Below the pieces are notes generated by a model. It was not told where the DNA came from and ran no database searches. It worked only from the letters and a program-made list of their open reading frames with translations. From the NCBI GenBank assembly GCA_902780235.1, contig CACZEL010000001.1:149822-213821 (forward strand): DNA of 64,000 nt, in the 5' to 3' direction. Numbering within the stretch: the stretch's first letter is position 1; every line of letters starts with the position of its first letter. Of the stretch, positions 1 through 64,000 are shown in pieces. This DNA comes from an uncultured Bacteroidales bacterium. Lineage in GTDB: Bacteria > Bacteroidota > Bacteroidia > Bacteroidales > Paludibacteraceae. A program made the translations under genes and the position numbers.

Positions 1-157
1 TGCAGTTATCGATACCCATCCGGATCGACTCCTGCGCCGTCTCCCAACTCTTGCCGTCCGCACCGTCCTCGCCGTCCGGCCGTACATACCACGTAGCCGC
101 TGACGCATTCAGCGCCAGCGCTACGAAGCATAAAATATTAAAAAATCTTTTCGTCAT
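1..157 (-). CDS. Exported beta-helix-type protein, N-terminal fragment
   Basis: This is the first 52 residues of a gene that continues past the left edge. The start MTKRFFNILCFVALALNASA is a Sec signal peptide with an AxA-type cleavage site. The mature protein begins TWYVRPDGEDG...GKSWETA, a motif typical of the first turn of secreted right-handed beta-helix proteins (pectate-lyase or chondroitinase-B-like) in Bacteroidota. It is the last visible gene of the operon that begins with the SIS isomerase. Its ATG (155-157) lies inside the first unit of an octamer array. Catalytic residues are out of view, so a polysaccharide-lyase role is only a guess. Confidence 0.6.
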   Translation of the reverse strand, partial: MTKRFFNILCFVALALNASAATWYVRPDGEDGADGKSWETAQESIRMGIDNC

Positions 158-183
158 TACGTCATGACGTCATGTCGTCATTA
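152..183. repeat. Octamer array CGTCATKN x4
   Basis: Four near-identical 8-base units (CGTCATTA, CGTCATGA, CGTCATGT, CGTCATTA) fill the gap between the PfkB stop codon and the next start codon. The array includes the start codon of the downstream gene. Confidence 0.8.
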
Positions 184-187
184 CGAT

Positions 188-1135
188 TTATTTGCTCCAC
201 CCAAAACGTTCTCTACCGATCCGCTCGACATCTTCGCGATTGGTGAAAGCCGTGGTACCGCCGGCTGCCGTCGTGTTGACTGCACCGGTCATGTTACCGT
301 ACTCCTGACATTTATCCAGCGGATCGCCGGCTGCCAGACGTGCGATGAAACCGCTGTTGAAACTGTCGCCGGCACCGATACAATCGACCACATGCTCGTT
401 CAGCAGCGCTTTCTGCATGCGGTCTGGTTGACCCTTGCGCATCAGCAGACTACCCTTACTGCCGCACTTGATGACGGCTGCATTGGCGTACGGACGGATC
501 TTCTCGATCGCTTCTTCGAGTGTTGCACTCTTCGTCAGGAACTTGAGCTCCGTCTCGTTCGGCATGAACACCGTCAGCAGCGGCAGCACCGCCTTATAAT
601 CGAGATCCCAGGTCTCCGTCGGGTCCCATTGGCTGTCCAGCGACGTGGTGACGCCGTTCTCCTTACAGAGTTCGAGGATCTGCATCAGGTCGCGCTTCAC
701 GCCGCTTTGCATAAAGATCGACGAGATATGAATATGTTTCGCCTGCTTGAACACGTCCGGATTGATGTCATCCAGCGACATATAATCCATCGCACCCTGA
801 TAGGTCAGGTTCGCGCGGTCCTCATCGTAACTCATACAGATCGTGGCACCCGTCGCGTACTTATCCTGACGAATCAGATAACGGGTATCGACGCCTTTGG
901 CACGCAGACTCGTCTCTACAAGGTCACCGAAACTGTCGTCTCCGATCATGCCGCAGAACGCTACTTTGGCTCCGAGAGCTGCTGCATTGGCAGCGAAGAT
1001 AGCCGTTGAGCTACCCAAAGTAAGGGTCATCTGCTTGGCAAACTTCTCTTTGCCGATCTCGGGTTCACCTTCAATCTGATTCAAGATCAGATCCACATTC
1101 AATTCGCCTAAAGCGATAATATCGAAATTTTTCAT
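188..1135 (-). CDS. PfkB/ribokinase-family sugar kinase
   Basis: A cytoplasmic ATP-dependent sugar or sugar-phosphate kinase of 315 residues, the normal size for the family. The N-terminal motif is IIALGELNVDLIL. The C-terminal PfkB signature CIGAGDSFNSGF (about residue 250) supplies the anion hole and the catalytic Asp. A start six codons upstream (1153) is possible, but ATG 1135 gives the usual family start. In the operon it follows AgaS-like, GatZ-like and CE7 genes. The likely reaction in that context is phosphorylation of tagatose 6-phosphate or a related ketose 6-phosphate. The family is certain; the substrate is inferred from neighbours only, and fructokinase or KDG kinase are alternatives. 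Confidence 0.88.
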   Translation of the reverse strand: MKNFDIIALGELNVDLILNQIEGEPEIGKEKFAKQMTLTLGSSTAIFAANAAALGAKVAFCGMIGDDSFGDLVETSLRAKGVDTRYLIRQDKYATGATICMSYDEDRANLTYQGAMDYMSLDDINPDVFKQAKHIHISSIFMQSGVKRDLMQILELCKENGVTTSLDSQWDPTETWDLDYKAVLPLLTVFMPNETELKFLTKSATLEEAIEKIRPYANAAVIKCGSKGSLLMRKGQPDRMQKALLNEHVVDCIGAGDSFNSGFIARLAAGDPLDKCQEYGNMTGAVNTTAAGGTTAFTNREDVERIGRERFGWSK

Positions 1136-1140
1136 GGTCC

Positions 1141-1168
1141 TTTCAATTTTCAATTTTCATTTTTCAAT
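1141..1168. repeat. Heptamer array TTTCAAT x4
   Basis: Units TTTCAAT, TTTCAAT, TTTCATT, TTTCAAT directly abut the stop codon of the CE7 esterase gene and fill most of the gap to the PfkB start. Confidence 0.8.
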
Positions 1169-2566
1169 TTACATGAATTTCTTCCGGAAATTCTCTATCA
1201 TCGTCCACCAGTTCTTCGGGTAGTCATGCGTCATCTCCGGATAGAAATGGTACTCTTTGTTCTCCGCCGGCGTCAGCAGGTTGTTATACGGCGCAATATT
1301 CGTATGCGGCGGACAAGTGGTGTCCTTTCCTCCGCTCGTTGCCAACACGCCGCAGCTGATCCGTGTCGCAAGGTTCTTCGTATCGAAATACGACAGGAAA
1401 GCGTACATCTCCTCGTCCGTCATGCCCATGGCCTTGGCTGCCGCCTTCGCCGTAGAACCCGGCCAGTCCACGATCTGGAAATAGTCCGGGAAATCGCCTA
1501 AGAAAGCGACGTTCGCGCAAATCGCCGTGAACGGATAATTGCTCAACGCAGCCGCAGCATAACTCAGCGCACCGCCCTGACTCGATCCCTCGGCAAACAA
1601 GTGATCCATGTCGCTCGTCGCACGCGTGGCCATGAAGTCCACTGCGCGCACGCAGTCCATGAACGCGCCTCTGTAATAATAGGAGTCTTTGTGGCCGAAC
1701 TCATACGAACACCAGTCGCCGTAAATATTCACCAAGTCACCCAAACCATCGGGTTCGCGACTACTCTCGGGACGATTGTTGATATACTGACCGCGATGCG
1801 AGAGATAGAACTCCGCATAGTTCGATCCGTTACCCGACGGACACTCTACTTTCGTCTTGCTGTTCTGCGAATCATAACCGTAGAAATGCATCAGCACCGG
1901 GTGCTTCTGATCGTCTTGCGGTTCGCAGTAATACCCGCGAATGATCACCGGTTCGCCCTCCAATCCATCCGGCACGGAACGCAGTTCCACCAGATAGACC
2001 TTGCGCTGTGCAGTGCTCTTGTTGGGCAACTCGATCAGGTTAGCCTGCATGTCGATCGCTGCCAACTGCTCTTTCGCCGTCTGCCAGAACTGGTCATAAT
2101 CGGGCTGTTTGTCCGGTTCGGAGACGATGTCAAACACATCGATACCGAAATTGAGCACACCTGCATTCTTGCCTTCTACGTAGCAGTTCGCTTTGTAGAA
2201 ACCCGGTGCCAGGTCGTCCTCGGTCGTCAGCACGTAGTCCACCTCACTCTTACCGGCGATCTCGATGCTGTCGAGCACTTCGGTCACCACTTGCCGCATG
2301 TCCGAGGTGATCTTACCTTTGACCTCCACCTTCACTTTCGCGACGTTCGGGTTCGTGATATGAATCGTCACCTGCGGTTTGCCGCTCCAGAGGCAGTCGT
2401 CCGTAATGACCACTGCCTTCTCGATGAGCGACATGTCCGCAGGTTCTACCTGCTCTTCCGGCTGCTGCGGTTCTTCCGCCAGCTTCGGTTTCTCGCATCC
2501 GCATGCCCCGAACAGCACGACCAGCGAAAAGAGGAGAACGAAATATTTCTTACTTGAGATAATCAT
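1169..2566 (-). CDS. CE7-type acetyl esterase (acetyl xylan esterase / cephalosporin-C deacetylase family), lipoprotein
   Basis: An exported alpha/beta-hydrolase, 465 residues. The N-terminus has a lipoprotein signal peptide ending LFGACGC. Residues of about 45-140 form an extra beta-rich domain ahead of the hydrolase, and the CE7 (AXE1) domain follows. The nucleophile Ser is in GSSQGG (about residue 325), the Asp in SGGKDTTCPPH (about 413) and the His in MTHDYPKNWW (about 445), so the triad is complete. CE7 enzymes remove O-acetyl groups from short oligosaccharides. The start overlaps the end of the GatZ-like gene by 17 bp, which suggests translational coupling. Its place among sugar-phosphate genes suggests it deacetylates the sugar feeding that pathway. 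Confidence 0.88.
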   Translation of the reverse strand: MIISSKKYFVLLFSLVVLFGACGCEKPKLAEEPQQPEEQVEPADMSLIEKAVVITDDCLWSGKPQVTIHITNPNVAKVKVEVKGKITSDMRQVVTEVLDSIEIAGKSEVDYVLTTEDDLAPGFYKANCYVEGKNAGVLNFGIDVFDIVSEPDKQPDYDQFWQTAKEQLAAIDMQANLIELPNKSTAQRKVYLVELRSVPDGLEGEPVIIRGYYCEPQDDQKHPVLMHFYGYDSQNSKTKVECPSGNGSNYAEFYLSHRGQYINNRPESSREPDGLGDLVNIYGDWCSYEFGHKDSYYYRGAFMDCVRAVDFMATRATSDMDHLFAEGSSQGGALSYAAAALSNYPFTAICANVAFLGDFPDYFQIVDWPGSTAKAAAKAMGMTDEEMYAFLSYFDTKNLATRISCGVLATSGGKDTTCPPHTNIAPYNNLLTPAENKEYHFYPEMTHDYPKNWWTMIENFRKKFM

Positions 2567-3779
2567 TCAGGTTCACAATATTGAATGCGTTATAATACTT
2601 GTCCATATTATGCTCGATGCGCATGAGGACTACCTCTTCGGCGTGGATACCCAGACGCTCGAGGTTCTCATACAGGGTCTGACGAGCAACGAGAGCCTCC
2701 GGTTTCTGCCAGATGTAACGGCAACCGGTCTTCACGAGCCACAACTGACGATCCGGCGTGCAGTCCTTCAGGTCCTTGCCTACCTCTTCGCCATGCAACC
2801 ATTTCTTCCAGCGGTTGCTGTCATACACGCATTGCCACAGCACTTGGGTCATGTTACTCAACTGAGCAATCTTGCCCTCTGCGTACAGTTTCTTCTCTTC
2901 CTCTTCGAGCTCTGCCAACGCGTCGTACTCGTTCATCGTGAACTCCGGTCCTACGTTCGCAGCACCCATACCTGCCTTCGGATAATCCTCGGGGTTCTCC
3001 ACATCGTCGCTGTAGTGACCCTTGATATAGCTGCCGTACGGACGAACTTTCGCCGTCAGGTTACGAGCCACCTCCGGATCAAAGAAGGTGGTGTGCAGGT
3101 CGGTACCTACCTTACCTACGATGAAGCAAGGCCATACGTCGTCCAGACCAACCTCATGCAGACCGGCTTTCAGACCCTCCAGGAACGTGTCAAACGTCTT
3201 CTCGTCTGCCAAACCACCGTGCACCTCTTCGGTACCTACCTCATAAGAGATCGGCGCAATATTATGCGCTTTGCGGAAGTCCTCGGCATGCTTGATGAGC
3301 TCTACCGTACGTTTTACTACGACGTGAATATCAATGATCTCGCCCTTCGGCAGGAAGATATCTACCGTCGGATCTACGTGAATCAGGTCATAACCGGCCA
3401 AGATAGCAGCCTCATAACTCTTCTTCACGCCGTCCATCGCACGCTCGGTGTCCCAACGCTCGATCGATTGTTTGTCCTTCAACCACGGACCGCCGTGATC
3501 GATAGCCACTACGTACGGACCCGTGTAATGAACAGCCGCAGCCTCACGAGCCAAAATCTTCGTGAAAGCCTCTTGCGTCATGCCGGTATAACCGCCGTCG
3601 CAGTCCACTTGGTTCAAGGTCGTAGCGAAATAGATCGGCGCGTTGTTACGCTTCGCTGCGCGGAACGATGCTTTGATTACGGACAAGGAGTTCGGACATG
3701 CTGCAAACAAGGTCATAGGAACTCCGGTTGCTTTCTTTCTCTCCTCCATCACTTGGAGAATATGCTCAGTCTTTTTCAT
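2550..3779 (-). CDS. Tagatose-bisphosphate aldolase subunit, GatZ/KbaZ family
   Basis: Cytoplasmic, 409 residues, close to the usual size of GatZ/KbaZ (about 420). Family features seen are the start with MTLFAACPNSLSVIKASF and the segment TTLNQVDCDGGYTGM, then AIDHGGPW and a conserved PISYEVGTEEVHGG. In enterobacteria this protein is a partner or chaperone of the class II aldolase GatY/KbaY. No GatY-like catalytic subunit is visible in the window, so here it may act alone or with a partner encoded elsewhere. It sits between the SIS isomerase and the CE7 esterase. Family assignment is solid; the exact reaction is not. Confidence 0.85.
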   Translation of the reverse strand: MKKTEHILQVMEERKKATGVPMTLFAACPNSLSVIKASFRAAKRNNAPIYFATTLNQVDCDGGYTGMTQEAFTKILAREAAAVHYTGPYVVAIDHGGPWLKDKQSIERWDTERAMDGVKKSYEAAILAGYDLIHVDPTVDIFLPKGEIIDIHVVVKRTVELIKHAEDFRKAHNIAPISYEVGTEEVHGGLADEKTFDTFLEGLKAGLHEVGLDDVWPCFIVGKVGTDLHTTFFDPEVARNLTAKVRPYGSYIKGHYSDDVENPEDYPKAGMGAANVGPEFTMNEYDALAELEEEEKKLYAEGKIAQLSNMTQVLWQCVYDSNRWKKWLHGEEVGKDLKDCTPDRQLWLVKTGCRYIWQKPEALVARQTLYENLERLGIHAEEVVLMRIEHNMDKYYNAFNIVNLNDYLK

Positions 3780-3792
3780 AAAAAACTATTTT

Positions 3793-3896
3793 GTTTGATA
3801 TTGTTTCACAATGTTTGATATTGTTTGATGCTTCGCGTTTGAGGTGGTTAACGATGTCAAACGATTTCAAACTACCTCAAACGATCTCAAACTATT
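3793..3896. repeat. Decamer arrays GTTTGATATT x4-5 and TCAAACGATN x4, opposed
   Basis: The gap between the SIS and GatZ-like genes holds 10-base units GTTTGANNNN (3793-3846), then 10-base units TCAAACNNNN (3857-3896). The second set is the reverse complement of the first. The right end runs into the SIS stop codon. Confidence 0.8.
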
Positions 3897-5016
3897 CGTA
3901 GATGGTCACGCCTTCTACCACGCGGTGGATATTTCCGCTTACGCTCGGTGCATCCGGATTCAACCCGTGTGCCAGCGAAGCATAGTAGCCTAACAGTTGA
4001 CCAACTAATACATATGCCACGATGCCGTAGAAATCATTCTCCTTCGGACCGTACGGCATGCGAACGACGAGATCGGCCTTTACATCCGGTAACTCAGGAG
4101 CCTTACCGGCAATGACGATGATCTGTGCAACCGGCGTATTGTTGGCATCCACCTGCTTCACGAGGTCGCGCTCGTAGCGCTGCACGTCCTCCTGCTCGGT
4201 CATCAGGTAAACGACGATCGACTTCGAGTTAACAACAGCCTTCGGGCCATGACGGAAGCCCAAGAAAGAATCGAACTTACAAACGACAGCACCGTCGGTC
4301 AACTCCTGCAACTTCAGATGGCACTCTTCGGCGATGCCTTTCAGCGCACCCGAACCGAGGAACACGCCTCTTTCGAACGGACGACTTGCGATCTCTTTCA
4401 ACTTGTCCTCATACTCCGCGATCACAGCCTCTGCGTTCTTCGCTACGCTGTCGATCATCTCCACGTCGTTCTCCAGCGTGTCGATATGACCGAGCATCAG
4501 GCAGGTCAGCAGCATCGTCGAGAACGAACTCGTCATAGCCAACGACTTGTCATCTGTCTCCTCCGGCAACAGCAGCAACAGGATATTCTCCTTACCCTCT
4601 GCTTGCTGTGCAAGTTTACCGTTCTTGTTACACGTGATATACACATGGGCTACGTTCTTGCATTGTTTATTCGCCAGATTGACAGCACCCACACTCTCCG
4701 GGCTGTTACCCGAACGGGCAAAACTAACCAACAGCAACGGTTTGTCCGGATTGAGCAGATAGTTCGCATGGGTGATGATGTCCGTCGTCGCTACCGAGCG
4801 CACATTATGCCACATGCCGCGCATCACCGGTTGCAACGCATCGCCGATGAAGGCCGACGTACCGGCACCCGTCAACACGACATCCGTCTCCGGGGTTAAA
4901 TACTTGTGCATAAACGCACTGACCGCTTCCCGATTTTCCAACAACGCTTTCAGCTCCTTCCGCCACATTGCCGGCTGCTGATGAATCTCATTAAAAGTAA
5001 AACCTGTGTTTGCCAT
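3892..5016 (-). CDS. SIS-domain sugar-phosphate isomerase/deaminase, AgaS-like
   Basis: Cytoplasmic, 374 residues, with two SIS domains. The first carries the phosphate-binding loop VVLTGAGTSAFIGD (about residue 47) and SFARSGNSPESVGA (about 100). The second carries GSGALKGIAEECHLKLQE and the following FRHGPKAVV. This is the layout of AgaS, the galactosamine-6-phosphate deaminase/isomerase that makes tagatose 6-phosphate. It is the first gene of a four- or five-gene minus-strand operon with GatZ-like and PfkB-like genes, which fits an amino-sugar to tagatose-phosphate route. GlmS/AgaS-type proteins are similar enough that the substrate stays inferred. Confidence 0.85.
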   Translation of the reverse strand: MANTGFTFNEIHQQPAMWRKELKALLENREAVSAFMHKYLTPETDVVLTGAGTSAFIGDALQPVMRGMWHNVRSVATTDIITHANYLLNPDKPLLLVSFARSGNSPESVGAVNLANKQCKNVAHVYITCNKNGKLAQQAEGKENILLLLLPEETDDKSLAMTSSFSTMLLTCLMLGHIDTLENDVEMIDSVAKNAEAVIAEYEDKLKEIASRPFERGVFLGSGALKGIAEECHLKLQELTDGAVVCKFDSFLGFRHGPKAVVNSKSIVVYLMTEQEDVQRYERDLVKQVDANNTPVAQIIVIAGKAPELPDVKADLVVRMPYGPKENDFYGIVAYVLVGQLLGYYASLAHGLNPDAPSVSGNIHRVVEGVTIYE

Positions 5017-5076
5017 ACTATTTGTGTTTTTAATTGTTATATCGACCTATCTTGGGCGATCCCCAAAAATCCGTGG

Positions 5077-5084
5077 CAAAATTA
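5077..5084 (-). promoter_or_regulatory. Candidate -7 box of the sugar-phosphate operon
   Basis: The minus strand reads TAATTTTG, a match to the Bacteroidetes -7 box TAnnTTTG, 61 nt upstream of the SIS start. No TTG was found at the expected 20-nt spacing, so support is partial. Confidence 0.4.
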
Positions 5085-5142
5085 CTCGTTTTTCCTTATA
5101 TATTTATGCGCGCGTATTATGTTTTTCAGCATACTTTCGAAA

Positions 5143-5179
5143 CAAAAAAATGCAACACGCCGAAAATCAGCATGTTGCA
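5143..5179 (-). terminator. Intrinsic terminator after the three-repeat secreted protein
   Basis: On the minus strand the arms TGCAACATGC and GCGTGTTGCA form a hairpin followed by ATTTTTTTG. It lies 34 bp past the stop codon of the gene at 5213-8059 and separates it from the sugar-phosphate operon. Confidence 0.75.
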
Positions 5180-5212
5180 CGTTTCGTTTCTTCTTTCGTA
5201 ACGTTTCGAACT

Positions 5213-8059
5213 TTATTTCATTTCTTCACCGACCACATTGAAGGTGCGTCCGTTGCTGCGGATGAGCAGCATGTGATCGCGGAGCAGTTTTTGCGGCTTC
5301 TCGCCGGCGGAAACATTCTCTACATCCCAGTGCTCTACCGCATAGATAGCAGCATCGTAGGCATCGCTCATAGCCTGATATGCATTGGCAAGGTCTTCCT
5401 CTGTAGCATCCTCGGAGAGGTAGATGGCGATAGCGGGATCGATAGCGGCCTTATAGGTCTCGGCGATCTCCGTAAATTCGTATTTCATGAGGTCGTAGTA
5501 GAAATCCAAAACACTGACTGCCACATCGAGGCGGTAGATGTAGTTTTCGAGATCCTCTTTGGCTTGGTTAATCTCCTCTTGCGTAGCATCAGGGTCGTTG
5601 GCTACAGCCTCAGCCGACTCAATGGCATGAAGAAGGTATGCAGCCAAGTCGGCAATGCCGGGCTTGTTCTTTTCCTCTGCCATGATGAGCAGATTGTCGT
5701 AGATGTCGCGGGCATCGAAAATGGCCAGTTCCAGAGAGATCGTATTGGTAGTCTCTTGCACGAGACGTACCGGCAGACCACATTCACGGCTGATATTAGA
5801 GGTATAGTACCATCGGTTATACCCCTGCTGAATATAGACCGTCCATGCATACTCGGAAGTCTGGACGTATTCATCGGTATAAGGCGTTGATGTCCAGAAA
5901 CGCAAGGGCTGGTTGTTGTAAACTATCTGATCCCTTGCGGCTTCTTGATCGCGATAGCGGAGCAGTGCAGCCGGCAGAAAGACCGCTCCGTTGGCTTCCA
6001 TCTCCGCCCATTGTTCATCGGTCAGCACGTTGTCGTTCTCGTTCATGGTAGAACAGTTCAGGTAGTCGGGATACACGGCCATGACTTTGGGAAGCACGAT
6101 GCGTCCTTTGATGCCATGCACGATAGCTGCCGCGTGGCTCTGATATTCGAACAGGTACTCCCACTCTTCTTTGCTGAGGGTGAACCACTGATTCGGTTCG
6201 TTGCCGCCGTTACGAATCGGGTTGATACCCCAATCGGTGAAGTCCAGATAGCGGTTGTAGTCCCAATCATCCAGCGTCGGGTGGTTGCCCGTGCCCCATC
6301 CGAAGAGGTCGAACCACTCGGCATAGCCTTCCGAGATACTGATGTTATGCTCTTTGCTCAGGTAGTCCCATTGGTTCTCCGCAAACTGCCAGGTCTGAAC
6401 ATAGTCGTTGTACTGCAGGTTACCTTGCGAGAAGATGACGACCTTGTCCTCGCCGACAAGGAACTTGCCGGTGAGCGGTTTCTCCGAGTTGTAGGTCACG
6501 GGCGCCACCTCGGGTTCGGGCAAGGTCGGCGCCTGAACGAGACGTACTTGCGCAGCCGACAAGATACAGAGGTGTGTTTCCTGCCCGAAATAGAAATTAT
6601 AATGCTTATCCATACTGAGCACATAGGCATGGTTCTCGTCGGCACTGCCGCTCATGTTTTGCGGTGTGGAGGTCCAGAGATCGCCATTGGGCAGGAAGAC
6701 CGCACCGGCCTCCTCCATGCGTTGCCAATCCTCCAGACTGTAGGTGTTCAAGTCATAGGGATCATACGAACTGTATCTCCAGCCCGGCCTGAACTTCAGT
6801 CCCTTGGGCATGTGCCAAGTGTCCGGCAGCAGCATATAACCCACGACGCCGTTCACGGTCGCAGAAGCAGCCTTTTGGGCGGCGTTGGGACGTTCCTCCA
6901 GCAGGTACTGCCATTCGTCGAAACTCAGCGTACGCCATTGGTTCGGCTGACCGCCTCCGTTGGCGATGGCGCGCGTACCGAAGTCCACGTAGTCAGCACC
7001 CGTGGACGAAGCCGTTGTCTGCAGGATGAAATCGTTCTCCATACCCCAACTGAAGATATCGATCCATGCTTTCGTGTATTTGGTGCGATAGTCGTTATCC
7101 GTACTGCGCTCCCATTGGTTGGCTGCGAACTGGAAAGTATCCAACTGCGGGAAATACTGCAAGTCACCCTGCGAGAAAACGATCTGCTCGCCATCGGCAT
7201 TGATGGTGAAACGGCCGCGCAGAGGCTTAGCCTCCGCATACTCGATATCAATCGGATCGGGCTCTACGTCCTGCACCAGACGCACTGACAGACCGTACGA
7301 CTTGTCAAAACTGTGCCCGGTGTTTTCGTAGATGTAATATTCGCTGTCGTAGCCGGAGTCCCGCAGGCGTTTTATTTCCACGTCACATGCACTGCCGGCA
7401 TCTTTCTCCGTGGACGACCAGTAGTAGAAATAACCGGTCTGCCCCCATTGGATCGTACCTGCGCGCCATCCGCTTGCCGGGATACAGACGGCACCGGCGG
7501 CTTCTAAATCAGCCCATTCGGCAGCAGTATAGACCGGGCGCTCATAGTCGTAGTAACGGCCTATCCGTCCACCCGTCCAGTTGTCCGGCAGCAGCACATA
7601 GCATAAGTAACCGCCTACGCTGGCTTGACCGCGCAGCTGAAAGGCTTTTGGACGCTGGTTGATGATGAAGTCCCACTCGTCGATCGTCAGCGTGCGCCAT
7701 AGGTTCGGCTGGTTGCCTCCGTTCGAGATGGCATTGCTGCCCCAATCGACAAAACTGCTCAGCACGGCATCGGTCTGCGTCGGCTGCAGACCCGTACCCC
7801 ATCCGAACAGATCGATCCAACCGGTGAACGTGTCCGAGACGGACTCGTTATCGGCCTTGGAGACGTAGTTGAACTGCTGCGGCGCAAAACGCCATGTTTG
7901 CGTACTGGCTTGATACTGCAGGTTTCCCTGCGAGAAAACGATCTGGTCTCCTTGGGCATTGATGGTGAACTTGCCGGTCAAGGCTCCCTCTGTAGCAAAA
8001 AGCGACATGCTGCCGATCAGCAGCGCAAGAATCAAAAACAGGTGTTTGGTGTTAGTCAT
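5213..8059 (-). CDS. Secreted protein with three FISUMP-like repeats, a helical domain and the shared C-terminal tail
   Basis: 948 residues with a Sec signal peptide (LFLILALLIGSMSLFA). Three copies of a roughly 240-residue module start near residues 25, 275 and 525. Each runs from GKFTINADGxQIVFSQGNLQY through WIDLFGWG and WRTLTxDEWxYLL to LLPDxW and ends SVRLVQ. The pattern resembles the Fibrobacter-type paralogous (FISUMP) domain, a resemblance judged by eye. Residues of about 775-915 are an Ala/Glu-rich helical domain like bacterial surface FIVAR-type bundles. The end (LLRDHMLLIRSNGRTFNVVGEEMK region) is a divergent copy of the tail shared by ten proteins here. It is expressed from its own promoter, divergent from the next gene. 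Function unknown; a surface protein is likely. Confidence 0.85.
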   Translation of the reverse strand: MTNTKHLFLILALLIGSMSLFATEGALTGKFTINAQGDQIVFSQGNLQYQASTQTWRFAPQQFNYVSKADNESVSDTFTGWIDLFGWGTGLQPTQTDAVLSSFVDWGSNAISNGGNQPNLWRTLTIDEWDFIINQRPKAFQLRGQASVGGYLCYVLLPDNWTGGRIGRYYDYERPVYTAAEWADLEAAGAVCIPASGWRAGTIQWGQTGYFYYWSSTEKDAGSACDVEIKRLRDSGYDSEYYIYENTGHSFDKSYGLSVRLVQDVEPDPIDIEYAEAKPLRGRFTINADGEQIVFSQGDLQYFPQLDTFQFAANQWERSTDNDYRTKYTKAWIDIFSWGMENDFILQTTASSTGADYVDFGTRAIANGGGQPNQWRTLSFDEWQYLLEERPNAAQKAASATVNGVVGYMLLPDTWHMPKGLKFRPGWRYSSYDPYDLNTYSLEDWQRMEEAGAVFLPNGDLWTSTPQNMSGSADENHAYVLSMDKHYNFYFGQETHLCILSAAQVRLVQAPTLPEPEVAPVTYNSEKPLTGKFLVGEDKVVIFSQGNLQYNDYVQTWQFAENQWDYLSKEHNISISEGYAEWFDLFGWGTGNHPTLDDWDYNRYLDFTDWGINPIRNGGNEPNQWFTLSKEEWEYLFEYQSHAAAIVHGIKGRIVLPKVMAVYPDYLNCSTMNENDNVLTDEQWAEMEANGAVFLPAALLRYRDQEAARDQIVYNNQPLRFWTSTPYTDEYVQTSEYAWTVYIQQGYNRWYYTSNISRECGLPVRLVQETTNTISLELAIFDARDIYDNLLIMAEEKNKPGIADLAAYLLHAIESAEAVANDPDATQEEINQAKEDLENYIYRLDVAVSVLDFYYDLMKYEFTEIAETYKAAIDPAIAIYLSEDATEEDLANAYQAMSDAYDAAIYAVEHWDVENVSAGEKPQKLLRDHMLLIRSNGRTFNVVGEEMK

Positions 8060-8084
8060 AATACGATTTATTCAAATTTGCGCA

Positions 8085-8115
8085 CAAAAGTACTACATTT
8101 TTTTAATATATGCAA
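8085..8115 (-). promoter_or_regulatory. Promoter of the three-repeat secreted protein
   Basis: On the minus strand, -33 TTG (8115-8113) and -7 TACTTTTG (8092-8085) are separated by exactly 20 nt, in the extended context CTTGCATAT. The start codon is 26 nt beyond the -7 box. Confidence 0.7.
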
Positions 8116-8122
8116 GTTTTAT

Positions 8123-8153
8123 TTGCATATTCCGATTTTTTGTTGTATCTTTG
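8123..8153 (+). promoter_or_regulatory. Promoter of the BIG2-type secreted protein
   Basis: TTG (8123-8125), a 20-nt spacer and TATCTTTG (8146-8153) match the Bacteroidetes promoter. The -33 boxes of this and the divergent promoter are 7 bp apart, so one regulator site could serve both. Confidence 0.75.
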
Positions 8154-8183
8154 CAGCCGAAATTCACTTAAATCACAAATCAT

Positions 8184-10352
8184 ATGAAAAAAATCTCCCT
8201 CTTTTCAAGCTTAGCGCTGATGGTATTGATGCTGATGCCGTCGGCACACGTGTATGGAAAAGACTATCTGAGGATGTCTTTTGTGGACGCGAACGGTACA
8301 CCCGTGCGCATGATAGAGACGCACGTCGGACAAGATGTCGCAGAACCATACTTGGTCATTAATCCGTCCAATGCGCAAGTACGCGTAACCTACTCGTCCT
8401 CCGATCCGTCCGTTGCCACCGTCGATATGATGAGCGGCGAGGTTACTCCGCTCTCCATCGGTGTCACCGCTATTCAGGCCACCTCGGCTGAGACGGCTGA
8501 GTATTACAGTTATTACACCACCTACAGCGTGAAGGTAGTGGCAGGTCAAGACACCACGCCGGTGATCGAGCCCACCTGCCCCGAAGCGCATTTCTACCTA
8601 AACGGTGCGCAAATAACCTCTCTGACGCTCAAAGTCGGCGAGAGCGTGAGTGTACCGATGCTGATGAGTGCAGCAGGCAGCATGCTTTCTGGCAACATCA
8701 CCTTCGATCAACCCGGCATTGCATCTGTTTCGGCGGACAACATGATCCACGGCTTGGCGGAAGGTACCGCAGTGCTTTTCGTTTCCACGGTCCGCACCGC
8801 CAACGGTCAAGTGACGACTTGTAACTACCCGCTCGATATCATCGTCGAAGCGGCAGCACCGCAGAAGCAGAGCCCGGAATTGAGCTGGAGCGACACCGTT
8901 GTCTATGCTGAATTGGGCGTACCCGTTGCAGCGCCGGTCTTGTCCAACCCGCATAACGTACCGATGAATAAGATCGAGTCGCAGAACCCCAACGTAGCAG
9001 AGGTTTCCGAAGACGGCAGCACGCTGACGATCAAGGGCGTAGGTCAGGCGCTGATCTTCGCCGAGAGTTTCGAGACCTCCGAATATTACGCGCAGAGTAT
9101 CAGTTATATGGTGTACGTAAGCACGCTCGGTCTCAAGGTCAAAGGCATCAACGTCACCACCCTCAATGCGAATGACGTGTTAGGCGACGGCTCGTACAAC
9201 GTCACCTTTGAGAAGGAGAGCCGCACGCTGCATCTCAATAGTTGGATCATCGATGGTACGGGTCTCACCGGTCTCGATGCCATGATCGAAGACGATGGCG
9301 CTGAGCGTCCGCTGACGATCATGCTGCAAGGCGCAAACGCTATATCGAACATCCCGACCTGCATCAAGGCTCCCGCTGTTCCCGTGATCGTCATGGGTAA
9401 CTCCATGCGCGATGCCTTGAACCTGAACGCAAGTCAGGTAGCCGTCAACACGCCGTACTTCAAGATCCACCAGTGCAGCGTAAGCGCCGAAGCACCGATG
9501 GCTGCCATCAAGTTAGGCAACGAACTCGGTGTCTCCAAGAATTCCCACCTCTATGCCACCTCCACGGGTGTAGCGATCCAATGCAAGACCTTGGTGCTGG
9601 CGGAAGGCGAAGAAGGGGTAGCGATCCTGACCAACGGTGTCCGCTTCGAGATGAACAAAGGATTCCTCACCGCCAATAACCAATACGCGAAAGAGGTCGA
9701 GATCGGTAAAGTGCCGGTAGTAGCGCCCGCTGACGAGGTCACCACGATTGATTTCACCGCTACCGATCCGGAAGGCAATGAGACCGTGGTCTTCAGCGCT
9801 TCTGCTAACGATGGGTATAACGAACAGACCGGTCAATTGGAACTCGCCACTTCGCTCACCGATGAAGCGGTAGCACAAGCTTTGGAAGACCTCGTTCCGG
9901 GTTCGAGCGCATGGATCGACATGCTGCCGGGTTCGCTGGTATTCGACATTCCTGAAGGAGCCGGTAAGGTGCAAGTGCATTGTATGACCCTCGCGGGCTA
10001 CACGCTGCAAGTAAAACTGGAAGGCCAGGCTGTAGTCAGCATCACGCAGACGGCGCTCGGCTGGGCAGAAGTGACGTATAACGTACCCGCTCCGATTCAC
10101 GTAGTGATTTATCTGCACGCTTCCTCTTCGGCTTCTGCTCCTGCACGCATCGCAACGCACATGGAGGATGCCGTTTCTGCCGGCGCTTATATCCAAGCCG
10201 TCAAGATCGTTCCGGACAATGCGCCTACCGCTATCGAGCAAGTAAATGATCAAATGGACAAATGCGAAAATGAGAAAATCCTCCGCAATGGTCAGATCTA
10301 CATCCGTCGCGGCGAGCATCTCTACACCGTAGATGGCGCTCAGATCAAGTAA
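8184..10352 (+). CDS. Secreted protein with BIG2-like domains and the shared C-terminal tail
   Basis: 722 residues with a Sec signal peptide (about 1-25). Bacterial Ig-like (BIG2-type) modules follow. The first has the family pattern SSSDPSVATVDMMSGEVTPLSIGVTAI (residues of about 70-115), the second covers about 130-220, and the third has NPNVAEVSEDGSTLTIKGVG (about 260-320). Beyond them is an unassigned beta-rich region (about 320-680). The linker VNDQMDKCENEK is encoded by an octamer array, and the protein ends with the tail NGQIYIRRGEHLYTVDGAQ. Transcription would stop at the hairpin at 10455. No catalytic motif is seen, so a surface or adhesion protein is the cautious reading. Confidence 0.85.
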   Translation: MKKISLFSSLALMVLMLMPSAHVYGKDYLRMSFVDANGTPVRMIETHVGQDVAEPYLVINPSNAQVRVTYSSSDPSVATVDMMSGEVTPLSIGVTAIQATSAETAEYYSYYTTYSVKVVAGQDTTPVIEPTCPEAHFYLNGAQITSLTLKVGESVSVPMLMSAAGSMLSGNITFDQPGIASVSADNMIHGLAEGTAVLFVSTVRTANGQVTTCNYPLDIIVEAAAPQKQSPELSWSDTVVYAELGVPVAAPVLSNPHNVPMNKIESQNPNVAEVSEDGSTLTIKGVGQALIFAESFETSEYYAQSISYMVYVSTLGLKVKGINVTTLNANDVLGDGSYNVTFEKESRTLHLNSWIIDGTGLTGLDAMIEDDGAERPLTIMLQGANAISNIPTCIKAPAVPVIVMGNSMRDALNLNASQVAVNTPYFKIHQCSVSAEAPMAAIKLGNELGVSKNSHLYATSTGVAIQCKTLVLAEGEEGVAILTNGVRFEMNKGFLTANNQYAKEVEIGKVPVVAPADEVTTIDFTATDPEGNETVVFSASANDGYNEQTGQLELATSLTDEAVAQALEDLVPGSSAWIDMLPGSLVFDIPEGAGKVQVHCMTLAGYTLQVKLEGQAVVSITQTALGWAEVTYNVPAPIHVVIYLHASSSASAPARIATHMEDAVSAGAYIQAVKIVPDNAPTAIEQVNDQMDKCENEKILRNGQIYIRRGEHLYTVDGAQIK
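10244..10275. repeat. In-frame octamer array AAATGNNN x4
   Basis: AAATGATC, AAATGGAC, AAATGCGA and AAATGAGA encode the linker immediately before the C-terminal tail of the BIG2 protein. The same octamer family precedes the tail of the 3253-residue protein. Confidence 0.85.
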
Positions 10353-10356
10353 TAGC

Positions 10357-10454
10357 AACAGCTAACAGCTAACAGCTAAGAGCTAACAGCCAACAGCTAA
10401 GAGCTAACAGCCAACAGCTAACAGCTAAGAGCTAACAGCCAACAGCTAACAGCT
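10357..10454. repeat. Fourteen-unit degenerate heptamer array AACAGCT
   Basis: Fourteen consecutive 7-base units (AACAGCT, AAGAGCT or AACAGCC, with no indels) run from 4 bp after a stop codon to the first base of a terminator stem. A fifteenth unit (AAGAGGC) is part of that stem. The same CYAANAG word family recurs at 16396, 53770, 55168 and 55486. Confidence 0.95.
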
Positions 10455-10485
10455 AAGAGGCGGAGCATTTTGCCCCGCCTCTTTT
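10455..10485 (+). terminator. Intrinsic terminator
   Basis: AAGAGGCGG and CCGCCTCTT form a 9-bp stem followed by TT. It closes the transcript of the BIG2-type gene. Confidence 0.85.
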
Positions 10486-10539
10486 ATGACTCTCAATTCC
10501 TCATTTTTACCTGTTTGCCTGCTGGTTTCCTGCTATCTC

Positions 10540-10583
10540 CAATGGATGCTCAATGGATGCTCAATGGATGCTGAATGGATGCT
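10540..10583. repeat. 11-bp tandem repeat CAATGGATGCT x4
   Basis: Three identical units and one with a single change (GAATGGATGCT) lie in the 600-bp gene-free stretch between the BIG2-type gene and the beta-sandwich gene. A short open frame across it (10486-10701) looks like chance. Confidence 0.9.
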
Positions 10584-10662
10584 CCACCCGACATCTACGC
10601 ACTCTATAGACTCTGAAATCCCAATAATTAGGTGCAGAATATTCACCTTTCCAAATCGACTG

Positions 10663-10693
10663 CAAAGATACAACTTTTTTTTCAATTATGCAA
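10663..10693 (-). promoter_or_regulatory. Orphan promoter reading into a gene-free stretch
   Basis: On the minus strand TTG (10693-10691), a 20-nt spacer and TATCTTTG (10670-10663) match the consensus perfectly. It would transcribe leftwards through the 11-bp repeats, where there is no convincing gene. A small RNA or a decayed gene is possible. Confidence 0.5.
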
Positions 10694-10878
10694 ATTTTTA
10701 ACTCAAAATATGTATTTTTTATTCATTTTTTTCGAAACGTTGCGAAATGGGAAGTGAAACGTTTCAATGATTGTGCAAAAGTGTATAAATCAGTTGTTTA
10801 GGCTGTGCATGTTTGCGAATGCCTGTTTTTATGTTTTATAACACATTTTACGCACACGTACGTATCCTATATTTTTAG

Positions 10879-10886
10879 TAATTTTG
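10879..10886 (+). promoter_or_regulatory. Candidate -7 box of the beta-sandwich gene
   Basis: TAATTTTG matches TAnnTTTG 75 nt before the start codon. The -33 region lacks TTG, so the promoter may need an activator or be weak. Confidence 0.45.
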
Positions 10887-10960
10887 CGGCGTTTTTATGG
10901 GCTTTTTGCTCCGAAATACCAACCGAACAAACAATTTTAACAACAAATAATTCAAACATC

Positions 10961-13813
10961 ATGAAAAAATTATTCCTCTTAATTCCGGCATTGATCCTCT
11001 CAATGATGATGAATGCTACGAAACCCACCATCAACATTGATGGTGACAAGTCGGATTGGACTGATGTCCCGATGTTATCACAACCAGGTACATGGCCTAT
11101 GCTGAAAGTGCTCCCTGCTGCAGATGCAAGTATGGGTACCAATGCCTTAGCTTTCTTGTTGGAAGGCACAACCGATTTTGTAACAGATTGGTCTAAATAT
11201 CCGGGATCTTACATCGATGCCGATAATAATTTAGCGACCAATGCTGCTGGCAGTTGGGTATATAACGACATGGGTATTGACTATTCGGGAACTACCGGTG
11301 GCTCCAAAAACTCGCATTGGATTGATTTTGAGAAAGCTGTTTCCGGTCATGTAATTGAGATGGGTATTCCTACTTCTTTCATTGACGATTTACAAGAGAC
11401 CTTTGCAATTGGTATGTATTACGGTACAGGAGGTTCGCAAGAATGGTTCTTGCCGACTCGTTCCGGCTCTGCGAATCCTGAAGTTTCCGGAAACAAAGGA
11501 TTCATCTACAAAAGCCGTCCTTATACCAAGTTGCCGGGTGTTTTAACTGCTTCCAACGCATTTGCTCACCAAAGTATTGGCGAGTGCACCGAATATGTAG
11601 ATTTCGGTCTTCGTGACAATGGTAACGACACCGCTCGTTGGGCTGCATTCCCATTTGAACTGACGACTCCTGCAAAATTCGACTTGACAGTAAACGCTAT
11701 TTCTTCCAACTCTTGGTCATTCGAGTTCTGGGTTGTTGATGTAGCCACAAATGAGGTAGTTCAACATATTGACAATTCCGGTGATATTTCTTCTTCAAAA
11801 ACTGCTATAAAAATGGGTGTATTGGACTTAACGTCCGTTCCTGCCGGCAAATATATGCTCAAGGTTAAGAATAAAACCCGTTATTCAAAAGTTAAATTGT
11901 ATAAAATCATCCTCACTCCTCAAGATGGTGTTGTTTCCAATCTGCCGTGCACATTAGTTCCGCAAAAAGCAACAATGACATCAAAAAGCTATATTGATGC
12001 TTTAGGTGATGTAGATACTATCAGATTTTATAGTCCCATATTAAGTCAAGAAGTAAAATGGAAAGTTAACGTAGCTGCAAAGAGACCATATCAGTTTACC
12101 GCCAATACGTTCAACAAATATGGTCACAACTATAAAATCACTATCTTGAACGAGGATGAAAGTCAAGTCATTCAATCCTACCAAGAGAAAGAGGGCACTG
12201 GCGTTAATTACAAAACCGGACATGTCCGTGTAAAGACTCCGACTTATGAATTAGCTCCTGCTAATTATGTCATTAAGATACAAAACTTAGTGGATGCAGA
12301 TGGTGGCAGACTTACTTCCATTGAAACCAATGGTTCTCTCATCTATATCCCTGATACTTTAAAACCGACTGATGCTATATTAAGTGATAGTGCCGGCGTT
12401 GTATTCGGAGATCCGAATTACATCAATTTCAAATACATCGGCTCACACAAATACAACAACACAGAGTGGGCAAAATGGTACATTAACGTAGATAAAGATG
12501 GATACTATGCTTTCACACTGAATGCAAATAGCACTAACAGTCATTCGTATCTGCTTTCCGTTCTCCACACGAACGAAAGTTTAGTTGAAAGCTATCCGCT
12601 GGCAGGTTCTTCTGCAACTCCGATGTCGAAAACCACTGATAAACTTTGGTTAACAGAGGGCGAGTACTTGATTAAAGTAGAGAACACTGTAGAATGGTCT
12701 GAAGGTGTAGTAACAAGCGTCATTGCAAAATACGAAGGCGGTGCAGTTACGACTCTTCCGGGAGAACTCCTTGGTGAGGATGCTGTCATTTACGACAATG
12801 GTAAACTGAAAATGACTCATGATGAAAACGGAGATTTGAAATACGGTGACAATAGTCAACCTCGTGGCGAATATGCGGATTGGAGTATCCATGTCAATGC
12901 GGATTGCAAGTTAACTGTTAGTTTCAATCTCACTCCTGCCAGCACTTCCGGTCACGAATTCCTTGTAGAATTACGTAATAATGTTGGCAAAATCGATTCT
13001 GTAGAGGAAACAGAACTTACTAAATATTTGGATGTTCCTGCTGCAGGCGATTATACAATTCGCTTGATTAACCGTACACAATGGTCGTCTGCTATTCTTC
13101 ATAGCGTCACCTTCACTCCGTACGTTGCTCCGGCAGCTCTTGAGATTAACGAGGCAGCTACAGACAACAGCGCATGGGTAGCAAACGTAGGCGGTGCGGC
13201 AGCTAATGTACAACTCATCCGTACCTTCAAGGGCGGTGTATATAACAGTATCTGCGTTCCGTTTGAGGCTCCATTGAGCAAGATCAAAGCTGCTTTCGGT
13301 GATGATGTTGAACTGCTATACTTGGAGGATGCTAATATGTCGGGCGACATTTTGAACCTTGTATTCGCTAACGCTCCTGACTTCTATCAAGGCACTCCGT
13401 ACCTCATCAAACCGTCTACCGACGTCGTTAATCCGGAATTTGCGAATGTCAACCTGCTCGCAGCAGAGGCTGCTTCCACCAGCCACACCGGATGGCCTGC
13501 AAGTTTCAAAGGTACGTTCATTAAGCAAGACATTGATGCTGACCCGAACAACCTCTATCTCGGAACGGATAACAAGTTGTACTTCTCGAACAACGATGTA
13601 ACGATCAAGGGTCTGCGTGCTTACTTCCATGTAAACATTTCGAACGCGCAACAAGTGATCAAGCACGCACGTATCATGAAGGGTACGCAAGTGCTCACCG
13701 ATGTAGAGCTCGTTGAGACGGAGAACAATGCTGTCAAGAGCATTGAGAACGGTCAACTCATCATCACCATCGACGGTGTACGTTACAACGTAATGGGTGC
13801 AAAAATCCAATAA
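10961..13813 (+). CDS. Secreted beta-sandwich repeat protein with pre-tail domain and shared tail
   Basis: 950 residues from the ATG at 10961, which opens a clear signal peptide (KKLFLLIPALILSMMMNA); upstream in-frame codons lie in the promoter region. Residues of about 20-200 resemble a CBM9/DOMON-like domain (INIDGDKSDW). Four modules of roughly 125 residues then recur with the pattern W-x-I-x-V ... GEYxIKVxN-x-x-x-W-S, as in carbohydrate-binding beta-sandwiches. Residues of about 745-925 (SICVPFEAP ... YLIKPSTDV ... FKGTF) form a domain shared with two other tailed proteins here. The tail ends NGQLIITIDGVRYNVMGAK. The middle of the gene is clearly more AT-rich than its 3' end. A small peptide gene starts 20 bp after it. 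Function unknown. Confidence 0.85.
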   Translation: MKKLFLLIPALILSMMMNATKPTINIDGDKSDWTDVPMLSQPGTWPMLKVLPAADASMGTNALAFLLEGTTDFVTDWSKYPGSYIDADNNLATNAAGSWVYNDMGIDYSGTTGGSKNSHWIDFEKAVSGHVIEMGIPTSFIDDLQETFAIGMYYGTGGSQEWFLPTRSGSANPEVSGNKGFIYKSRPYTKLPGVLTASNAFAHQSIGECTEYVDFGLRDNGNDTARWAAFPFELTTPAKFDLTVNAISSNSWSFEFWVVDVATNEVVQHIDNSGDISSSKTAIKMGVLDLTSVPAGKYMLKVKNKTRYSKVKLYKIILTPQDGVVSNLPCTLVPQKATMTSKSYIDALGDVDTIRFYSPILSQEVKWKVNVAAKRPYQFTANTFNKYGHNYKITILNEDESQVIQSYQEKEGTGVNYKTGHVRVKTPTYELAPANYVIKIQNLVDADGGRLTSIETNGSLIYIPDTLKPTDAILSDSAGVVFGDPNYINFKYIGSHKYNNTEWAKWYINVDKDGYYAFTLNANSTNSHSYLLSVLHTNESLVESYPLAGSSATPMSKTTDKLWLTEGEYLIKVENTVEWSEGVVTSVIAKYEGGAVTTLPGELLGEDAVIYDNGKLKMTHDENGDLKYGDNSQPRGEYADWSIHVNADCKLTVSFNLTPASTSGHEFLVELRNNVGKIDSVEETELTKYLDVPAAGDYTIRLINRTQWSSAILHSVTFTPYVAPAALEINEAATDNSAWVANVGGAAANVQLIRTFKGGVYNSICVPFEAPLSKIKAAFGDDVELLYLEDANMSGDILNLVFANAPDFYQGTPYLIKPSTDVVNPEFANVNLLAAEAASTSHTGWPASFKGTFIKQDIDADPNNLYLGTDNKLYFSNNDVTIKGLRAYFHVNISNAQQVIKHARIMKGTQVLTDVELVETENNAVKSIENGQLIITIDGVRYNVMGAKIQ

Positions 13814-13833
13814 CCTCTAAATACTACACGAAT

Positions 13834-13965
13834 ATGAAAAAGAACTATATGATACCAAGTACAACAACCGTTGCAATTCAATCCGGTTTTGTATGCCAAG
13901 TTGGCTCCGTTCAAGGTGGAACATTAGGTTACGGCGGTAACGAAGACACCATTGACCCGAACTAA
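13834..13965 (+). CDS. Small Gly-rich peptide, MK-x-x-Y family (43 residues)
   Basis: The ORF starts MKKNYMIPSTTVAIQSG, continues with GSVQGGTLGYGG and ends TIDPN. It has no signal peptide or lipobox. It aligns with the two peptides at 42114-42272 and 42350-42496: MK, aromatic Tyr at position 5, Pro at 8, Val at 11-12, a central G-S/V-x-GG followed by G-x-x-GG, and (with the second) a TIDP end. It has a start codon and fits neatly between two co-directional genes (20 and 15 bp gaps). Short proteins of this look occur in other Bacteroidales, as far as I recall. Whether it is a peptide precursor, a regulator or a structural peptide is unknown. Confidence 0.75.
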   Translation: MKKNYMIPSTTTVAIQSGFVCQVGSVQGGTLGYGGNEDTIDPN

Positions 13966-13980
13966 AAATCTCATAGGATT

Positions 13981-16251
13981 ATGAAACGCGTCAGTTTCAT
14001 CCTATTCGGCATGCTCCTGGGCACGATAGTGCTCAGGGGCGCTGTTATTCAGGTGGCACCCGGATCGGGAACGATCCAGACAGCAGTGAATAACGCATCT
14101 GCCGGCGACGTGTTGATGCTCACCAACGGCACGTATAACGAGGTAGCCGTCAAGCCTTTGGTAGCCCTCACGCTCCAAGCGGCTGAGGGCACGCAGCCTG
14201 TACTCAAACTCTCCAGCCGTATGGAGGCGAAAGCCGATCTGACGATCGATGGTATCGACCTGCAGAGCGCCGGAGAAGCGATCCGTATGTTACCCGGCGA
14301 GCAGCCGTACGACGTCACGGTACGCAACAGCACGCTCAGCGGATGCCCAAGTTATTTCATTCGTGCCTATACGACCACCGAAGAGCGTCCGTACATCAAT
14401 AGTCTGACGGTAGATAACTGCCTCTTCCGCATGGGTAGCGAGAGACAGAACAACACACGCGCTATTGCGGCAACGAAGATGATGAACCAACTGAAGAGCC
14501 TCAGCGTTTCGAACAGCACGTTCGATGGCGGCATCAACGGTACCGGACGAATGATATATCTGCATCCGGGCGAAGGTATCGAAGAGCCCATGACGCCCGA
14601 AGGAACGGTCACGATCGACCGCTGCACCTTCTATAATAGCGCGGACACGCGCGGGGTCTATCTGGCGAACATCAACAGCGCGCAGGTGAGCAACTGTATC
14701 TTCCTGAACGCCGAGCAGCGTCCGGGTTCTGCCAGTTATGCGCTCTACGGCACCGAGTCCGTCATTCGCAACAGCCTTGCCGGCTACGCGCCGATCAAGA
14801 CCTCGACGGGTGCAACTGCTATCGCTTGCATCAACCGTAACCCCTATTTCGTGGATGCGGCGAACGGCAATTTCCAATTGGCTTCCAATAGTCCGGCGGT
14901 CAATGCCGGAACGGACGGCAGCACGATCGGTGACCCGCGTTGGGGCGTCTCCGACGAACCGCATAACACAGATAACGATCCGTACGAACCCTATAAGATG
15001 CCCTACTCGATGGCTCCAACAACGAACTCGGTCAAGGTTCTTTGGCAGATGAACGAAGAGACCGAAGCCACCGAGGCACTCGTGCTCTACGGTACAGACT
15101 CGACGAACCTTGATCAGCAGATCCGCACGGCAGACGGTTGGAATGTAGCCGAAGAAGGATACGTGCATGTGGTGACCTTGACCGACCTGCAACCCAACAC
15201 GCGCTATTACTTCACCGTAGGAGCATCTGAGACCCGCCGTTGTCCGAAGATCAGTTGGACCAAGACCGCACCCGAAGAGGGAACGGCGTACCGGATCTTC
15301 ACCATCAGCGATATCCACGGCAATGCGTGCAAGAACTGGTCGAACATGCAGGATTTCATATGCAATCTCAACTGCGATGTGGCCTTCATGAACGGCGATT
15401 TCGTGAGCAGCAAAGGCGATGACCGCCGTTGGAACGAGTACTACTTCACCCCGGGTGAGAAATTCCTCGGTCAAGTACCCGTCATGTCGTCCGTAGGAAA
15501 CCACGAGACAGGCGATCCGTTCACTTTCCGCTGGTCGTCGTACTACGACTATTTCCATCAGTTTAGTCATGAGGGACCCTCCGAAGGCGACACGATCGAC
15601 CCGCGAGGCGAAGCGTATTTCCATTTCGTCTATGGCAATGCAGACGTCATCATGCTCAATATCAACGGCGATCCCTCCAGCCCGCAGTTTCTGCCCGGCA
15701 GCCGTCAGTACGCATGGACCGATTCGATCCTGGGCACTTGCGATCATACGTGGATCATCGTTTGTCACCACGTAGGCATCCATACCAGCGGTTATCACGG
15801 ACAGTGGGCTGCCGAACCGAGGCAGATGGGTACCTTGCTCGAGAAATATGCGGCGCAAGGCAAACATATCATCTCCCTCTCCGGCGATGACCACTCGTTT
15901 GAGCACCTCTACAAGGACGGCGTTCACTACGTGCGCCCGGGATGCGGACGAGATGCCAACTATGACCAGCAGACCAAACTGAAGGATGCCCAATATACGA
16001 TTTTCTACCGCCGTGTATCGTGTTTCTCGACGCTCGACATGGAAGCGGATGCCTCCGCGATCCATCTGACCGCCTATGACTCCATCGGAACAGTGTTCTA
16101 TCAGTATGACTTCAGTCTGGACACTTGGGGCATTCCCTATACCCCGGACAACAAGGCACAAATAACGCCGTATAAGTTCTTCCACAACGGGTCGATCTAT
16201 ATACGGCGCTCAGAAGATGCCTATACGATGTTAGGTTCGAAAGTGAAATAA
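13981..16251 (+). CDS. Secreted beta-helix / purple-acid-phosphatase-like fusion with shared tail
   Basis: 756 residues with a signal peptide (about 1-21). Residues of about 22-320 are a right-handed parallel beta-helix of the chondroitinase-B/DUF4957 type, starting VAPGSGTIQTAVNNASAGD. Residues of about 340-425 are an FN3-like domain as in purple acid phosphatases. Residues of about 435-680 are a calcineurin-like phosphoesterase with all metal-binding motifs: DIHGN (about 444), GDFVS (470), GNHETGD (506), CHHVG (594) and SGDDHSFEH (635). The protein ends NGSIYIRRSEDAYTMLGSK. It probably removes phosphate (monoester or diester) outside the cell from a substrate held by the beta-helix. The fusion is unusual, and the substrate cannot be read from sequence. 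Confidence 0.88.
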   Translation: MKRVSFILFGMLLGTIVLRGAVIQVAPGSGTIQTAVNNASAGDVLMLTNGTYNEVAVKPLVALTLQAAEGTQPVLKLSSRMEAKADLTIDGIDLQSAGEAIRMLPGEQPYDVTVRNSTLSGCPSYFIRAYTTTEERPYINSLTVDNCLFRMGSERQNNTRAIAATKMMNQLKSLSVSNSTFDGGINGTGRMIYLHPGEGIEEPMTPEGTVTIDRCTFYNSADTRGVYLANINSAQVSNCIFLNAEQRPGSASYALYGTESVIRNSLAGYAPIKTSTGATAIACINRNPYFVDAANGNFQLASNSPAVNAGTDGSTIGDPRWGVSDEPHNTDNDPYEPYKMPYSMAPTTNSVKVLWQMNEETEATEALVLYGTDSTNLDQQIRTADGWNVAEEGYVHVVTLTDLQPNTRYYFTVGASETRRCPKISWTKTAPEEGTAYRIFTISDIHGNACKNWSNMQDFICNLNCDVAFMNGDFVSSKGDDRRWNEYYFTPGEKFLGQVPVMSSVGNHETGDPFTFRWSSYYDYFHQFSHEGPSEGDTIDPRGEAYFHFVYGNADVIMLNINGDPSSPQFLPGSRQYAWTDSILGTCDHTWIIVCHHVGIHTSGYHGQWAAEPRQMGTLLEKYAAQGKHIISLSGDDHSFEHLYKDGVHYVRPGCGRDANYDQQTKLKDAQYTIFYRRVSCFSTLDMEADASAIHLTAYDSIGTVFYQYDFSLDTWGIPYTPDNKAQITPYKFFHNGSIYIRRSEDAYTMLGSKVK

Positions 16252-16253
16252 AC

Positions 16254-16281
16254 CTTTCACTTTTCACCTTTCATCTTTCAA
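16254..16281. repeat. Heptamer array CTTTCAC x4 between convergent stops
   Basis: CTTTCAC, TTTTCAC, CTTTCAT and CTTTCAA fill the 26-bp gap between the stop codons of two convergent genes. No hairpin terminator is visible here. Confidence 0.8.
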
Positions 16282-16847
16282 TTTAATACTATTTCTCCGA
16301 AGAACTGCGGACAATGGAAGTCCGGTTTCGGTAAATCAATCGGCCGCCAACTCAAAAAGTGCGGCCGTTTGGTTTTATCGGCGCATTTGTAAAAATTGGC
16401 TTTTAGCTTTTGGCCTTTGGCTATTGGCTTTTGGAAAATGAGATCCAAGGGGATTTTCTCTTCTACCGTCCATTCGAACAGACCGTCTTTCTCTTCGAAC
16501 GCCTCTCTGGGGAAGGAGCACTTGCGCTCGATACGCGCCATCTGTTCCGGCGTAAAAGGTACGACATCCTCTGCTCTACCCTTGCGACGGCTACCGACCA
16601 TCGCGCCGATACAGTTGCATTCGAAATTGCAGTACGTATCCTCGCCCGGCACTTGGCAGAAGAACTCCACGCACGAGTCTTCCCACACCGGTCCCTGATC
16701 TTCGGTCGTCACAGCCCGCAGTTGCTCGCCTTTCACATGCCATTTCAGTAACAGCCAATCTTGGCTGTTCGATACTTCCACCGTCACCTCCGGACACTCC
16801 GGAAACGCCTCCGGCCAATTGACGTTATCAATAGATAGATTTACCAT
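16278..16847 (-). CDS. CBM9-like carbohydrate-binding protein, cytoplasmic
   Basis: 189 residues with no signal peptide. The sequence has the CBM9-2/DOMON-like pattern of short Bacteroidales proteins: LLLKWHVKGE, then VWEDSCVEFFCQ (about residue 55), YCNFECNCIGAM, and a C-terminal FLSWRPIDLPKPDFHCPQFFG. Trp and Phe residues suitable for sugar stacking are kept. The segment PIAKGQKLKANF (about 137-150) is encoded by a CCAAAAG heptamer array, an in-frame insertion in an otherwise conserved fold. It lies downstream of the NahK-like kinase in one operon. A role in sensing or handling the same sugar is inferred only. Confidence 0.75.
   Translation of the reverse strand: MVNLSIDNVNWPEAFPECPEVTVEVSNSQDWLLLKWHVKGEQLRAVTTEDQGPVWEDSCVEFFCQVPGEDTYCNFECNCIGAMVGSRRKGRAEDVVPFTPEQMARIERKCSFPREAFEEKDGLFEWTVEEKIPLDLIFQKPIAKGQKLKANFYKCADKTKRPHFLSWRPIDLPKPDFHCPQFFGEIVLN
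16396..16437. repeat. In-frame heptamer array TTGGCTT x6 in the CBM9-like gene
   Basis: TTGGCTT, TTAGCTT, TTGGCCT, TTGGCTA, TTGGCTT, TTGGAAA. On the coding strand the units read CCAAAAG/CCAATAG and belong to the CYAANAG family of the 14-unit array. Confidence 0.85.
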
Positions 16848-16886
16848 TTGTTCATTTACGATTTACGATTTATTTGTTCATTTAGT
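16845..16886. repeat. Array of CATTTACG/ATTTACG words
   Basis: Short ATTTACG and CATTTGTT words fill the 30-bp gap between the NahK-like stop codon and the CBM9-like start codon and overlap both gene ends. Confidence 0.6.
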
Positions 16887-17957
16887 CAATTGAGCAATAA
16901 TTTTCTTCATCTCGTCTTCCACCTTTTCCTGTTCTTCCACTAATCGCAACTGCGCTTTCGTGCGGACAAGGTTATGCTCGGGGTACGCGATCTTGTAATA
17001 GGTGTCGCCGTTGATCCAATCGGTGAAGAAACGCACGGTCTGCATGTAACTGAGCAGACGACAGCCGTACGGTAGCAGTTCTTTCTCCAGTTCGGTAAGG
17101 AACGTCGCCTCCTTGAGATAACCGCGTGCATAGGCCTCGAAGATCTCCAGATCGACATGGATATTGTCCAGATTCGGATCATCCTCCAGACCCTTATTGG
17201 CTGCAGTACGCATGAAATCGCCAAAGTCGCTGAACACGAATCCCGGCATGACGGTATCCAGATCAACGATACAGATCGGTCGTCCGGCTTCGTCAAAGAG
17301 CACATTATTGACCTTGGTGTCGCAGTGGTTGATATGTTTCTTGAGTCTGCCTTCGCGGAAGAGCACCTCCGCCAGACACATCATCTCACGTCGCTTGTTG
17401 ATCCAGTCGATGATATCCTGACATTCCGCTTTGCGATTCGCCTTATCGGCAGCCAACGCCTCGTCCAACTCCTGCAAACGGAACTCCATATTATGGAAAT
17501 TCGGGATCGATTCGCACAGCGCGTTGAACGGCAGATCCGCCAACTGGCGTTGGAAACGACCGAACGCCTCACCCGTCAGTTCAGCCGACATAGGCGTCAC
17601 TTTCTCTTGGGATGTAGCCGGTTCAACGAGTACGTACAGGCGCCAATAGTCCCCTTCCGGCGTCTTGTAATAGAGCTTGTTCGCTTTGGTCGGGATCAGC
17701 TGGAGCACCTTACGCTCGATGTCCTGCTCACGGGCGATGAGCAGTTTCTCCCGGATATGGGAGGTCACGACCTCGATATTGCGCATCAACCCCTCTACAT
17801 CTTTGAATATACGATGGTTGATACGTTGCAGACAATAGGAGGGTTCACCCACACGCTTCGCCGGTACTACAAACGAGTCATTGATGAAGCCGATCCGCAG
17901 GGGCTGCGGTTCACCTACTTCATTCCAGATAGCAAAATGCGATAAAATCTCTTTCAT
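16878..17957 (-). CDS. Phosphotransferase of the N-acetylhexosamine 1-kinase (NahK-like) group
   Basis: 359 residues from ATG 17957 (MKEILSHFAIW); longer starts run through the promoter. It is an aminoglycoside-phosphotransferase-fold kinase. The Brenner motif HCDTKVNNVLFD (about residue 209) and the metal-binding VDLDTVMPGFVFSDFGD are both present and closely follow NahK, which makes GlcNAc/GalNAc 1-phosphate. It is cytoplasmic. It has its own promoter (17984-18014) just past the end of the PUL and is followed by the CBM9-like gene. A HexNAc kinase would fit the AgaS-type operon at the left end. Other hexose 1-kinase substrates remain possible. Confidence 0.75.
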   Translation of the reverse strand: MKEILSHFAIWNEVGEPQPLRIGFINDSFVVPAKRVGEPSYCLQRINHRIFKDVEGLMRNIEVVTSHIREKLLIAREQDIERKVLQLIPTKANKLYYKTPEGDYWRLYVLVEPATSQEKVTPMSAELTGEAFGRFQRQLADLPFNALCESIPNFHNMEFRLQELDEALAADKANRKAECQDIIDWINKRREMMCLAEVLFREGRLKKHINHCDTKVNNVLFDEAGRPICIVDLDTVMPGFVFSDFGDFMRTAANKGLEDDPNLDNIHVDLEIFEAYARGYLKEATFLTELEKELLPYGCRLLSYMQTVRFFTDWINGDTYYKIAYPEHNLVRTKAQLRLVEEQEKVEDEMKKIIAQLTK

Positions 17958-17983
17958 GATATATAGCAATCTAAATCCGCCTG

Positions 17984-18014
17984 CAAAGGTACAACAAAAG
18001 TTTGACATACGCAA
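17984..18014 (-). promoter_or_regulatory. Promoter of the NahK-like/CBM9-like operon
   Basis: On the minus strand TTG (18014-18012) with CTTGCGTATG context, a 20-nt spacer and TACCTTTG (17991-17984). The start codon lies 27 nt past the -7 box. Confidence 0.8.
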
Positions 18015-18072
18015 GAACTTAAGCCACAAAAATAAATTTATTTAAGTTTTGCAGGTTAAGAGCTTGCGTATG
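18006..18072. repeat. Imperfect 17-bp inverted repeat overlapping the -33 box
   Basis: CATACGCAAG (18006-18015) followed by AACTTAA is mirrored by TTAAGAG and CTTGCGTATG (18063-18072), with two mismatches in 17 bp and a 32-bp centre. The left arm contains the -33 TTG of the NahK-like promoter. It may be an operator or a decayed divergent promoter. Confidence 0.5.
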
Positions 18073-18111
18073 AGCACAAACGTGCGAACGTAACTTCTTT
18101 ATTGCTTTATC

Positions 18112-20343
18112 TTATAGAGACTTGGAATAAGGCAGAATAGCAAAACGGAAATCCACATCATCGGTACCAAACCACACGCGGCTCTCATACCCCTCTTTGA
18201 ACTCATGCCAATAACCCAGATCCTTCTCTGTAATCGTAAAAGACACCTCACGCGACTCGCCCGCAGGAATGAAGATCTTTTGGAATCCTTTCAACTCGCA
18301 TAACGGACGGACGAGTTCACCTGAAAGCTGGCGGACATAGAGTTGCGGCACCTCATATGCATCGATCGTGCCCGTATTGGTGATACGGCACGAAATGGTC
18401 ATTGGAAATTGGTCATTGGTAATTTCCGTTTCGCCGTATTCAAAAGTAGTATAGCTCAATCCGAATCCGAACGGAAAGAGCGGCTCTGTCGGCGTCTCTA
18501 ACCAATAGGAAGACTGACCGATAGAAAACTGGGGACAACCGATAGGAATACTATCAATCAACATCGGCGGGTCATACGACGGACGGCCGGTGTTATGGCG
18601 GTTATAATACAATGGTATCTGACCCACCATCTTCGGAAACGTCATCGGCAGCCGACCAGAAGGCACTACTTTTCCTGTAAGAAGATTACATAGCGCCGGA
18701 CCTGCCATACTGCCACCATGGAAAGCATAAAGTACAGCAGCAGCCTGCTCTACCTGACGACCTATCGTTAGCGGACGACCTGCCATCACTATCATAACGA
18801 CAGGTTTGCCGGTAGCCACAAGAGCGTCCATCATCTCTATCTGCGCACCCGGCAGATCGAGGTTCGCACGGCAACGCGCTTCACCGCTTAAGATTGCTTC
18901 CTCACCGCAGAAATATAGGATCACATCCGCGTTCTTCGCCGCCTCTACCGCCTTCTTGATTCCTGCTTCGCTCTTATCTCGGCTATAACTCAAACCGGGC
19001 TCAAAAATAACGGACAAATGAGAATCGGGAACGGATAGTTTTTCGAAAGCCATCAGGGGCGTAATACTCAAAGACGTATCGCCGTCAAAGACCCACGTCC
19101 CCAATTGCTCTTTCTTCTGATGAGCCAAAGGCCCCGTAATGAGAATTCGCGACCTATGATCTGTTCCTCGTATTGGCAAAACACCATTATTCTTCAATAG
19201 AACGGCAGCCTCTTCGGCTACACGCGTAGCTAATTCAGCATCTCCGGGAGCAGGAGTTTCTTCTTCCGGCACATACGGATTCTCAAACAAACCCAAACGG
19301 TATTTGAGACGCAAGATCGAACGCACACATGCATCTATCTGACGCTCTTTTACCTTACCTTCTGCCACTAACTCTGCCAGATAATCGGTATAGATATTTC
19401 CCTGCATATCCATCTCCATACGGGCATCGATGCAACGCAACGCCGCATCCTTCTTATCCGCACAAAGTCCGTGCGGCACGAGGTCCGAACCAGAACCCCA
19501 GTCGCTCACTAACAACGCATCTGACTTCCATTCTTCACGCAAAATATCCACGTTCAGATGCCGGTTCGCCGAAGAAGGCAGCCCATTCAGGTCATTGAAA
19601 GAGCACATGAGACTCATCGCACCCGCTTCCACGGCAGATTTAAACGGCGGCAGGTAAATATCCCGAAACTGAGTCTCAGGTATCCACGTAGTATTATAAT
19701 CGCGCCCTCCTTCCGAAGCCGAATAACCCGCAAAATGCTTGACGCAAGCAGCCATGCCAGGTACCATTTGGTCATTTACCATTTGGTCATTTTGGTATCC
19801 ACGGACAGTAGCGACGCCCATAACCGATGTGAGATACGGATCTTCGCCGTATCCCTCTGCCACACGTCCCCAACGGGGATCATGCGCCACATCAACCATA
19901 GGCGAGAAAGCCCAACGGATACCATACTGGTACGCCTCCTTTGCTGTCGCTTGTGCTGCTCGCTCGATGAGCTCAGGGTTCCACGTAGCACCTTGTCCCA
20001 ACGGAATGGGATAGATGGTCTTAAAGCCATGAATCACATCGCGCGCAGCAACCAAAGGAATACCCAAACGAGTCTCCTCCACAGCCATTCGTTGCAAGCG
20101 GTTCACCTCTTTCGCTCCGACGATATTGAAGATCGAGCCCACCTTGCCTTGACGGATAAGCGCCTCTTTCTCTTCGGCGTTCCACGAGGGATCGAGTTGG
20201 TTCATCTGTCCGATCTTCTCCTCCAGCGTCATGCGGGAGAGGAGGTCATCGATAAAACGGTCTTCTTCACTCTTGTGAGAGCACGCACATACGGCCATCA
20301 ATAGTATAGATAGCACCGTTGCGCGAAATGTATATCTGGCCAT
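18112..20343 (-). CDS. GH3 beta-glucosidase-type exo-hydrolase, lipoprotein
   Basis: 743 residues with a lipoprotein signal MARYTFRATVLSILLMAVCAC. The GH3 N-domain carries RDVIHGFKTIYP and KHFAGYSASEGGRDYNTTW. The nucleophile Asp is in LLVSDWGSGSD (about residue 280). The GH3 C-domain and a terminal FN3-like domain (VSFTITEKDLGYW) follow. It would release glucose from beta-glucan ends at the cell surface or in the periplasm. It is the last gene of the PUL and overlaps the end of the GH81 gene by 77 bp in another frame; the signal peptide requires this start. Two array-type insertions (18393-18427 and 19765-19795) add NDQ-rich loops. Exact linkage specificity (beta-1,3 or -1,4) is open. Confidence 0.92.
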   Translation of the reverse strand: MARYTFRATVLSILLMAVCACSHKSEEDRFIDDLLSRMTLEEKIGQMNQLDPSWNAEEKEALIRQGKVGSIFNIVGAKEVNRLQRMAVEETRLGIPLVAARDVIHGFKTIYPIPLGQGATWNPELIERAAQATAKEAYQYGIRWAFSPMVDVAHDPRWGRVAEGYGEDPYLTSVMGVATVRGYQNDQMVNDQMVPGMAACVKHFAGYSASEGGRDYNTTWIPETQFRDIYLPPFKSAVEAGAMSLMCSFNDLNGLPSSANRHLNVDILREEWKSDALLVSDWGSGSDLVPHGLCADKKDAALRCIDARMEMDMQGNIYTDYLAELVAEGKVKERQIDACVRSILRLKYRLGLFENPYVPEEETPAPGDAELATRVAEEAAVLLKNNGVLPIRGTDHRSRILITGPLAHQKKEQLGTWVFDGDTSLSITPLMAFEKLSVPDSHLSVIFEPGLSYSRDKSEAGIKKAVEAAKNADVILYFCGEEAILSGEARCRANLDLPGAQIEMMDALVATGKPVVMIVMAGRPLTIGRQVEQAAAVLYAFHGGSMAGPALCNLLTGKVVPSGRLPMTFPKMVGQIPLYYNRHNTGRPSYDPPMLIDSIPIGCPQFSIGQSSYWLETPTEPLFPFGFGLSYTTFEYGETEITNDQFPMTISCRITNTGTIDAYEVPQLYVRQLSGELVRPLCELKGFQKIFIPAGESREVSFTITEKDLGYWHEFKEGYESRVWFGTDDVDFRFAILPYSKSL
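18393..18427. repeat. In-frame 14-bp duplication in the GH3 gene
   Basis: GGTCATTGGAAATT followed by GGTCATTGGTAATT (two heptamer pairs) encodes EITNDQFPMTI before the FN3-like domain. Confidence 0.7.
19765..19795. repeat. In-frame CATTTGGTCATTTAC repeat in the GH3 gene
   Basis: A 15-bp unit present about twice encodes QNDQMVNDQMV in a loop of the GH3 N-domain. The same words recur at 55782-55813 in the 3253-residue gene. Confidence 0.8.
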
Positions 20344-23300
20344 TCTTTATAAATTTGAAATTTGAAATTTGAAATTTGAAATTTGCTTCTTCGATAGCAG
20401 TTATAATCGGGTCGCAGAGGTTTTCACCATAGACCTCTAATTCCCATAGGGACGCACCGTAACCGGTGTTGCGGGTCTTACAGAAGATGCGAACAAACCG
20501 AGCCTCTACGGGTTCGTTTTGGACGCGGATATCGTGTATCTGCGTACCGCCTTTGGCGCCCGTAACCGACTTCACGGTTGTGTAGTTCTCCCCGTCGGAA
20601 CTAATCTGGATATCAAAAGAAGTCGCATAAGCATTCTCCCAGATGAGCCGCACTTTGGTCAGGAGATAGCACTCCTCCAAATCAACAGCAATCCATTCGT
20701 TATCTTGGAACCGGCTGGACCATCTGGTATCCATCTTTCCGTCCACCGCTTTCGGCGCTGCCGTACCATCTCCTTCGGCGCCCGACGCCGTTGCAGGTTT
20801 ATGGAGTGCAAGGTTCACTTTCTCAAACGGCAGGACGTGTACTATCGCAGTATCTACCCTCTCAAAGCAGGGGAAGATAAGCTCCTGATCGCCCACCTGA
20901 GTCGCGAGATAAGTATTCACACAGGTATCCATCACGTCGCCAAACTGATTGAGGATAGAAACGACAAAAACCTGCTGCGTACCGATCGGTATGGTAACCT
21001 CTGCGGGTGTCACCTCTGCCGTAGCCGCCATCTCAGTCTCCATGACGATAATCGTCAGAGACGCCGAGCAGCCACCCACTGTACGCGTCTCCGTAAAGAG
21101 ACCGTAGTCCGGATAAGTCTTCTGCTCCGAAGAAGTAGAGATAATCTCTCCGTTGAAGTTATACGCCGTCGTAGTAAGAGTGGTTGTTTGACCCTGATGA
21201 AGAACGGTGTCGGACGCTGAGAGGGCAACCACAAAGATCGCTTCCGGATCTCCGGTCAGCGGTCGTCCGTACGCTTCCAATTCATAGAGCGAAGTACCAT
21301 ACTGTGTAGCGCGCTGGAGTCCTGTTAAGCGGATATATCGAGCACGAGTAGGACCTACCTCCTGCCCCTCCATAAAGGGAAGGGAGATTCTTTCTACACC
21401 GCCGGCAGAGGCGTACGTAGCACGATGCCACGTCGTGCCGTCTGACGAGAGTGCGAGTTCGTATTCGGACGCAAAAGCTGCCTCCCAACGCAGGATCAGA
21501 TGGTCAATAAAACATACCTCACCCAGATCCACCATCGCCCATTCACCATCATGATGCGCTGAGCCCCAACGGGTGTTCGTCTTGCCGTCCGTCAGATTCG
21601 CTGCTACACAACCGGCGTTCTCTTCCGACGAAGCTGTAACCGGTTTATGCAAAGCCAAGTTCGGATATGGAAGATCCCAAGCCAGAGGATCGGGTTCTAT
21701 CTCTTCATTTTCATCTTCGATGGTCGTCACCGTCCGAGTCAGCCCACCGCTGATAAGCGTCAGCCCATGCGGCACATTCACCGTGGTATCGACAGCACCG
21801 AAGAAACGGACACTTAAATTCGTTTGACTTACATTATATACCGCATAGGTCATCCGTCCACTCAAGGTATCGGTATAAGCGCACGCGAGCGGATGGTTCG
21901 CATAGATATCATATCGTTTCTCACCGAGCGCTTTGTGGCTATGGGCCAACCAATAGGTGATACCGCCGGTGTCGGGATTCTTAGCAAGCGCCTTCCCCAT
22001 CCTGTCCATTCGATCCCACACATGGATCGCCGAGTCGGCATCAAAGAGCGACAGATAAGACAGACATACATTGCCCAAACCGGACTCATCACCCAGACCA
22101 CCTTGCGGTGCCTCGTAATTACCCACCTCTTTGGCCGCATACATCTGCGTGTAGTCCCAACGGGTAAACGGCAGATCTTCGCTGAACGCATTGGTCAGAA
22201 TAGGTGAGATAGGTAGCCATTGGATCGAATGCATCCATACCGGATCGCCGGAGAACCACGTCCACCAGCCTACTCCCTGCATCGTCAAGTTGCAGCAATA
22301 GGGATGGTTATATTTCGTATAATCGATATTACGCCGTTTCTTGTCAAACCAATACTCCGCCGTTGCGCGGGTTTCAAGGGTATACCCCATGATTCCGGCT
22401 TCCAGCATCGCCTGATCCTGCAAGGCAGCGCCTAACATCCATATGCCCCCCCAGCCTTGGATAGCTTCCGATGAAGACTCCTGACCGTTTCCGTTTCCGC
22501 CGTTACCTAAACCACCGGCAAACGAATGTCCACAGTAAGGATCGAGGGTGCGGAACCACGGTTCATCGGCAGAACGCTCCCAATTGGCATAGTCTCGTGC
22601 CACCTCACGCGCCATCTCTCCGTATTGCATACGGAAATCATCATCCAGCATACAGAGCAACGCAGACGAGTAGATGAAATAGCCGTAGTGAAAATGATGA
22701 TCGTTGAAGGTATCCGAATCATACGAGGGATCCATGCCTATGAGCGCTCCCCAACGCGGATAACGAGCGAAGTAATAGCGCTCTTCACCGGGCGTCCAGG
22801 TGTACCAATCGATGAGCACCTCTTTGAGTCGCTGCTTTGCCATGCGGAAAGTAGCCGTATCCCCCATCTGCAGTGCAAAAGTCATGTAGTGCGCCATCTG
22901 AGTCAGCCCTTTTCCTCCCCAATACGTATCGCCGCCGAACGAGCCCCGTTTCGCATAATCGGCATTAAGCGCCGTCATACGAGCCTCCGAGAACTCTTCG
23001 CCCCACTCCATCGGAGCTGGGAAGAACGGCAGGAAAGCGTGTACCGGATATGTAAACGTAAAATCGTTACCCTGCGCCACTTTCATTGTGCCACGTGGCG
23101 TCATATAATTGAAAGCTGAAAACTGAAAACTGCAAACTGATGGCTCATAATAATGATGCGGCAGGAAGCCCATCAGTACAGGTTGATCTAAATGGAAAGT
23201 GGTCGATAGAGAAGAGGTGTTGGCGTCGTAAGCATAGGTCATCGTTGTCTTCCGCGGAATACGGAACGCATACGAAGCAAAAGCCGCAGCATTCAATCCG

Positions 23301-23962
23301 TCCGTGAGCAACGCAACACTTAGTTGATTCGCTTGCTCGAACACGGCATACTTGGCCACATCGGGATTAGAGGCCGTCATTGTGATACCGGACGCTTCGA
23401 GCCACACCAGCGGAGAACCGTGCATACAGGTCACACGCACCCAAGCATCGCCATCCTGCATGATGAACGACATACTGAAGTCAGACCAAGCATCCACCAG
23501 TGCCTGCTCAAACTTGGCTTTTCTGCCGGTAGCCGTATTGGTAAAGGTAACGCGTAGCGGTGTATCCCACTTGACCTCACAACCGGTTGGCTCCCAATAG
23601 GTCGGAAAACCGACATCCACCCCATCCTGCGTTGCTTCCACCCATCCCGGGTACGTCCAGATCTTACCGGTCCATTCGTTCACCAGAGCATAGGTCCACC
23701 AATCATTAGTCGGCAGCGCCAACGATCCTTGACGGCTACCGTCTGGTGCGCCCAGACGCGCCAAAAGCGAATCGGGAAGATAGAGTTTGCGATGCTCCAT
23801 CTGATAGGCTTGACAGCCTCCATGATCCGCTGTACGACTCTTAGCCAAGGGTACATACGATGCGTACGAACCGCCTCCTACACGCACGGGAGTCTGCGAC
23901 CAGACCGCTACCGCTGAAAGAAGCAAGACCGCTACGCTCAAAGACAAAAGACCTTTTCTCAT
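20267..23962 (-). CDS. GH81 endo-beta-1,3-glucanase with two F5/8C domains and the shared tail
   Basis: 1231 residues with a Sec signal peptide (LLSLSVAVLLLSAVAVWSQ). GH81 hallmarks are LALPTNDWWTYAL near residue 80, the catalytic FNDHHFHYGYF (about 420) and QESSSEAIQGWGGIW (about 493). Two discoidin-type (F5/8C) carbohydrate-binding domains, both starting NLALHKP, lie at about 767-905 and 1049-1180, with Ig-like sequence between them. The tail NGQIYISRNGAIYTIDG is present but its last residues diverge (RMCVLSQE), where the gene overlaps the GH3 start. It would cut beta-1,3-glucan backbones outside the cell. The start shares ATGA with the GH30 stop. A perfect AAATTTG x5 array encodes the linker before the tail. 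Confidence 0.93.
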   Translation of the reverse strand: MRKGLLSLSVAVLLLSAVAVWSQTPVRVGGGSYASYVPLAKSRTADHGGCQAYQMEHRKLYLPDSLLARLGAPDGSRQGSLALPTNDWWTYALVNEWTGKIWTYPGWVEATQDGVDVGFPTYWEPTGCEVKWDTPLRVTFTNTATGRKAKFEQALVDAWSDFSMSFIMQDGDAWVRVTCMHGSPLVWLEASGITMTASNPDVAKYAVFEQANQLSVALLTDGLNAAAFASYAFRIPRKTTMTYAYDANTSSLSTTFHLDQPVLMGFLPHHYYEPSVCSFQFSAFNYMTPRGTMKVAQGNDFTFTYPVHAFLPFFPAPMEWGEEFSEARMTALNADYAKRGSFGGDTYWGGKGLTQMAHYMTFALQMGDTATFRMAKQRLKEVLIDWYTWTPGEERYYFARYPRWGALIGMDPSYDSDTFNDHHFHYGYFIYSSALLCMLDDDFRMQYGEMAREVARDYANWERSADEPWFRTLDPYCGHSFAGGLGNGGNGNGQESSSEAIQGWGGIWMLGAALQDQAMLEAGIMGYTLETRATAEYWFDKKRRNIDYTKYNHPYCCNLTMQGVGWWTWFSGDPVWMHSIQWLPISPILTNAFSEDLPFTRWDYTQMYAAKEVGNYEAPQGGLGDESGLGNVCLSYLSLFDADSAIHVWDRMDRMGKALAKNPDTGGITYWLAHSHKALGEKRYDIYANHPLACAYTDTLSGRMTYAVYNVSQTNLSVRFFGAVDTTVNVPHGLTLISGGLTRTVTTIEDENEEIEPDPLAWDLPYPNLALHKPVTASSEENAGCVAANLTDGKTNTRWGSAHHDGEWAMVDLGEVCFIDHLILRWEAAFASEYELALSSDGTTWHRATYASAGGVERISLPFMEGQEVGPTRARYIRLTGLQRATQYGTSLYELEAYGRPLTGDPEAIFVVALSASDTVLHQGQTTTLTTTAYNFNGEIISTSSEQKTYPDYGLFTETRTVGGCSASLTIIVMETEMAATAEVTPAEVTIPIGTQQVFVVSILNQFGDVMDTCVNTYLATQVGDQELIFPCFERVDTAIVHVLPFEKVNLALHKPATASGAEGDGTAAPKAVDGKMDTRWSSRFQDNEWIAVDLEECYLLTKVRLIWENAYATSFDIQISSDGENYTTVKSVTGAKGGTQIHDIRVQNEPVEARFVRIFCKTRNTGYGASLWELEVYGENLCDPIITAIEEANFKFQISNFKFIKNGQIYISRNGAIYTIDGRMCVLSQE
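20351..20385. repeat. Perfect heptamer array AAATTTG x5
   Basis: Five identical 7-base units lie inside the 3' end of the GH81 gene and 7 bp upstream of the GH3 start codon. Loss or gain of one unit would shift the GH81 reading frame just before its tail and change the GH3 leader spacing. Confidence 0.97.
23109..23139. repeat. In-frame heptamer array CTGAAAA x4 in the GH81 gene
   Basis: TTGAAAG, CTGAAAA, CTGAAAA, CTGCAAA encode the loop VCSFQFSAFNYM in the N-terminal part of the GH81 domain. Confidence 0.8.
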
Positions 23963-25587
23963 AACTTCACCATGATCGTTTCTACGCTATTCGCCGGCAT
24001 GTCGATATGGGCGATATTGTCACCGATCTGCAAGGGGAAAGAGATTGCTTCGCCAGTATTGAGGATATTCACGGCAATCGTTCCGTTCTCCGCCTGCGTA
24101 GCGCATAGGTAGATACGTTCGTTGGAAGGATTCGTTACTCCCAACACCGTATCGCCCGGACGCATGGAGCGGCTGAACTGCTTGAGCACATAGTAATACG
24201 GCGTAAAATAAATAATTGGTGATTGGTGATTGGTGATTGGTGAATAGTCGATCATCACTTCCGCACCGCAAAAATTACCTACGTGGTTGGGTCCACCGAT
24301 GGAGTCGAGGACGATGTTCCAGTCACAGAAACCGGTGAGCCAGTGGTTCATGCCGTTGATGATATAGCGCGCGTAGCGATGTACCGGTGCATATTTGGGA
24401 TGCGTGTCTCCCGCCCATTGGGTGGAGTACGCCCAGTCGGTGGCTTCCGGATTCCACCAGAAAGCGTCGTTTTGGAACCAGCAGCATTCCTTGTACCCCG
24501 CATAATCGCCTACACCGGGCCAACCGTCCAGACCGAGGTTATCGATACATCCTTCGGAATGGAAGAGGGTCTTGTCGGGGTTCGCGGCATGCACGCGGTC
24601 GAGTGTCTCCGGGAAGCAATCCTCCGTACTGCCGTACCAATGCACCGCCATGCCGGTGGTGTAATGCTTCGCCTGCTCATTGCTGTAGATGGCTTGGGTG
24701 TAGGGTTCCATCTCGAAGATGTTCTGGTCAAAACCGTAGATCGCTACGTCACTCAGTCTGCGTTTCTCGAAGGTCGGACCGAGGTACTCGGCAATGAATT
24801 GCGTTTCCACTTCCGGCGAGAAATCCATGCTCTCCCAACCGCCGTCGTTACCCATGGGTTCATTGACCGGCGTCACCGCCCATATGTCGATACCTTCGGC
24901 GCGCCACGCTTCCACGTACTTCGCCAGATAGTTCGCATAAGTCTGATAGTACTCCGGCAGCAACGCACCGCCGCGGTGGAAACCGTTTTCGCGTTCGTAG
25001 TATTTCTTGTTCTCCTTCATCCAAGCGGGTGCAGTCCAGGTGTTCGCCATGATGCGATAGGTCTTATCGGGCTGGCTCTGCTTGATCTTCCACACATCCA
25101 GCATCAGATGATAGAGGTCGTAGTGCTCATCTTGGATCTGCGGGTATTTCGCTTTGGGAAAACCTTCCTTATCGCGATCGAGCGAGAAAGAGAGCAAGGC
25201 CGTATCTCCATCCTCTTCTGCCAAAGAGTATTTACCTTCTACCGAGAAATCCGATGCCCCAATCTGGGTGCGGGTGACGGAGAAGTTAGCCCCGTTCTCG
25301 CCGTACAGCTCTTCCAAGATCGCCTGCCGATCTTCCTTCGAAAGGCACGCCAGCACGAATGCCGACGACTCGGTGAGCGAACCGCCAAAACCGTCGATCG
25401 TCTGACGGCGGTCATTGAGGTTCACCACGATAGCTCCCTCGACAGCACCTTTCTGAAAAACGACCGCCTCTTTCTCGGCACACTTGTCTCCGGCTTCGGA
25501 GGTTAGCCATACTTGACTCGACGGCACCTTAGCCGTACATGCGGTAAGCGCTACAAGCGCGAATAAGTTGATTAAGCGCGTATGCAT
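23959..25587 (-). CDS. GH30 beta-glucanase (beta-1,6-glucanase type likely), lipoprotein
   Basis: 542 residues; the lipobox lies in ALVALTAC. GH30 features are IDGFGGSLTESSAF (about residue 70), acid/base Glu in TPVNEPMG (about 240) and nucleophile Glu in LFHSEGCIDN (about 342), followed by the C-terminal beta-domain. In laminarin PULs, GH30 enzymes remove beta-1,6-linked branches, which fits the neighbours GH81, GH16 and GH128. Within the beta-domain (about residue 450) a perfect ATTGGTG x4 array encodes SPITNHQSPII, an insertion of the kind seen in other genes here. The start overlaps the phosphorylase stop by 16 bp. Beta-1,3-exoglucosidase or xylanase activity cannot be excluded. Confidence 0.88.
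   Translation of the reverse strand: MHTRLINLFALVALTACTAKVPSSQVWLTSEAGDKCAEKEAVVFQKGAVEGAIVVNLNDRRQTIDGFGGSLTESSAFVLACLSKEDRQAILEELYGENGANFSVTRTQIGASDFSVEGKYSLAEEDGDTALLSFSLDRDKEGFPKAKYPQIQDEHYDLYHLMLDVWKIKQSQPDKTYRIMANTWTAPAWMKENKKYYERENGFHRGGALLPEYYQTYANYLAKYVEAWRAEGIDIWAVTPVNEPMGNDGGWESMDFSPEVETQFIAEYLGPTFEKRRLSDVAIYGFDQNIFEMEPYTQAIYSNEQAKHYTTGMAVHWYGSTEDCFPETLDRVHAANPDKTLFHSEGCIDNLGLDGWPGVGDYAGYKECCWFQNDAFWWNPEATDWAYSTQWAGDTHPKYAPVHRYARYIINGMNHWLTGFCDWNIVLDSIGGPNHVGNFCGAEVMIDYSPITNHQSPIIYFTPYYYVLKQFSRSMRPGDTVLGVTNPSNERIYLCATQAENGTIAVNILNTGEAISFPLQIGDNIAHIDMPANSVETIMVKL
24215..24242. repeat. Perfect heptamer array ATTGGTG x4 in the GH30 gene
   Basis: Four identical 7-base units sit inside the beta-domain coding region. 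A one-unit slip would frameshift the last 90 or so residues of the enzyme. Confidence 0.97.
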
Positions 25588-28500
25588 ATTTGAATCGTTA
25601 TTTCTTTGATTTTTCCGTCACGGGCGAAGATATGAGCACTATCTTCTTTCGACAAAACGGACTTGTTTTCCTGCACAATGATACCTTGCGGCATATCCTC
25701 GCCGGATTCGTTCAAGATCTGGTACGTGAAAGTGACGCCACAATAGGAGAATGACAATTTATTGTTAAAGAAATCATCCGGATTGATCATCCTCGGGTGA
25801 ATAACGATCTGTCCGTCTTCCACCTCGATTCCCAGTTCGAACCATCTGCTGATGATATCTTCCTTCACTTGTCCGGTCAGACCGGGTTGTTGTGCGCCGG
25901 ACATCGAAGGCGTATGCGAATACGCATCGAAGGGGAACGCACCGTACTGATCCGGTGACTTATGCGAACCGATACCTAAACGGATCGACTCATAATGCGT
26001 TACTAAGCGCTTAGCCGTCTCCGTCATCATATCGCTACGTTGTATCACTTCTCCTACCGCCAGCAGCAGTTTGCTGACCATATGCCAATAGATACAACCC
26101 AGTCCTTCGTACTTATAGAACGTGCCGGATCGACCGGTGAAGGCATGATGGTTAAAGACCGACTCATACAGGTCCTTCAACTCGTCCGGTAACTCATTCG
26201 CATTGCGGTACTTGGCATCGAAATGGATACCTCCGTCGCAGTCCTGCTTGAGGATCGAACCCAGGTATTTCTGTACTACCGGTAGCGACTTGGCTTCTTC
26301 GGGAAGGTTATTGAGTTCGAGGAACGTCTTCCGCGGCCGATTCGGATAGAGCATATAGCTCATCTGATCCGGACGGTAGAGAGCCGATTCGGCCATCTTA
26401 TCCAGCAGTTCAACCGATTCCTCCGGACTCAGCAAACCCGAACTGAGTACCGCTACCTGACCTTCCAGCATCTCATAGAGATGGGATATTTCGATATCGT
26501 TCTGCGTGAATTTAATCAGGTTATACGCCTCATATAATCCGTCTTCGCGTTTGTTGGCACGGATAGACTCGTCGATCTTATGCAGCGTAGCGGTGCAGAA
26601 CTCCTGGAGTTCCTCTAATGCCATCGTCTGCATCTCACCGCTCAAGCCGTTATATACCTTTGTTCGGTATTGTTCGCCTGCCGTACCAACGATGTCGGTG
26701 AACTGCTTGGTGTTACCATTCGGGTAAGCATGACGTATAGCGCGCAAGAAATCCAAGGTCTCTGTAGCAATTTGTATATTGGATTGAACGAGTTGCTGCA
26801 AGAAGGTCACATAGCGACGCATATAACACAAGGTCACCATCGATGCGCCGTATCCTACAAGCGCATTATTGGCATCGTTCCATTCGGGACGCAAAGTGTT
26901 CATCCATATACCGGCATTGGGCACGAAGTTCGACAGCTTGGTCAGCAGCGTGATGAGCAGTTTATCCGCCATCGTCGTACGACGCGGACGGTTGTTCTCA
27001 TCCAGGATCCATTTGGCTTCTTTACCCATCTTCGGCACCATGGCCATGATCTTGTTATGCAACTCGGTATCGAACCAAATGCTGTTCTTCGGGTCGGCTA
27101 CGATCTGCGCATAACTCTTCAACCGATACGGCACGTTCGCAAACGCATACTGCCGTTCATTCAATAATCCGCGTAAGGTGTCCGGATCATGCTTGTAACT
27201 AACCTCCAACAGCCTCAGCAGGTAGATGATCTGGTGATCCCCCCAATAACCGATATTCGACCATGGGTTTTCGGGTTCGATCACTTCCCACTCGAAGCCC
27301 TCATTCGAGATACGGTACGGGTTATAACCGTCTGCCGTAGTGGCGTTGAGGAACTTGGCAATGATATGGTTCGTATATAGCGGATAGCTGTACGAGAGAG
27401 CCTCCCAGTTCTGGAAGATATCCCGCCAGTTACCTTGATAGCCTACCACCGGCTTGCCTTTATCGTCCTGCACATGGATGGCAAATTGATTCCACGGCCG
27501 CGAAGGATCACCGTGCCGGCGTCCGAAGGTGAGGGGCAGATACTCCGGGTCCTCATCCTTTTGAGGCGGATAGGTCAGATAGTAGCCTCCGCGCATGGTG
27601 TTAAACAGCACGTTCGCGAAATGACGCGCATCGTTGGCGCGGTCATTCGTGGACTGAAATCCGTCGTTCTTACCAACGATATTCAGCAGCGCTTTTATAG
27701 AGTCGATGACAGCTTTATCAATTTGCTTGATAGCTGTTTTGGGGCGCGCAATGAAATGCATCAGTTCATGGACGGCTACCGCATCTTGATTCACATCCAG
27801 TACGTTATACCAAGCCTGACTCTTGCGGTCCTTCAAGGTAAACCGCGTTTTCGCAACATAGTTGGCCCGCACTCCTTTGGATTCGGTTTGTGAATAGTCA
27901 GCATGCGGCAGACCAAGGGTATAGATCGTATTACACGTGAGCGCCTCGGAGGGTTCAGCCCGATCGACGAGAATCGCCTCCATGCGGAAGAGCGCCAGCG
28001 AAGTACCGGGCACGAGTTCGGTCTTTTTGTATCCGTCCACAAGAGTCGAGAACTCATTCTGCGTCTTGCGCTCTACACCTGCGGGCAATACGTTCTGCAG
28101 CATATCGGTCAGTTCGATGCGAACGGGCTCTTTGCGCACATTCTCCAATTCAGCACGGCGTACCCAGCCGTGTTTACCGGCAGGAGCCCAGTAATAGGAG
28201 AACTTCAATCCCAAGGTTCTATTCTCTTCGCAGAACTCGATCTGGTTTCCGTAGGTGGTTTTAGAGATCGATCGACGAATCTGATATACCGGTTGCTGCA
28301 TATCCGAGAACGGAATCCAGAGGCTTTCTCCTTTTTCCTTTAACCTTTCACCTTTCACCTTAATAATCGTCTTCGGTCCCGTGAACTCATGGCTGTCTGT
28401 GATCTTATCGTCCGTGTAGTACGGAAACAAGGCCTCGTTCGGACTCCGACGACCGCAGGTCAAACCGCCTGTCGAAGACAGGTACATCCATAGATCTGTG

Positions 28501-28607
28501 TCCGACGCCAAGGAGATGAAGAACGGCTTCATCTGATCGTAGTTATGAATCGTATAGCAGGACCCTATGTTGATGCCATAGGTAAATTCACCCTTCACCT
28601 GTTTCAT
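25572..28607 (-). CDS. GH149-type beta-1,3-oligoglucan phosphorylase (GH94-related)
   Basis: 1011 residues with no signal peptide, so cytoplasmic. It has the layout of GH94/GH149 inverting phosphorylases: N-terminal beta-sandwich (SSTGGLTCGRRSPNEALFPY near residue 45), linker helices and an (alpha/alpha)6 barrel with GYQGNWRDIFQNWEALSYS (about 385-403) holding the likely general-acid Asp. The length of about 1000 and this motif fit GH149 better than GH94 cellobiose phosphorylase, which is near 800 residues. With phosphate it would release glucose 1-phosphate from imported beta-1,3-oligoglucans. It overlaps the symporter gene by 4 bp. A heptamer array (28324-28358) encodes VKGERLKEKGES near the N-terminus. 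Family membership below the clan level is a judgement by eye. Confidence 0.75.
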   Translation of the reverse strand: MKQVKGEFTYGINIGSCYTIHNYDQMKPFFISLASDTDLWMYLSSTGGLTCGRRSPNEALFPYYTDDKITDSHEFTGPKTIIKVKGERLKEKGESLWIPFSDMQQPVYQIRRSISKTTYGNQIEFCEENRTLGLKFSYYWAPAGKHGWVRRAELENVRKEPVRIELTDMLQNVLPAGVERKTQNEFSTLVDGYKKTELVPGTSLALFRMEAILVDRAEPSEALTCNTIYTLGLPHADYSQTESKGVRANYVAKTRFTLKDRKSQAWYNVLDVNQDAVAVHELMHFIARPKTAIKQIDKAVIDSIKALLNIVGKNDGFQSTNDRANDARHFANVLFNTMRGGYYLTYPPQKDEDPEYLPLTFGRRHGDPSRPWNQFAIHVQDDKGKPVVGYQGNWRDIFQNWEALSYSYPLYTNHIIAKFLNATTADGYNPYRISNEGFEWEVIEPENPWSNIGYWGDHQIIYLLRLLEVSYKHDPDTLRGLLNERQYAFANVPYRLKSYAQIVADPKNSIWFDTELHNKIMAMVPKMGKEAKWILDENNRPRRTTMADKLLITLLTKLSNFVPNAGIWMNTLRPEWNDANNALVGYGASMVTLCYMRRYVTFLQQLVQSNIQIATETLDFLRAIRHAYPNGNTKQFTDIVGTAGEQYRTKVYNGLSGEMQTMALEELQEFCTATLHKIDESIRANKREDGLYEAYNLIKFTQNDIEISHLYEMLEGQVAVLSSGLLSPEESVELLDKMAESALYRPDQMSYMLYPNRPRKTFLELNNLPEEAKSLPVVQKYLGSILKQDCDGGIHFDAKYRNANELPDELKDLYESVFNHHAFTGRSGTFYKYEGLGCIYWHMVSKLLLAVGEVIQRSDMMTETAKRLVTHYESIRLGIGSHKSPDQYGAFPFDAYSHTPSMSGAQQPGLTGQVKEDIISRWFELGIEVEDGQIVIHPRMINPDDFFNNKLSFSYCGVTFTYQILNESGEDMPQGIIVQENKSVLSKEDSAHIFARDGKIKEITIQICIRA
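28324..28358. repeat. In-frame heptamer array CTTTCAC x5 in the phosphorylase gene
   Basis: CTTTCTC, CTTTTTC, CTTTAAC, CTTTCAC, CTTTCAC. Word-for-word related to the arrays at 16254 (intergenic) and 41922 (in the esterase gene); it encodes a Lys/Glu-rich loop. Confidence 0.9.
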
Positions 28608-29956
28608 TGTTTTCTCCTTTCTTCTAATTCACTTTTCATCTGCGCCATAGTCGCATTATCGAGGTTATAGAACGCCATCACGATCGCGCACGAAGCGTAC
28701 AGTACACCCGGAATGACGCTGACCAGCAGACGGATACCCATCATCGCTGAATCGGATTGCATGTCGGCATTCGCCACGAAATGGGTGACGGACAAGATCC
28801 ATCCCGCTGCGGCAGCACCTATCGCCCACCCGAGTTTCTGCGCCAGCACAGAGGCGGAGAAGCAGAGACCGGTTGTACGACGGTTAAATTTCCACTCGCC
28901 AAAATCGGCTACGTCAGCCAGCATCGTCCATAACAGCGGTACCGCCGGCGCATAGGCCATCTTGGCAAGGATATTAAAGGTATAAACGAGCGGCAGGTTA
29001 TCGCCGGCTACGAAGATCAGCGCGAAGAAAACACCCGACACGATGGAAGATATGATATAGACGGTCTTGTTGCCAAACCGTTTGGCCAGCGGTTTAGAGG
29101 CCGGCAAAGCCACGATAAGGGCTATCGTACCGAGCACATTGAACAGCTGCACGTTCTCCGCATCATGAATGAAATACTTGAAATAATAGGCAATAGCGGC
29201 ATTCTGCATGGCGAACATGATGAAGGACACGATGCCTACGCAGGTCAGTACGATCCATGCCTTGTTCATGAACAGGTACTTGAAGTCCTTCAGCACGTTG
29301 TTATCCTGCTTCTCGGGTTGAGGCACACGCTCTTTGGTGGTCGCAAAAGCAATGAGGAAGAACGCGATACTCAGTATACCGAACAGACCTACCGTATACT
29401 GATAGCCCTGCGCCTGATTCACTACGCCCTCATTACCAATCGCGCCTAGCCATTTGACGAGATACAAAGCCGCACCCGTCACGATGAACTGACCGATATA
29501 CGCAGCAATGAAACGATAGGTGTTCAGTCCGGCACGCTCATTCGAGTCGTCCGTCATCACCGCGCTCAAAGAGCTGTACGGCAGGTTCACAAACGCATAC
29601 GCCGTACGAAGCAGCAGACAGGTGATCAGCGCATAGGCGAACTTACCGTTCAAACCAAACTCCGGCGTTGTGAAGGCCAGTACAGCAAGGATAGCGTACG
29701 GTACCGAACCGAAGAGCAGGTACGGGCGGAACTTCCCCCAACGACTGTTGGTGCGATCCGAGATGATACCTACGATCGGATCCATGATCGCGTCCCATAT
29801 CGAACCAACGAACATGATCACACCTGCCAACGCCGGACTCAGACCGTAGATGTCGGTGTAGAAGATCAATAACCAGAAACCGACCAAGTCCCACACGAAG
29901 TGAGACGCGGTATCACCTAAACTGTAACCAAATTTTTCTCGAATAGATAGTTTCAT
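28604..29956 (-). CDS. GPH/MelB-type sugar:cation symporter
   Basis: 450 residues, inner-membrane, about 12 membrane segments. The GPH-family signature is clear at the N-terminus: EKFGYSLGDTASHFVWD, then SIWDAIMDPIVGIISDRTNS with the cation-site Asp residues, and RWGKFRPYLLFG. It would bring beta-glucan oligosaccharides from the periplasm into the cytoplasm, where the adjacent phosphorylase (4-bp overlap) can use them. Such a symporter-phosphorylase pair is a common arrangement. The substrate is inferred from context. Confidence 0.9.
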   Translation of the reverse strand: MKLSIREKFGYSLGDTASHFVWDLVGFWLLIFYTDIYGLSPALAGVIMFVGSIWDAIMDPIVGIISDRTNSRWGKFRPYLLFGSVPYAILAVLAFTTPEFGLNGKFAYALITCLLLRTAYAFVNLPYSSLSAVMTDDSNERAGLNTYRFIAAYIGQFIVTGAALYLVKWLGAIGNEGVVNQAQGYQYTVGLFGILSIAFFLIAFATTKERVPQPEKQDNNVLKDFKYLFMNKAWIVLTCVGIVSFIMFAMQNAAIAYYFKYFIHDAENVQLFNVLGTIALIVALPASKPLAKRFGNKTVYIISSIVSGVFFALIFVAGDNLPLVYTFNILAKMAYAPAVPLLWTMLADVADFGEWKFNRRTTGLCFSASVLAQKLGWAIGAAAAGWILSVTHFVANADMQSDSAMMGIRLLVSVIPGVLYASCAIVMAFYNLDNATMAQMKSELEERRKQ

Positions 29957-29970
29957 CGCATTATTATTTT

Positions 29971-30002
29971 ATTACGGTATTACGTAATTACGTAATTACG
30001 AG
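29971..30002. repeat. Octamer array ATTACGTA x4
   Basis: ATTACGGT, ATTACGTA, ATTACGTA, ATTACGAG fill the gap downstream of the GH16 gene and include its stop codon (29996-29998). Confidence 0.85.
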
Positions 30003-30961
30003 TTCTTTTTATAAACGCGGATGTAGTCCACATACATCTTCACCGGTGTGCCGTCGGCAGGCAGCGCCGTTACTTTTTGGAACGAAGGATCATCCGCCGT
30101 GATGAGTTCCGGATATTTCTCTGCCGCCGGCATGTTGGGGAAGAATCCGCCTACCGACAGGTTGAGCACGAGATAGAACGGGTGGTTGAAATAATGTCCC
30201 GGTTCGTTCACCTCTTTGCCGCGCAAGGAGAGTTGGAAATACGGTTCTACCTCCGGATAGAGGTCCTTGTCCAAGTACATAGCGATCGAATCTTCACTCC
30301 ACTCGAGCGTGAACAGATGGAAATCACCCTGCACGGGGTAGTCCGCCGTATTGAACTGCCCGTAGTTCGGGTACGCGCCGTTGTTGAACGATTCGCCCCA
30401 ATGGCAGGCACCATTGAAATAGCGGTCTTGCGTACCGGCCTCGATGCCCTTATGATGCCCCATCTCGCAGATATCGATCTCGCCGCATTTGGGCCATACG
30501 ACCCGTCCTTCGGCAGCCAGTTGAGCGGCACGCGCATCGACATCATCGTTATTGCCCAAGTCGGTAGCCAAGTTATTGCCTAACATCCAGAACGCCGGCC
30601 AAAGACCGTCTGCGGTATTAGGGAAAGCAATACGGGCTTCTACCTTGCCGTACTCCACCGTCACTTTTCCCTGCGTATTCAAGCGCGCAGACGTACAGGG
30701 ACGGTTCTTGTAATCCTCCCGCTGTGCATTCAGCACGAGGCAACGATCGCCCGTCAAGGGGTGATTCTCGATGGTGATATTCTTCGGTGCATAGTACTGC
30801 AACTCCGCATTGCCACCGCCACGAGCATTATCCTCCATGTTCCAATAAGCGGCATTTAATGTTTCGCCGTCGAACTCATCGCTCCAAACGAGTTGCCACT
30901 CCGGCTTGGAACAAGCCGATAGAATACAGAGTACAGAATACAGAATACAGATTTTTTTCAT
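29996..30961 (-). CDS. GH16 beta-1,3-glucanase (laminarinase-like), lipoprotein
   Basis: 321 residues; lipobox LCILSAC. A single GH16 domain starts WQLVWSDEFDGETLNAAYWN. The catalytic signature is CGEIDICEMGHH (about residue 159), with nucleophile and acid/base Glu in E-x-D-x-x-E spacing. A Cys replaces the usual Met/Gly within the motif, and a roughly 20-residue insertion (NDDVDARAAQLAAEGRVV) precedes it. It would cut beta-1,3 or mixed-linkage glucan at the surface. The signal peptide is encoded by an AGAATAC heptamer array. It shares one base with the stop of the previous GH16 gene. Confidence 0.92.
   Translation of the reverse strand: MKKICILYSVLCILSACSKPEWQLVWSDEFDGETLNAAYWNMEDNARGGGNAELQYYAPKNITIENHPLTGDRCLVLNAQREDYKNRPCTSARLNTQGKVTVEYGKVEARIAFPNTADGLWPAFWMLGNNLATDLGNNDDVDARAAQLAAEGRVVWPKCGEIDICEMGHHKGIEAGTQDRYFNGACHWGESFNNGAYPNYGQFNTADYPVQGDFHLFTLEWSEDSIAMYLDKDLYPEVEPYFQLSLRGKEVNEPGHYFNHPFYLVLNLSVGGFFPNMPAAEKYPELITADDPSFQKVTALPADGTPVKMYVDYIRVYKKNS
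30921..30948. repeat. Heptamer array AGAATAC x4 encoding a signal peptide
   Basis: AGAATAC, AGAGTAC, AGAATAC, AGAATAC. Read on the minus strand they encode ILYSVLCIL, the hydrophobic core of the GH16 lipoprotein signal peptide. Confidence 0.9.
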
Positions 30962-31992
30962 TATTGTACAATTTGTCCTGTTATCGTATAAACTTTATCC
31001 CCACGACGAATAAAAATCTGTCCGTCACGGATCTCTTTCATCCATTCGCCATTCATCCTTTCACCATTCACCATTACGACTGACTGCCATCCTTCCGGTT
31101 CAGGTTCTATCGCATCGGATGCTGTCGGGCATACAAACGACTCGTTCTCATCGCCGCGCTGATAGATACGGATCCAATCGATATACATCGCCCGCGGACC
31201 GTTAGCCAAAGCCGTTACACCGTTGATATTGAATATTCCCGGGAAGTTGCCGCCTACCGCCAGATTGGCAATCACGAAATTCGGTTTGCCGAACACCAAC
31301 TGCCGGTTATAATCCGCATCGTCATTGGGTTCCAAGTCCGCATGGAAATAAGGCGTAGCCACATTATCCATATACATATCTATCGAAGTGGGTGTCCACT
31401 CCATGGAGACGATATGAAACGTATCTTGCAGCGAGTAGCTCCATGTAGCCTCCTGTGCGTCGCACCAATCGGCATTCCATGCTCTTCCGATATGCAAGGC
31501 TCCGTTGAAGAAACGATCCTGCGTGCCTTTGGAGAAAGCGTTCTGATGTCCCATCTCAATGATATCCGTCTCACCGCATTTGGGCCATCCCACCTGGTCG
31601 AAGTTATTGCCCATTTGCCAGAATGCCGGCCAAAGACCGTTAGCCGTCTGAGGAAACTTGATACGTGCTTCTATACGACCGAAAGTGTACGTCATCTTGT
31701 TCTTGCTATTCACACGTCCGGAGGTGCAGTCGCGTCCTCCGGCAGACTCTTTGGTAGCCGTCAGGATCAGACAATGCTTGCCCGTTGTCGGTTCGATGCC
31801 GAGTGAAACACCATCCGCGCAGTAATACTGCAACTCGTTGTTACCGCCTCCGTCACCGTTGACCTCTATGTTCCATACTTGGGTATTCAGCGCCCCGTCC
31901 GTGAAATCTTCGTTCCATACGAGTTGGTAGTCCTGCGCCATGACCATGACAGCAAGACAAGAGATCATCCAAAAAGAGTAAAGTATTTTCAT
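30961..31992 (-). CDS. GH16 beta-1,3-glucanase with Sec signal and the shared tail
   Basis: 343 residues with a signal peptide ending LAVMVMAQ (not a lipoprotein). The GH16 domain covers about 22-280, with catalytic CGETDIIEMGHQ near residue 138 keeping the E-x-D-x-x-E Glu pair although Ile after the first Glu is replaced by Thr. The segment PRAMYIDWIRIYQ closes the fold. After it come a linker rich in NGE repeats (array at 31043-31073) and the tail DGQIFIRRGDKVYTITGQ. It differs from the lipoprotein GH16 genes on both sides in its export route, so it may be released or attached by the tail-dependent pathway. Same likely substrate as its neighbours. Confidence 0.92.
   Translation of the reverse strand: MKILYSFWMISCLAVMVMAQDYQLVWNEDFTDGALNTQVWNIEVNGDGGGNNELQYYCADGVSLGIEPTTGKHCLILTATKESAGGRDCTSGRVNSKNKMTYTFGRIEARIKFPQTANGLWPAFWQMGNNFDQVGWPKCGETDIIEMGHQNAFSKGTQDRFFNGALHIGRAWNADWCDAQEATWSYSLQDTFHIVSMEWTPTSIDMYMDNVATPYFHADLEPNDDADYNRQLVFGKPNFVIANLAVGGNFPGIFNINGVTALANGPRAMYIDWIRIYQRGDENESFVCPTASDAIEPEPEGWQSVVMVNGERMNGEWMKEIRDGQIFIRRGDKVYTITGQIVQ
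31043..31073. repeat. In-frame CATTCAC-type array at the body-tail junction of a GH16
   Basis: Near-heptamer words (ATTCGCC, ATTCATCC, TTTCACC, ATTCACC) encode MVNGERMNGEWMK directly before the tail. Confidence 0.8.
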
Positions 31993-31998
31993 ATTCGG

Positions 31999-33534
31999 TT
32001 ATTTAAATTGGAACCAATGGATATTGCAATTACCCGTCTTCACTTCCATACGCAGCGTATGTTTGCCTTGAGGCAAGTTCAGCGGGAACTCAAAAGTAGC
32101 CCATTGTTCGTCTGCGGAACGGGGAATAGTGATTGTAGTCACTTCCGTTCCGTTTATGCTCATCGCGATCTGCGAACCCATATAGGCCATCGCATGGATT
32201 CGAATGGTGCTGCACGCCTCGGGCGCATCAAGTTGGTACTCCACCCATTTGCCGGATATGAATGCCCCCATATACAATGTTCTCCATGCATCGTTCGCTG
32301 GCAGAAAATGCGGAGCGTTGACAGGTGTCGGAGAAGAGATCGTGCCTACTGAACAGCAGGTGTTCATCAGCACATGTTTCTTCGGATTCAGCCATACCGA
32401 TTTATCCAACGAGGAGAGCCCTTCATAAATCAACCCTTGTGCACTCAAAACAGAAGGATCGGTCTTGGTCAGCAATTGATTCCACGGCTTGTTATCGATG
32501 CTTCCGCTTCCGCGCGCCAAAAACCATGCATAGCGCTCCACGCGTGCATCGCTCTCTAACATCAGCACCGTCTCCGACATGTATTTCAATTGGTCATCGG
32601 CATTGTTCACCGGTGCCTCCCAACCGCAGAACTCGGTCATCCAGATCGGTTTGTTGTACTTGTCAAACCGGTCGATGAATCCTTTCATTGCGCCTGCCGA
32701 GCCCATATAGCAGTGCAGCGCCAAAGCGGCTACGTCATCCAACGATACCTCATCGCAAGCGAAGAACTCATCGAGCCATTTGATCGGATCGCTGTAGCCC
32801 GGTAAGGTACCGTAGTTCATCGCCGGCGCGACCAATAACATACCGATCTCTTGGGCGAAGGCTTTCAGTTCCGGCCATGTAGCCGCAGCCTCTTGCGGGG
32901 TCATACGCGCCTGATCATTCAGGTTCGGTTCATTATACGCCAACAGATAGCGGCAGTTCGGGTGCGCCTGTTTCCATGCACGGATACGATCTTTGTTATA
33001 ACCGGCATTCCATGCCATCGGACAGAAATCCACGCCGTAGGCATCCAGTTGGGTAGCGATAGCATCGGACGGGTTCGGTCCCCAGTTGTACCCCCACGAT
33101 ATGGCATTCGCCAACAAGGCTACATCTTCGGGATAGAACGGGCTGGCAAAGCCGACACCGCGTTTGGACGAACGGGGCAGATAACGCAAAGCGTCTGACA
33201 GGTTATCGTCTATCGGTTGGGGATCCTCTGATTTATTCACCACCACCGTGCAAGTCGCTTTCGCTTCATCTGCCGAAGCGGTGATCGTGGTCACGCCTTC
33301 GCCAATCGCCGTCACGATACCGGCTACTACCGTCGCCACTTCCGGCATCTCCGATGTCCACACCACAGCCTTGGCTTGAGGCGTCACCGTAGCCTCAATC
33401 ACGGTATCCTGCCCCACCTCCAGCGTAATCACCGTGTGCGAGAGTGCGATACGCGTCGGCTCTTTCGGCTCTGAGCAAGCGAACAAAAGGCATCCGAAGA
33501 TGGCAATCAAACTATATACAAAGGTATTGCGCAT
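31999..33534 (-). CDS. GH128 endo-beta-1,3-glucanase with BIG2 and CBM6-like domains, lipoprotein
   Basis: 511 residues with a lipoprotein signal (CLLFACSEP). A BIG2 Ig-like domain covers about 30-105. The GH128 (Asl1-like) domain covers about 120-360, with acid/base Glu in LLAYNEPNLND (about 200) and nucleophile Glu in IWMTEFCGWE (about 298). Residues of about 385-511 form a CBM6-like beta-sandwich ending GKHTLRMEVKTGNCNIHWFQFK. GH128 enzymes cut beta-1,3-glucan. The BIG2 module probably spaces the enzyme from the membrane. Gaps to the neighbouring GH16 genes are 4-6 bp, so it is in the same operon. Confidence 0.88.
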   Translation of the reverse strand: MRNTFVYSLIAIFGCLLFACSEPKEPTRIALSHTVITLEVGQDTVIEATVTPQAKAVVWTSEMPEVATVVAGIVTAIGEGVTTITASADEAKATCTVVVNKSEDPQPIDDNLSDALRYLPRSSKRGVGFASPFYPEDVALLANAISWGYNWGPNPSDAIATQLDAYGVDFCPMAWNAGYNKDRIRAWKQAHPNCRYLLAYNEPNLNDQARMTPQEAAATWPELKAFAQEIGMLLVAPAMNYGTLPGYSDPIKWLDEFFACDEVSLDDVAALALHCYMGSAGAMKGFIDRFDKYNKPIWMTEFCGWEAPVNNADDQLKYMSETVLMLESDARVERYAWFLARGSGSIDNKPWNQLLTKTDPSVLSAQGLIYEGLSSLDKSVWLNPKKHVLMNTCCSVGTISSPTPVNAPHFLPANDAWRTLYMGAFISGKWVEYQLDAPEACSTIRIHAMAYMGSQIAMSINGTEVTTITIPRSADEQWATFEFPLNLPQGKHTLRMEVKTGNCNIHWFQFK

Positions 33535-33538
33535 AGGA

Positions 33539-34861
33539 TTACTCTAAGCTTTTCTGATAAACCCGAACCCAATCGACCTTCATCTGCTGCGGGAAGATAT
33601 CGGTATTGATACTGCCCCCCCATGTTCCGCCGAGGGCAAGATTGAAGATCACAAAGAATTTATTGGTATAGTCGGAATCGTAATAGAACGGCCAAGCCTC
33701 GTAGTTATGCTCATCGGAAGCCTCGGTCGTGATGGCGGTGATCTCGTCATCGACATAGAAGCGAATGGCATCACGGCCGAACATATAGTCTTTCATCACC
33801 TCCACGGCATAGGTATGCCATGAGCCTTCGATACCGTCGTGGTAGTTACGTGAATTCCAGTTATTTCCTTTCGTTCCGTTCGCATTACGCGTATGCAATG
33901 CATGGGAGATCATCGTCGGCTGCGAACCCACATGCTCCATGATGTCAATCTCTCCGCATGTCGGCCAACTGCCTTTGTTACCTAACATCCAGAAAGCAGG
34001 CCATGTACCTTGACCGGAAGGTAACCATATACGCGCTTCGCACTTGAAGTAAGCGAATTCTTTCTTGCCCTTCGAATTGATACGGCCGGAGGTATAGTCG
34101 CGCTTGGAATTACCGGAACCATACTCCTCTTTGCGTGCCTCGAGGATGAGACAGCCGTTCTCTACACGGATATTCTCCGGACGATCGGTGTAATACTGTT
34201 TCTCTTGGTTTCCTCCACCGCTGGCATTCACCTCAATATTCCAATCATCCGCATTCAGCGACGAGCCTTCGAACTCATCCGCCCAAACCAGTTTATACTC
34301 GCCTTGATAGGTTCCGCCCTGTTGCAGCACGATCACGGTGCACTGCGCATACTTTCCGTCGGAAGCAGTTGCCTTAATAATGGTACGTCCGTCATTGACA
34401 CCGGTTACTAAGCCATTAGCATCTACCGTAGCGATCTTGACGTTCTCGGACGACCAGGTCACCGGCGTGGACGGAATCACTTTCAACTGCTCGGTCGCTT
34501 TGACCTCGAGGAAGAACGAGGATTTATTGATCGAGAAAGCAGCCGTACCGCCGCCTTGTTCTACTACGAACACATGACATTGTGCTTTCGCCGAACCTGC
34601 TGTAGCCGTTATCACCGCTTCGCCTTCTGCCATTGCTGTTACCACACCGGCTATTACCGTTGCTACCGAAGCATCGGAAGTAGCCCATGTCACCGACTGA
34701 CCTCCGGCATCTGCCTCAATGACAGCATCCTCTCCTACGGCTAACTGCAGCACGGTAGGCGTTAACTGGATCGATGTGACGCTTTGGTTCTTCTCGCAGC
34801 TCGTCAGCCCCATGGCGAACACAGCTGCACAACATACCAAGAGATGAGATAATGTTTTCAT
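33539..34861 (-). CDS. GH16 beta-1,3-glucanase with two BIG2 domains, lipoprotein
   Basis: 440 residues; lipobox GLTSC. Two BIG2 Ig-like modules occupy about 28-105 and 110-183. The GH16 domain (about 190-438) has the classical laminarinase motif CGEIDIMEHVGSQ (about residue 300) and FALGG-type ending FNLALGGTWGGS, typical of bacterial endo-1,3-beta-glucanases. It is the first enzyme gene after the SusC/SusD/binding-protein block, separated from it by a hairpin. This is the most canonical of the three GH16 proteins here. Confidence 0.94.
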   Translation of the reverse strand: MKTLSHLLVCCAAVFAMGLTSCEKNQSVTSIQLTPTVLQLAVGEDAVIEADAGGQSVTWATSDASVATVIAGVVTAMAEGEAVITATAGSAKAQCHVFVVEQGGGTAAFSINKSSFFLEVKATEQLKVIPSTPVTWSSENVKIATVDANGLVTGVNDGRTIIKATASDGKYAQCTVIVLQQGGTYQGEYKLVWADEFEGSSLNADDWNIEVNASGGGNQEKQYYTDRPENIRVENGCLILEARKEEYGSGNSKRDYTSGRINSKGKKEFAYFKCEARIWLPSGQGTWPAFWMLGNKGSWPTCGEIDIMEHVGSQPTMISHALHTRNANGTKGNNWNSRNYHDGIEGSWHTYAVEVMKDYMFGRDAIRFYVDDEITAITTEASDEHNYEAWPFYYDSDYTNKFFVIFNLALGGTWGGSINTDIFPQQMKVDWVRVYQKSLE

Positions 34862-34881
34862 ACCTGTAAAAATAATTAGAA

Positions 34882-34909
34882 CCTAAGAGGGCGATCAAAC
34901 CCTCTTAGG
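34882..34909 (-). terminator. Hairpin between the binding-protein and enzyme genes of the PUL
   Basis: A perfect 10-bp inverted repeat CCTAAGAGGG / CCCTCTTAGG with an 8-nt loop, followed on the minus strand by TTCTAATTATTTTTAC. Because the enzyme genes show no promoter of their own, this probably acts as a partial terminator that lowers their expression relative to susCD, or protects the upstream mRNA end. Confidence 0.8.
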
Positions 34910-34923
34910 CAAAAGATTGCAAA

Positions 34924-36129
34924 TTAGTTTTGAGCTGCTTTCTTGTAGATGAACACAGCGTCGAATTGCAACATCGTACCTTGAACGCCACCGCTGAGGA
35001 AGCCCAAAACATTCTTGCCTTCGGTATTGTTATTTCCGTACACCAGACCTTGATCAATAAGATAACTCATCGGGATCTCGATCTCACCCCAGTCACCATT
35101 ACGGGTGAAGTTGGTGTACGGTTGATAAACCACACCCTTGTCTTCCATTGCAGAAGCACCGATAACTACTTTACCTCCACCGCTGGTTCCATCGAGGAAG
35201 AGCATGTGGTTTGCGTTATCCGTCGATTTCATAGCGAGGTGCAGCGTATAATCCTGCGGAGCATCCATGATGGAAGCCAGTTTGTTGAGATCCTCCAAGT
35301 TACCGCAGTTGTATGCGAAACCGGACCAGCCTACATTATTTACCTGGAATGCCACCCAGCCTTCTGCTTCGCCGTAGAAGTTCTTACCTTGCGTCTCACC
35401 TGCAACGTAGGTATTATCCCATACATAGAGGTGCTTGTCCTGCTCAGGATTCTCGCGGAAGTCAGCAACGATACGATCTGCAATCTGCTCAGCTGCCTGA
35501 CCGCCAATCTGGAATACGAAATAATCGGTTCCTTCCAGCGATACATGGTGGATTTCTTCTCCTCCGCCACCACCTTGGCTCTTAACAGTTACTTGGCAGG
35601 AAGCCTCTACGTCACCTACAAATGCGCGGATCTCAGCAGTTCCGGCAGCTACAGCAGTTACCAAACCGCTTGCGTTAACGGTAGCAACAGCAGCGTTCTT
35701 GGACTCCCATTGGAGTTCAGCAGCTTTCTCTTCCGGTTGAACGGTAGCAACGAGTTGCTCAGTAGCACCAACCTCTAACTCAACAGCGAGTTTGTTCAGC
35801 GTAACAATTGTCTGACCTTCCTCAAAAACGGTCACGCGACAACGTGCGCTCTGACCTTCAGCCGTAGCGATGATGTAAGCCGTACCGGCAGAAACACCTT
35901 CTACCAAACCGGCAGTTACTTTCGCTACACCGGGAGCAGAAGACTCCCATGCGATGGTAGCCTTAGCACCTTCAGGCTGGATAGTAGCCTTCAGTTCCTG
36001 AGCCTCACCTACCTTGATGGTAATAGCCTCTTGATCGAGTTTGATACCGGTCACAGACGTTGCGTCTTGATTTTTCTTGCAAGCTACCAATGCCAGGGCA
36101 GCCATTGCAAAAGCAAGAATTTTTTTCAT
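34924..36129 (-). CDS. Surface glycan-binding lipoprotein with two BIG2 domains (SusE/SGBP position)
   Basis: 401 residues from ATG 36129 (MKKILAFAMAALALVAC), which gives a proper lipobox; a longer frame begins in AT-rich leader sequence. Two BIG2 modules cover about 22-100 and 105-185. The C-terminal 210 residues are a unique beta-rich domain with many Trp/Tyr residues (GWVAFQVNNVGWSGFAYNCGN). Position right after susD and the lipoprotein signal indicate a glycan-binding partner of SusCD that captures beta-glucan. No catalytic motif is present. Confidence 0.85.
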   Translation of the reverse strand: MKKILAFAMAALALVACKKNQDATSVTGIKLDQEAITIKVGEAQELKATIQPEGAKATIAWESSAPGVAKVTAGLVEGVSAGTAYIIATAEGQSARCRVTVFEEGQTIVTLNKLAVELEVGATEQLVATVQPEEKAAELQWESKNAAVATVNASGLVTAVAAGTAEIRAFVGDVEASCQVTVKSQGGGGGEEIHHVSLEGTDYFVFQIGGQAAEQIADRIVADFRENPEQDKHLYVWDNTYVAGETQGKNFYGEAEGWVAFQVNNVGWSGFAYNCGNLEDLNKLASIMDAPQDYTLHLAMKSTDNANHMLFLDGTSGGGKVVIGASAMEDKGVVYQPYTNFTRNGDWGEIEIPMSYLIDQGLVYGNNNTEGKNVLGFLSGGVQGTMLQFDAVFIYKKAAQN

Positions 36130-36186
36130 AATAATAAATGTTTTTAATTTAAGTAAAAAGTTAAACAATAAGTTAACTGTTGATTA

Positions 36187-37830
36187 TTAATAGTTGTCGT
36201 TTTGCACTAATGCAGGATTGAGTTCCAGTTCCTCTGCCGGAAGCGGGAAGATCTCATGTTTGCCGGCGATGAACGTACGCATCTGGTTCTTTGCTTCTAC
36301 GCTCTCGGTAGCCGCATAGGCATCCATATGCTCTTTGGTCTTGCCCCAGCGAACGAGGTCGAACCAACGATGACCTTCCATAGCCAACTCCATACGGCGC
36401 TCGTGACGGAGTGCCTCTTCCAGACTCGGGGAAGCGATAGCGGTTCCGTTCACCGTGATGCTATAACCCGGATAGGTCGGGAGCGACAGACGGGTACGCA
36501 CCTCATTGAGCGCATTCTGTGCTGAAGCATTATCGCCAGCACCGATACAAGCCTCTGCATACATCAGCAGCACGTCGGCGTAACGGATCTGCTTGTTGTT
36601 GAGCGGACCACGGCTGGCGTGCAAGCCCCATTGACCGAAACCACCGCCTTCGTTCGGGTTGTCATACATACCGTATTTGCGGTTCAGAAGCGGCGAACCC
36701 AGATAGGTCTCCTCCACTTCGTTCTCAAAACTGGTCGGACGAAGGATGGCTATGTCACGACGCGGGTCACCGATTTCAAACTCGTTGTACAGGTTCCATG
36801 TCGGGTGGTTGAAGCCCCAACCGCCACCGATCTTGGAGTTACGGCTGCGTACCAGAACCTGCGTGAAACTACCGGCGGTAAAACCGTTACCCTCGCCGTA
36901 GTCGCCCCAAGGTACTTCCATATACTGGATCTCGAAGATCGACTCTTTGCCGTTCTCGCCCTCAAGGGCAAACATCTTCTGATAGTCTGCCGAATCAACG
37001 AGCATATACTCATTGGATGCGATGATACTGTCGCCCCATGCTTTCGCTGCTTTGTAGAGGTCGGTAGCGTTCTCGCTCACCTTGCCGTTCCAGTACGGGC
37101 TGGCCTCATACAGATTGGTCTTGAGCAGCATCGCCTGCGCAGCGCCTTTTGTTGCACGACCCACTTCGGCATCCTCCAGTTTGCTGCGAAGCCACAAGTA
37201 CTTGTTCGCCTGCGCAAAATCGGACTTGATCTGGGTAAACATCTCCGATACGGAAGCGCGCGGTTGGATCCAATCGCTCTCGGAATTGATCACTTTCGTT
37301 ACCATCGGTACACCGCCGAACACACGCAGCAGACGGAAATAATAGTAGCCGCGGAGGAAATAAGCTTCGCCCAGAAGACGGTTTTTCAGCGATACACTGA
37401 AAGCCGTATCCGTCGCCATATTCGGGATGTTCTGCAACGCCACGTTACAACGCGCGATGCCTTGATACTGCGCACGGTAGAAATCCAAGAGGATCTGGTT
37501 GGAAGCGGTAGTCTGCCAGTTCTCCATGTCGAAGGAAGCAGACATATCGTTCGTGTTCTGACCGCCCTTGAGCGCGTCGTCGCTGACGATATCGCCGATG
37601 AACCACTCCGAGTAGTACGTACTGTTATACTCCCACATCAGGGGCACATAACATCCGGTAACGCATTGTACGGCAGCTTCTTTTGATCCGAAGAAATCAG
37701 CCAACATGGTTACACCCGGTTCTTGCTCTGTCAAATAATCCTTGCAACCCGTGAAACCGACCGCTACGCTCAAAGATAAAAGACCGCTTACGCTTAAAGA
37801 TAAAAGCTTATTTACTATATTCATTTTCAT
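36187..37830 (-). CDS. susD: SusD/RagB-family glycan-binding lipoprotein
   Basis: 547 residues; lipobox VGFTGCKDYL with Cys29. The family pattern is clear: YLTEQEPGVTMLADFFGSKEAA, the TPR-like NRLLGEAYFLRGYYYFRLLRVFGGVP (about 165-190), and the C-terminal KNQMRTFIAGKHEIFPLPAEELELNP. It caps the SusC pore and binds glycan at the cell surface. The signal peptide contains an 8-residue duplication (LLSLSVSG / LLSLSVAV) encoded by a 24-bp tandem repeat. The symbol denotes the family; this protein is not the starch SusD itself. Confidence 0.96.
   Translation of the reverse strand: MKMNIVNKLLSLSVSGLLSLSVAVGFTGCKDYLTEQEPGVTMLADFFGSKEAAVQCVTGCYVPLMWEYNSTYYSEWFIGDIVSDDALKGGQNTNDMSASFDMENWQTTASNQILLDFYRAQYQGIARCNVALQNIPNMATDTAFSVSLKNRLLGEAYFLRGYYYFRLLRVFGGVPMVTKVINSESDWIQPRASVSEMFTQIKSDFAQANKYLWLRSKLEDAEVGRATKGAAQAMLLKTNLYEASPYWNGKVSENATDLYKAAKAWGDSIIASNEYMLVDSADYQKMFALEGENGKESIFEIQYMEVPWGDYGEGNGFTAGSFTQVLVRSRNSKIGGGWGFNHPTWNLYNEFEIGDPRRDIAILRPTSFENEVEETYLGSPLLNRKYGMYDNPNEGGGFGQWGLHASRGPLNNKQIRYADVLLMYAEACIGAGDNASAQNALNEVRTRLSLPTYPGYSITVNGTAIASPSLEEALRHERRMELAMEGHRWFDLVRWGKTKEHMDAYAATESVEAKNQMRTFIAGKHEIFPLPAEELELNPALVQNDNY
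37775..37817. repeat. 24-bp tandem duplication in the SusD signal peptide
   Basis: Two near copies of a 24-bp unit starting TACGCTCAAAGATAAAAG encode the two LLSLSV segments. The GH81 signal peptide uses the same words (LLSLSVAV). Confidence 0.8.
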
Positions 37831-37871
37831 AATTGTTTCTCCTTAATAGGTTATACATCTTATGCTTTTTT

Positions 37872-37892
37872 CTTTCGACTTTTCTCTTTCGA
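37872..37892. repeat. Heptamer array CTTTCGA x3 after susC
   Basis: CTTTCGA, CTTTTCT, CTTTCGA abut the susC stop codon in the susC-susD gap. Confidence 0.7.
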
Positions 37893-40800
37893 CTAATTAA
37901 AGTTCGCATTCAGACCAAAGGTAAAGGTACGGCTCTGCGGATAGTTACCGTAATCAACACCGCTACCTACCTCCGGATCATAACCGGAATACTTGGTGAT
38001 CGTGAACAGGTTCGTTGCGGTCACATAGAAGCGCAGACGGCTGCAATGAATCTTCTGCGTGATATTCTTCGGCAGCGTGTAACCGATCTGAATATTTTTC
38101 AGACGGAAATAGCTACCGTCCTCTACGAAGCGGGAAGAGTTCTCACGGTTCATCGGCGAACCCACCGGGTTAGGAATGGTACCGTTGCGGTTCTCCAGCG
38201 TCAACCAATCCAGGCCCTTCACCTCCATCGAGGTACGTACGAGGTCGGTGTAACCTACCCATACATCCTTCATCGAGGTCGAGAGCGTACACTCGTCGCC
38301 TGCACCTTCCGTACGCAGACGCAATGCGTTGTAGATCTGGTTTCCATAAACGCCTTGGAAGAAGAGCTGTACATCTATGCCGTAGAAATCAGCACCAAGG
38401 TTGATACCGTAGGTCAACTTCGGGAACGGGTTTCCGATCACTTTCTTATCGTTCTCGTCGATCTTACCGTCGTTATTGAGGTCTTTGTATTTGGCATCAC
38501 CGGCATGTACACCGATCTCATCTGCGGTATAGGAATACAGATGCGCCAAAGCCTCTGCATCGGATTGGTAAACGCCCTCGTACTCATAGCCCCAGAACGA
38601 ACCAAGCGCCATGCCGAGGTCAGTCTTCGTACGGTCACCCCACAGCGGTGAACCGCCGTTCAAAGCGATCAACTCATTCTTGATCCAAGACAAGTTACCG
38701 CCGATATTATAATTGACCGGTCCTACTTTATGACGATGCTCAAGGGTCAACTCGACACCTTGGTTCCGGATCACGCCGACGTTCTTGATCAGCGAGTAGC
38801 GGTTTCCTACGTGCGCAGGAGCGTTCACGTACAGGAGCGCATCTTTCGTATCACGCAAGAACCAATCGATCGTTCCGGACAGCATGCCGTTCCAGAAGCC
38901 GAAATCGATACCTGCATCCCATTGCTCGTTGGTCTCCCAACGACCGGAGGTGTTCACCTGCGTCAGCACGGCTGCACCGTACTGCATCTCCGGCGACAGA
39001 CCCAAGGGATAGCCGTAGAACACCTTGTCCGAACTACCCATCGTCTGAACGAAGCTACCGGACGGGATACCGTCGTTACCTACCTGACCCCAACCGGCAC
39101 GGATCTTGATATTATCCAACCAATCTACCTCTTTGTCGCGGATGAACGGTTCCTCGCTCAGACGCCAAGCCAAGGCGGCAGAGGGGAAGAAGCCCCAAGG
39201 CTGCTCGTGGAAACGAGACGAAGCATCAGCACGGAAGTTAAGCGTTACCATATAACGGCTGTCATAGCAGTAGTAAGCACGACCGAGGAAAGACATACGA
39301 CGGATACGGGCTACGTTGTCCGATGCGTCCGTCAGGTCTTGGGTCGCATTGCTGATATACCAGTTGCTCGGCACCGGATTGAGAATTTCTGCGCCGGAAC
39401 CGCCCATGCCGTATTGGTTCCATTCCTGCCATGTCTGACCGGCCATCACGCTGAAGTTATGTTTTCCGATTTCGCGAGCATAGGTGATCGTCGTCTCTTC
39501 GATGAGCGACATATAGCGCGTCATGCTCGAAGAGATGAAGTTCTTCGTTGCACGGTCATAAGACGAATAGTCGTATTTATTCTTGAAATTGCGATCGCGG
39601 TTCAACGCCGAACCCATACTGATGGACGGACGAATGGTCAAACCCTCTACCGGCGTGATCTCCATATAGATATCGCCCAACCAACGCTCGTTGTTGTTCT
39701 GCGGATAACTCTCCTCTACCATCGAGAAGGGGTTCGTCACATTCTTGAAGTTGGAGGAAGCAGCAATACGTCCGCTCAGGTCGTCACCGCTCTTGTTGTG
39801 ACTACCTTGCGTATAATGCGTCGGATCCCACGGGGCCATGGCCAAAGCGGCCGAGATCACGGATGCGCCCGGACTACTGTTATTATTCATCGCGTTACGT
39901 CCGCTCGTGGATACGAAAGACAGGTGCTCACCTAATTTCAACCATTTGAACACCTTGATATCCGAGTTCAGACGGAGCGTCAGACGCTCGTAGTTACTAC
40001 CGATGATTGTACCCTCCTGACCGAAATAGGAAGCGGAGAACGCATAATGCCATTTTTCACCGCCACCGTCAAAAGAGAGGTTGTAGTTATGCATGAAAGC
40101 ATTCGGTTTGAACACCTCGTCCTGCCAATCGGTCTCCTGCGCACTATAGTCAAAACCGTCCGGATTAGCCGCCGACTTGATCACGGGGAAATAATCCGAT
40201 TTGGCATTATAGACCGCCATCCAGTCGTTGAATCCGTCTTTCATATAGTCTGCCAACTGTCCGGCACCGTTTTTCATGGCGTCGATACGCAGTTTGGTGA
40301 GCGCAAAATCCTTACTGGTCATCAGGTCCAGTTTTTTCCATCTGTTCTGAATACCCCAGTATGCATCAAAACCGACATTGATCTTACCTTCGCTACCGGT
40401 CTTGGTCGTGATCAGGATGACACCGTTCGCACCACGGCTACCGTAGATAGCGGTGGCAGAAGCGTCCTTGAGGATCTCCATTGATTGGATGTCGTTCGGA
40501 GAGAGGAAAGAGATGTCGTTGTCCGTGATCACTCCATCAACTACATAGAGCGGGTCGTTTCCGCCGATAGCCGAACCGATACCACGGATACGGATCGTAG
40601 CCGCTTCACCCGGCTGACCGGAACCGGTCGTAACCGTCACACCGGCTGCGCGTCCCTGCAGCGCCTGATCGATACCTGCTACAGGCGCTTTCAATAACTG
40701 ATCTGCGCTTACGCTCGTCACTGCACCCGTCAAGTCACTCTTCTTCATCGTACCGTAACCGATAGCTACCACCTCTTGCAGCTGCACATTGTCCGGAACC

Positions 40801-41081
40801 AGCGTCACGCGGATCGGACCGGAATTCGATACTTTCACTTCAAACGGCTTGTAACCCATGAACGATACTTGGAGTACATCGCCTGCTTTGGCCTGAATGG
40901 AGAAGTTTCCGTCGAAATCGGTAATTGTACCGAGCGTCGTCCCCTTCACCATCACATTCGCACCAATCACCGGATCCGGCTCATCTTGAGCCATCACCAC
41001 ACCCGTCACGGTCAGACTCTGCGCCATTACGCTCAGTGTCATCATTGCCATGACGGCGATTAAGTAGATACGCTTTTTCAT
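37893..41081 (-). CDS. susC: SusC/RagA-family TonB-dependent outer-membrane importer
   Basis: 1062 residues with a signal peptide (AVMAMMTLSVMAQ). A carboxypeptidase-regulatory-like domain (ITDFDGNFSIQAKAGDVLQVSF) covers about 22-100. The plug domain (about 110-230) has the SusC signature GSGQPGEAATIRIRGIGS and DPLYVVDGV, then a 22-strand-type barrel ends TFTFGLNANFN. It moves oligosaccharides across the outer membrane using TonB energy. It is the first gene of the PUL and has a strong promoter match 63 bp upstream. The symbol denotes the family. Confidence 0.97.
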   Translation of the reverse strand: MKKRIYLIAVMAMMTLSVMAQSLTVTGVVMAQDEPDPVIGANVMVKGTTLGTITDFDGNFSIQAKAGDVLQVSFMGYKPFEVKVSNSGPIRVTLVPDNVQLQEVVAIGYGTMKKSDLTGAVTSVSADQLLKAPVAGIDQALQGRAAGVTVTTGSGQPGEAATIRIRGIGSAIGGNDPLYVVDGVITDNDISFLSPNDIQSMEILKDASATAIYGSRGANGVILITTKTGSEGKINVGFDAYWGIQNRWKKLDLMTSKDFALTKLRIDAMKNGAGQLADYMKDGFNDWMAVYNAKSDYFPVIKSAANPDGFDYSAQETDWQDEVFKPNAFMHNYNLSFDGGGEKWHYAFSASYFGQEGTIIGSNYERLTLRLNSDIKVFKWLKLGEHLSFVSTSGRNAMNNNSSPGASVISAALAMAPWDPTHYTQGSHNKSGDDLSGRIAASSNFKNVTNPFSMVEESYPQNNNERWLGDIYMEITPVEGLTIRPSISMGSALNRDRNFKNKYDYSSYDRATKNFISSSMTRYMSLIEETTITYAREIGKHNFSVMAGQTWQEWNQYGMGGSGAEILNPVPSNWYISNATQDLTDASDNVARIRRMSFLGRAYYCYDSRYMVTLNFRADASSRFHEQPWGFFPSAALAWRLSEEPFIRDKEVDWLDNIKIRAGWGQVGNDGIPSGSFVQTMGSSDKVFYGYPLGLSPEMQYGAAVLTQVNTSGRWETNEQWDAGIDFGFWNGMLSGTIDWFLRDTKDALLYVNAPAHVGNRYSLIKNVGVIRNQGVELTLEHRHKVGPVNYNIGGNLSWIKNELIALNGGSPLWGDRTKTDLGMALGSFWGYEYEGVYQSDAEALAHLYSYTADEIGVHAGDAKYKDLNNDGKIDENDKKVIGNPFPKLTYGINLGADFYGIDVQLFFQGVYGNQIYNALRLRTEGAGDECTLSTSMKDVWVGYTDLVRTSMEVKGLDWLTLENRNGTIPNPVGSPMNRENSSRFVEDGSYFRLKNIQIGYTLPKNITQKIHCSRLRFYVTATNLFTITKYSGYDPEVGSGVDYGNYPQSRTFTFGLNANFN

Positions 41082-41144
41082 TTATCAGATTATTTGTTAT
41101 GAATGTTGTGCTTGGCTGTAAGGTTAACTTTGTTAAACCGACTG

Positions 41145-41175
41145 CAAAATTACTGCTTTTTTATCACATACGCAA
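41145..41175 (-). promoter_or_regulatory. Promoter of the beta-glucan PUL
   Basis: On the minus strand TTG (41175-41173, context CTTGCGTATG), a 20-nt spacer and TAATTTTG (41152-41145), 63 nt before the susC start. This is the only promoter match found for the 13-gene PUL. Confidence 0.8.
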
Positions 41176-41283
41176 GTGTTTTCATATGCTATGCAACACA
41201 AAAGTACGTAAAGTATCTGCTATTTCTCGCATTTTCAGCAACTTAGCATTTTGCAACCCGCTAAAAAAGTACGTATTTAGTAC

Positions 41284-41311
41284 TATAAAAAAAGCGCCCT
41301 TAGGGACGCTT
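41284..41311 (-). terminator. Intrinsic terminator overlapping the esterase stop codon
   Basis: On the minus strand AAGCGTCCC and GGGCGCTT pair around a TAA loop and are followed by TTTTTTAT. The loop is the stop codon itself; the 5' arm encodes the last three residues Lys-Arg-Pro. Confidence 0.85.
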
Positions 41312-42094
41312 AAAGAGAATTTTGAGGAAACGGCAGATGTAATCTTCCCAATTGGGCCATACATGTCCGCCTGCACTCTCGTAGTAAGTGTATTCGATAT
41401 GGTTCGCTTCCAACCATTGGCGGTACTCCTGCACATTGTCGTAGAGGAAGTCCTCATTGCCGATCGCGATCCAATAGACGGGCGACTCCTGCATCTGCAA
41501 CCGCACCTCTTCTTCCCAGTTGTCATACGCCGGATCCGAATGCGGATGACGGATAGCGGGTGAGAACAAGCCTACGTACGCGAACTGACCGTGCAGGTAA
41601 TGCGATATATGCATGGAGTGAAAACCGCCCATGGAGAGACCCGCTATCGCGCGAAGCGAAGGATCATCGCTGACGTTGTATCTGCGCTCCGTCTCGGCCA
41701 TGAAATCCGCAAAATGGCGTATCCATTCGCCCGACATCGCATTGGCACGCTCTTCCTCACTCGTCTCGCGGTGCGGACAGTTATCCGGCATGATGATCAC
41801 CATCTCGCGCACTTGACCGAGCTGCAGCAAGGAGTCCATCCAATGCAGCAGATGTCCCTGCTCTATCCAATCATGCTCATTGCCCCACATACCATGCTGC
41901 AGATAGAGAACGGGGTACGTCCTTTCACCTTTCACCTTTAACCTTTCACCTTTATATCCATGCGGCAGATACACCCGGCACGGCACATGATTGATCGTGT
42001 CATAGATCACCGTTCCCACTTGCGGCTTCGTCTCTTTCGGCGCACATGCCACCATCGCCATGACGGCGAATAAACAAAGAATCAGTTTTTTCAT
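41300..42094 (-). CDS. Ser esterase of the esterase D / CE1-like family, lipoprotein
   Basis: 264 residues from ATG 42094 (MKKLILCLFAVMAMVAC), a lipoprotein signal. The alpha/beta-hydrolase shows YLQHGMWGNEHDW, the nucleophile in AGLSMGGFHSM (about residue 151), Asp in IGNEDFLYDN and His in ESAGGHVWPNWEDY. Related enzymes remove feruloyl or acetyl groups from polysaccharides. It is the last gene of the operon starting with the aldo/keto reductase, not of the PUL, but lies next to susC. The segment YKGERLKVKGERTYP is encoded by a CTTTCAC array. The true ester substrate is unknown. Confidence 0.85.
   Translation of the reverse strand: MKKLILCLFAVMAMVACAPKETKPQVGTVIYDTINHVPCRVYLPHGYKGERLKVKGERTYPVLYLQHGMWGNEHDWIEQGHLLHWMDSLLQLGQVREMVIIMPDNCPHRETSEEERANAMSGEWIRHFADFMAETERRYNVSDDPSLRAIAGLSMGGFHSMHISHYLHGQFAYVGLFSPAIRHPHSDPAYDNWEEEVRLQMQESPVYWIAIGNEDFLYDNVQEYRQWLEANHIEYTYYESAGGHVWPNWEDYICRFLKILFKRP
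41922..41949. repeat. In-frame heptamer array CTTTCAC x4 in the esterase gene
   Basis: CTTTCAC, CTTTCAC, CTTTAAC, CTTTCAC encode KGERLKVKGER. The same peptide word appears in the phosphorylase (KGERLKEKGE), a protein of different fold. Confidence 0.92.
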
Positions 42095-42113
42095 ACCAAG
42101 TACTCGAATTCGA

Positions 42114-42272
42114 TTAAAAAGGTCTATGTGGCGCTTGAGGTTTGACGCTCCCGTTTCCGGGATCCTGACCTCCTTCTTGCAATCCTGTATTTCCTCCACT
42201 GACTCCCAGCATAATGAAATATGCAGAAAATTCTGATACTTTCACCCCTGGTGCAACATAATGTGTTTTCAT
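42114..42272 (-). CDS. Small Gly-rich peptide, MK-x-x-Y family (52 residues)
   Basis: The ORF begins MKTHYVAPGVKVSEFSAY and continues IMLGVSGGNTGL, then EGGQDPG. It ends PHRPF, 19 bp before the esterase start. It aligns closely with the next peptide upstream (shared GVSGGN-x-GL-x-x-GGQ-x-P) and more distantly with the one at 13834. There is no signal peptide, and composition is rich in Gly with one aromatic patch. Two adjacent copies in the same operon, plus one elsewhere, argue for real genes under selection. Role unknown; a processed peptide or small structural protein are possibilities. Confidence 0.78.
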   Translation of the reverse strand: MKTHYVAPGVKVSEFSAYFIMLGVSGGNTGLQEGGQDPGNGSVKPQAPHRPF

Positions 42273-42310
42273 GGATATGTGTCTCTTTTAATTGTGCTTA
42301 TTTATAGCGA

Positions 42311-42336
42311 GTATGTGCCGAACCAACGGCACATAC
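42311..42336 (-). terminator. Hairpin between the two small-peptide genes
   Basis: GTATGTGCCG, loop AACCAA, CGGCACATAC: a perfect 10-bp inverted repeat. The following minus-strand sequence (TCGCTATAAATAAGC) is not a clean U-tract, so it may be an mRNA-processing or attenuation element instead of a full terminator. Confidence 0.55.
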
Positions 42337-42349
42337 CCTATATTACGCA

Positions 42350-42496
42350 TTACTGCGGATCGATCGTTTGACCGGGAGTGCTGGGCGCCTGCCCTCCATC
42401 CATCAGTCCGGAGTTACCTCCGCTGACGCCCTGTAAGATCGCATATGCTTGTACGTTCATCACTTCCGTGACCGGATTTACATATATTGCTTTCAT
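42350..42496 (-). CDS. Small Gly-rich peptide, MK-x-x-Y family (48 residues)
   Basis: The ORF begins MKAIYVNPVTEVMNVQAY, then ILQGVSGGNSGL and DGGQAP, and ends TIDPQ. The TIDP ending matches the plus-strand peptide at 13834-13965, and the central GVSGGN-x-GL matches the peptide at 42114. It lies 34 bp after the 1784-residue protein's stop codon (transcription order) and is followed by a hairpin, so its dose relative to the next peptide may be set there. Confidence 0.78.
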   Translation of the reverse strand: MKAIYVNPVTEVMNVQAYAILQGVSGGNSGLMDGGQAPSTPGQTIDPQ

Positions 42497-42530
42497 AATA
42501 CTATTAATTATCATTAATGGTTGATACAAT

Positions 42531-45500
42531 TTATTTCACCAACGTACCTTGCGCATTGTAGATGCGTCCCTCGCGGATGATGAACAGCTGACCATCCATC
42601 AGCACTTTTGTACCCTGTACATTGTCACCCTGTACATTCTCCATGCCGGTGGTTGTTTGCTTACCGAATACGATGCGTGCAGGTTTAGCCGGAGCGCCAT
42701 TCAACGGACTTTGTGAAGGGATGGTGAAGAAGCAACGGAATGCCTTCATGTTCGTACCACCCTCAGCCGGCGAGTAGAGATAATTCTCCGGTCCTACGAA
42801 ACGCTGGTTCTCGTTATCAAGCACAATGGTATTGAATGTTCCTTGGAAATTCATATAGGTGCTCGTAGCAGCTACATCCTCCGGATTCACATTCTTAACT
42901 ACCACACCCTCGAAGACAGGATTCTCCGTTACAGCCGTACCAGGACGGAGCAGATAAGCCTTTCCAGCCTCGAACGAATTAACGAAATCGAAGTTCAGGC
43001 TGATCAGCGAACCGTGATCCTCCGAGGTAGCCAAGGTAGCCAGTGTATAACCTGCACCGAATGCCTCTACCAACAGCTCATCGCTCAAATCGAACGGCAA
43101 GCACAGCGTGTACCACTCGGTCGTCAGCGGGAAGGTACGAGGAATAGTGATATCCTGACCTTCATTATTATTGGCCGCAATAAACTCGGCATTGTCGGTC
43201 TCATTCAAAGCGCCATGACGATGGAAGTAGATATTATCCAGCCAGAAGGTCTGATTGCCTGCTTGGTCAATCTTGATCTGATAAATCTTGTCAAAATTAG
43301 TATAGCCGGTAGATGGGGTCGTTCCATCCAAATTGAAATCACTCATCGTGAAGCGAACCACATTCCATTGACCGCCGATAAGTTCTTGCGTAAATGCGCC
43401 GCGCTCAGGCAAATTACCTGCGGCCTGAGGATTATCGATGATAGGAACAACGCGGAAACTGATATTCTCGTTGGTCCAAACGCTCAAGTAGAGTTCATCG
43501 TCTGCATCCACCTTGACATCTCCGAATCCAAAGATACCGAAGTAGGTTGCCGCGTGGTTCATCTTCTTAGCACCGTAGGTTTGTTTCTCTACCGGTGAGC
43601 CTCCCCAGTCGGCGAAGTTGCAATCCTTGCTATATGCACTCGAGTATACCGGGCGCACACTTGCGTCTGCAAAAGCAGGAGCAGGTGCGGCGGAAGTCGG
43701 ATAGGTAGCAGGCTTCGTGGTCTCGTTGTAATCAACAGCGGCGGCCGCATTGTCCGAACCGTCTTTAGCTACAATAGAGAATGCGTACGGCGTATCATAG
43801 TCCAAGCCGTCGAAGGTAACATCTACTTCAGCACCCGACATCGCTTGTACGTTCTTAACCGTCTCACCCATCGTAACGGTATAGTAAATCAGACCGCCCA
43901 GGTTATCGGTAGCCGACAGTGTCAGTACGATTTCCTCGTCAGATTTGAACTTCGTTTCAACCGTTACATCCGTCGGCGCTTGATTATCACTAATCGGCGA
44001 ACCAACAACTACGTCACTCATCGTATTGTTCGTACCGTCCGAAACATTGACCTTAAAGTTGTAGTTCGTACCCATGGTCAAACCATTAACGGTGTATGTA
44101 GCCTCTTGGCCTGCGGGCATTACAACAGGGTTAGCCTGCGCTACGTTATCGCAATAGAACGTATAAGTCAGATCTCCCTTGAAGTTGTCATCTGCCGTAG
44201 CCTGGAGCAATACGGAAGTCGTACTTGCGCCGGAAGCCGTGAATGCACTAATAACCGGAGCCGTTACGTCGGTAGCCAACGTACCATAAGCCTCCAGCTC
44301 CCAGAACGAAATACCATATGCCCAATTGTTATTGGTATCCTCATAGCCCCATACCTTCAGATAACGACCTTGTGCGTCCGCATCAATATCATTATAGTAA
44401 TCCATTACAGCAGATGCATTTGCGCTATAACTCGGAGAAACAGTAATGTCTGCTATCTCAGTCCAAGCAAGTGCATCGTTGGAAGTAAAGAATTTGTATT
44501 TAGAAGGACGAGCACCTTCCCAGAACATACGAATATTCTTGATATCATATACAGCACCCAAATCTACGTACCACCAGTCTTGCGAGTCTGCACCGGTACC
44601 ATGAATAGCACTGCCACCGGAAGCCCAACGAGAACCCTTGTTACCATCGTTTCCTTCTACCTTCGGAAGGGCCGTTGCACCTGCTGCATTCGGCTTGTTC
44701 AGTGCCAAGTTAGTAGCATAGGTATGAACCGCAGCAGCATTGACAGCATCTGCCGAGTTGTTTGCAGCATCCGTAGCAACAACTACGAAATGATAATCTG
44801 CATCAGCATCCAGACCGGCAATATCCAACGTAGTAGTCGTTCCTTGTGCAGCACTCGTGCTTGCTACACCTGCATTATCGTACGCGATATTATAGGTAAT
44901 GTCACCGGCATAGTCATCGTCAGCCGAAAGCGTTAGACGAACAATATGGTCGGTCAAAGCTACAGCAGAGATCGTCACATTCGTCGGAGCTGTTACGTCA
45001 CCTGCCGGAGTGGCCTTGCAGGTCTGGGCAGCACTAACATTTGTACCATCCGAGGCCGTTACCGTGAAGGTATATTCCGTATTAGTAGTCAAACCTTCTA
45101 CATCTACAGTAATCGTTTGACCACTTGCGCCTTGAGGTGCTGGAGAAATATTAACACCTTCGCCCGTATCACCAGTCGGTTTGTAGTTGACATTGTATGT
45201 AATAGTACCTTTCCAATTGTCAGTTGCAGAAAGCGTCAAACGCACATCCGTAGTATTCAGCGCGGTTGCAACAGGAGCAGCCAATACCGGAGCTTCCGAA
45301 TCTACACAACTCTCATTCCAAGCAATTGTATTAGCAAGCGGGAAGTTATTATCCAATATAAACTCTCCACCACCCTGTGCACCAATTGCGAAATAGTGGC
45401 TTCCGAACGACAAAGTTTTATAATCTGCAGCATTGAATGTATTAACGATATATCCGTTACCTTCATTGCTTACTTGCCAACCTTGTCCGCTACCCGGGTT

Positions 45501-47885
45501 ATATACCTCGTTACTATAATTGGTTGCGTGATTAACAACAAAGTTAAAGTTGTTGCGTCCGTTAATCTTCGCCTCGTCAGAACCATCGATACGGATTTGG
45601 TAGGTATCATCTGCTACTTTCGAACAAGATAGATACAAGGTCTTGTTATTATTCGTCATTACGGCCGTTTGGCAATAAACGTCTCTATGCACTTCAAAGT
45701 TAGCCACAAGTGCTGTGTTTGCGGTAATGGTCGTCGTATATGTTGCGCCGGCGCCCGAAATGACAACGCCACCTTGCGTCCAATTTACGAAATCATAGCC
45801 TGCAGCAGGAATTGCTGTAAAAGTAACTTCTGTTCCGGCTTCTACTTCCTCCACAGGGTTTCCACCTGCCGTAATAGTTACACTACCGGTACCTGCGGGC
45901 AGTACAGATGCAGCAACGGTTTTTGTTGTAGATGCTTCTGTTCCATATACTTCCATCTCAAACATCTTTATACCCCAGCCCATGGTAGTGGAGGCCTTGG
46001 TCGTCGTGAAGCGAACGTAACGCACCTGATCGTTATTATTCAAGTCTGCGATACTCAGATACTTCTGATGCGTATAATTTCCAATATGTTGAGAAATGCT
46101 AAATCCTGTTGACCATGCCGTATTATCTTTCGAGAACTCAATGGTATATTCATCAGAAGCAGCACCATCAAACCAGATAGCGATCAAATTGATTGCATAT
46201 ACAGTTCCTAAATCCAAGGTATAGTACGATGTAAAATTCGCATTGGTCTTATTATCGTTCAGATCACGACAAGCCTGCCATACACTACCCTTGTTCCCAT
46301 CTACTGCAAAGAATGCAGAAGTAGCATCGCCTGTCACTTCTGATTGATCAATAACCTTATTATCCGTTATGATATTGGATGAATAGGCGAGGTTGTCGCT
46401 TATAACGCCCCATACCTCAACACTATTGCTGGTAACTTCAGCATTTGCCGTAGTAGCCGTTACCGTAATAGTAGCCAAGCCATATTTCTCCGGATAGTAC
46501 TTATTATCCGTTACATGACCTGCATCAGCCGGAGTAATCGTATAGGAGAGATTTGCAGCTATAGCACCATTGTTTTGATCCTTTGGCGAAGGAGTTAGTG
46601 TTGCATATGCTCCAACCTTTGCAATGGTAGTATTAGACGAAAGTCCAACGGATGTCAATACCGGAACTCCCTTCAGCAAGACGCGGAAAGAAAAGAACGA
46701 ATTGCCCCATTGCGTAGCACGAGCGGTAGAATGAAGGCGAACATAGCGAGCAGTTATATTTTCTGCAAAATTAGCCTCATATTCTACATTGTCACCACCA
46801 TCAGTGTAGTTAGCTTCTGTTTTCTTTGTTGTCCATGTTTCACCATCATTAGATACATCTATCGTAAATGTACGACTATATGCTGTTTGCCAACGAATCT
46901 GTACTGTATTAAAGATTCGACGTTGACCTAAATCAACAACATACCATTGGGGATCAGAAGAAGCAGACTCCCAGCGCGAACCATCATTTCCGTCGATAGC
47001 TTCCCATGCATTACCAGTCGAGGCGTATGCAACAGCACCATTACTCATAAGAGCAAAGTTCACATCCTCTATCGACGTCGGATCCGGATCAGGACAAGAT
47101 GCAGGATCTTCAGAAGAACAAGGTTCTAAGCGTACTCCATTCAATGCTGTTACTTCGACAACCTGATTATCATTAAATCTCAAGTTGAGAGGCGTGTACA
47201 TTTTAGGGTCACCAACAGACGGAATAGTGAAGATGACTTTCCCATCCGTCAATGTATAATGCCCCGCTGCTGCCATATGGTAGTTATTATTGTGCGTACG
47301 TGCTTCATCGCAATAGCGGTTGCAGAACATATTATCACCTACCAATCCCGTGATGGTTTTTCCTTCTGTTGCGGACGAAATCGTGAGGTAGTACTTGTTG
47401 CAACCTTTTGTCACCTTCGCGTGAATATCATAGCCCGAAACGTTAGAAGAATACACTGTCGATTCGCAAATACCAGTAACGACAGGAGTAGAGCCTCCAC
47501 CTTCAACAATATATGTGAAGTGTTTTGTTACTGACATGCCCATCGGGTGATTAGCATCTGCAGCAAATGCAAACTTACATGCAAACTCAATTGTCGAACC
47601 CGGAGTCTGATCGGTTAATGTGATAGAAGCCGTCTTTCCGGACACTGTCATATTCTTCTCAGTTAATCCAGGATTAAAATGCCATAAAACACCAACTAAG
47701 CCGGACACATTATCATTGTTTGTAAATGACAGTGTGACATCCGTTCCGTTTGTAGAGAATGAATAGTCATAAGCATTAACGAAGGCATTTCCATCACAGT
47801 GCTCCTGTGAAGAACCTGCAACTTCGGCTCTCATTCCCATCACACTTGCGCATAAGAGCGCAAAAAGTAAAGATAGTTTTTTCAT
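42531..47885 (-). CDS. Large secreted protein with three F5/8C domains, FN3-like repeats, pre-tail domain and shared tail
   Basis: 1784 residues with a signal peptide (LSLLFALLCASVMGMRA). Discoidin (F5/8C) domains lie at about 273-405, 497-645 and 1057-1202, each with the W-x-x-V-D-L-G core (WYVVDLGQRR, YYTLDLGTVY, WWYVDLGAVY). An InlB-type repeat (FTAIPAAGYDFVNWTQGG) is at about 650-730, and several FN3/cadherin-like modules are at about 860-1050 and 1205-1395. Residues of about 1585-1730 (YTLCLPFDLSDELL ... YLLRPGTAV) are the domain also found in two other tailed proteins. The tail is DGQLFIIREGRIYNAQG. Several regions are more AT-rich than the neighbours. It probably binds carbohydrate at the cell surface; no hydrolase domain is seen. 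Confidence 0.88.
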   Translation of the reverse strand: MKKLSLLFALLCASVMGMRAEVAGSSQEHCDGNAFVNAYDYSFSTNGTDVTLSFTNNDNVSGLVGVLWHFNPGLTEKNMTVSGKTASITLTDQTPGSTIEFACKFAFAADANHPMGMSVTKHFTYIVEGGGSTPVVTGICESTVYSSNVSGYDIHAKVTKGCNKYYLTISSATEGKTITGLVGDNMFCNRYCDEARTHNNNYHMAAAGHYTLTDGKVIFTIPSVGDPKMYTPLNLRFNDNQVVEVTALNGVRLEPCSSEDPASCPDPDPTSIEDVNFALMSNGAVAYASTGNAWEAIDGNDGSRWESASSDPQWYVVDLGQRRIFNTVQIRWQTAYSRTFTIDVSNDGETWTTKKTEANYTDGGDNVEYEANFAENITARYVRLHSTARATQWGNSFFSFRVLLKGVPVLTSVGLSSNTTIAKVGAYATLTPSPKDQNNGAIAANLSYTITPADAGHVTDNKYYPEKYGLATITVTATTANAEVTSNSVEVWGVISDNLAYSSNIITDNKVIDQSEVTGDATSAFFAVDGNKGSVWQACRDLNDNKTNANFTSYYTLDLGTVYAINLIAIWFDGAASDEYTIEFSKDNTAWSTGFSISQHIGNYTHQKYLSIADLNNNDQVRYVRFTTTKASTTMGWGIKMFEMEVYGTEASTTKTVAASVLPAGTGSVTITAGGNPVEEVEAGTEVTFTAIPAAGYDFVNWTQGGVVISGAGATYTTTITANTALVANFEVHRDVYCQTAVMTNNNKTLYLSCSKVADDTYQIRIDGSDEAKINGRNNFNFVVNHATNYSNEVYNPGSGQGWQVSNEGNGYIVNTFNAADYKTLSFGSHYFAIGAQGGGEFILDNNFPLANTIAWNESCVDSEAPVLAAPVATALNTTDVRLTLSATDNWKGTITYNVNYKPTGDTGEGVNISPAPQGASGQTITVDVEGLTTNTEYTFTVTASDGTNVSAAQTCKATPAGDVTAPTNVTISAVALTDHIVRLTLSADDDYAGDITYNIAYDNAGVASTSAAQGTTTTLDIAGLDADADYHFVVVATDAANNSADAVNAAAVHTYATNLALNKPNAAGATALPKVEGNDGNKGSRWASGGSAIHGTGADSQDWWYVDLGAVYDIKNIRMFWEGARPSKYKFFTSNDALAWTEIADITVSPSYSANASAVMDYYNDIDADAQGRYLKVWGYEDTNNNWAYGISFWELEAYGTLATDVTAPVISAFTASGASTTSVLLQATADDNFKGDLTYTFYCDNVAQANPVVMPAGQEATYTVNGLTMGTNYNFKVNVSDGTNNTMSDVVVGSPISDNQAPTDVTVETKFKSDEEIVLTLSATDNLGGLIYYTVTMGETVKNVQAMSGAEVDVTFDGLDYDTPYAFSIVAKDGSDNAAAAVDYNETTKPATYPTSAAPAPAFADASVRPVYSSAYSKDCNFADWGGSPVEKQTYGAKKMNHAATYFGIFGFGDVKVDADDELYLSVWTNENISFRVVPIIDNPQAAGNLPERGAFTQELIGGQWNVVRFTMSDFNLDGTTPSTGYTNFDKIYQIKIDQAGNQTFWLDNIYFHRHGALNETDNAEFIAANNNEGQDITIPRTFPLTTEWYTLCLPFDLSDELLVEAFGAGYTLATLATSEDHGSLISLNFDFVNSFEAGKAYLLRPGTAVTENPVFEGVVVKNVNPEDVAATSTYMNFQGTFNTIVLDNENQRFVGPENYLYSPAEGGTNMKAFRCFFTIPSQSPLNGAPAKPARIVFGKQTTTGMENVQGDNVQGTKVLMDGQLFIIREGRIYNAQGTLVK
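42612..42641. repeat. In-frame 15-bp duplication at the body-tail junction of the F5/8C protein
   Basis: ACCCTGTACATTGTC then ACCCTGTACATTCTC encode NVQGDNVQG directly before the tail. Confidence 0.85.
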
Positions 47886-47910
47886 GTTAATTAGTATTTT
47901 AGTTAATAAT

Positions 47911-49005
47911 TTATTTGATTTCTGATCCTAACACGTTATAGCGCACGCCGTTCTTGATAAGGACAACTTGTCCGTTCTCAATCACTTTCTGCACTTTATG
48001 CTGCAAAGCGGTGTTCTCCAGACCGCTGGGAGTTTCCGTTCCGTCCACATAATAAACGAAGAACGAATAGTCCGTGTTGTCCACGCCTACTACCACTTCC
48101 GTAACTTTCTTCGTGAAGTTGGTCATATAGAACAACAGACCTGCACCTTGCTGGTAGTACGTCATTGTCGGGAGCGTAGTGAAAACAGCCGACGGATAAT
48201 TGACATAGAGTCCGGGGCCTTCTACTCCTTCCCAATCAGGCAACTGAATGATATCGATATTCGGTGACGGGCTTCCCGCGCACGCTTTATATTTATTGGT
48301 ATATGCCTCATTGCCTGAACCGTTCGGCAGCCAGTTGATGGCATCCCAATTGATCGGACCGGAAACAATGACAGCCAATTTCTTGTTCGCAGCCGAATAG
48401 GTCTCGGTCTCTGCCACACGCACCGTGATGGTCGTCGTTCCGCGTCCTACAGCCGTTACCAAACCGCTCTCCGAAACCGTAGCGATTCCGTCATTGGCAC
48501 TCTCGTAACTGATAGCGCCTTCACCCAAACGGCTGGGCACGATCTGGAAGGTCTCACTGGTGGCAGCATCCAAACTTACTTCGGTAGCATTCAGACTCAA
48601 CTCCGGATTCGTTTTCGTAGCCTCACCGCAAGTACCCCACTCTACATCATTCGGCCATGTAAAAGCCACCTCACCCGGCATCATCACATACAGCGGCGTG
48701 TAGAGGTTCGGTGCCGAACTGGACTCGATGTCACACGTGATGGTCTTGCCGTCTGCCGACAACACAAAATGACCGTCCGCATTCAGTTGATAACCGGCTT
48801 GACCGTCCTTGTAGCAGAACGAGCCGCCCAGACCGTTCATCTGAACATCTGCTTCGATCTTGATCTGGTAATTACCTTCTGACAGCAACATACAACTCAG
48901 ATAAATCGTGTTGTCTCCGTTGACCAGTGCCTCATGGCAGTACGGAGTCGCAAAACTCATCACACTTGCGCATAACAGCGCAATGAATAAGGAAATTTTT
49001 CTCAT
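47911..49005 (-). CDS. Secreted BIG2-domain protein with the shared tail
   Basis: 364 residues from ATG 49005 (MRKISLFIALLCASVMSFA), 2 bp past the stop codon of the aldo/keto reductase; the longer frame would overlap that gene. An N-terminal roughly 120-residue domain (YCHEALVNGDNTIYLSCML...) is related to parts of the 1784-residue protein next to it (CQTAVMTNNNKTLYLSCSK). A BIG2 module covers about 150-230. A C-terminal domain of about 100 residues and the tail NGQVVLIKNGVRYNVLG follow. It forms an operon with the following giant (25-bp gap). Function unknown. Confidence 0.85.
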   Translation of the reverse strand: MRKISLFIALLCASVMSFATPYCHEALVNGDNTIYLSCMLLSEGNYQIKIEADVQMNGLGGSFCYKDGQAGYQLNADGHFVLSADGKTITCDIESSSAPNLYTPLYVMMPGEVAFTWPNDVEWGTCGEATKTNPELSLNATEVSLDAATSETFQIVPSRLGEGAISYESANDGIATVSESGLVTAVGRGTTTITVRVAETETYSAANKKLAVIVSGPINWDAINWLPNGSGNEAYTNKYKACAGSPSPNIDIIQLPDWEGVEGPGLYVNYPSAVFTTLPTMTYYQQGAGLLFYMTNFTKKVTEVVVGVDNTDYSFFVYYVDGTETPSGLENTALQHKVQKVIENGQVVLIKNGVRYNVLGSEIK

Positions 49006-49007
49006 AC

Positions 49008-49961
49008 TTATTGTATCGTTTGTAAATTGTTTTTCAACTGTTCTACGCTGCTGGCTCCTACGAGGACGGAGGTCACTCCCTTTTGGTCCAATATCCATTG
49101 CAGCGCCTCTTGGGCGATCGTGCGACCGGACGCCTTGCCTTGCGCTTCGAGTTGATGGAGATAATCCAGCAACTCCGGCGTGCGGCGTTCGGACTTGAGG
49201 AAATTCTCCTGCGCCATGCGACTGTTTGCGGGTATGCCGTTTAAGTACCGATCGGTCAGCAGCCCTTGCGCCAGCGGCGAATACGCGATGAAGCCTATTC
49301 CCTGCTCCCGGCAGAAATCCAAGATCCCTTCCTCAATCGGTTCGCGATTAAGCATATTCAACCGTCCCTGATAAATCAACAGCGGCACATCGTGCGCCTT
49401 CAGATACTCGGTCGCAGCCTTCAGCGGCTCCAGCGGCCAGTTCGAGATACCGACATAAAGCGCCTTACCCATTCGAACGGCATCCACCAGCGCCTGCAGC
49501 GTCTCCTCGATCGGCGTATCGGGGTCATAGCGATGCGAATAAAACAAGTCCACATACTCCAACCGCATCCGCTTGAGCGACTGATCCAGACTGCTCATCA
49601 AGTACTTGCGACTACCCCACTCGCCGTAAGGACCATCCCACATGCCATAACCCGCTTTCGTGGAGATGAACAACTCATCGCGGTACGGACGGAAATCTTC
49701 GTCCATCAAGCGACCGAAATTGGCTTCTGCACTACCGCCGGGTACACCATAGTTGTTCGCAAAATCGAAATGGGTCACGCCATGGTCAAACGCATAACGG
49801 GTGATGGCTCTGCTCCGCTCAAACGGGGCATCGTCACCGAAATTATGCCAAAAGCCCAAACTGACTTTCGGTAATAACACGCCGCTCTTGCCGCAACGGG
49901 TATACATCGTCGCCATTTGAGCATATCGTTCAGAAGAAGCTATGTAAAGTTGATCGGCCAT
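49008..49961 (-). CDS. Aldo/keto reductase, YghZ/GpaR-like
   Basis: 317 residues, cytoplasmic NADPH-dependent oxidoreductase. The AKR tetrad is visible: Asp and Tyr in HFDFANNYG, Lys in FISTKAGYG and His in LFYSHRYD. The N-terminal SSERYAQM ahead of RCGKSGVLLP matches YghZ, which supports the start at 49961 over an internal Met. YghZ-type enzymes reduce glyceraldehyde-like and other small aldehydes. It heads an operon of secreted proteins, an odd partner, and has its own strong promoter match. Substrate not readable. Confidence 0.9.
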   Translation of the reverse strand: MADQLYIASSERYAQMATMYTRCGKSGVLLPKVSLGFWHNFGDDAPFERSRAITRYAFDHGVTHFDFANNYGVPGGSAEANFGRLMDEDFRPYRDELFISTKAGYGMWDGPYGEWGSRKYLMSSLDQSLKRMRLEYVDLFYSHRYDPDTPIEETLQALVDAVRMGKALYVGISNWPLEPLKAATEYLKAHDVPLLIYQGRLNMLNREPIEEGILDFCREQGIGFIAYSPLAQGLLTDRYLNGIPANSRMAQENFLKSERRTPELLDYLHQLEAQGKASGRTIAQEALQWILDQKGVTSVLVGASSVEQLKNNLQTIQ

Positions 49962-49982
49962 AGTATAGATTCAAAACTGCTG

Positions 49983-50013
49983 CAAAATTACTGCTTTTTT
50001 CTCATTTACGCAA
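49983..50013 (-). promoter_or_regulatory. Promoter of the aldo/keto reductase operon
   Basis: On the minus strand TTG (50013-50011, context CTTGCGTAAATG), a 20-nt spacer and TAATTTTG (49990-49983), 21 nt before the start codon. It probably drives transcription through to the terminator at 41284. Confidence 0.8.
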
Positions 50014-50119
50014 GCGAGCTCGCATGTAATATAAATGAAAAGTACGTATTAGTATATACTTTTTTATTGATATTTAGCATGTTAAACATTCAAAAAAGAA
50101 AAAAAAAGTACGCATTTAT

Positions 50120-50150
50120 TTGGTAGTTTCAAAAAAAAGCAGTACCTTTG
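50120..50150 (+). promoter_or_regulatory. Promoter of the DUF6377-like regulator
   Basis: TTG (50120-50122), a 20-nt spacer and TACCTTTG (50143-50150). The first in-frame ATG (50148) lies within the -7 box, so translation starts at 50172. Confidence 0.8.
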
Positions 50151-50171
50151 CAGCGTCAATTTTTACACATT

Positions 50172-51728
50172 ATGGAGAAAAAACTGTTCTTATCGTTCCT
50201 TATCGGTGCTTTTTCGCTCACCCTTAGTGCTATGTCCACCTTGGATTCGTTGCTCACGGTGTATGATGGTGATGTAGCCCGAGCCGTCTATTATATCGAT
50301 GCCCATCAGCAGCGTATTGACTCGCTTCGTCATATCAAACCGATGACCAAGGCGCTGCAGATCCGTATCGCGCGCGAGTATCAGTATTTTCAATCGGACA
50401 GCGCACGCGCGTGGTACCTGCGTCTGGTGAATGCGGAAGAACCGTACCGCACCCAGGCGTATATGGGGCTGGTGCAGCTCAGTTCGTCCATCGGTAAGTA
50501 CGGCGACGGAATGGCGCTTATCTCCTACGTCACGGACGACATGCCGGACAGTCTGCGCGTCGATTGGATAGAAGCCGTCTGGAGGCTGCATAGCGAAGCG
50601 CTGGCGTCGAGTACGGTGCCCCAACTGCAGCAACACCTGTCGGAGACGGCCGCGATGTACTACGACTCGCTGCTGCATGAGATGGCGCGTCAGGCGCCAT
50701 ACAGCGATGCGATTCGGCTAAGATATGAGTTCCTGCAAGCCGTCGATGCAGATAATATACCCGAGGCACTGCGGGTGAATGACACGATCATATCCCGTTT
50801 GGAACCATGGTCGCACCGCTATGCGATCGAGGCGTACAGCCGGTATGTGCTCTATGACCAAGCGGGGAAAGACCGCGAGAAACTGACTTGGCTCATCCGT
50901 TCCGCTATCTCGGATGCCCGCTGCGGTATCACCGACAACGGTTCCTCCTGGTTGGTAGCCAAAGAGTGCTACGCCGTAGGCGATCTCGAACGTGCATTCG
51001 CCTATAGCGATTACTCGCTCACGAACGCATCATTCTTCAACGCTCCTACCCGTTTCATCCAGACCTACGCTCTGGGACATGAGATATCCAACAGTTATGA
51101 GAAACAGCTTCATCAACTGTCCACACGGCTGTCCATCGCCCTCATCGCATTAGCTGTGTTCCTTATTTTCCTTATCGGCGCCGTCTTTGTCTCCTTGCGC
51201 CAGAACCGCAAACTGCAAGCGCTAAACCGCGAGATGAAAACGATGAACGAGGAGTTACGCACCATCAACCGCCAACTCAAAGAGGCGGATAAGGTCAAAG
51301 AGCAGTATATATGCCGGTATCTCGAGGTTTATAGCGATTATATCCGTCGTCTCACGACGATGGCGCGCAAGGCAGGCGAGAAAGACTCGGCGGCGTTCAT
51401 GGATCGCGAGATGGAGAATTTCTACCGCTCGTTCGATGACACTTTCCTCTCGCTCTACGGTTCGTTCGTGCAGGATTTCAATGCCTTGCTCAAACCCGAG
51501 GCACGTATCACGCCGAAACCGGGTGAGCGGATGACCGTCGAGATGCGTATCTTCGCGCTGATCCTGCTGGGTATCACCTCGTCGGCAAAGATCGCCGAAC
51601 TGCTCTGCTACAGTCCGAACACGATCTCCAACTACCGCGTTAAAATGAAAAACGCGGCCTTGGAAGACCGCGATTCGTTTGAGCAACGGGTACGCCTGAT
51701 CGGTTCACCCGCTTCCAACAAATTCTGA
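50172..51728 (+). CDS. Membrane-anchored DUF6377-like transcription regulator
   Basis: 518 residues from ATG 50172 with a signal peptide (LFLSFLIGAFSLTLSAMS). A helical TPR-like periplasmic sensor part covers about 20-310. A membrane segment IALIALAVFLIFLIGAVFV is near 325-345 and a coiled coil (REMKTMNEELRTINRQLKEA) follows. A C-terminal LuxR-like helix-turn-helix ends the protein (LLGITSSAKIAELLCYSPNTI, SNYRVKMKNAA). Proteins of this type regulate nearby SusCD loci in Bacteroidales. No hybrid two-component regulator is in the window, so this is the best candidate regulator of the PUL or of the flanking secreted-protein operons. Confidence 0.88.
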   Translation: MEKKLFLSFLIGAFSLTLSAMSTLDSLLTVYDGDVARAVYYIDAHQQRIDSLRHIKPMTKALQIRIAREYQYFQSDSARAWYLRLVNAEEPYRTQAYMGLVQLSSSIGKYGDGMALISYVTDDMPDSLRVDWIEAVWRLHSEALASSTVPQLQQHLSETAAMYYDSLLHEMARQAPYSDAIRLRYEFLQAVDADNIPEALRVNDTIISRLEPWSHRYAIEAYSRYVLYDQAGKDREKLTWLIRSAISDARCGITDNGSSWLVAKECYAVGDLERAFAYSDYSLTNASFFNAPTRFIQTYALGHEISNSYEKQLHQLSTRLSIALIALAVFLIFLIGAVFVSLRQNRKLQALNREMKTMNEELRTINRQLKEADKVKEQYICRYLEVYSDYIRRLTTMARKAGEKDSAAFMDREMENFYRSFDDTFLSLYGSFVQDFNALLKPEARITPKPGERMTVEMRIFALILLGITSSAKIAELLCYSPNTISNYRVKMKNAALEDRDSFEQRVRLIGSPASNKF

Positions 51729-51734
51729 TAGCGC

Positions 51735-52166
51735 TTAATCCGTTACCGTCCAAGTGGGCGTGTACGGAGCTGCGACCGTACCCTCATGGCCGTCCGCCAC
51801 GTAGGTCATGGTCTCGTTCGCCGTATAGATATGTTTCTGCGCCGGCGAGTAGAACTTGAACGTGATCGTGTTGCCGCTCTCCGAAGGAGAGATAAAGAGC
51901 AGGTAGAGTCCGTCCTCGTCCTGCGCTTTGGCTACGCCGCAACAGTCATCGCCGATGAAGGCCGCCAAGGTGCCGTTGTTATCACCGAGCGTCACTTTCG
52001 CCACCACGGTCATGGACGAGTTCAGATCGGTCTCCACCGTCACTACCCACTGCGGGTCGGCTACATTGCCTGTATTACTCTTCGGCTCTTCCGGTTTGTT
52101 CCTTTCCGAACATCCTACTGCCAACAGCATCATTACACAAGATGCCAAAACCAAAAACTTTTTCAT
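51735..52166 (-). CDS. Small exported lipoprotein, single beta-sandwich domain
   Basis: 143 residues; lipobox LLAVGC. The domain pattern is TLAAFIGDDCCGVAKAQDEDGLYLLFIS, then ITFKFYSPAQKHIYTANETMTY and a GT-x-x-x-P-Y-x-P end. It resembles a segment of the 3253-residue protein (YAIYRNECVGQANVTF ... FQLWQASTGKVYDLTA). It is the second gene after the FISUMP-like protein and converges on the regulator gene with a 6-bp gap. Function unknown; protein-protein or glycan binding is plausible. Confidence 0.8.
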   Translation of the reverse strand: MKKFLVLASCVMMLLAVGCSERNKPEEPKSNTGNVADPQWVVTVETDLNSSMTVVAKVTLGDNNGTLAAFIGDDCCGVAKAQDEDGLYLLFISPSESGNTITFKFYSPAQKHIYTANETMTYVADGHEGTVAAPYTPTWTVTD

Positions 52167-52172
52167 ATAATT

Positions 52173-52207
52173 GTCGTTTGTCGTTAGTCGTTTGTCGTTA
52201 GTCGTTA
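52173..52207. repeat. Heptamer array GTCGTTA x5
   Basis: GTCGTTT, GTCGTTA, GTCGTTT, GTCGTTA, GTCGTTA lie in the gap upstream of the small lipoprotein gene, 7 bp before its start codon. Confidence 0.9.
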
Positions 52208-52215
52208 GTCAAGTC

Positions 52216-52243
52216 CAATGACCAATGACCAATTATCAATTAA
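52216..52243. repeat. Heptamer array CAATGAC x4
   Basis: CAATGAC, CAATGAC, CAATTAT, CAATTAA follow a second array with different words in the same gap and overlap the stop codon (52240-52242) of the upstream gene. Confidence 0.85.
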
Positions 52244-53667
52244 TTATCAATGATCTTCCTCCCCTGCATATCATACTTCACTCCATCGATGATAAGCACG
52301 ATCTGTCCGTCTTGGAAGAGTTTGGTTCGTTCATTCTTTAACTCCTTCACTCCTTCATTCGTTAAATCCGTCGGAGTCTCTTCCTCGATACTCCAAACCG
52401 CCGGCATGTTGCGGTAACGCGATACCGGACTTGGTCCACCACCCGGAGTGATATAGAAATACCCGCGGAAGCCTTTCATCTTATGAGTTGCCCATGTTCC
52501 TGAGCCGCCTGTATCGTCCGGCCAATAAAGGGTGTTGTTCGCGCCGATAAAGAAGTTATAGTGCGCTTCTGCCCCTGAGGTGTAGCCCGTGATATGGGCT
52601 TTGGGATAGACACCGTGAAACTTAACGGTGGTATTGCCCGGATCGGTGGCGGTCTCTTCATCTTCATCCCAGTTCTCCACGTTCTCGAATCGCAGCACTT
52701 TGATGGTATCTACCGGCGTCGTTTTAGCCCAACGCAAGATATACGGTACGCCTTGGGTCAGACGCTTGCCCTGCAGACGACTCATATTCAGGTTCAGGAT
52801 CTCGTTACCCGTTGTACCGGTGACGCGACCGCCCTTGAACTCAAAGATCTCAGCGCCCACCAGCGGCGACTCATCGATATTCGGCACATCAAACGGCAAA
52901 CAAAGCGTATAGAGCGTACTGTCCTTAACCAAGGTTCGATGCACTACCACCGAGTCACTACCATATGAGTTAGCCATGTCAGTTGCAAAAGCAGTTGCCT
53001 CATGTTCCTCATACAACTCCCCTAACGACACCGTCTTCACAAGGATGACGCTGTAGAAATTGGTCTTTTCTGCATAGGTGTTATGATCATGTATCTCGTC
53101 CCTGTTAAAGTGAATACTGTTGCCATTTGAGTCAGAATATTGATCTGATGCCCAATAGGCACCGTGCTCCTCCCATCCGTCATCATCAAAAACGAAGCCA
53201 CCGTCATAATGACCGTTTCCGCCACAAGGCAAAAAGACAGCACCTGATTCCTCCATCAATGCCCATGTGTCAGCAGTATAGACATTAGCCCCGTAGCCCA
53301 AAGTTGAGTAAGCAGTGCTAAAATCCGGAACTTCTTCCGGTTTAACCCAATAGTCAGGTAAGATAACCATGCCATATTTTCCCTTGACAGTGGCTAATGA
53401 ATTGAGTGTATCCGCACCATCACGACCAGAGGCTAACAGATAGGCCCATTCATCGCCAGTCAGCACGGTCCAATCTTCATCTCTAAGAGAAGCCACCTCG
53501 TCCCATTGGTACAAGTTATTCGTCGCTTCACGAGTAGCTACGGGCGCATTGGCGAATTGCACCTTCCTCGTCGAAGAAACGGAGAACACGCCTTTCGCAG
53601 CGGTCGCAGCATACATCGGCCCTATGCTCAGTCCAATTAAAAGTACTATCGTAGTTATCTTTTTCAT
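52240..53667 (-). CDS. Secreted FISUMP-like protein with pre-tail domain and shared tail
   Basis: 475 residues from ATG 53667 (MKKITTIVLLIGLSIGPMYA); earlier starts lie in the -7 box. Residues of about 35-230 form one copy of the module seen three times in the 948-residue protein: LTGDEWAYLL, VILPDYWVKPEE, LMEESGAVFLP, YWASDQYSD. Residues of about 240-410 are the domain shared with the 950- and 1784-residue proteins (LYTLCLPFDVPN ... GVPYILRWAK ... MKGFRGYFYI). A linker encoded by an octamer array (NEGVKELKNE) and the tail DGQIVLIIDGVKYDMQG end the protein. So it combines modules of three neighbours. Function unknown. Confidence 0.85.
   Translation of the reverse strand: MKKITTIVLLIGLSIGPMYAATAAKGVFSVSSTRKVQFANAPVATREATNNLYQWDEVASLRDEDWTVLTGDEWAYLLASGRDGADTLNSLATVKGKYGMVILPDYWVKPEEVPDFSTAYSTLGYGANVYTADTWALMEESGAVFLPCGGNGHYDGGFVFDDDGWEEHGAYWASDQYSDSNGNSIHFNRDEIHDHNTYAEKTNFYSVILVKTVSLGELYEEHEATAFATDMANSYGSDSVVVHRTLVKDSTLYTLCLPFDVPNIDESPLVGAEIFEFKGGRVTGTTGNEILNLNMSRLQGKRLTQGVPYILRWAKTTPVDTIKVLRFENVENWDEDEETATDPGNTTVKFHGVYPKAHITGYTSGAEAHYNFFIGANNTLYWPDDTGGSGTWATHKMKGFRGYFYITPGGGPSPVSRYRNMPAVWSIEEETPTDLTNEGVKELKNERTKLFQDGQIVLIIDGVKYDMQGRKIIDN
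52326..52365. repeat. In-frame octamer array CTCCTTCA x5 at a body-tail junction
   Basis: TTCGTTCA, TTCTTTAA, CTCCTTCA, CTCCTTCA, TTCGTTAA encode NEGVKELKNER before the tail. The same octamers encode KELKNEGVKELK at 54197 in the 3253-residue gene. Confidence 0.9.
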
Positions 53668-53688
53668 GTCAGTCCACATTTTGCGCTG

Positions 53689-53719
53689 CAAAATTACAAC
53701 AAAAAAATGACATACACAA
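53689..53719 (-). promoter_or_regulatory. Promoter of the FISUMP-like/lipoprotein operon
   Basis: On the minus strand TTG (53719-53717, context CTTGTGTATG), a 20-nt spacer and TAATTTTG (53696-53689), 21 nt before the start codon. Confidence 0.8.
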
Positions 53720-53723
53720 GCAA

Positions 53724-53762
53724 AAACAGAAAAATCGCCCGAAATGGACGATTTTTCTGTTT
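53724..53762 (-). terminator. Terminator of the 3253-residue gene
   Basis: 17-nt arms AAACAGAAAAATCGCCC / GGACGATTTTTCTGTTT with a 5-nt loop; on the minus strand it is followed by TTGCTTG, so its U-tract touches the next -33 box. A near copy lies at 63680-63719. Confidence 0.8.
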
Positions 53763-53769
53763 GGACTTT

Positions 53770-53832
53770 AGCTATTAGCTATTGGCTATTGGCTTTTTTT
53801 TGCTAACAGCTAACGGCTAACAGCTAACAGCC
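53770..53832. repeat. Two opposed heptamer arrays, CYAANAG family
   Basis: The first block reads CCAATAG/CTAATAG on the minus strand; after a run of T, the second block reads CTAACAG, CTAACGG, CTAACAG, CTAACAG on the plus strand. It lies 12 bp past the stop codon of the giant gene. Confidence 0.85.
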
Positions 53833-53844
53833 GGCGATTACCCG

Positions 53845-56800
53845 TTAGAGTTTTTTACCCGTTACGTCATAGCGTTCGCCGTTGCGGATGATGACGACGT
53901 GGTCGTTCTCAATCAATTTTCTTATTTCCTCATTTTCGCATTTTTTCATTTGCAGGATGATTGGATCTTCGAGCGAACCGTGGTGGGCGTTGGGAACATA
54001 GTCTATGGACGAAGGACCGATGTACGATGTACCATTTATGTACGAAGGTACTAAAGTACAATTATCCATTTCGAAGCGGAGCTCACCAACCTTGTCACTC
54101 TGGATCGTGAGGAAATACAAGACTTCGTCATTGATGATTGATGATTGATGATTGATGATCGGCTCGGCAACAGCGGCAAGTTCGTTGCCCACATAAACCT
54201 TTAATTCTTTCACTCCTTCATTCTTTAATTCCTTAACACAAGCGATCATGGTCATGTTGGTAGCGGCTTGCGGGTTGGTGAAGAGACCGGCTTCGCCGTT
54301 TGACATCGTTTGACGTCGTTTGATATTGTTTGATGCCTCCGGCTTATAGAAGGCTATCTCGACGGAGCCGGGTTTGAGGCGGCGGAAGAGGTATCCTTCG
54401 CCCGGTTGGAGGGCCGTCAGGTCACCTACCCATCGTTTGTCTGCGGAGAAGGTAGCGAAGCGGTTATGCGCCTTGATCATATCGCCGGTGGACGCTTTCT
54501 GATAGTAGTCCGCGAGGGCCTCGGTGACGGAGACACGTTGGTCGAAGAGACACGGCATCGGGCTCCATTGACCGTCACCACGCACTTTGATCTTCATCGA
54601 GTCTTCCGGCAGGATCTCACCCGATATGCGCATCGTGTTGCCGTTGGCGGCGTAGATCATATAGAGTTGCGAATAATGCAGTTGGTCGAGCGTACCGACG
54701 AAGCTATCGTTCGCCGCATCGTAGGTGCTGAACTGCCGCGTATTCGGGTTCTTGATCAGATCGCCTTCGGTCCATGGTTTGGCAGCGGACATGCAAGTTG
54801 AAAGTTGGAAGTTGAAAGTTGAAAGGTCGAGGTGAGTCGATACCCAGTTCCAACCGGCGCTGAGTTCGATCTGCTGTCGCTCGCTGCCGCCGGTAGTGAG
54901 GATGAGCGGTTCGTTCTCGCCGCAGCCATAGACGAAGCCATGGGAGAAGAGCACGTTCCGGTTCGCCGTCAGGTCATAGACCTTACCGGTCGAAGCCTGC
55001 CAGAGTTGGAAATGAATCTGCTTGCGGTTCATCTCATCGTTACCGAGCACGGTCAGATAGACATCGGTGGTGTTGCTGATGGTGTTGAAGGTCACGTTCG
55101 CCTGACCGACGCACTCGTTGCGATAGATCGCATAGACGATATCGCGTTCGTCGGTGTCGTAAACATTGGCTGTTAGCTCTTGGCTATTAGCTATTAGCAC
55201 TTGTGCGCAGATGGACATGTTCAGCGCATACTTGCCTTCGTCCACGCCGTCGTAAGGCGGGATAGCTTCCACGGCATACTCGATATGCAGCGGTTCACTC
55301 AGTCCGTCCTCGTCGGTCAGATAGATGATGTCGCTGTATTCGCCTACCGGTATCTGCGTGTTGAACGTCAGCGTGACAGTCTGCTCACCCATCGGGTCGA
55401 TTGCGCCATATTCGGGGCTGACACTCAGCCATGACGGCAGGGACTCGATCGTGTATTGATGGCGTTTGCCGCTATTATTGATGATGGCTATTAGCTTTTG
55501 GCTATTAGCTGTTAGCCCATTATCCTCTATGGTCACACTCACTTTCTTCTCGGACCATTTGAGGGCGTTGCGATCGACGAAAGCGGTCCAGCTGACCGGC
55601 GAAGCCATCGGGTTGCCGTTCAGGTCTTCCACGTCGCGGACGGTGACATAAATCGACTGTTTGTTGACCTCGTAGTCGCGGTTGAGGATGTTGATCATCA
55701 ACTCGTCCTCATTGAACGCCCAATTGAAATAGAGCTTATTCAGTACACCTTTCGACTTGATCGGCGCGTTAACCTCATTTACCATTTGGTCATTTACCAT
55801 TTGGCTATTTATGAGGGGCACCACTTTCTTCACTACATTGCCGTTGGCGTCCTTGAAGGTGCGTTGGTCATTGATGGAGAAGCGCTGTTCGATGATGCTG
55901 TTGGGGTTGGTATATTGTTCCTCGAACGGCAGGTAAGCGAACAGACCCATCTCGTCGCCGGTGAGGGCATTGTCTTCGTACAGTTCGACAAGCGACTTCG
56001 GCAGTGCTTGCTCAAAGATCACGAACTCATCGATATTACCCTTGAAGCCGTCACCGCCGAGCCACATCGTACCACTCAGCCCGCCCACTTGGGTGGCTGC
56101 ATAGGTCTGAATCATCTTGCCGTCCAGGAAGAGGGCGGCGTTGTTATAAGTCCGGCTGACGGTCAGCACCAGATGATGCCAGTTACCATCTGCATAGCCG
56201 TCCGGTACGTTCAGCTGCAGATCTTTCGAGTTAAAGAGCGTACCGCTCTTCTCAGCCTTGAACCACAGCATCATCGTCATGTCGTATATCTTCGATCGTC
56301 CGAGCAGGTTGCCGTTCAATTGGACCGCTTCGCCGTCCAGACGGAGGGAGTAACCTTTCTGTTTGTTCCAACTGCAGCCGTCCAGATAGAGGGTCGCACC
56401 GTGCGCATGATCGGTCACGGTCTCACCCTTACCTTCGTCCATGCGGTAGTAAGCGAGTAACTCGCGTTCGTAGCCCGTGAGCGAGTGGTTGGCTGTCGCA
56501 CTGATCTCTTCGAGTGTCAGCGCTTTGGTCCATACACGTGTCTCGAGCATGTCGCCTTCGTAATCGCTACCGAACTGGAAGTAGGCACTGCTGCCTTGCG
56601 CGCTCTGCAGCTCTTCCGTCGCACCCAAAGTCTTGTCTGTTACCTCTACCGTACCGACGAAGAACCGTGTTCTGCCGGTCTTCTCCGAAATGCATACTAC
56701 GCGTGTGAAGGCCATGATCGGATCCAGCACCTTGGAGGACTTGCCGAGGAAATTCTGTCCGTTGGTCTTGATCATACGCAGCCGGTTGTCTTTGGTGAGT

Positions 56801-59800
56801 ATCAACTGCTTGGTCATCTTTCCGTCTCCGGTCTCGAAGAGGATCATGTCGTTTGCGCGGTTGGAGGATACGGTCGGTTTGATCATCATGTCGATCGTGA
56901 AGTCGGTATCCGTCAGATCGCGTTTGGCTTTGGTGGTAGCGGTAGCCTTGCCGTCGAAATGGAGGGCTGTCGCAGCCGACAGACCGGTCGTGTTGGTGAT
57001 ACCGGTGATCTGGAAGTTATTGTCCTCGTCCAGGTAGTTACCGGCGATCGGTTCGTTGAAGCGCAATTTCAGATGATCGCCTACGCCGAGGATGCTATTT
57101 GCCGGTTCGGGTTCGCCGAACACAACGGGCACACGGGTGTCTTTAATACCCGTCAGCACTTGGGACGATTTGGTGAGATAGGATGTTCCATAGCGGCAGA
57201 AGGAGACGGCGCGCAGGTCGTACTGCTGCTCCATCGGGTCACGCTCGCCATAGAAAGCGATGTTCTCGATACGACCGGCTTTCATCATCTGTTTGGAGCC
57301 CGAAGCGGCATTGTAGTACGTACTGTCGGCGTAGAACGAGCAGAGGTTGACCCATCCGTCGTCGGACTGCTTGCTGAGTTTGTATTGGAACTCGATATGG
57401 TCGAAGTTAGGATACTGAATGTCGTAGCCATCGATCACGATCGGTTGGTACCAACCCGTCGAGTCTTTCGGCGAGAGCGTGTTCATCACCCATTTGTCGT
57501 GCGGCGCGGAGATATTCACATCGCAGCTGACCGGCATGTAATGTACGCTAAACGATGCTTTATGGAAGTTCAAGATGTCGCATTGCGAAGCGAGCATGAG
57601 CGTGAGGTTCTCGAAGTCATTGCCTTGTCCGGCATAGACCTCGATGGTCTTGTCGATCGACTGACCCGGGTTGAGTTTGATCGCACGGCCGTCACCGGTT
57701 AAGGGGAAGCCGTCCATCAGCACTTTGGCGCCGTTGGGGTTAGAAGCATCGACGAGCACGAGTTTGAATACTACGTAGCTCTCGAAGGTCTGCTCACTCT
57801 CGTTGCTCAGACGGATATGAATGATAGCGGGCTGGTCGTGCGGGATGTCGCTTACTTCGTAGTCGAGGATATCGATCTTCGGGTTCTCTAACTTCAGCGT
57901 ACCTTGGGACATCAGTACGGGGTTCGATCCGCTGGTGTAGAAGAGCGACTCTTCCGGTCCTTCCCACGGACACTTGGACGCACCGGCATTGAGGCGGAAG
58001 ATATACGAGCCGTAGAGATAGGAACCGTCTTCATACGTCGTGATGTCTAATTCATCGCGCGCATCATAGGTATCCTTGTTGAATTGATGCTTCGGTTCGC
58101 GACGACGGAATACATCTACGTTCATATAACTGTACTCATCCGGTTCGAGCACATAGCCGGACGTGCGCGAATAGCCCTCGACACTCTCCGGATCGCCGTC
58201 TCCGTCGATAGCCAGGATAGGTGTGAAGGAGAACTGGGTCTTAGCGTCCGGAAAGTGAAAATCGACATTGAACGGATTCGCCAGTCCATTTTTCGGCACT
58301 GGCTGATTCAGATTGTTATTGTTAAAATTATACAACTGTTTCAACTGGTCAATAGCTGACGACAACTGGCGGGTTTGTTTACCCGTACCCATTTTAAGAG
58401 TGGTAAGATTTGCATTCGGACTTCCACCTCCGCCTATCTTGAAGCTCCACAGGGTGGTAGCATTATAGGTTTCCGTATGCGTTTGTTTGACACCGTTGCT
58501 CACAGAGTAGTTCCCCACAAGATCGGCATTGACCTTATCGAATACGGTGATCTTCTCTTTCTCGTTTTCTTGGATGATGTCGAGCCAACTGAAAATCGTG
58601 CTGTTGTACTCCGCTACACGGTCTATATTGACCCACATCGAGGCAGAGTCTTTCGAAGGAATGATTTTCTCGTAGTTGGTCAGGGCGTAGGTGGTATCGG
58701 TCGGAATGACATGCGACCAATAGACCTCCGTACCCTTGGTATCGGCGATTGCCTGCACGGTAGCCGAATCACCCGTCACGAGCAGTGCATCACGCTCCTT
58801 AAGTAACTGCGGTAGGAGAACGGTTAAGATATAATCTTGCGAATAGGCGAACGAACCTTTTACTGTCGAGCCCATTCCCATCTCTTCACCGATGACGAGG
58901 TAGTATTTCTGTCCGTCGATACCGGTTCCTTCTGCTACTGTTGTCCGATTGGCGGTATGACCGACATTCTCCGACAGTTGAGCGGCATAGGTCGAATAAG
59001 TCAGCGAGTCCACCGGTTTGACCGCATCGGTCAGTTCGGCATACACAATCTTCGATACACCGATATACACATCGCCTCGCGAGCCTACGAACCAGTTGTC
59101 GTTACCGGTCTCGATACGGTCTGAGGTTGTGAAGGTATATGTACCTCCCCATTTGAAACTGAGAGAGAAGGTGAGCGGGATGTCGAAGGTATTGGTGTGC
59201 GTAGCGCTGACAGTCTGCCCCGTGACAGGACCCGGCATTCCCGTACCAACAGCCAGGTAGTTACCTAAGAACAGCGTTTTGCCTGTACCATATTTAAAGT
59301 TCAAATCGACGCCGAACTTAGTGTTAATATTCTGCATATAACTGTAATGGAAGGATGTTCCGCTCTCGAGGAAAGAATAACTCTTCGCTCCGGGCGGGTC
59401 ACGCAGTACATCCATCAGATCGACGCCTCCATCCACAGACGCCATATAGTCGCGTCCTTTGGAGCGGTTACCGGTGACATAGCCTTTCACTACTTCTTTC
59501 TCTATATACCGTCCGTCGGACTCTACCGACACACTGAGGATACGCAGCGCCTGATCGCCGACTTTCGCGAACGAGACATAGTCCACCGGAACGGTGATGT
59601 CGATCTGTCCTTCCTCGTCTGTCTCTTTGGTCATCATCAGGAAGTGCTGCGTAGCCTGCTCCCATTTCGGGAACAAACCGGAGAAGGTCTGTGTCTCTTC
59701 GGAAGCGTGAAGACCGTTATAGACCTTCATATTACCGCCGTTGATGGGCACCTGTTCGTGCTTGATGGAAGTCTTATCGTTGTTGTAGTAATAATCTTCG

Positions 59801-62800
59801 TGCGCGGTAATGCGGAAGGAATAGTTGGCGGTAGTAAAGACCGGATAACCGAAGGTGTATTGGTAAACACCGTTGGTGTCTTTCTCCGCTAACGGGATCT
59901 GTACCTGCTTGTTGAGTATATTCTGTCGCGTCATGAACTCTTCGCCGTAATACGGCATCGCAATACCGTATCGCATCTGGATACAACTGATATCAATGGG
60001 CGAACGGTAGGTGATACTGTATTTCTCGTTCCAGTGTACCATCTTTTCTCCATCCACTTCACCCGCTTTATGCGTTGCCGCATTACTTAGGTCAATCACC
60101 TCGCTGGTCTTACCCTCCGCAAAGAGTGTCGAGTAGCCCCTTGCAGTTGCTTGCGTCACTTTGTAACGCACCGGGAACAGGTCGGCGCAGTACTCACCCG
60201 TCACAGGGTCGGGGTTGATGATGATGCGTTTCTTCTGGTAATGCATCAGGGTTGTACCTACCGTGTCCGTACTACCTTCATCCACATGATGCACGATATG
60301 CGGCACCGTATATTCGAACGTGTCACGCGTTAGGTCATCCTCGTCCCGTACGATATGCGAGATATTATCGCCTTCGAGTTCGAGAACCAACTGCAAGTCA
60401 TCGCCCAGGTTGTTGGTGCTTAGTCCGAAGCCGAGTTTTAAGTCCGCCTGTTTCTTACCGCCGACGATACGACCGGCAAGACGCACTTTCGTCGCATCCC
60501 ATATACGAACACCGTCCAGCGCCTTGTCCAGTACCAGATTGCTGTCGTTATTCATTCGAACGAATCCATCACCCTCGAAGGTATGGCCTTCTTTGACCGC
60601 CTGCAGGGTGAACGGATGGTTCTTCGGCACTTGCAGTTCGAAGTTACCCGATGCATCCGTACGGAGCGGACCGCCTTCCGTATAAACCAGCGCGCTATCC
60701 AGCAATATGTTTGCATCGCGAACAGGAATGGACGATTTACTATAGAGCAAACGACCGCTGAAACGAACGGACGATATATTATCGAACTCAATACCCTCCG
60801 CCACGGGGTTGGCGGCATCCAGAGTGATAGAAGCTGTCGTCATAGAGGTATTGTTGAACCGGAACTCGGCATAAGAGCTGGTCGGAACGATGCTGTAGTC
60901 CTTGCCTTCACCGTAGAGCAGACTATCGAACTCATACCGTCCTTTCGCATCCGTCACGGTCTTTAACTCGTTCATTCCTTCACCCGTTAAACTTACGTTT
61001 ACATTCGGGCATCCTGTACCATCCGAGTAATGGATGCGTCCGTTGATAAGGCCATAGGGCGAACGGAAACCGGTGGTAGTAGCGAAAGAGGTAGTAGTCG
61101 TGTCGTTACAGGTATAGGATACCATAATCTGGTACTCGTACTCCTGACCCGGCACTACATCATTATCGCGGAAGTCATTATCCGTCGTCTTCTTGATGGG
61201 TTCAAACTCCGCCGTGCTGCCTGCCTCTCGGCGAGACAACTCATAGAAGTCCACCCCACCCGGAGTTTGTTCCCACGTCAGGATGATGCCGTAGCGGTCG
61301 GTACCCTGCGAAGCATCGAAGCGGGCTATATCCGCTACATCGTTGTAATACAAGTCCGGTCCGTCCAGCGCTACGGGCAGTAACTCGGCCGGATCCAGCA
61401 TCTTGAGTACCGAACCCGTCTGGTCGATACGTACCGCATAGCGGTAGTGTGTGCAACTCCGATCGGCGGTATTCTCCATATGCGCCACCCACGAACCGTC
61501 CTCCTGGCGCTTGATGCTGTCCGCCGGCACGGGGAACTCGATCGTGTCACCCGTCTCCACGGCGATACGCTGCAGATAGATGATCGCATTCCGATCCCAG
61601 TTACGGCGAAGACCGCTTTCATTAGCAGAGCCTATCTTGTTTGCCAGGCGCGTGTAAAGCACATGCCGCGCACTATCCGGCAACGGGTACTGAGCCAGCA
61701 CTTGATTCAACGAATCTTGCATCGCCTCCTCATCCTCATACGTGTTGTCAGAGAGTTTTGCTCCGCTGCCCGGATACAACTCCCAATCTGCGATATAAGC
61801 AGCTACATCATCTAACTTACCTATCAGGTTCAGCGTGTTGACCGATTTACCTTGGGCATTCAGGACGCTGATTTGGACCATGCTTCCGGCCTCTACTTCC
61901 GTTTGCAGTATATTGCCGGTCTCGAGAGGCAGTATCGTCTGTTGCAGCGTACCCTCAGGCGGCAGGTAATAGAGCATATATTGGTAGTCCGACGGATTCA
62001 CTCCCCCCGAACCGCGCACACTCAGACGAATAGGTATCATCCCGTTGATACGCTGAACAAATGTCTTTAACTCGCATTGACTCTCCGCCTCGGGTTGCAG
62101 CGATACGGGTTTGTTCTCCAATTTGATATTGAAATGCACCTTGCGGTTGTTCTCATAGTCCGGATCCATCGTATAGGCTTCCTGCTGTTCGGCAAGCGGA
62201 GCGAGGTAGTTGTTCTTCTTCAGTTCCGCACTCCGTGCAAACCCTTCGTGCCAGCCCCATACAGCGGATGAACCGCGGCGTACACGATAGTATATAGTCC
62301 TACCGGGATCGAAGACCTTGTTACTGGTCAGGCGTGCATAATATTGCACCTTCATGATGCCCGTTTCATCATAGGCAAAGAACTGACCTTCTTCGCTGGC
62401 ACGCCTCGCTTGGGCGGTGTTGGAGGCTGTGTCTTCCAGCAATACAGTTGTCGGGTCATCTTCGAATGTATACGAAGCCACATCTGCTGAGAAACTCGGT
62501 ACGGCGATCTGCTGCGCATCCGAGAAATCTTCCATCAGCGCACGCTCCACTTGGAATACGTCGCCGTTCATCAGGTCTTCCGCACCCGGGAAACGAATGC
62601 CCCAACTCAACATCACCTTGCCTGTCACACTCTGCTGCTCATCCAGTACCTCCTCCGCCTGGAAGTCATAGATACGGTGGTACGCCGGGATATTGAGCGA
62701 GTTCGTCTTGAGTGTGAAGATCTGCGGTTTGGACGCATCATTGCTCATATTGACTTGGAAGGTGGCATTGAACATACGCTGTACCGTATCCATCGTCGGC

Positions 62801-63606
62801 ACGATGATTGCGCCGGAGTTATCCGAGATAGGTACTTCGGTCGGATTGAGCGAGGTATGGTAGCTGACACCTTGTTGATAGGTCACGTACTGCACCGCTG
62901 CATTGCCGTAACCCGTCACACCCTCATCATCCACAGCATACAAGTATGGCGTGAACAATTCCGGCGTCTGCGGGTCGCTCATGTTCAGACGCTCATCCAT
63001 CTTCCACCATTTCTTGTAGTAACTCTCGCCGTAATATTTATTGTAGATATTCGCACTCACGCCCCAGTAGAAGTCCTTACCGGCTAACTCCTGCGGAGGA
63101 TACCAGTCGAACTCGATATAGGTGATGCGTACATGCCCGTCATGGTTCCAACGTTTGAGCTTGAGCGAATTGGTCCATTGGTCCCAATACGTATCGTCGC
63201 CTTCCGGGATGGATAACTTCGTACCGTCCTTCATGTTCTGAATGACCGCACTACCGGCATGCATATAGATAAAGCCTTCGCCGGGACCGCCCTCATCATT
63301 CTCATCGTTCAGACCATAACGCCTGGCGGCCACCGTCGCGATACGGTGTACATCGTCAGCTCCGCGTTCCTGGTTCGGCTTGAGCGAGTACCAGATGTAC
63401 GAATCATCGTGACTGTTACGCGCGTTGTACGAATCCAGGTAGTAGTCATTCACACGGCCATATACCCAGATCGGGATATAGAACCGGTACACACCGTTAC
63501 CTACGTTCATCACCGTGTAATGCTCTTTTTGCTCCAGATAGTCATTCGCCTGCATCGTCATTGCAGACAGCAGTAGAACAACCGTTAAGTAAAAAAATCT
63601 TTTCAT
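53845..63606 (-). CDS. Giant secreted LamG/FN3 surface protein with the shared tail
   Basis: 3253 residues with a signal peptide (FFYLTVVLLLSAMTMQA). The first roughly 800 residues are beta-rich and unassigned apart from FN3-like modules (one near 780-860, ILTWEQTPGGVDFYELSRR). Carboxypeptidase-regulatory-like domains cover about 865-1045 (GLINGRIHYSDGTG, DAKGRYEFDSL). A long central region is unassigned. Two LamG/concanavalin-like domains lie near 2190-2500 (ATALHFDGKA, YSLRLDGEAVQLNG, GNWHHLVLTVSR). A BACON-like segment (LPSWLSVSPEYGAI) is near 2715, then a beta-domain (GWNWVSTHLDL) and the tail DHVVIIRNGERYDVTGKKL. Nine tandem arrays lie inside the gene, eight of them in the last 650 codons. 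It has its own promoter and terminator. Probably an adhesin or glycan-binding surface protein. Confidence 0.88.
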   Translation of the reverse strand: MKRFFYLTVVLLLSAMTMQANDYLEQKEHYTVMNVGNGVYRFYIPIWVYGRVNDYYLDSYNARNSHDDSYIWYSLKPNQERGADDVHRIATVAARRYGLNDENDEGGPGEGFIYMHAGSAVIQNMKDGTKLSIPEGDDTYWDQWTNSLKLKRWNHDGHVRITYIEFDWYPPQELAGKDFYWGVSANIYNKYYGESYYKKWWKMDERLNMSDPQTPELFTPYLYAVDDEGVTGYGNAAVQYVTYQQGVSYHTSLNPTEVPISDNSGAIIVPTMDTVQRMFNATFQVNMSNDASKPQIFTLKTNSLNIPAYHRIYDFQAEEVLDEQQSVTGKVMLSWGIRFPGAEDLMNGDVFQVERALMEDFSDAQQIAVPSFSADVASYTFEDDPTTVLLEDTASNTAQARRASEEGQFFAYDETGIMKVQYYARLTSNKVFDPGRTIYYRVRRGSSAVWGWHEGFARSAELKKNNYLAPLAEQQEAYTMDPDYENNRKVHFNIKLENKPVSLQPEAESQCELKTFVQRINGMIPIRLSVRGSGGVNPSDYQYMLYYLPPEGTLQQTILPLETGNILQTEVEAGSMVQISVLNAQGKSVNTLNLIGKLDDVAAYIADWELYPGSGAKLSDNTYEDEEAMQDSLNQVLAQYPLPDSARHVLYTRLANKIGSANESGLRRNWDRNAIIYLQRIAVETGDTIEFPVPADSIKRQEDGSWVAHMENTADRSCTHYRYAVRIDQTGSVLKMLDPAELLPVALDGPDLYYNDVADIARFDASQGTDRYGIILTWEQTPGGVDFYELSRREAGSTAEFEPIKKTTDNDFRDNDVVPGQEYEYQIMVSYTCNDTTTTSFATTTGFRSPYGLINGRIHYSDGTGCPNVNVSLTGEGMNELKTVTDAKGRYEFDSLLYGEGKDYSIVPTSSYAEFRFNNTSMTTASITLDAANPVAEGIEFDNISSVRFSGRLLYSKSSIPVRDANILLDSALVYTEGGPLRTDASGNFELQVPKNHPFTLQAVKEGHTFEGDGFVRMNNDSNLVLDKALDGVRIWDATKVRLAGRIVGGKKQADLKLGFGLSTNNLGDDLQLVLELEGDNISHIVRDEDDLTRDTFEYTVPHIVHHVDEGSTDTVGTTLMHYQKKRIIINPDPVTGEYCADLFPVRYKVTQATARGYSTLFAEGKTSEVIDLSNAATHKAGEVDGEKMVHWNEKYSITYRSPIDISCIQMRYGIAMPYYGEEFMTRQNILNKQVQIPLAEKDTNGVYQYTFGYPVFTTANYSFRITAHEDYYYNNDKTSIKHEQVPINGGNMKVYNGLHASEETQTFSGLFPKWEQATQHFLMMTKETDEEGQIDITVPVDYVSFAKVGDQALRILSVSVESDGRYIEKEVVKGYVTGNRSKGRDYMASVDGGVDLMDVLRDPPGAKSYSFLESGTSFHYSYMQNINTKFGVDLNFKYGTGKTLFLGNYLAVGTGMPGPVTGQTVSATHTNTFDIPLTFSLSFKWGGTYTFTTSDRIETGNDNWFVGSRGDVYIGVSKIVYAELTDAVKPVDSLTYSTYAAQLSENVGHTANRTTVAEGTGIDGQKYYLVIGEEMGMGSTVKGSFAYSQDYILTVLLPQLLKERDALLVTGDSATVQAIADTKGTEVYWSHVIPTDTTYALTNYEKIIPSKDSASMWVNIDRVAEYNSTIFSWLDIIQENEKEKITVFDKVNADLVGNYSVSNGVKQTHTETYNATTLWSFKIGGGGSPNANLTTLKMGTGKQTRQLSSAIDQLKQLYNFNNNNLNQPVPKNGLANPFNVDFHFPDAKTQFSFTPILAIDGDGDPESVEGYSRTSGYVLEPDEYSYMNVDVFRRREPKHQFNKDTYDARDELDITTYEDGSYLYGSYIFRLNAGASKCPWEGPEESLFYTSGSNPVLMSQGTLKLENPKIDILDYEVSDIPHDQPAIIHIRLSNESEQTFESYVVFKLVLVDASNPNGAKVLMDGFPLTGDGRAIKLNPGQSIDKTIEVYAGQGNDFENLTLMLASQCDILNFHKASFSVHYMPVSCDVNISAPHDKWVMNTLSPKDSTGWYQPIVIDGYDIQYPNFDHIEFQYKLSKQSDDGWVNLCSFYADSTYYNAASGSKQMMKAGRIENIAFYGERDPMEQQYDLRAVSFCRYGTSYLTKSSQVLTGIKDTRVPVVFGEPEPANSILGVGDHLKLRFNEPIAGNYLDEDNNFQITGITNTTGLSAATALHFDGKATATTKAKRDLTDTDFTIDMMIKPTVSSNRANDMILFETGDGKMTKQLILTKDNRLRMIKTNGQNFLGKSSKVLDPIMAFTRVVCISEKTGRTRFFVGTVEVTDKTLGATEELQSAQGSSAYFQFGSDYEGDMLETRVWTKALTLEEISATANHSLTGYERELLAYYRMDEGKGETVTDHAHGATLYLDGCSWNKQKGYSLRLDGEAVQLNGNLLGRSKIYDMTMMLWFKAEKSGTLFNSKDLQLNVPDGYADGNWHHLVLTVSRTYNNAALFLDGKMIQTYAATQVGGLSGTMWLGGDGFKGNIDEFVIFEQALPKSLVELYEDNALTGDEMGLFAYLPFEEQYTNPNSIIEQRFSINDQRTFKDANGNVVKKVVPLINSQMVNDQMVNEVNAPIKSKGVLNKLYFNWAFNEDELMINILNRDYEVNKQSIYVTVRDVEDLNGNPMASPVSWTAFVDRNALKWSEKKVSVTIEDNGLTANSQKLIAIINNSGKRHQYTIESLPSWLSVSPEYGAIDPMGEQTVTLTFNTQIPVGEYSDIIYLTDEDGLSEPLHIEYAVEAIPPYDGVDEGKYALNMSICAQVLIANSQELTANVYDTDERDIVYAIYRNECVGQANVTFNTISNTTDVYLTVLGNDEMNRKQIHFQLWQASTGKVYDLTANRNVLFSHGFVYGCGENEPLILTTGGSERQQIELSAGWNWVSTHLDLSTFNFQLSTCMSAAKPWTEGDLIKNPNTRQFSTYDAANDSFVGTLDQLHYSQLYMIYAANGNTMRISGEILPEDSMKIKVRGDGQWSPMPCLFDQRVSVTEALADYYQKASTGDMIKAHNRFATFSADKRWVGDLTALQPGEGYLFRRLKPGSVEIAFYKPEASNNIKRRQTMSNGEAGLFTNPQAATNMTMIACVKELKNEGVKELKVYVGNELAAVAEPIINHQSSIINDEVLYFLTIQSDKVGELRFEMDNCTLVPSYINGTSYIGPSSIDYVPNAHHGSLEDPIILQMKKCENEEIRKLIENDHVVIIRNGERYDVTGKKL
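53922..53953. repeat. In-frame octamer array at the body-tail junction of the giant protein
   Basis: On the coding strand AAATGAAA-type octamers encode MKKCENEEI directly before the tail, matching the array at 10244 (MDKCENEK). Confidence 0.85.
54130..54157. repeat. Perfect heptamer array ATTGATG x4
   Basis: Four identical 7-base units encode IINHQSSIIND. The peptide resembles the GH30 array product (ITNHQSPII). A one-unit slip would remove the tail. Confidence 0.97.
54197..54236. repeat. In-frame octamer array x5
   Basis: ACCTTTAA, TTCTTTCA, CTCCTTCA, TTCTTTAA, TTCCTTAA encode VKELKNEGVKELK. Confidence 0.9.
54298..54337. repeat. In-frame decamer array GTTTGACATC x4
   Basis: GTTTGACATC, GTTTGACGTC, GTTTGATATT, GTTTGATGCC encode ASNNIKRRQTMSN. 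The same decamers occur between genes at 3793 and 63720. Confidence 0.92.
54796..54823. repeat. In-frame heptamer array AGTTGAA x4
   Basis: AGTTGAA, AGTTGGA, AGTTGAA, AGTTGAA encode STFNFQLST. Confidence 0.9.
55168..55199. repeat. In-frame heptamer array, CYAANAG family
   Basis: On the coding strand CTAATAG, CTAATAG, CCAAGAG, CTAACAG encode LIANSQELTAN. Confidence 0.88.
55486..55517. repeat. In-frame heptamer array, CYAANAG family
   Basis: On the coding strand CTAACAG, CTAATAG, CCAAAAG, CTAATAG encode LTANSQKLIAI, nearly the same peptide as the array 320 bp away. Confidence 0.88.
55782..55813. repeat. In-frame CATTTAC/CATTTGGT array
   Basis: Alternating 7- and 8-base words encode NSQMVNDQMVNE, close to the product of the GH3 array at 19765 (NDQMVNDQMV). 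Confidence 0.85.
60961..60990. repeat. In-frame octamer words CTCGTTCA, TTCCTTCA, CCCGTTAA
   Basis: Degenerate octamers of the CTCCTTCA family encode LTGEGMNELK within a carboxypeptidase-regulatory-like domain of the giant protein. Confidence 0.6.
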
Positions 63607-63645
63607 ATTTGTTGTGTTTTTTCTGTTTCACAAAACTTTGCGCGG

Positions 63646-63676
63646 CAAAGTTACTGCTTTTTTTTGACATATGCAA
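63646..63676 (-). promoter_or_regulatory. Promoter of the 3253-residue gene
   Basis: On the minus strand TTG (63676-63674, context CTTGCATATG), a 20-nt spacer and TAACTTTG (63653-63646), 39 nt before the start codon. Confidence 0.8.
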
Positions 63677-63679
63677 GCA

Positions 63680-63719
63680 AAAACAGAAAAATCGCCCGAA
63701 GTGGACGATTTTCTGTTTT
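63680..63719 (-). terminator. Second copy of the terminator hairpin
   Basis: Arms AAAACAGAAAAATCGCCC / GGACGATTTTCTGTTTT with a 5-nt loop, one base shorter on one side than the copy at 53724. It directly precedes the -33 box of the giant gene's promoter. Confidence 0.7.
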
Positions 63720-63790
63720 GTTTGATGTCGTTTGATGTCGTTTGAGATTGTTTGATGTCGTTCAAACCCTCAAACTTTCAAACCTCAAAC
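63720..63790. repeat. Decamer array GTTTGATGTC x4 plus TCAAAC words
   Basis: GTTTGATGTC, GTTTGATGTC, GTTTGAGATT, GTTTGATGTC are followed by CTCAAAC-type words in the reverse sense, the same opposed layout as at 3793-3896. Confidence 0.88.
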
Positions 63791-63810
63791 GAGCATCATC
63801 CTTGATGCTC
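63791..63810 (-). terminator. Terminator hairpin overlapping a stop codon
   Basis: A perfect 8-bp stem GAGCATCA / TGATGCTC with loop TCCT, followed on the minus strand by GTTTGAGGTTTG. The stop codon of the right-edge gene (63796-63798) lies in the stem. Confidence 0.6.
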
Positions 63811-64000
63811 CTGATCGTACTCGGCGCCGCAAACAAGCCATAAATAAGCACGCATGGTCGTCTTGCCGCCTGCGGTGTCCTTCTGGGCGATGAAGGCTGC
63901 TTGGTCGGACGAGATGTGCGACAGGTCGTCCGCACGCTCGGCTACCATCGCACGAACGGCTGCGAAACGAGCACGAACCTGGAGCTCCTTGGTGGTCGGT
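63796..64000 (-). CDS. C-terminal fragment of an unrecognised cytoplasmic-type protein
   Basis: The last 67 codons of a gene that enters from the right edge. Visible sequence includes TTKELQVRARFAAVRAMVAERAD, split here as TTKELQVRARF and AAVRAMVAERAD, then DQAAFIAQKDTAGGKTTMRAY and a C-terminal WLVCGAEYDQEHQG. It is helical, charged and has GC-rich codon use like the housekeeping-type genes here. No family recognised. The stop codon is embedded in a hairpin. Confidence 0.65.
   Translation of the reverse strand, partial: PTTKELQVRARFAAVRAMVAERADDLSHISSDQAAFIAQKDTAGGKTTMRAYLWLVCGAEYDQEHQG

Follow-up and report, generated by a model that had tools for sequence, protein, structure and literature searches.

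Short tandem arrays, mostly of 7-base words, in the spacers, protein loops and predicted signal peptides of a genus of Paludibacteraceae

The short tandemly repeated repetitive (STRR) sequences of heterocystous cyanobacteria are composed of heptamer units; in RNase P RNA they occupy the P12 region, and an STRR within the RNase P RNA gene was reportedly noted by Vioque in 1997. STRRs have been described as hairpin-forming and as located in promoter and spacer DNA (PMC2670836), and three tandem heptanucleotides are known from Calothrix (PMC4692102). The SSRs of Xanthomonas and Nostoc show a heptamer excess, are dispersed, lie between co-directional genes and vary among close relatives (PMC4692102). 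TAACTGA direct repeats occur in Beggiatoaceae, cyanobacteria and some Bacteroidetes (MacGregor 2015, PMC4679880), and the same study describes two such sets from Paludibacter propionicigenes, besides further heptamer arrays from spacers of Bacteroidetes (PMC4679880). For bacteria in general, an excess of period 7 has been noted and birth of heptamers by slippage proposed (PMC4679880, PMC4692102), and units divisible by three are expected to dominate inside bacterial genes (PMC4679880, PMC12699852). Rickettsia palindromic elements (RPEs) insert a repeat-coded peptide in frame into unrelated metabolic genes (PMC10969869), and in PARCEL repeats repeat-coding DNA is shuffled among proteins (PMC2996958). 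Heptamer arrays in spacers and in RNase P RNA, as well as in-frame repeat insertions, are thus already known in other groups.

In this work we analyzed 64,000 nucleotides (hereafter the window) from an uncultured member of the Paludibacteraceae, together with further DNA of the same genome and of its relatives. The arrays described below are 7-base units in tandem and dispersed, with period 7 in 83 of 126 cases. Judged by description, they resemble STRRs in their heptamers, hairpin capacity and presence in spacers and RNase P RNA; they differ in belonging to another phylum, in occupying enzyme loops and predicted signal peptides too, and in having many words per genome and species vocabularies, as compared within Bacteroidales genomes. 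With TAACTGA repeats they share heptamers near gene starts, but the latter are a single word, mostly intergenic and closed by stops in the forward frame (PMC4679880), whereas here dozens of words occur and many arrays are in frame. All four features given above for the Xanthomonas and Nostoc SSRs are also found here, but the motifs of those SSRs are G-rich and under-represented in coding DNA (PMC4692102). Like RPEs, the arrays are inserted in frame in unrelated genes, but the members of RPE families measure about 150 bases and encode a conserved peptide, while the in-gene arrays have about 27-44 bases and varying words. PARCEL repeats encode a 25-residue amphipathic repeat in ORFs of unassigned function (PMC2996958), in contrast to heptamers in enzyme loops. 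A search of the open-access literature by title or abstract start found papers on heptamers and RPEs but none on in-gene heptamer arrays in this group; as far as that literature tells, what is new is the occurrence of heptamer arrays in frame throughout one genus, both in conserved-protein loops and within signal peptides, with species vocabularies.

TRF (score 40) returned 47 rows in the 64-kb window, which merged by eye into about 38 separate places, close to the approximately 36 arrays counted in an earlier note on this DNA; the family words it listed at 11 coordinates are present, some as close variants. A strict detector, run for periods 5-12 with a minimum self-match score of 14, retained 21 arrays with periods 7 (15 arrays), 8 (2), 10 (3) and 11 (1), and revealed 102 more in 375,821 further bases of the genome; it found none in 20 Markov shuffles of the window (order 2 and 4). 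With a slightly different detector (periods 4-20, at least 2.9 units), used for all density comparisons, 439,821 bases of the genome contained 126 arrays, or 28.6 per 100 kb, with periods 7 (83), 8 (15), 11 (14), 10 (5), 9 (4), 14 (4) and 16 (1), and 15 shuffles of these bases (order 1, 3 and 5) contained none. Period 7 dominates although 6, 9 and 12 would fit genes better; inside genes this preference departs from the dominance of units divisible by three that is expected in print (PMC4679880, PMC12699852). As both shuffle sets lacked any array, a chance origin is ruled out, and the array density of shuffled sequence, which the note had named as a possible objection, does not match that of the window. 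A CRISPR can likewise be rejected, since the units lie head to tail with no unique spacers between repeats, and no transposon anatomy was seen, as the note had stated. Its observation of the arrays is thus confirmed as a whole. The arrays of the window are as follows (positions within the window):

152..185, no strand: octamer array CGTCATGA, a self-complementary word, just downstream of the stop of the PfkB gene
1141..1170, no strand: TTTCAAT array that falls outside the shortened gene model, in the spacer separating a PfkB-like from an AXE1-like gene
3791..3829, no strand: decamer array GTTTGATATT in a spacer, below the strict threshold
3850..3892, no strand: decamer array TCAAACGATC in a spacer
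10357..10456, plus strand: AACAGCT array of 14 units, beginning a few bases past the stop at 10352
10540..10583, no strand: undecamer array CAATGGATGCT in a spacer
16252..16280, no strand: CTTTCAC-type array that directly follows the stop at 16251 and misses the strict threshold
16396..16434, minus strand: AATAGCC-type array in the CBM9_2 gene (16278-16847), peptide FQKPIAKGQKLKA
20351..20385, minus strand: CAAATTT array of 5 perfect units in the C-terminal tail of the GH81 gene
23110..23139, minus strand: TTTTCAG array in the GH81 gene, peptide SVCSFQFSAFN
24215..24243, minus strand: CAATCAC array in the GH30 gene, peptide SPITNHQSPI
28324..28361, minus strand: GGTGAAA/GGTTAAA array in gene 25572-28607, peptide KVKGERLKEKGES
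29970..30000, no strand: octamer array ATTACGTA in a spacer
30921..30951, minus strand: TCTGTAT array in a GH16-like protein, forming, by eye, the hydrophobic core of a predicted lipoprotein-type signal peptide (mkkICILYSVLCILsacsk)
41921..41953, minus strand: GGTGAAA/GGTTAAA array in gene 41300-42094, peptide KGERLKVKGER
52171..52210, no strand: GTCGTTA array in a spacer
52215..52242, no strand: CCAATGA array in a spacer, adjoining the GTCGTTA array at 52171..52210
53768..53831, no strand: opposed TTAGCTA and AGCTAAC arrays in a spacer, a foldable hairpin (z -4.7 on the minus strand, -3.9 on the plus strand)
54130..54159, minus strand: CAATCAT array in a 3238-aa gene, peptide IINHQSSIIN
54297..54334, minus strand: decamer array TCAAACGATG in the 3238-aa gene, peptide ASNNIKRRQTMSNG
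54795..54825, minus strand: CTTTCAA array in the 3238-aa gene, peptide LSTFNFQLSTC
55165..55198, minus strand: ATTAGCT-type array in the 3238-aa gene, found by TRF only
63720..63755, no strand: decamer array GTTTGATGTC in a spacer

The genome is a MAG of 2.28 Mb in 58 contigs (79% completeness), whose proteins include SusD, a TonB-dependent receptor, GH81, GH30, GH16, GH3 and other sugar-locus families. Relatives found via the NrnA-like protein are MAGs of uncultured Bacteroidales or Paludibacteraceae, seven of 33 from rumen, reticulum or omasum; 'RUG' isolates are rumen genomes. Judging by these relatives, the genome probably belongs to a rumen-type member of the Paludibacteraceae. In the searched set the genus comprises 178 genomes, the nearest by NrnA being the sister species G045 (87% identity), which contains 18.3 arrays per 100 kb. 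Five other congeners pooled have 12.5 per 100 kb and 31 named congener loci 25.5 per 100 kb, with single loci ranging from 0 to 72 and three of the 31 without any array. These are 31 of 33 loci: L166, which coincides with G045:C36, was omitted, as was L198, without arrays, from Paludibacter, by its name presumably the type genus of the family. The congener groups overlap a little, since L193 is apparently G002:C1. Other genera of Paludibacteraceae have 3.1 arrays per 100 kb (287,489 bases; period 7 in four of nine arrays) and other families of the order 2.2 per 100 kb (403,726 bases; none of period 7). Thus, at 12.5-28.6 per 100 kb in pooled congeners, a high load characterizes the genus, and traces of it occur in the family. 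Of 120 family genomes, two had a 26-base GGTKAAA pattern; both belong to this genus, from which eight members were sampled.

According to the note, about 23 of some 36 arrays lay in coding regions. Our strict count is lower: more than half of the array falls in a called gene for 10 of 21 arrays in the window and for 38 of 102 elsewhere in the genome, and most arrays are in spacers. Genes were called with a home-made codon-usage caller, which assigns 94% of bases to coding DNA in the window and 87% elsewhere; with only 6% of the window non-coding, the arrays are strongly enriched outside genes. In total, 42 of 123 arrays are wholly inside genes, so that roughly a third to a half of the arrays lie within genes. 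The uniform copy number claimed earlier does not strictly hold, as the unit number of period-7 arrays ranges from 3.4 to 14.3 outside genes and from 3.9 to 6.3 within them; this in-gene range also speaks against unit number being set by the frame alone.

None of the 42 wholly contained arrays carries a stop codon in the gene's own frame. The open frame described in the note is therefore real, but it is true by construction of the ORFs; because genes are defined as ORFs the argument is partly circular, and the GGTTAAA unit offers a stronger test. Over any 21 bases, repetition of the GGTGAAA unit places a TGA in each frame. The GGTKAAA pattern occupies 16 places (19 pattern matches, merged). Eleven of them fall within a long open sense frame, each with the stop-removing GGTTAAA unit; among the other five, four are pure GGTGAAA and one has GGTTAAA, and in three a long open frame runs along the opposite strand. 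The contrast of 11/11 with 1/5 shows selection for an open frame in this family.

The 37 internal arrays allow 185 alternative readings, of which 96 are interrupted by a stop. Mean hydropathy of these arrays is -1.10 versus -0.16 for the stop-free alternatives, with six of 37 above 0; in the three main families 17 internal arrays are read in the hydrophilic sense and three in the reverse one, while 12 others are unclassified. Peptides KVKGERLK, PTANSQ, NHQSPIT and ESQKSK-like ones recur in unrelated proteins. In this respect the similar hydrophilic peptides of the note are real, but predicted signal peptides and one hydrophobic internal stretch exist too: four of five N-terminal arrays in genes are hydrophobic, including that of the window (mkkICILYSVLCILsacsk).

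Comparison of orthologues revealed where the arrays sit in proteins. In GH30 the array peptide SPITNHQSPI replaces a four-residue turn of the relatives and is absent in all 15 congeneric orthologues, and the orthologue check proposed in the note thus gave no sign of the same residues at the same positions. In the GH30 model (mean pLDDT 68.5, middling) the array residues, about 449-458, lie between two strands, with pLDDT below 50 at 450-454. IspD contains two arrays: the first (EGERLKVKGER) is missing in G045, while the second (KVKGERLKV) is common to G045 and L096. The IspD model has a mean pLDDT of 91.5; in it, array 1 (residues about 99-109) comprises a helix end and a low-confidence stretch before a strand (mean pLDDT 64 at 101-110, below 50 at 103-105), and array 2 (about 152-164) forms a two-strand hairpin. 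Orthologue DNA of IspD and NrnA was scanned with a laxer threshold than the window, better matches first (for IspD 30 excised loci, with a match in 57 of 61 genomes; for NrnA 30 loci plus 22 new ones, with a match in 164 of 178 genomes). A 7- or 8-base array was present in 14 of 30 IspD orthologues (15 arrays, many different words), always in alignment columns 92-112 or 153-181, i.e., in two loops. Similarly, 22 of 52 NrnA orthologues carry 27 arrays, mostly in two loops, in columns 33-66 (13) and 205-240 (11), with 3 more between 144 and 191. Column conservation at the arrays is 0.16 (IspD) and 0.14 (NrnA) versus 0.57 and 0.58 overall. Where orthologues were compared, the arrays are insertions or replacements in poorly conserved loops, and the insertion into loops of unrelated proteins postulated by the note is borne out by GH30, IspD and NrnA.

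To follow turnover, we compared array sites with G045, where 37 of 102 non-window arrays could be anchored (about 82% identity, scored by eye; the alignment of L015:13083 was unusable). Of 16 in-gene arrays, four have the same word in G045, two have fewer units there and ten are absent or replaced by another sequence. At the NrnA site G045 has a related heptamer run of equal length, and at L017:517 the array grew by 21 bases from a related shorter run. Several spacer sites carry a different array in each species (e.g., octamers of TCGAGATC type versus CGTCATAA type at L017:7812), but, by eye, about nine of 21 spacer arrays keep their word, so that turnover is partial. The active generating process assumed in the note is supported to the extent that arrays turn over between species, and it is at this between-species level that activity is seen.

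Among the genes with arrays, PrmC, RibD and XseA are above the curated cut-off of their best NCBIfam match, and IspD, an NrnA-like protein, a nucleotidyltransferase of the CCA-adding type, a TtcA-like protein, a subunit of glutamate-synthase type and an RND permease are below it. IspD, PrmC, the CCA-adding enzyme and RibD are essential or nearly so. This bears on the idea of phase variation by contingency repeats, in which changes of unit number would switch genes by frameshift: the in-gene unit length is indeed not a multiple of three, but the arrays are short and mostly imperfect, several are in these enzymes, and the net in-gene length change with respect to G045 is divisible by three in 15 of 16 cases, the exception spanning a stop codon. 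We regard such switching as extremely improbable.

The 83 period-7 arrays use 39 words, and 153 of 3,403 pairs have identical words, against a mean of 10.8 (maximum 23 in 200 trials) when letters are shuffled within words; the shared words of the earlier note are thus well founded. The shared vocabulary could partly reflect a bias to A-rich words. A heptamer pattern CAACAGCTAACAGCTAA (two mismatches allowed), of the family of the AACAGCT array at 10357, has 220 occurrences in this genome as against 0-20 per genome in 24 congeners, while its backward reading, used as a control, occurs twice here. Conversely, a GAGAATT pattern occurs once here versus 107, 78, 52, 46 and 21 times in five other species; as the backward control gives up to 7 per genome and 3 here, the single copy is none above control. 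The octamer ACGTMATRACG was found 22 times in this genome, 19 in G045, 14 in G059, 5 in G070, once or twice in seven genomes and in none of the remaining 50 of 61. Vocabularies therefore differ between species, and many unlinked sites share words within one species.

It can be asked whether each array arose by independent local slippage from its own resident seed, words being shared through composition and stop-codon avoidance only. The period-7 excess and the slippage proposal in print (PMC4679880, PMC4692102), the growth at L017:517 and the fact that homology often stops near the array edge agree with this. However, identical words at unlinked sites exceed letter shuffles, vocabularies differ sharply among congeners, and most of a group of seven genes have a composite of two different words joined in a similar way, L210 and L215 being divergent. 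Purely local slippage is, in our opinion, a rather unlikely account of the whole.

This composite is found in the GGTKAAA family, where seven of the 11 sense places are gene starts. In their MKGERLKVKGILILFFLSIFNFQFSTC-like peptides the charged part is encoded by GGTGAAA units and the hydrophobic one, in most cases, by units of TTTCAAT type, with L210 and L215 deviating in the second half. The N-termini are pairwise 47-87% identical over 15-88 residues, with no alignment beyond residue 88, and the seven proteins belong to different Pfam families (OMP barrel, TPR, TraB/GumN and DUF6048) or, in three cases, have no match. Thus, seven different proteins have composite arrays to code for similar predicted signal peptides, which would direct their export, and the MKGERLKVKGILILFFLSIFNFQ segment is a candidate signal peptide. 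A 130-base cassette query had a match in 33 of 61 genomes. Copies of at least 100 bases with at least 85% identity number at least five in this genome, at least three each in G045 and G050 and at least one in G006; among the matches listed there are also a few copies at 72-75% in other genomes, and most of the others are shorter pieces, mainly repeat words.

A partner elsewhere in the genome was found for 32 of 37 in-gene period-7 arrays. For 23 of these 32 the homology extends 10 bases or less beyond the array, both sides summed, so that a conserved body of 100-150 bases, as in RPEs, is absent. In one case, the signal-peptide cassette, 107 bases beyond the array are shared; since this is more than an array, duplication of longer segments occurs too. 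The cassette, dispersed as a unit of more than 100 bases, might suggest a mobile element of MITE or RPE type, moved by a transposase in trans, whose body would be made up of array units. Such an element would fit the in-frame insertions into unrelated genes, known also from RPEs (PMC10969869), and the fact that some spacer copies are folding inverted pairs. On the other hand, no fixed ends and no common body were seen, words and lengths vary by site, no target-site duplications or terminal inverted repeats were seen by eye in the 37 site alignments with G045, and in GH30 the loop DNA is replaced relative to the relatives rather than simply interrupted. A mobile element of this kind appears quite improbable.

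On average, spacer arrays fold somewhat better than shuffles (mean z -1.17); of 148 cluster-strand tests, 46 give a z below -2 and 18 a z below -3. This indicates a mild folding tendency, and a strong general role as hairpins or terminators is rejected, since z falls below -3 in just these 18 tests. Among 65 co-directional spacer arrays the upstream stop is nearer in 43 and the start in 22, and their position gives no clear regulatory reading. The folding, together with the array-made N-terminus common to seven exported-type proteins with different or no Pfam family, could be taken as a sign of an adaptive device, i.e., a dedicated enzyme writing arrays for loops, linkers and signal peptides, or spacer arrays serving as regulatory hairpins. 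Nevertheless, turnover within the same loop and poor conservation look like tolerance, and most spacer arrays lack strong folding. We give this interpretation very little credence.

RNase P RNA was identified in 53 of 61 genomes of the genus, including the one studied here. In eight of these RNAs, picked so as to include the longest and the shortest, we found three heptamer arrays, all in congeners: one of nearly ten TAATGCT units, one with score 17 and a weak one with score 12. The RNase P RNA of the studied genome itself has no array.

Taken together, these data make it probable that the genus carries a load of STRR-like arrays, mostly of 7-base units, that arise again and again in tolerated DNA, are copied there, decay and give way to others. 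New arrays probably originate when the polymerase slips or the DNA loops, with a preference for 7 bases; words would then spread from array to array through template switching or gene conversion, without the help of a transposase. Harmless arrays would be retained by purifying selection, and some of them may become working signal peptides or longer loops. The interpretation in the earlier note stands as regards loop insertions, shared words and the lack of CRISPR anatomy, with no transposon anatomy seen by eye, but not as regards an in-gene majority and uniform copy number. Its restriction to linkers and surface loops is correct in that loops of unrelated proteins do carry arrays, but spacers, predicted signal peptides and, in some congeners, RNase P RNA carry them too.

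A bolder suggestion, which we hold to be unlikely, is a dedicated array-writing process with a footprint of 7/8 and 11 bases that continually copies species-specific words into accessible DNA and thereby supplies new protein loops, entire signal peptides and RNA stems. If true, it would be a bacterial route from repeat DNA to new protein segments. Under the reading of repeated birth, copying and replacement in tolerated DNA, the genus is a system for studying the noted, unexplained 7-base preference of bacterial repeats. As a warning, it should be mentioned that similar peptides in unrelated proteins are here repeat products and not homology. With 7-base units in frame in conserved enzymes throughout the genus, orthologous loops carrying different words in different species are parallel natural experiments in the passage from repeat DNA to protein, and loop tolerance is directly measurable in this genus. 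These arrays illustrate how cheap repeat DNA may turn into working protein sequence.

Several of the octamer arrays are built of self-complementary words (CGTCATGA, ATTACGTA, TCGAGATC), a trait that sets them apart from the heptamer arrays. They lie in the window and in two other stretches of the same genome, L017 and L015:

152-181, octamer array with a self-complementary word
29970-30000, the same
L017:7812, the same
L015:14612, the same

In the period spectrum, which counts arrays by unit length over 439,821 bases of this genome, period 11 forms a second peak. A period-11 array was also found embedded in a longer dispersed element, whose copies at 10538-10697 and L016:12956-13115 (another stretch outside the window) are 72% identical over 160 bases.

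The sugar-use locus (188-51728) encodes SusD, a TonB-dependent receptor, GH81, GH30, GH16, GH3 and an MFS transporter, together with PfkB, GatZ/KbaZ-like and SIS genes. At its gene junctions we observed mutually related direct repeats of 23-24 bases, which belong to a longer size class, at 23902-23953 (AGACCGCTACCGCTCAAAG...) and 37759-37806 (GACCGCTACGCTCAAAG...).

Among congeners, the match length of RNase P RNA ranges from 260 to 520 bases inside this single genus.

In this genome IspD likely starts with GTG, a codon placed at the edge of a GGTGAAA-type array that lies upstream:

L087:1501-2205 and L014:14519-14556 (same genome), IspD with likely GTG start and upstream GGTGAAA-type array

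The orthologues of the NrnA-like protein and IspD at the congener loci L124 and L106 carry other peptides in their loops, e.g., NPTPALPSREGER and SPLHGGTERG. Since we take these peptides to be typical of other dispersed repeats, the NrnA-like and IspD loops seem to be open to several repeat classes.
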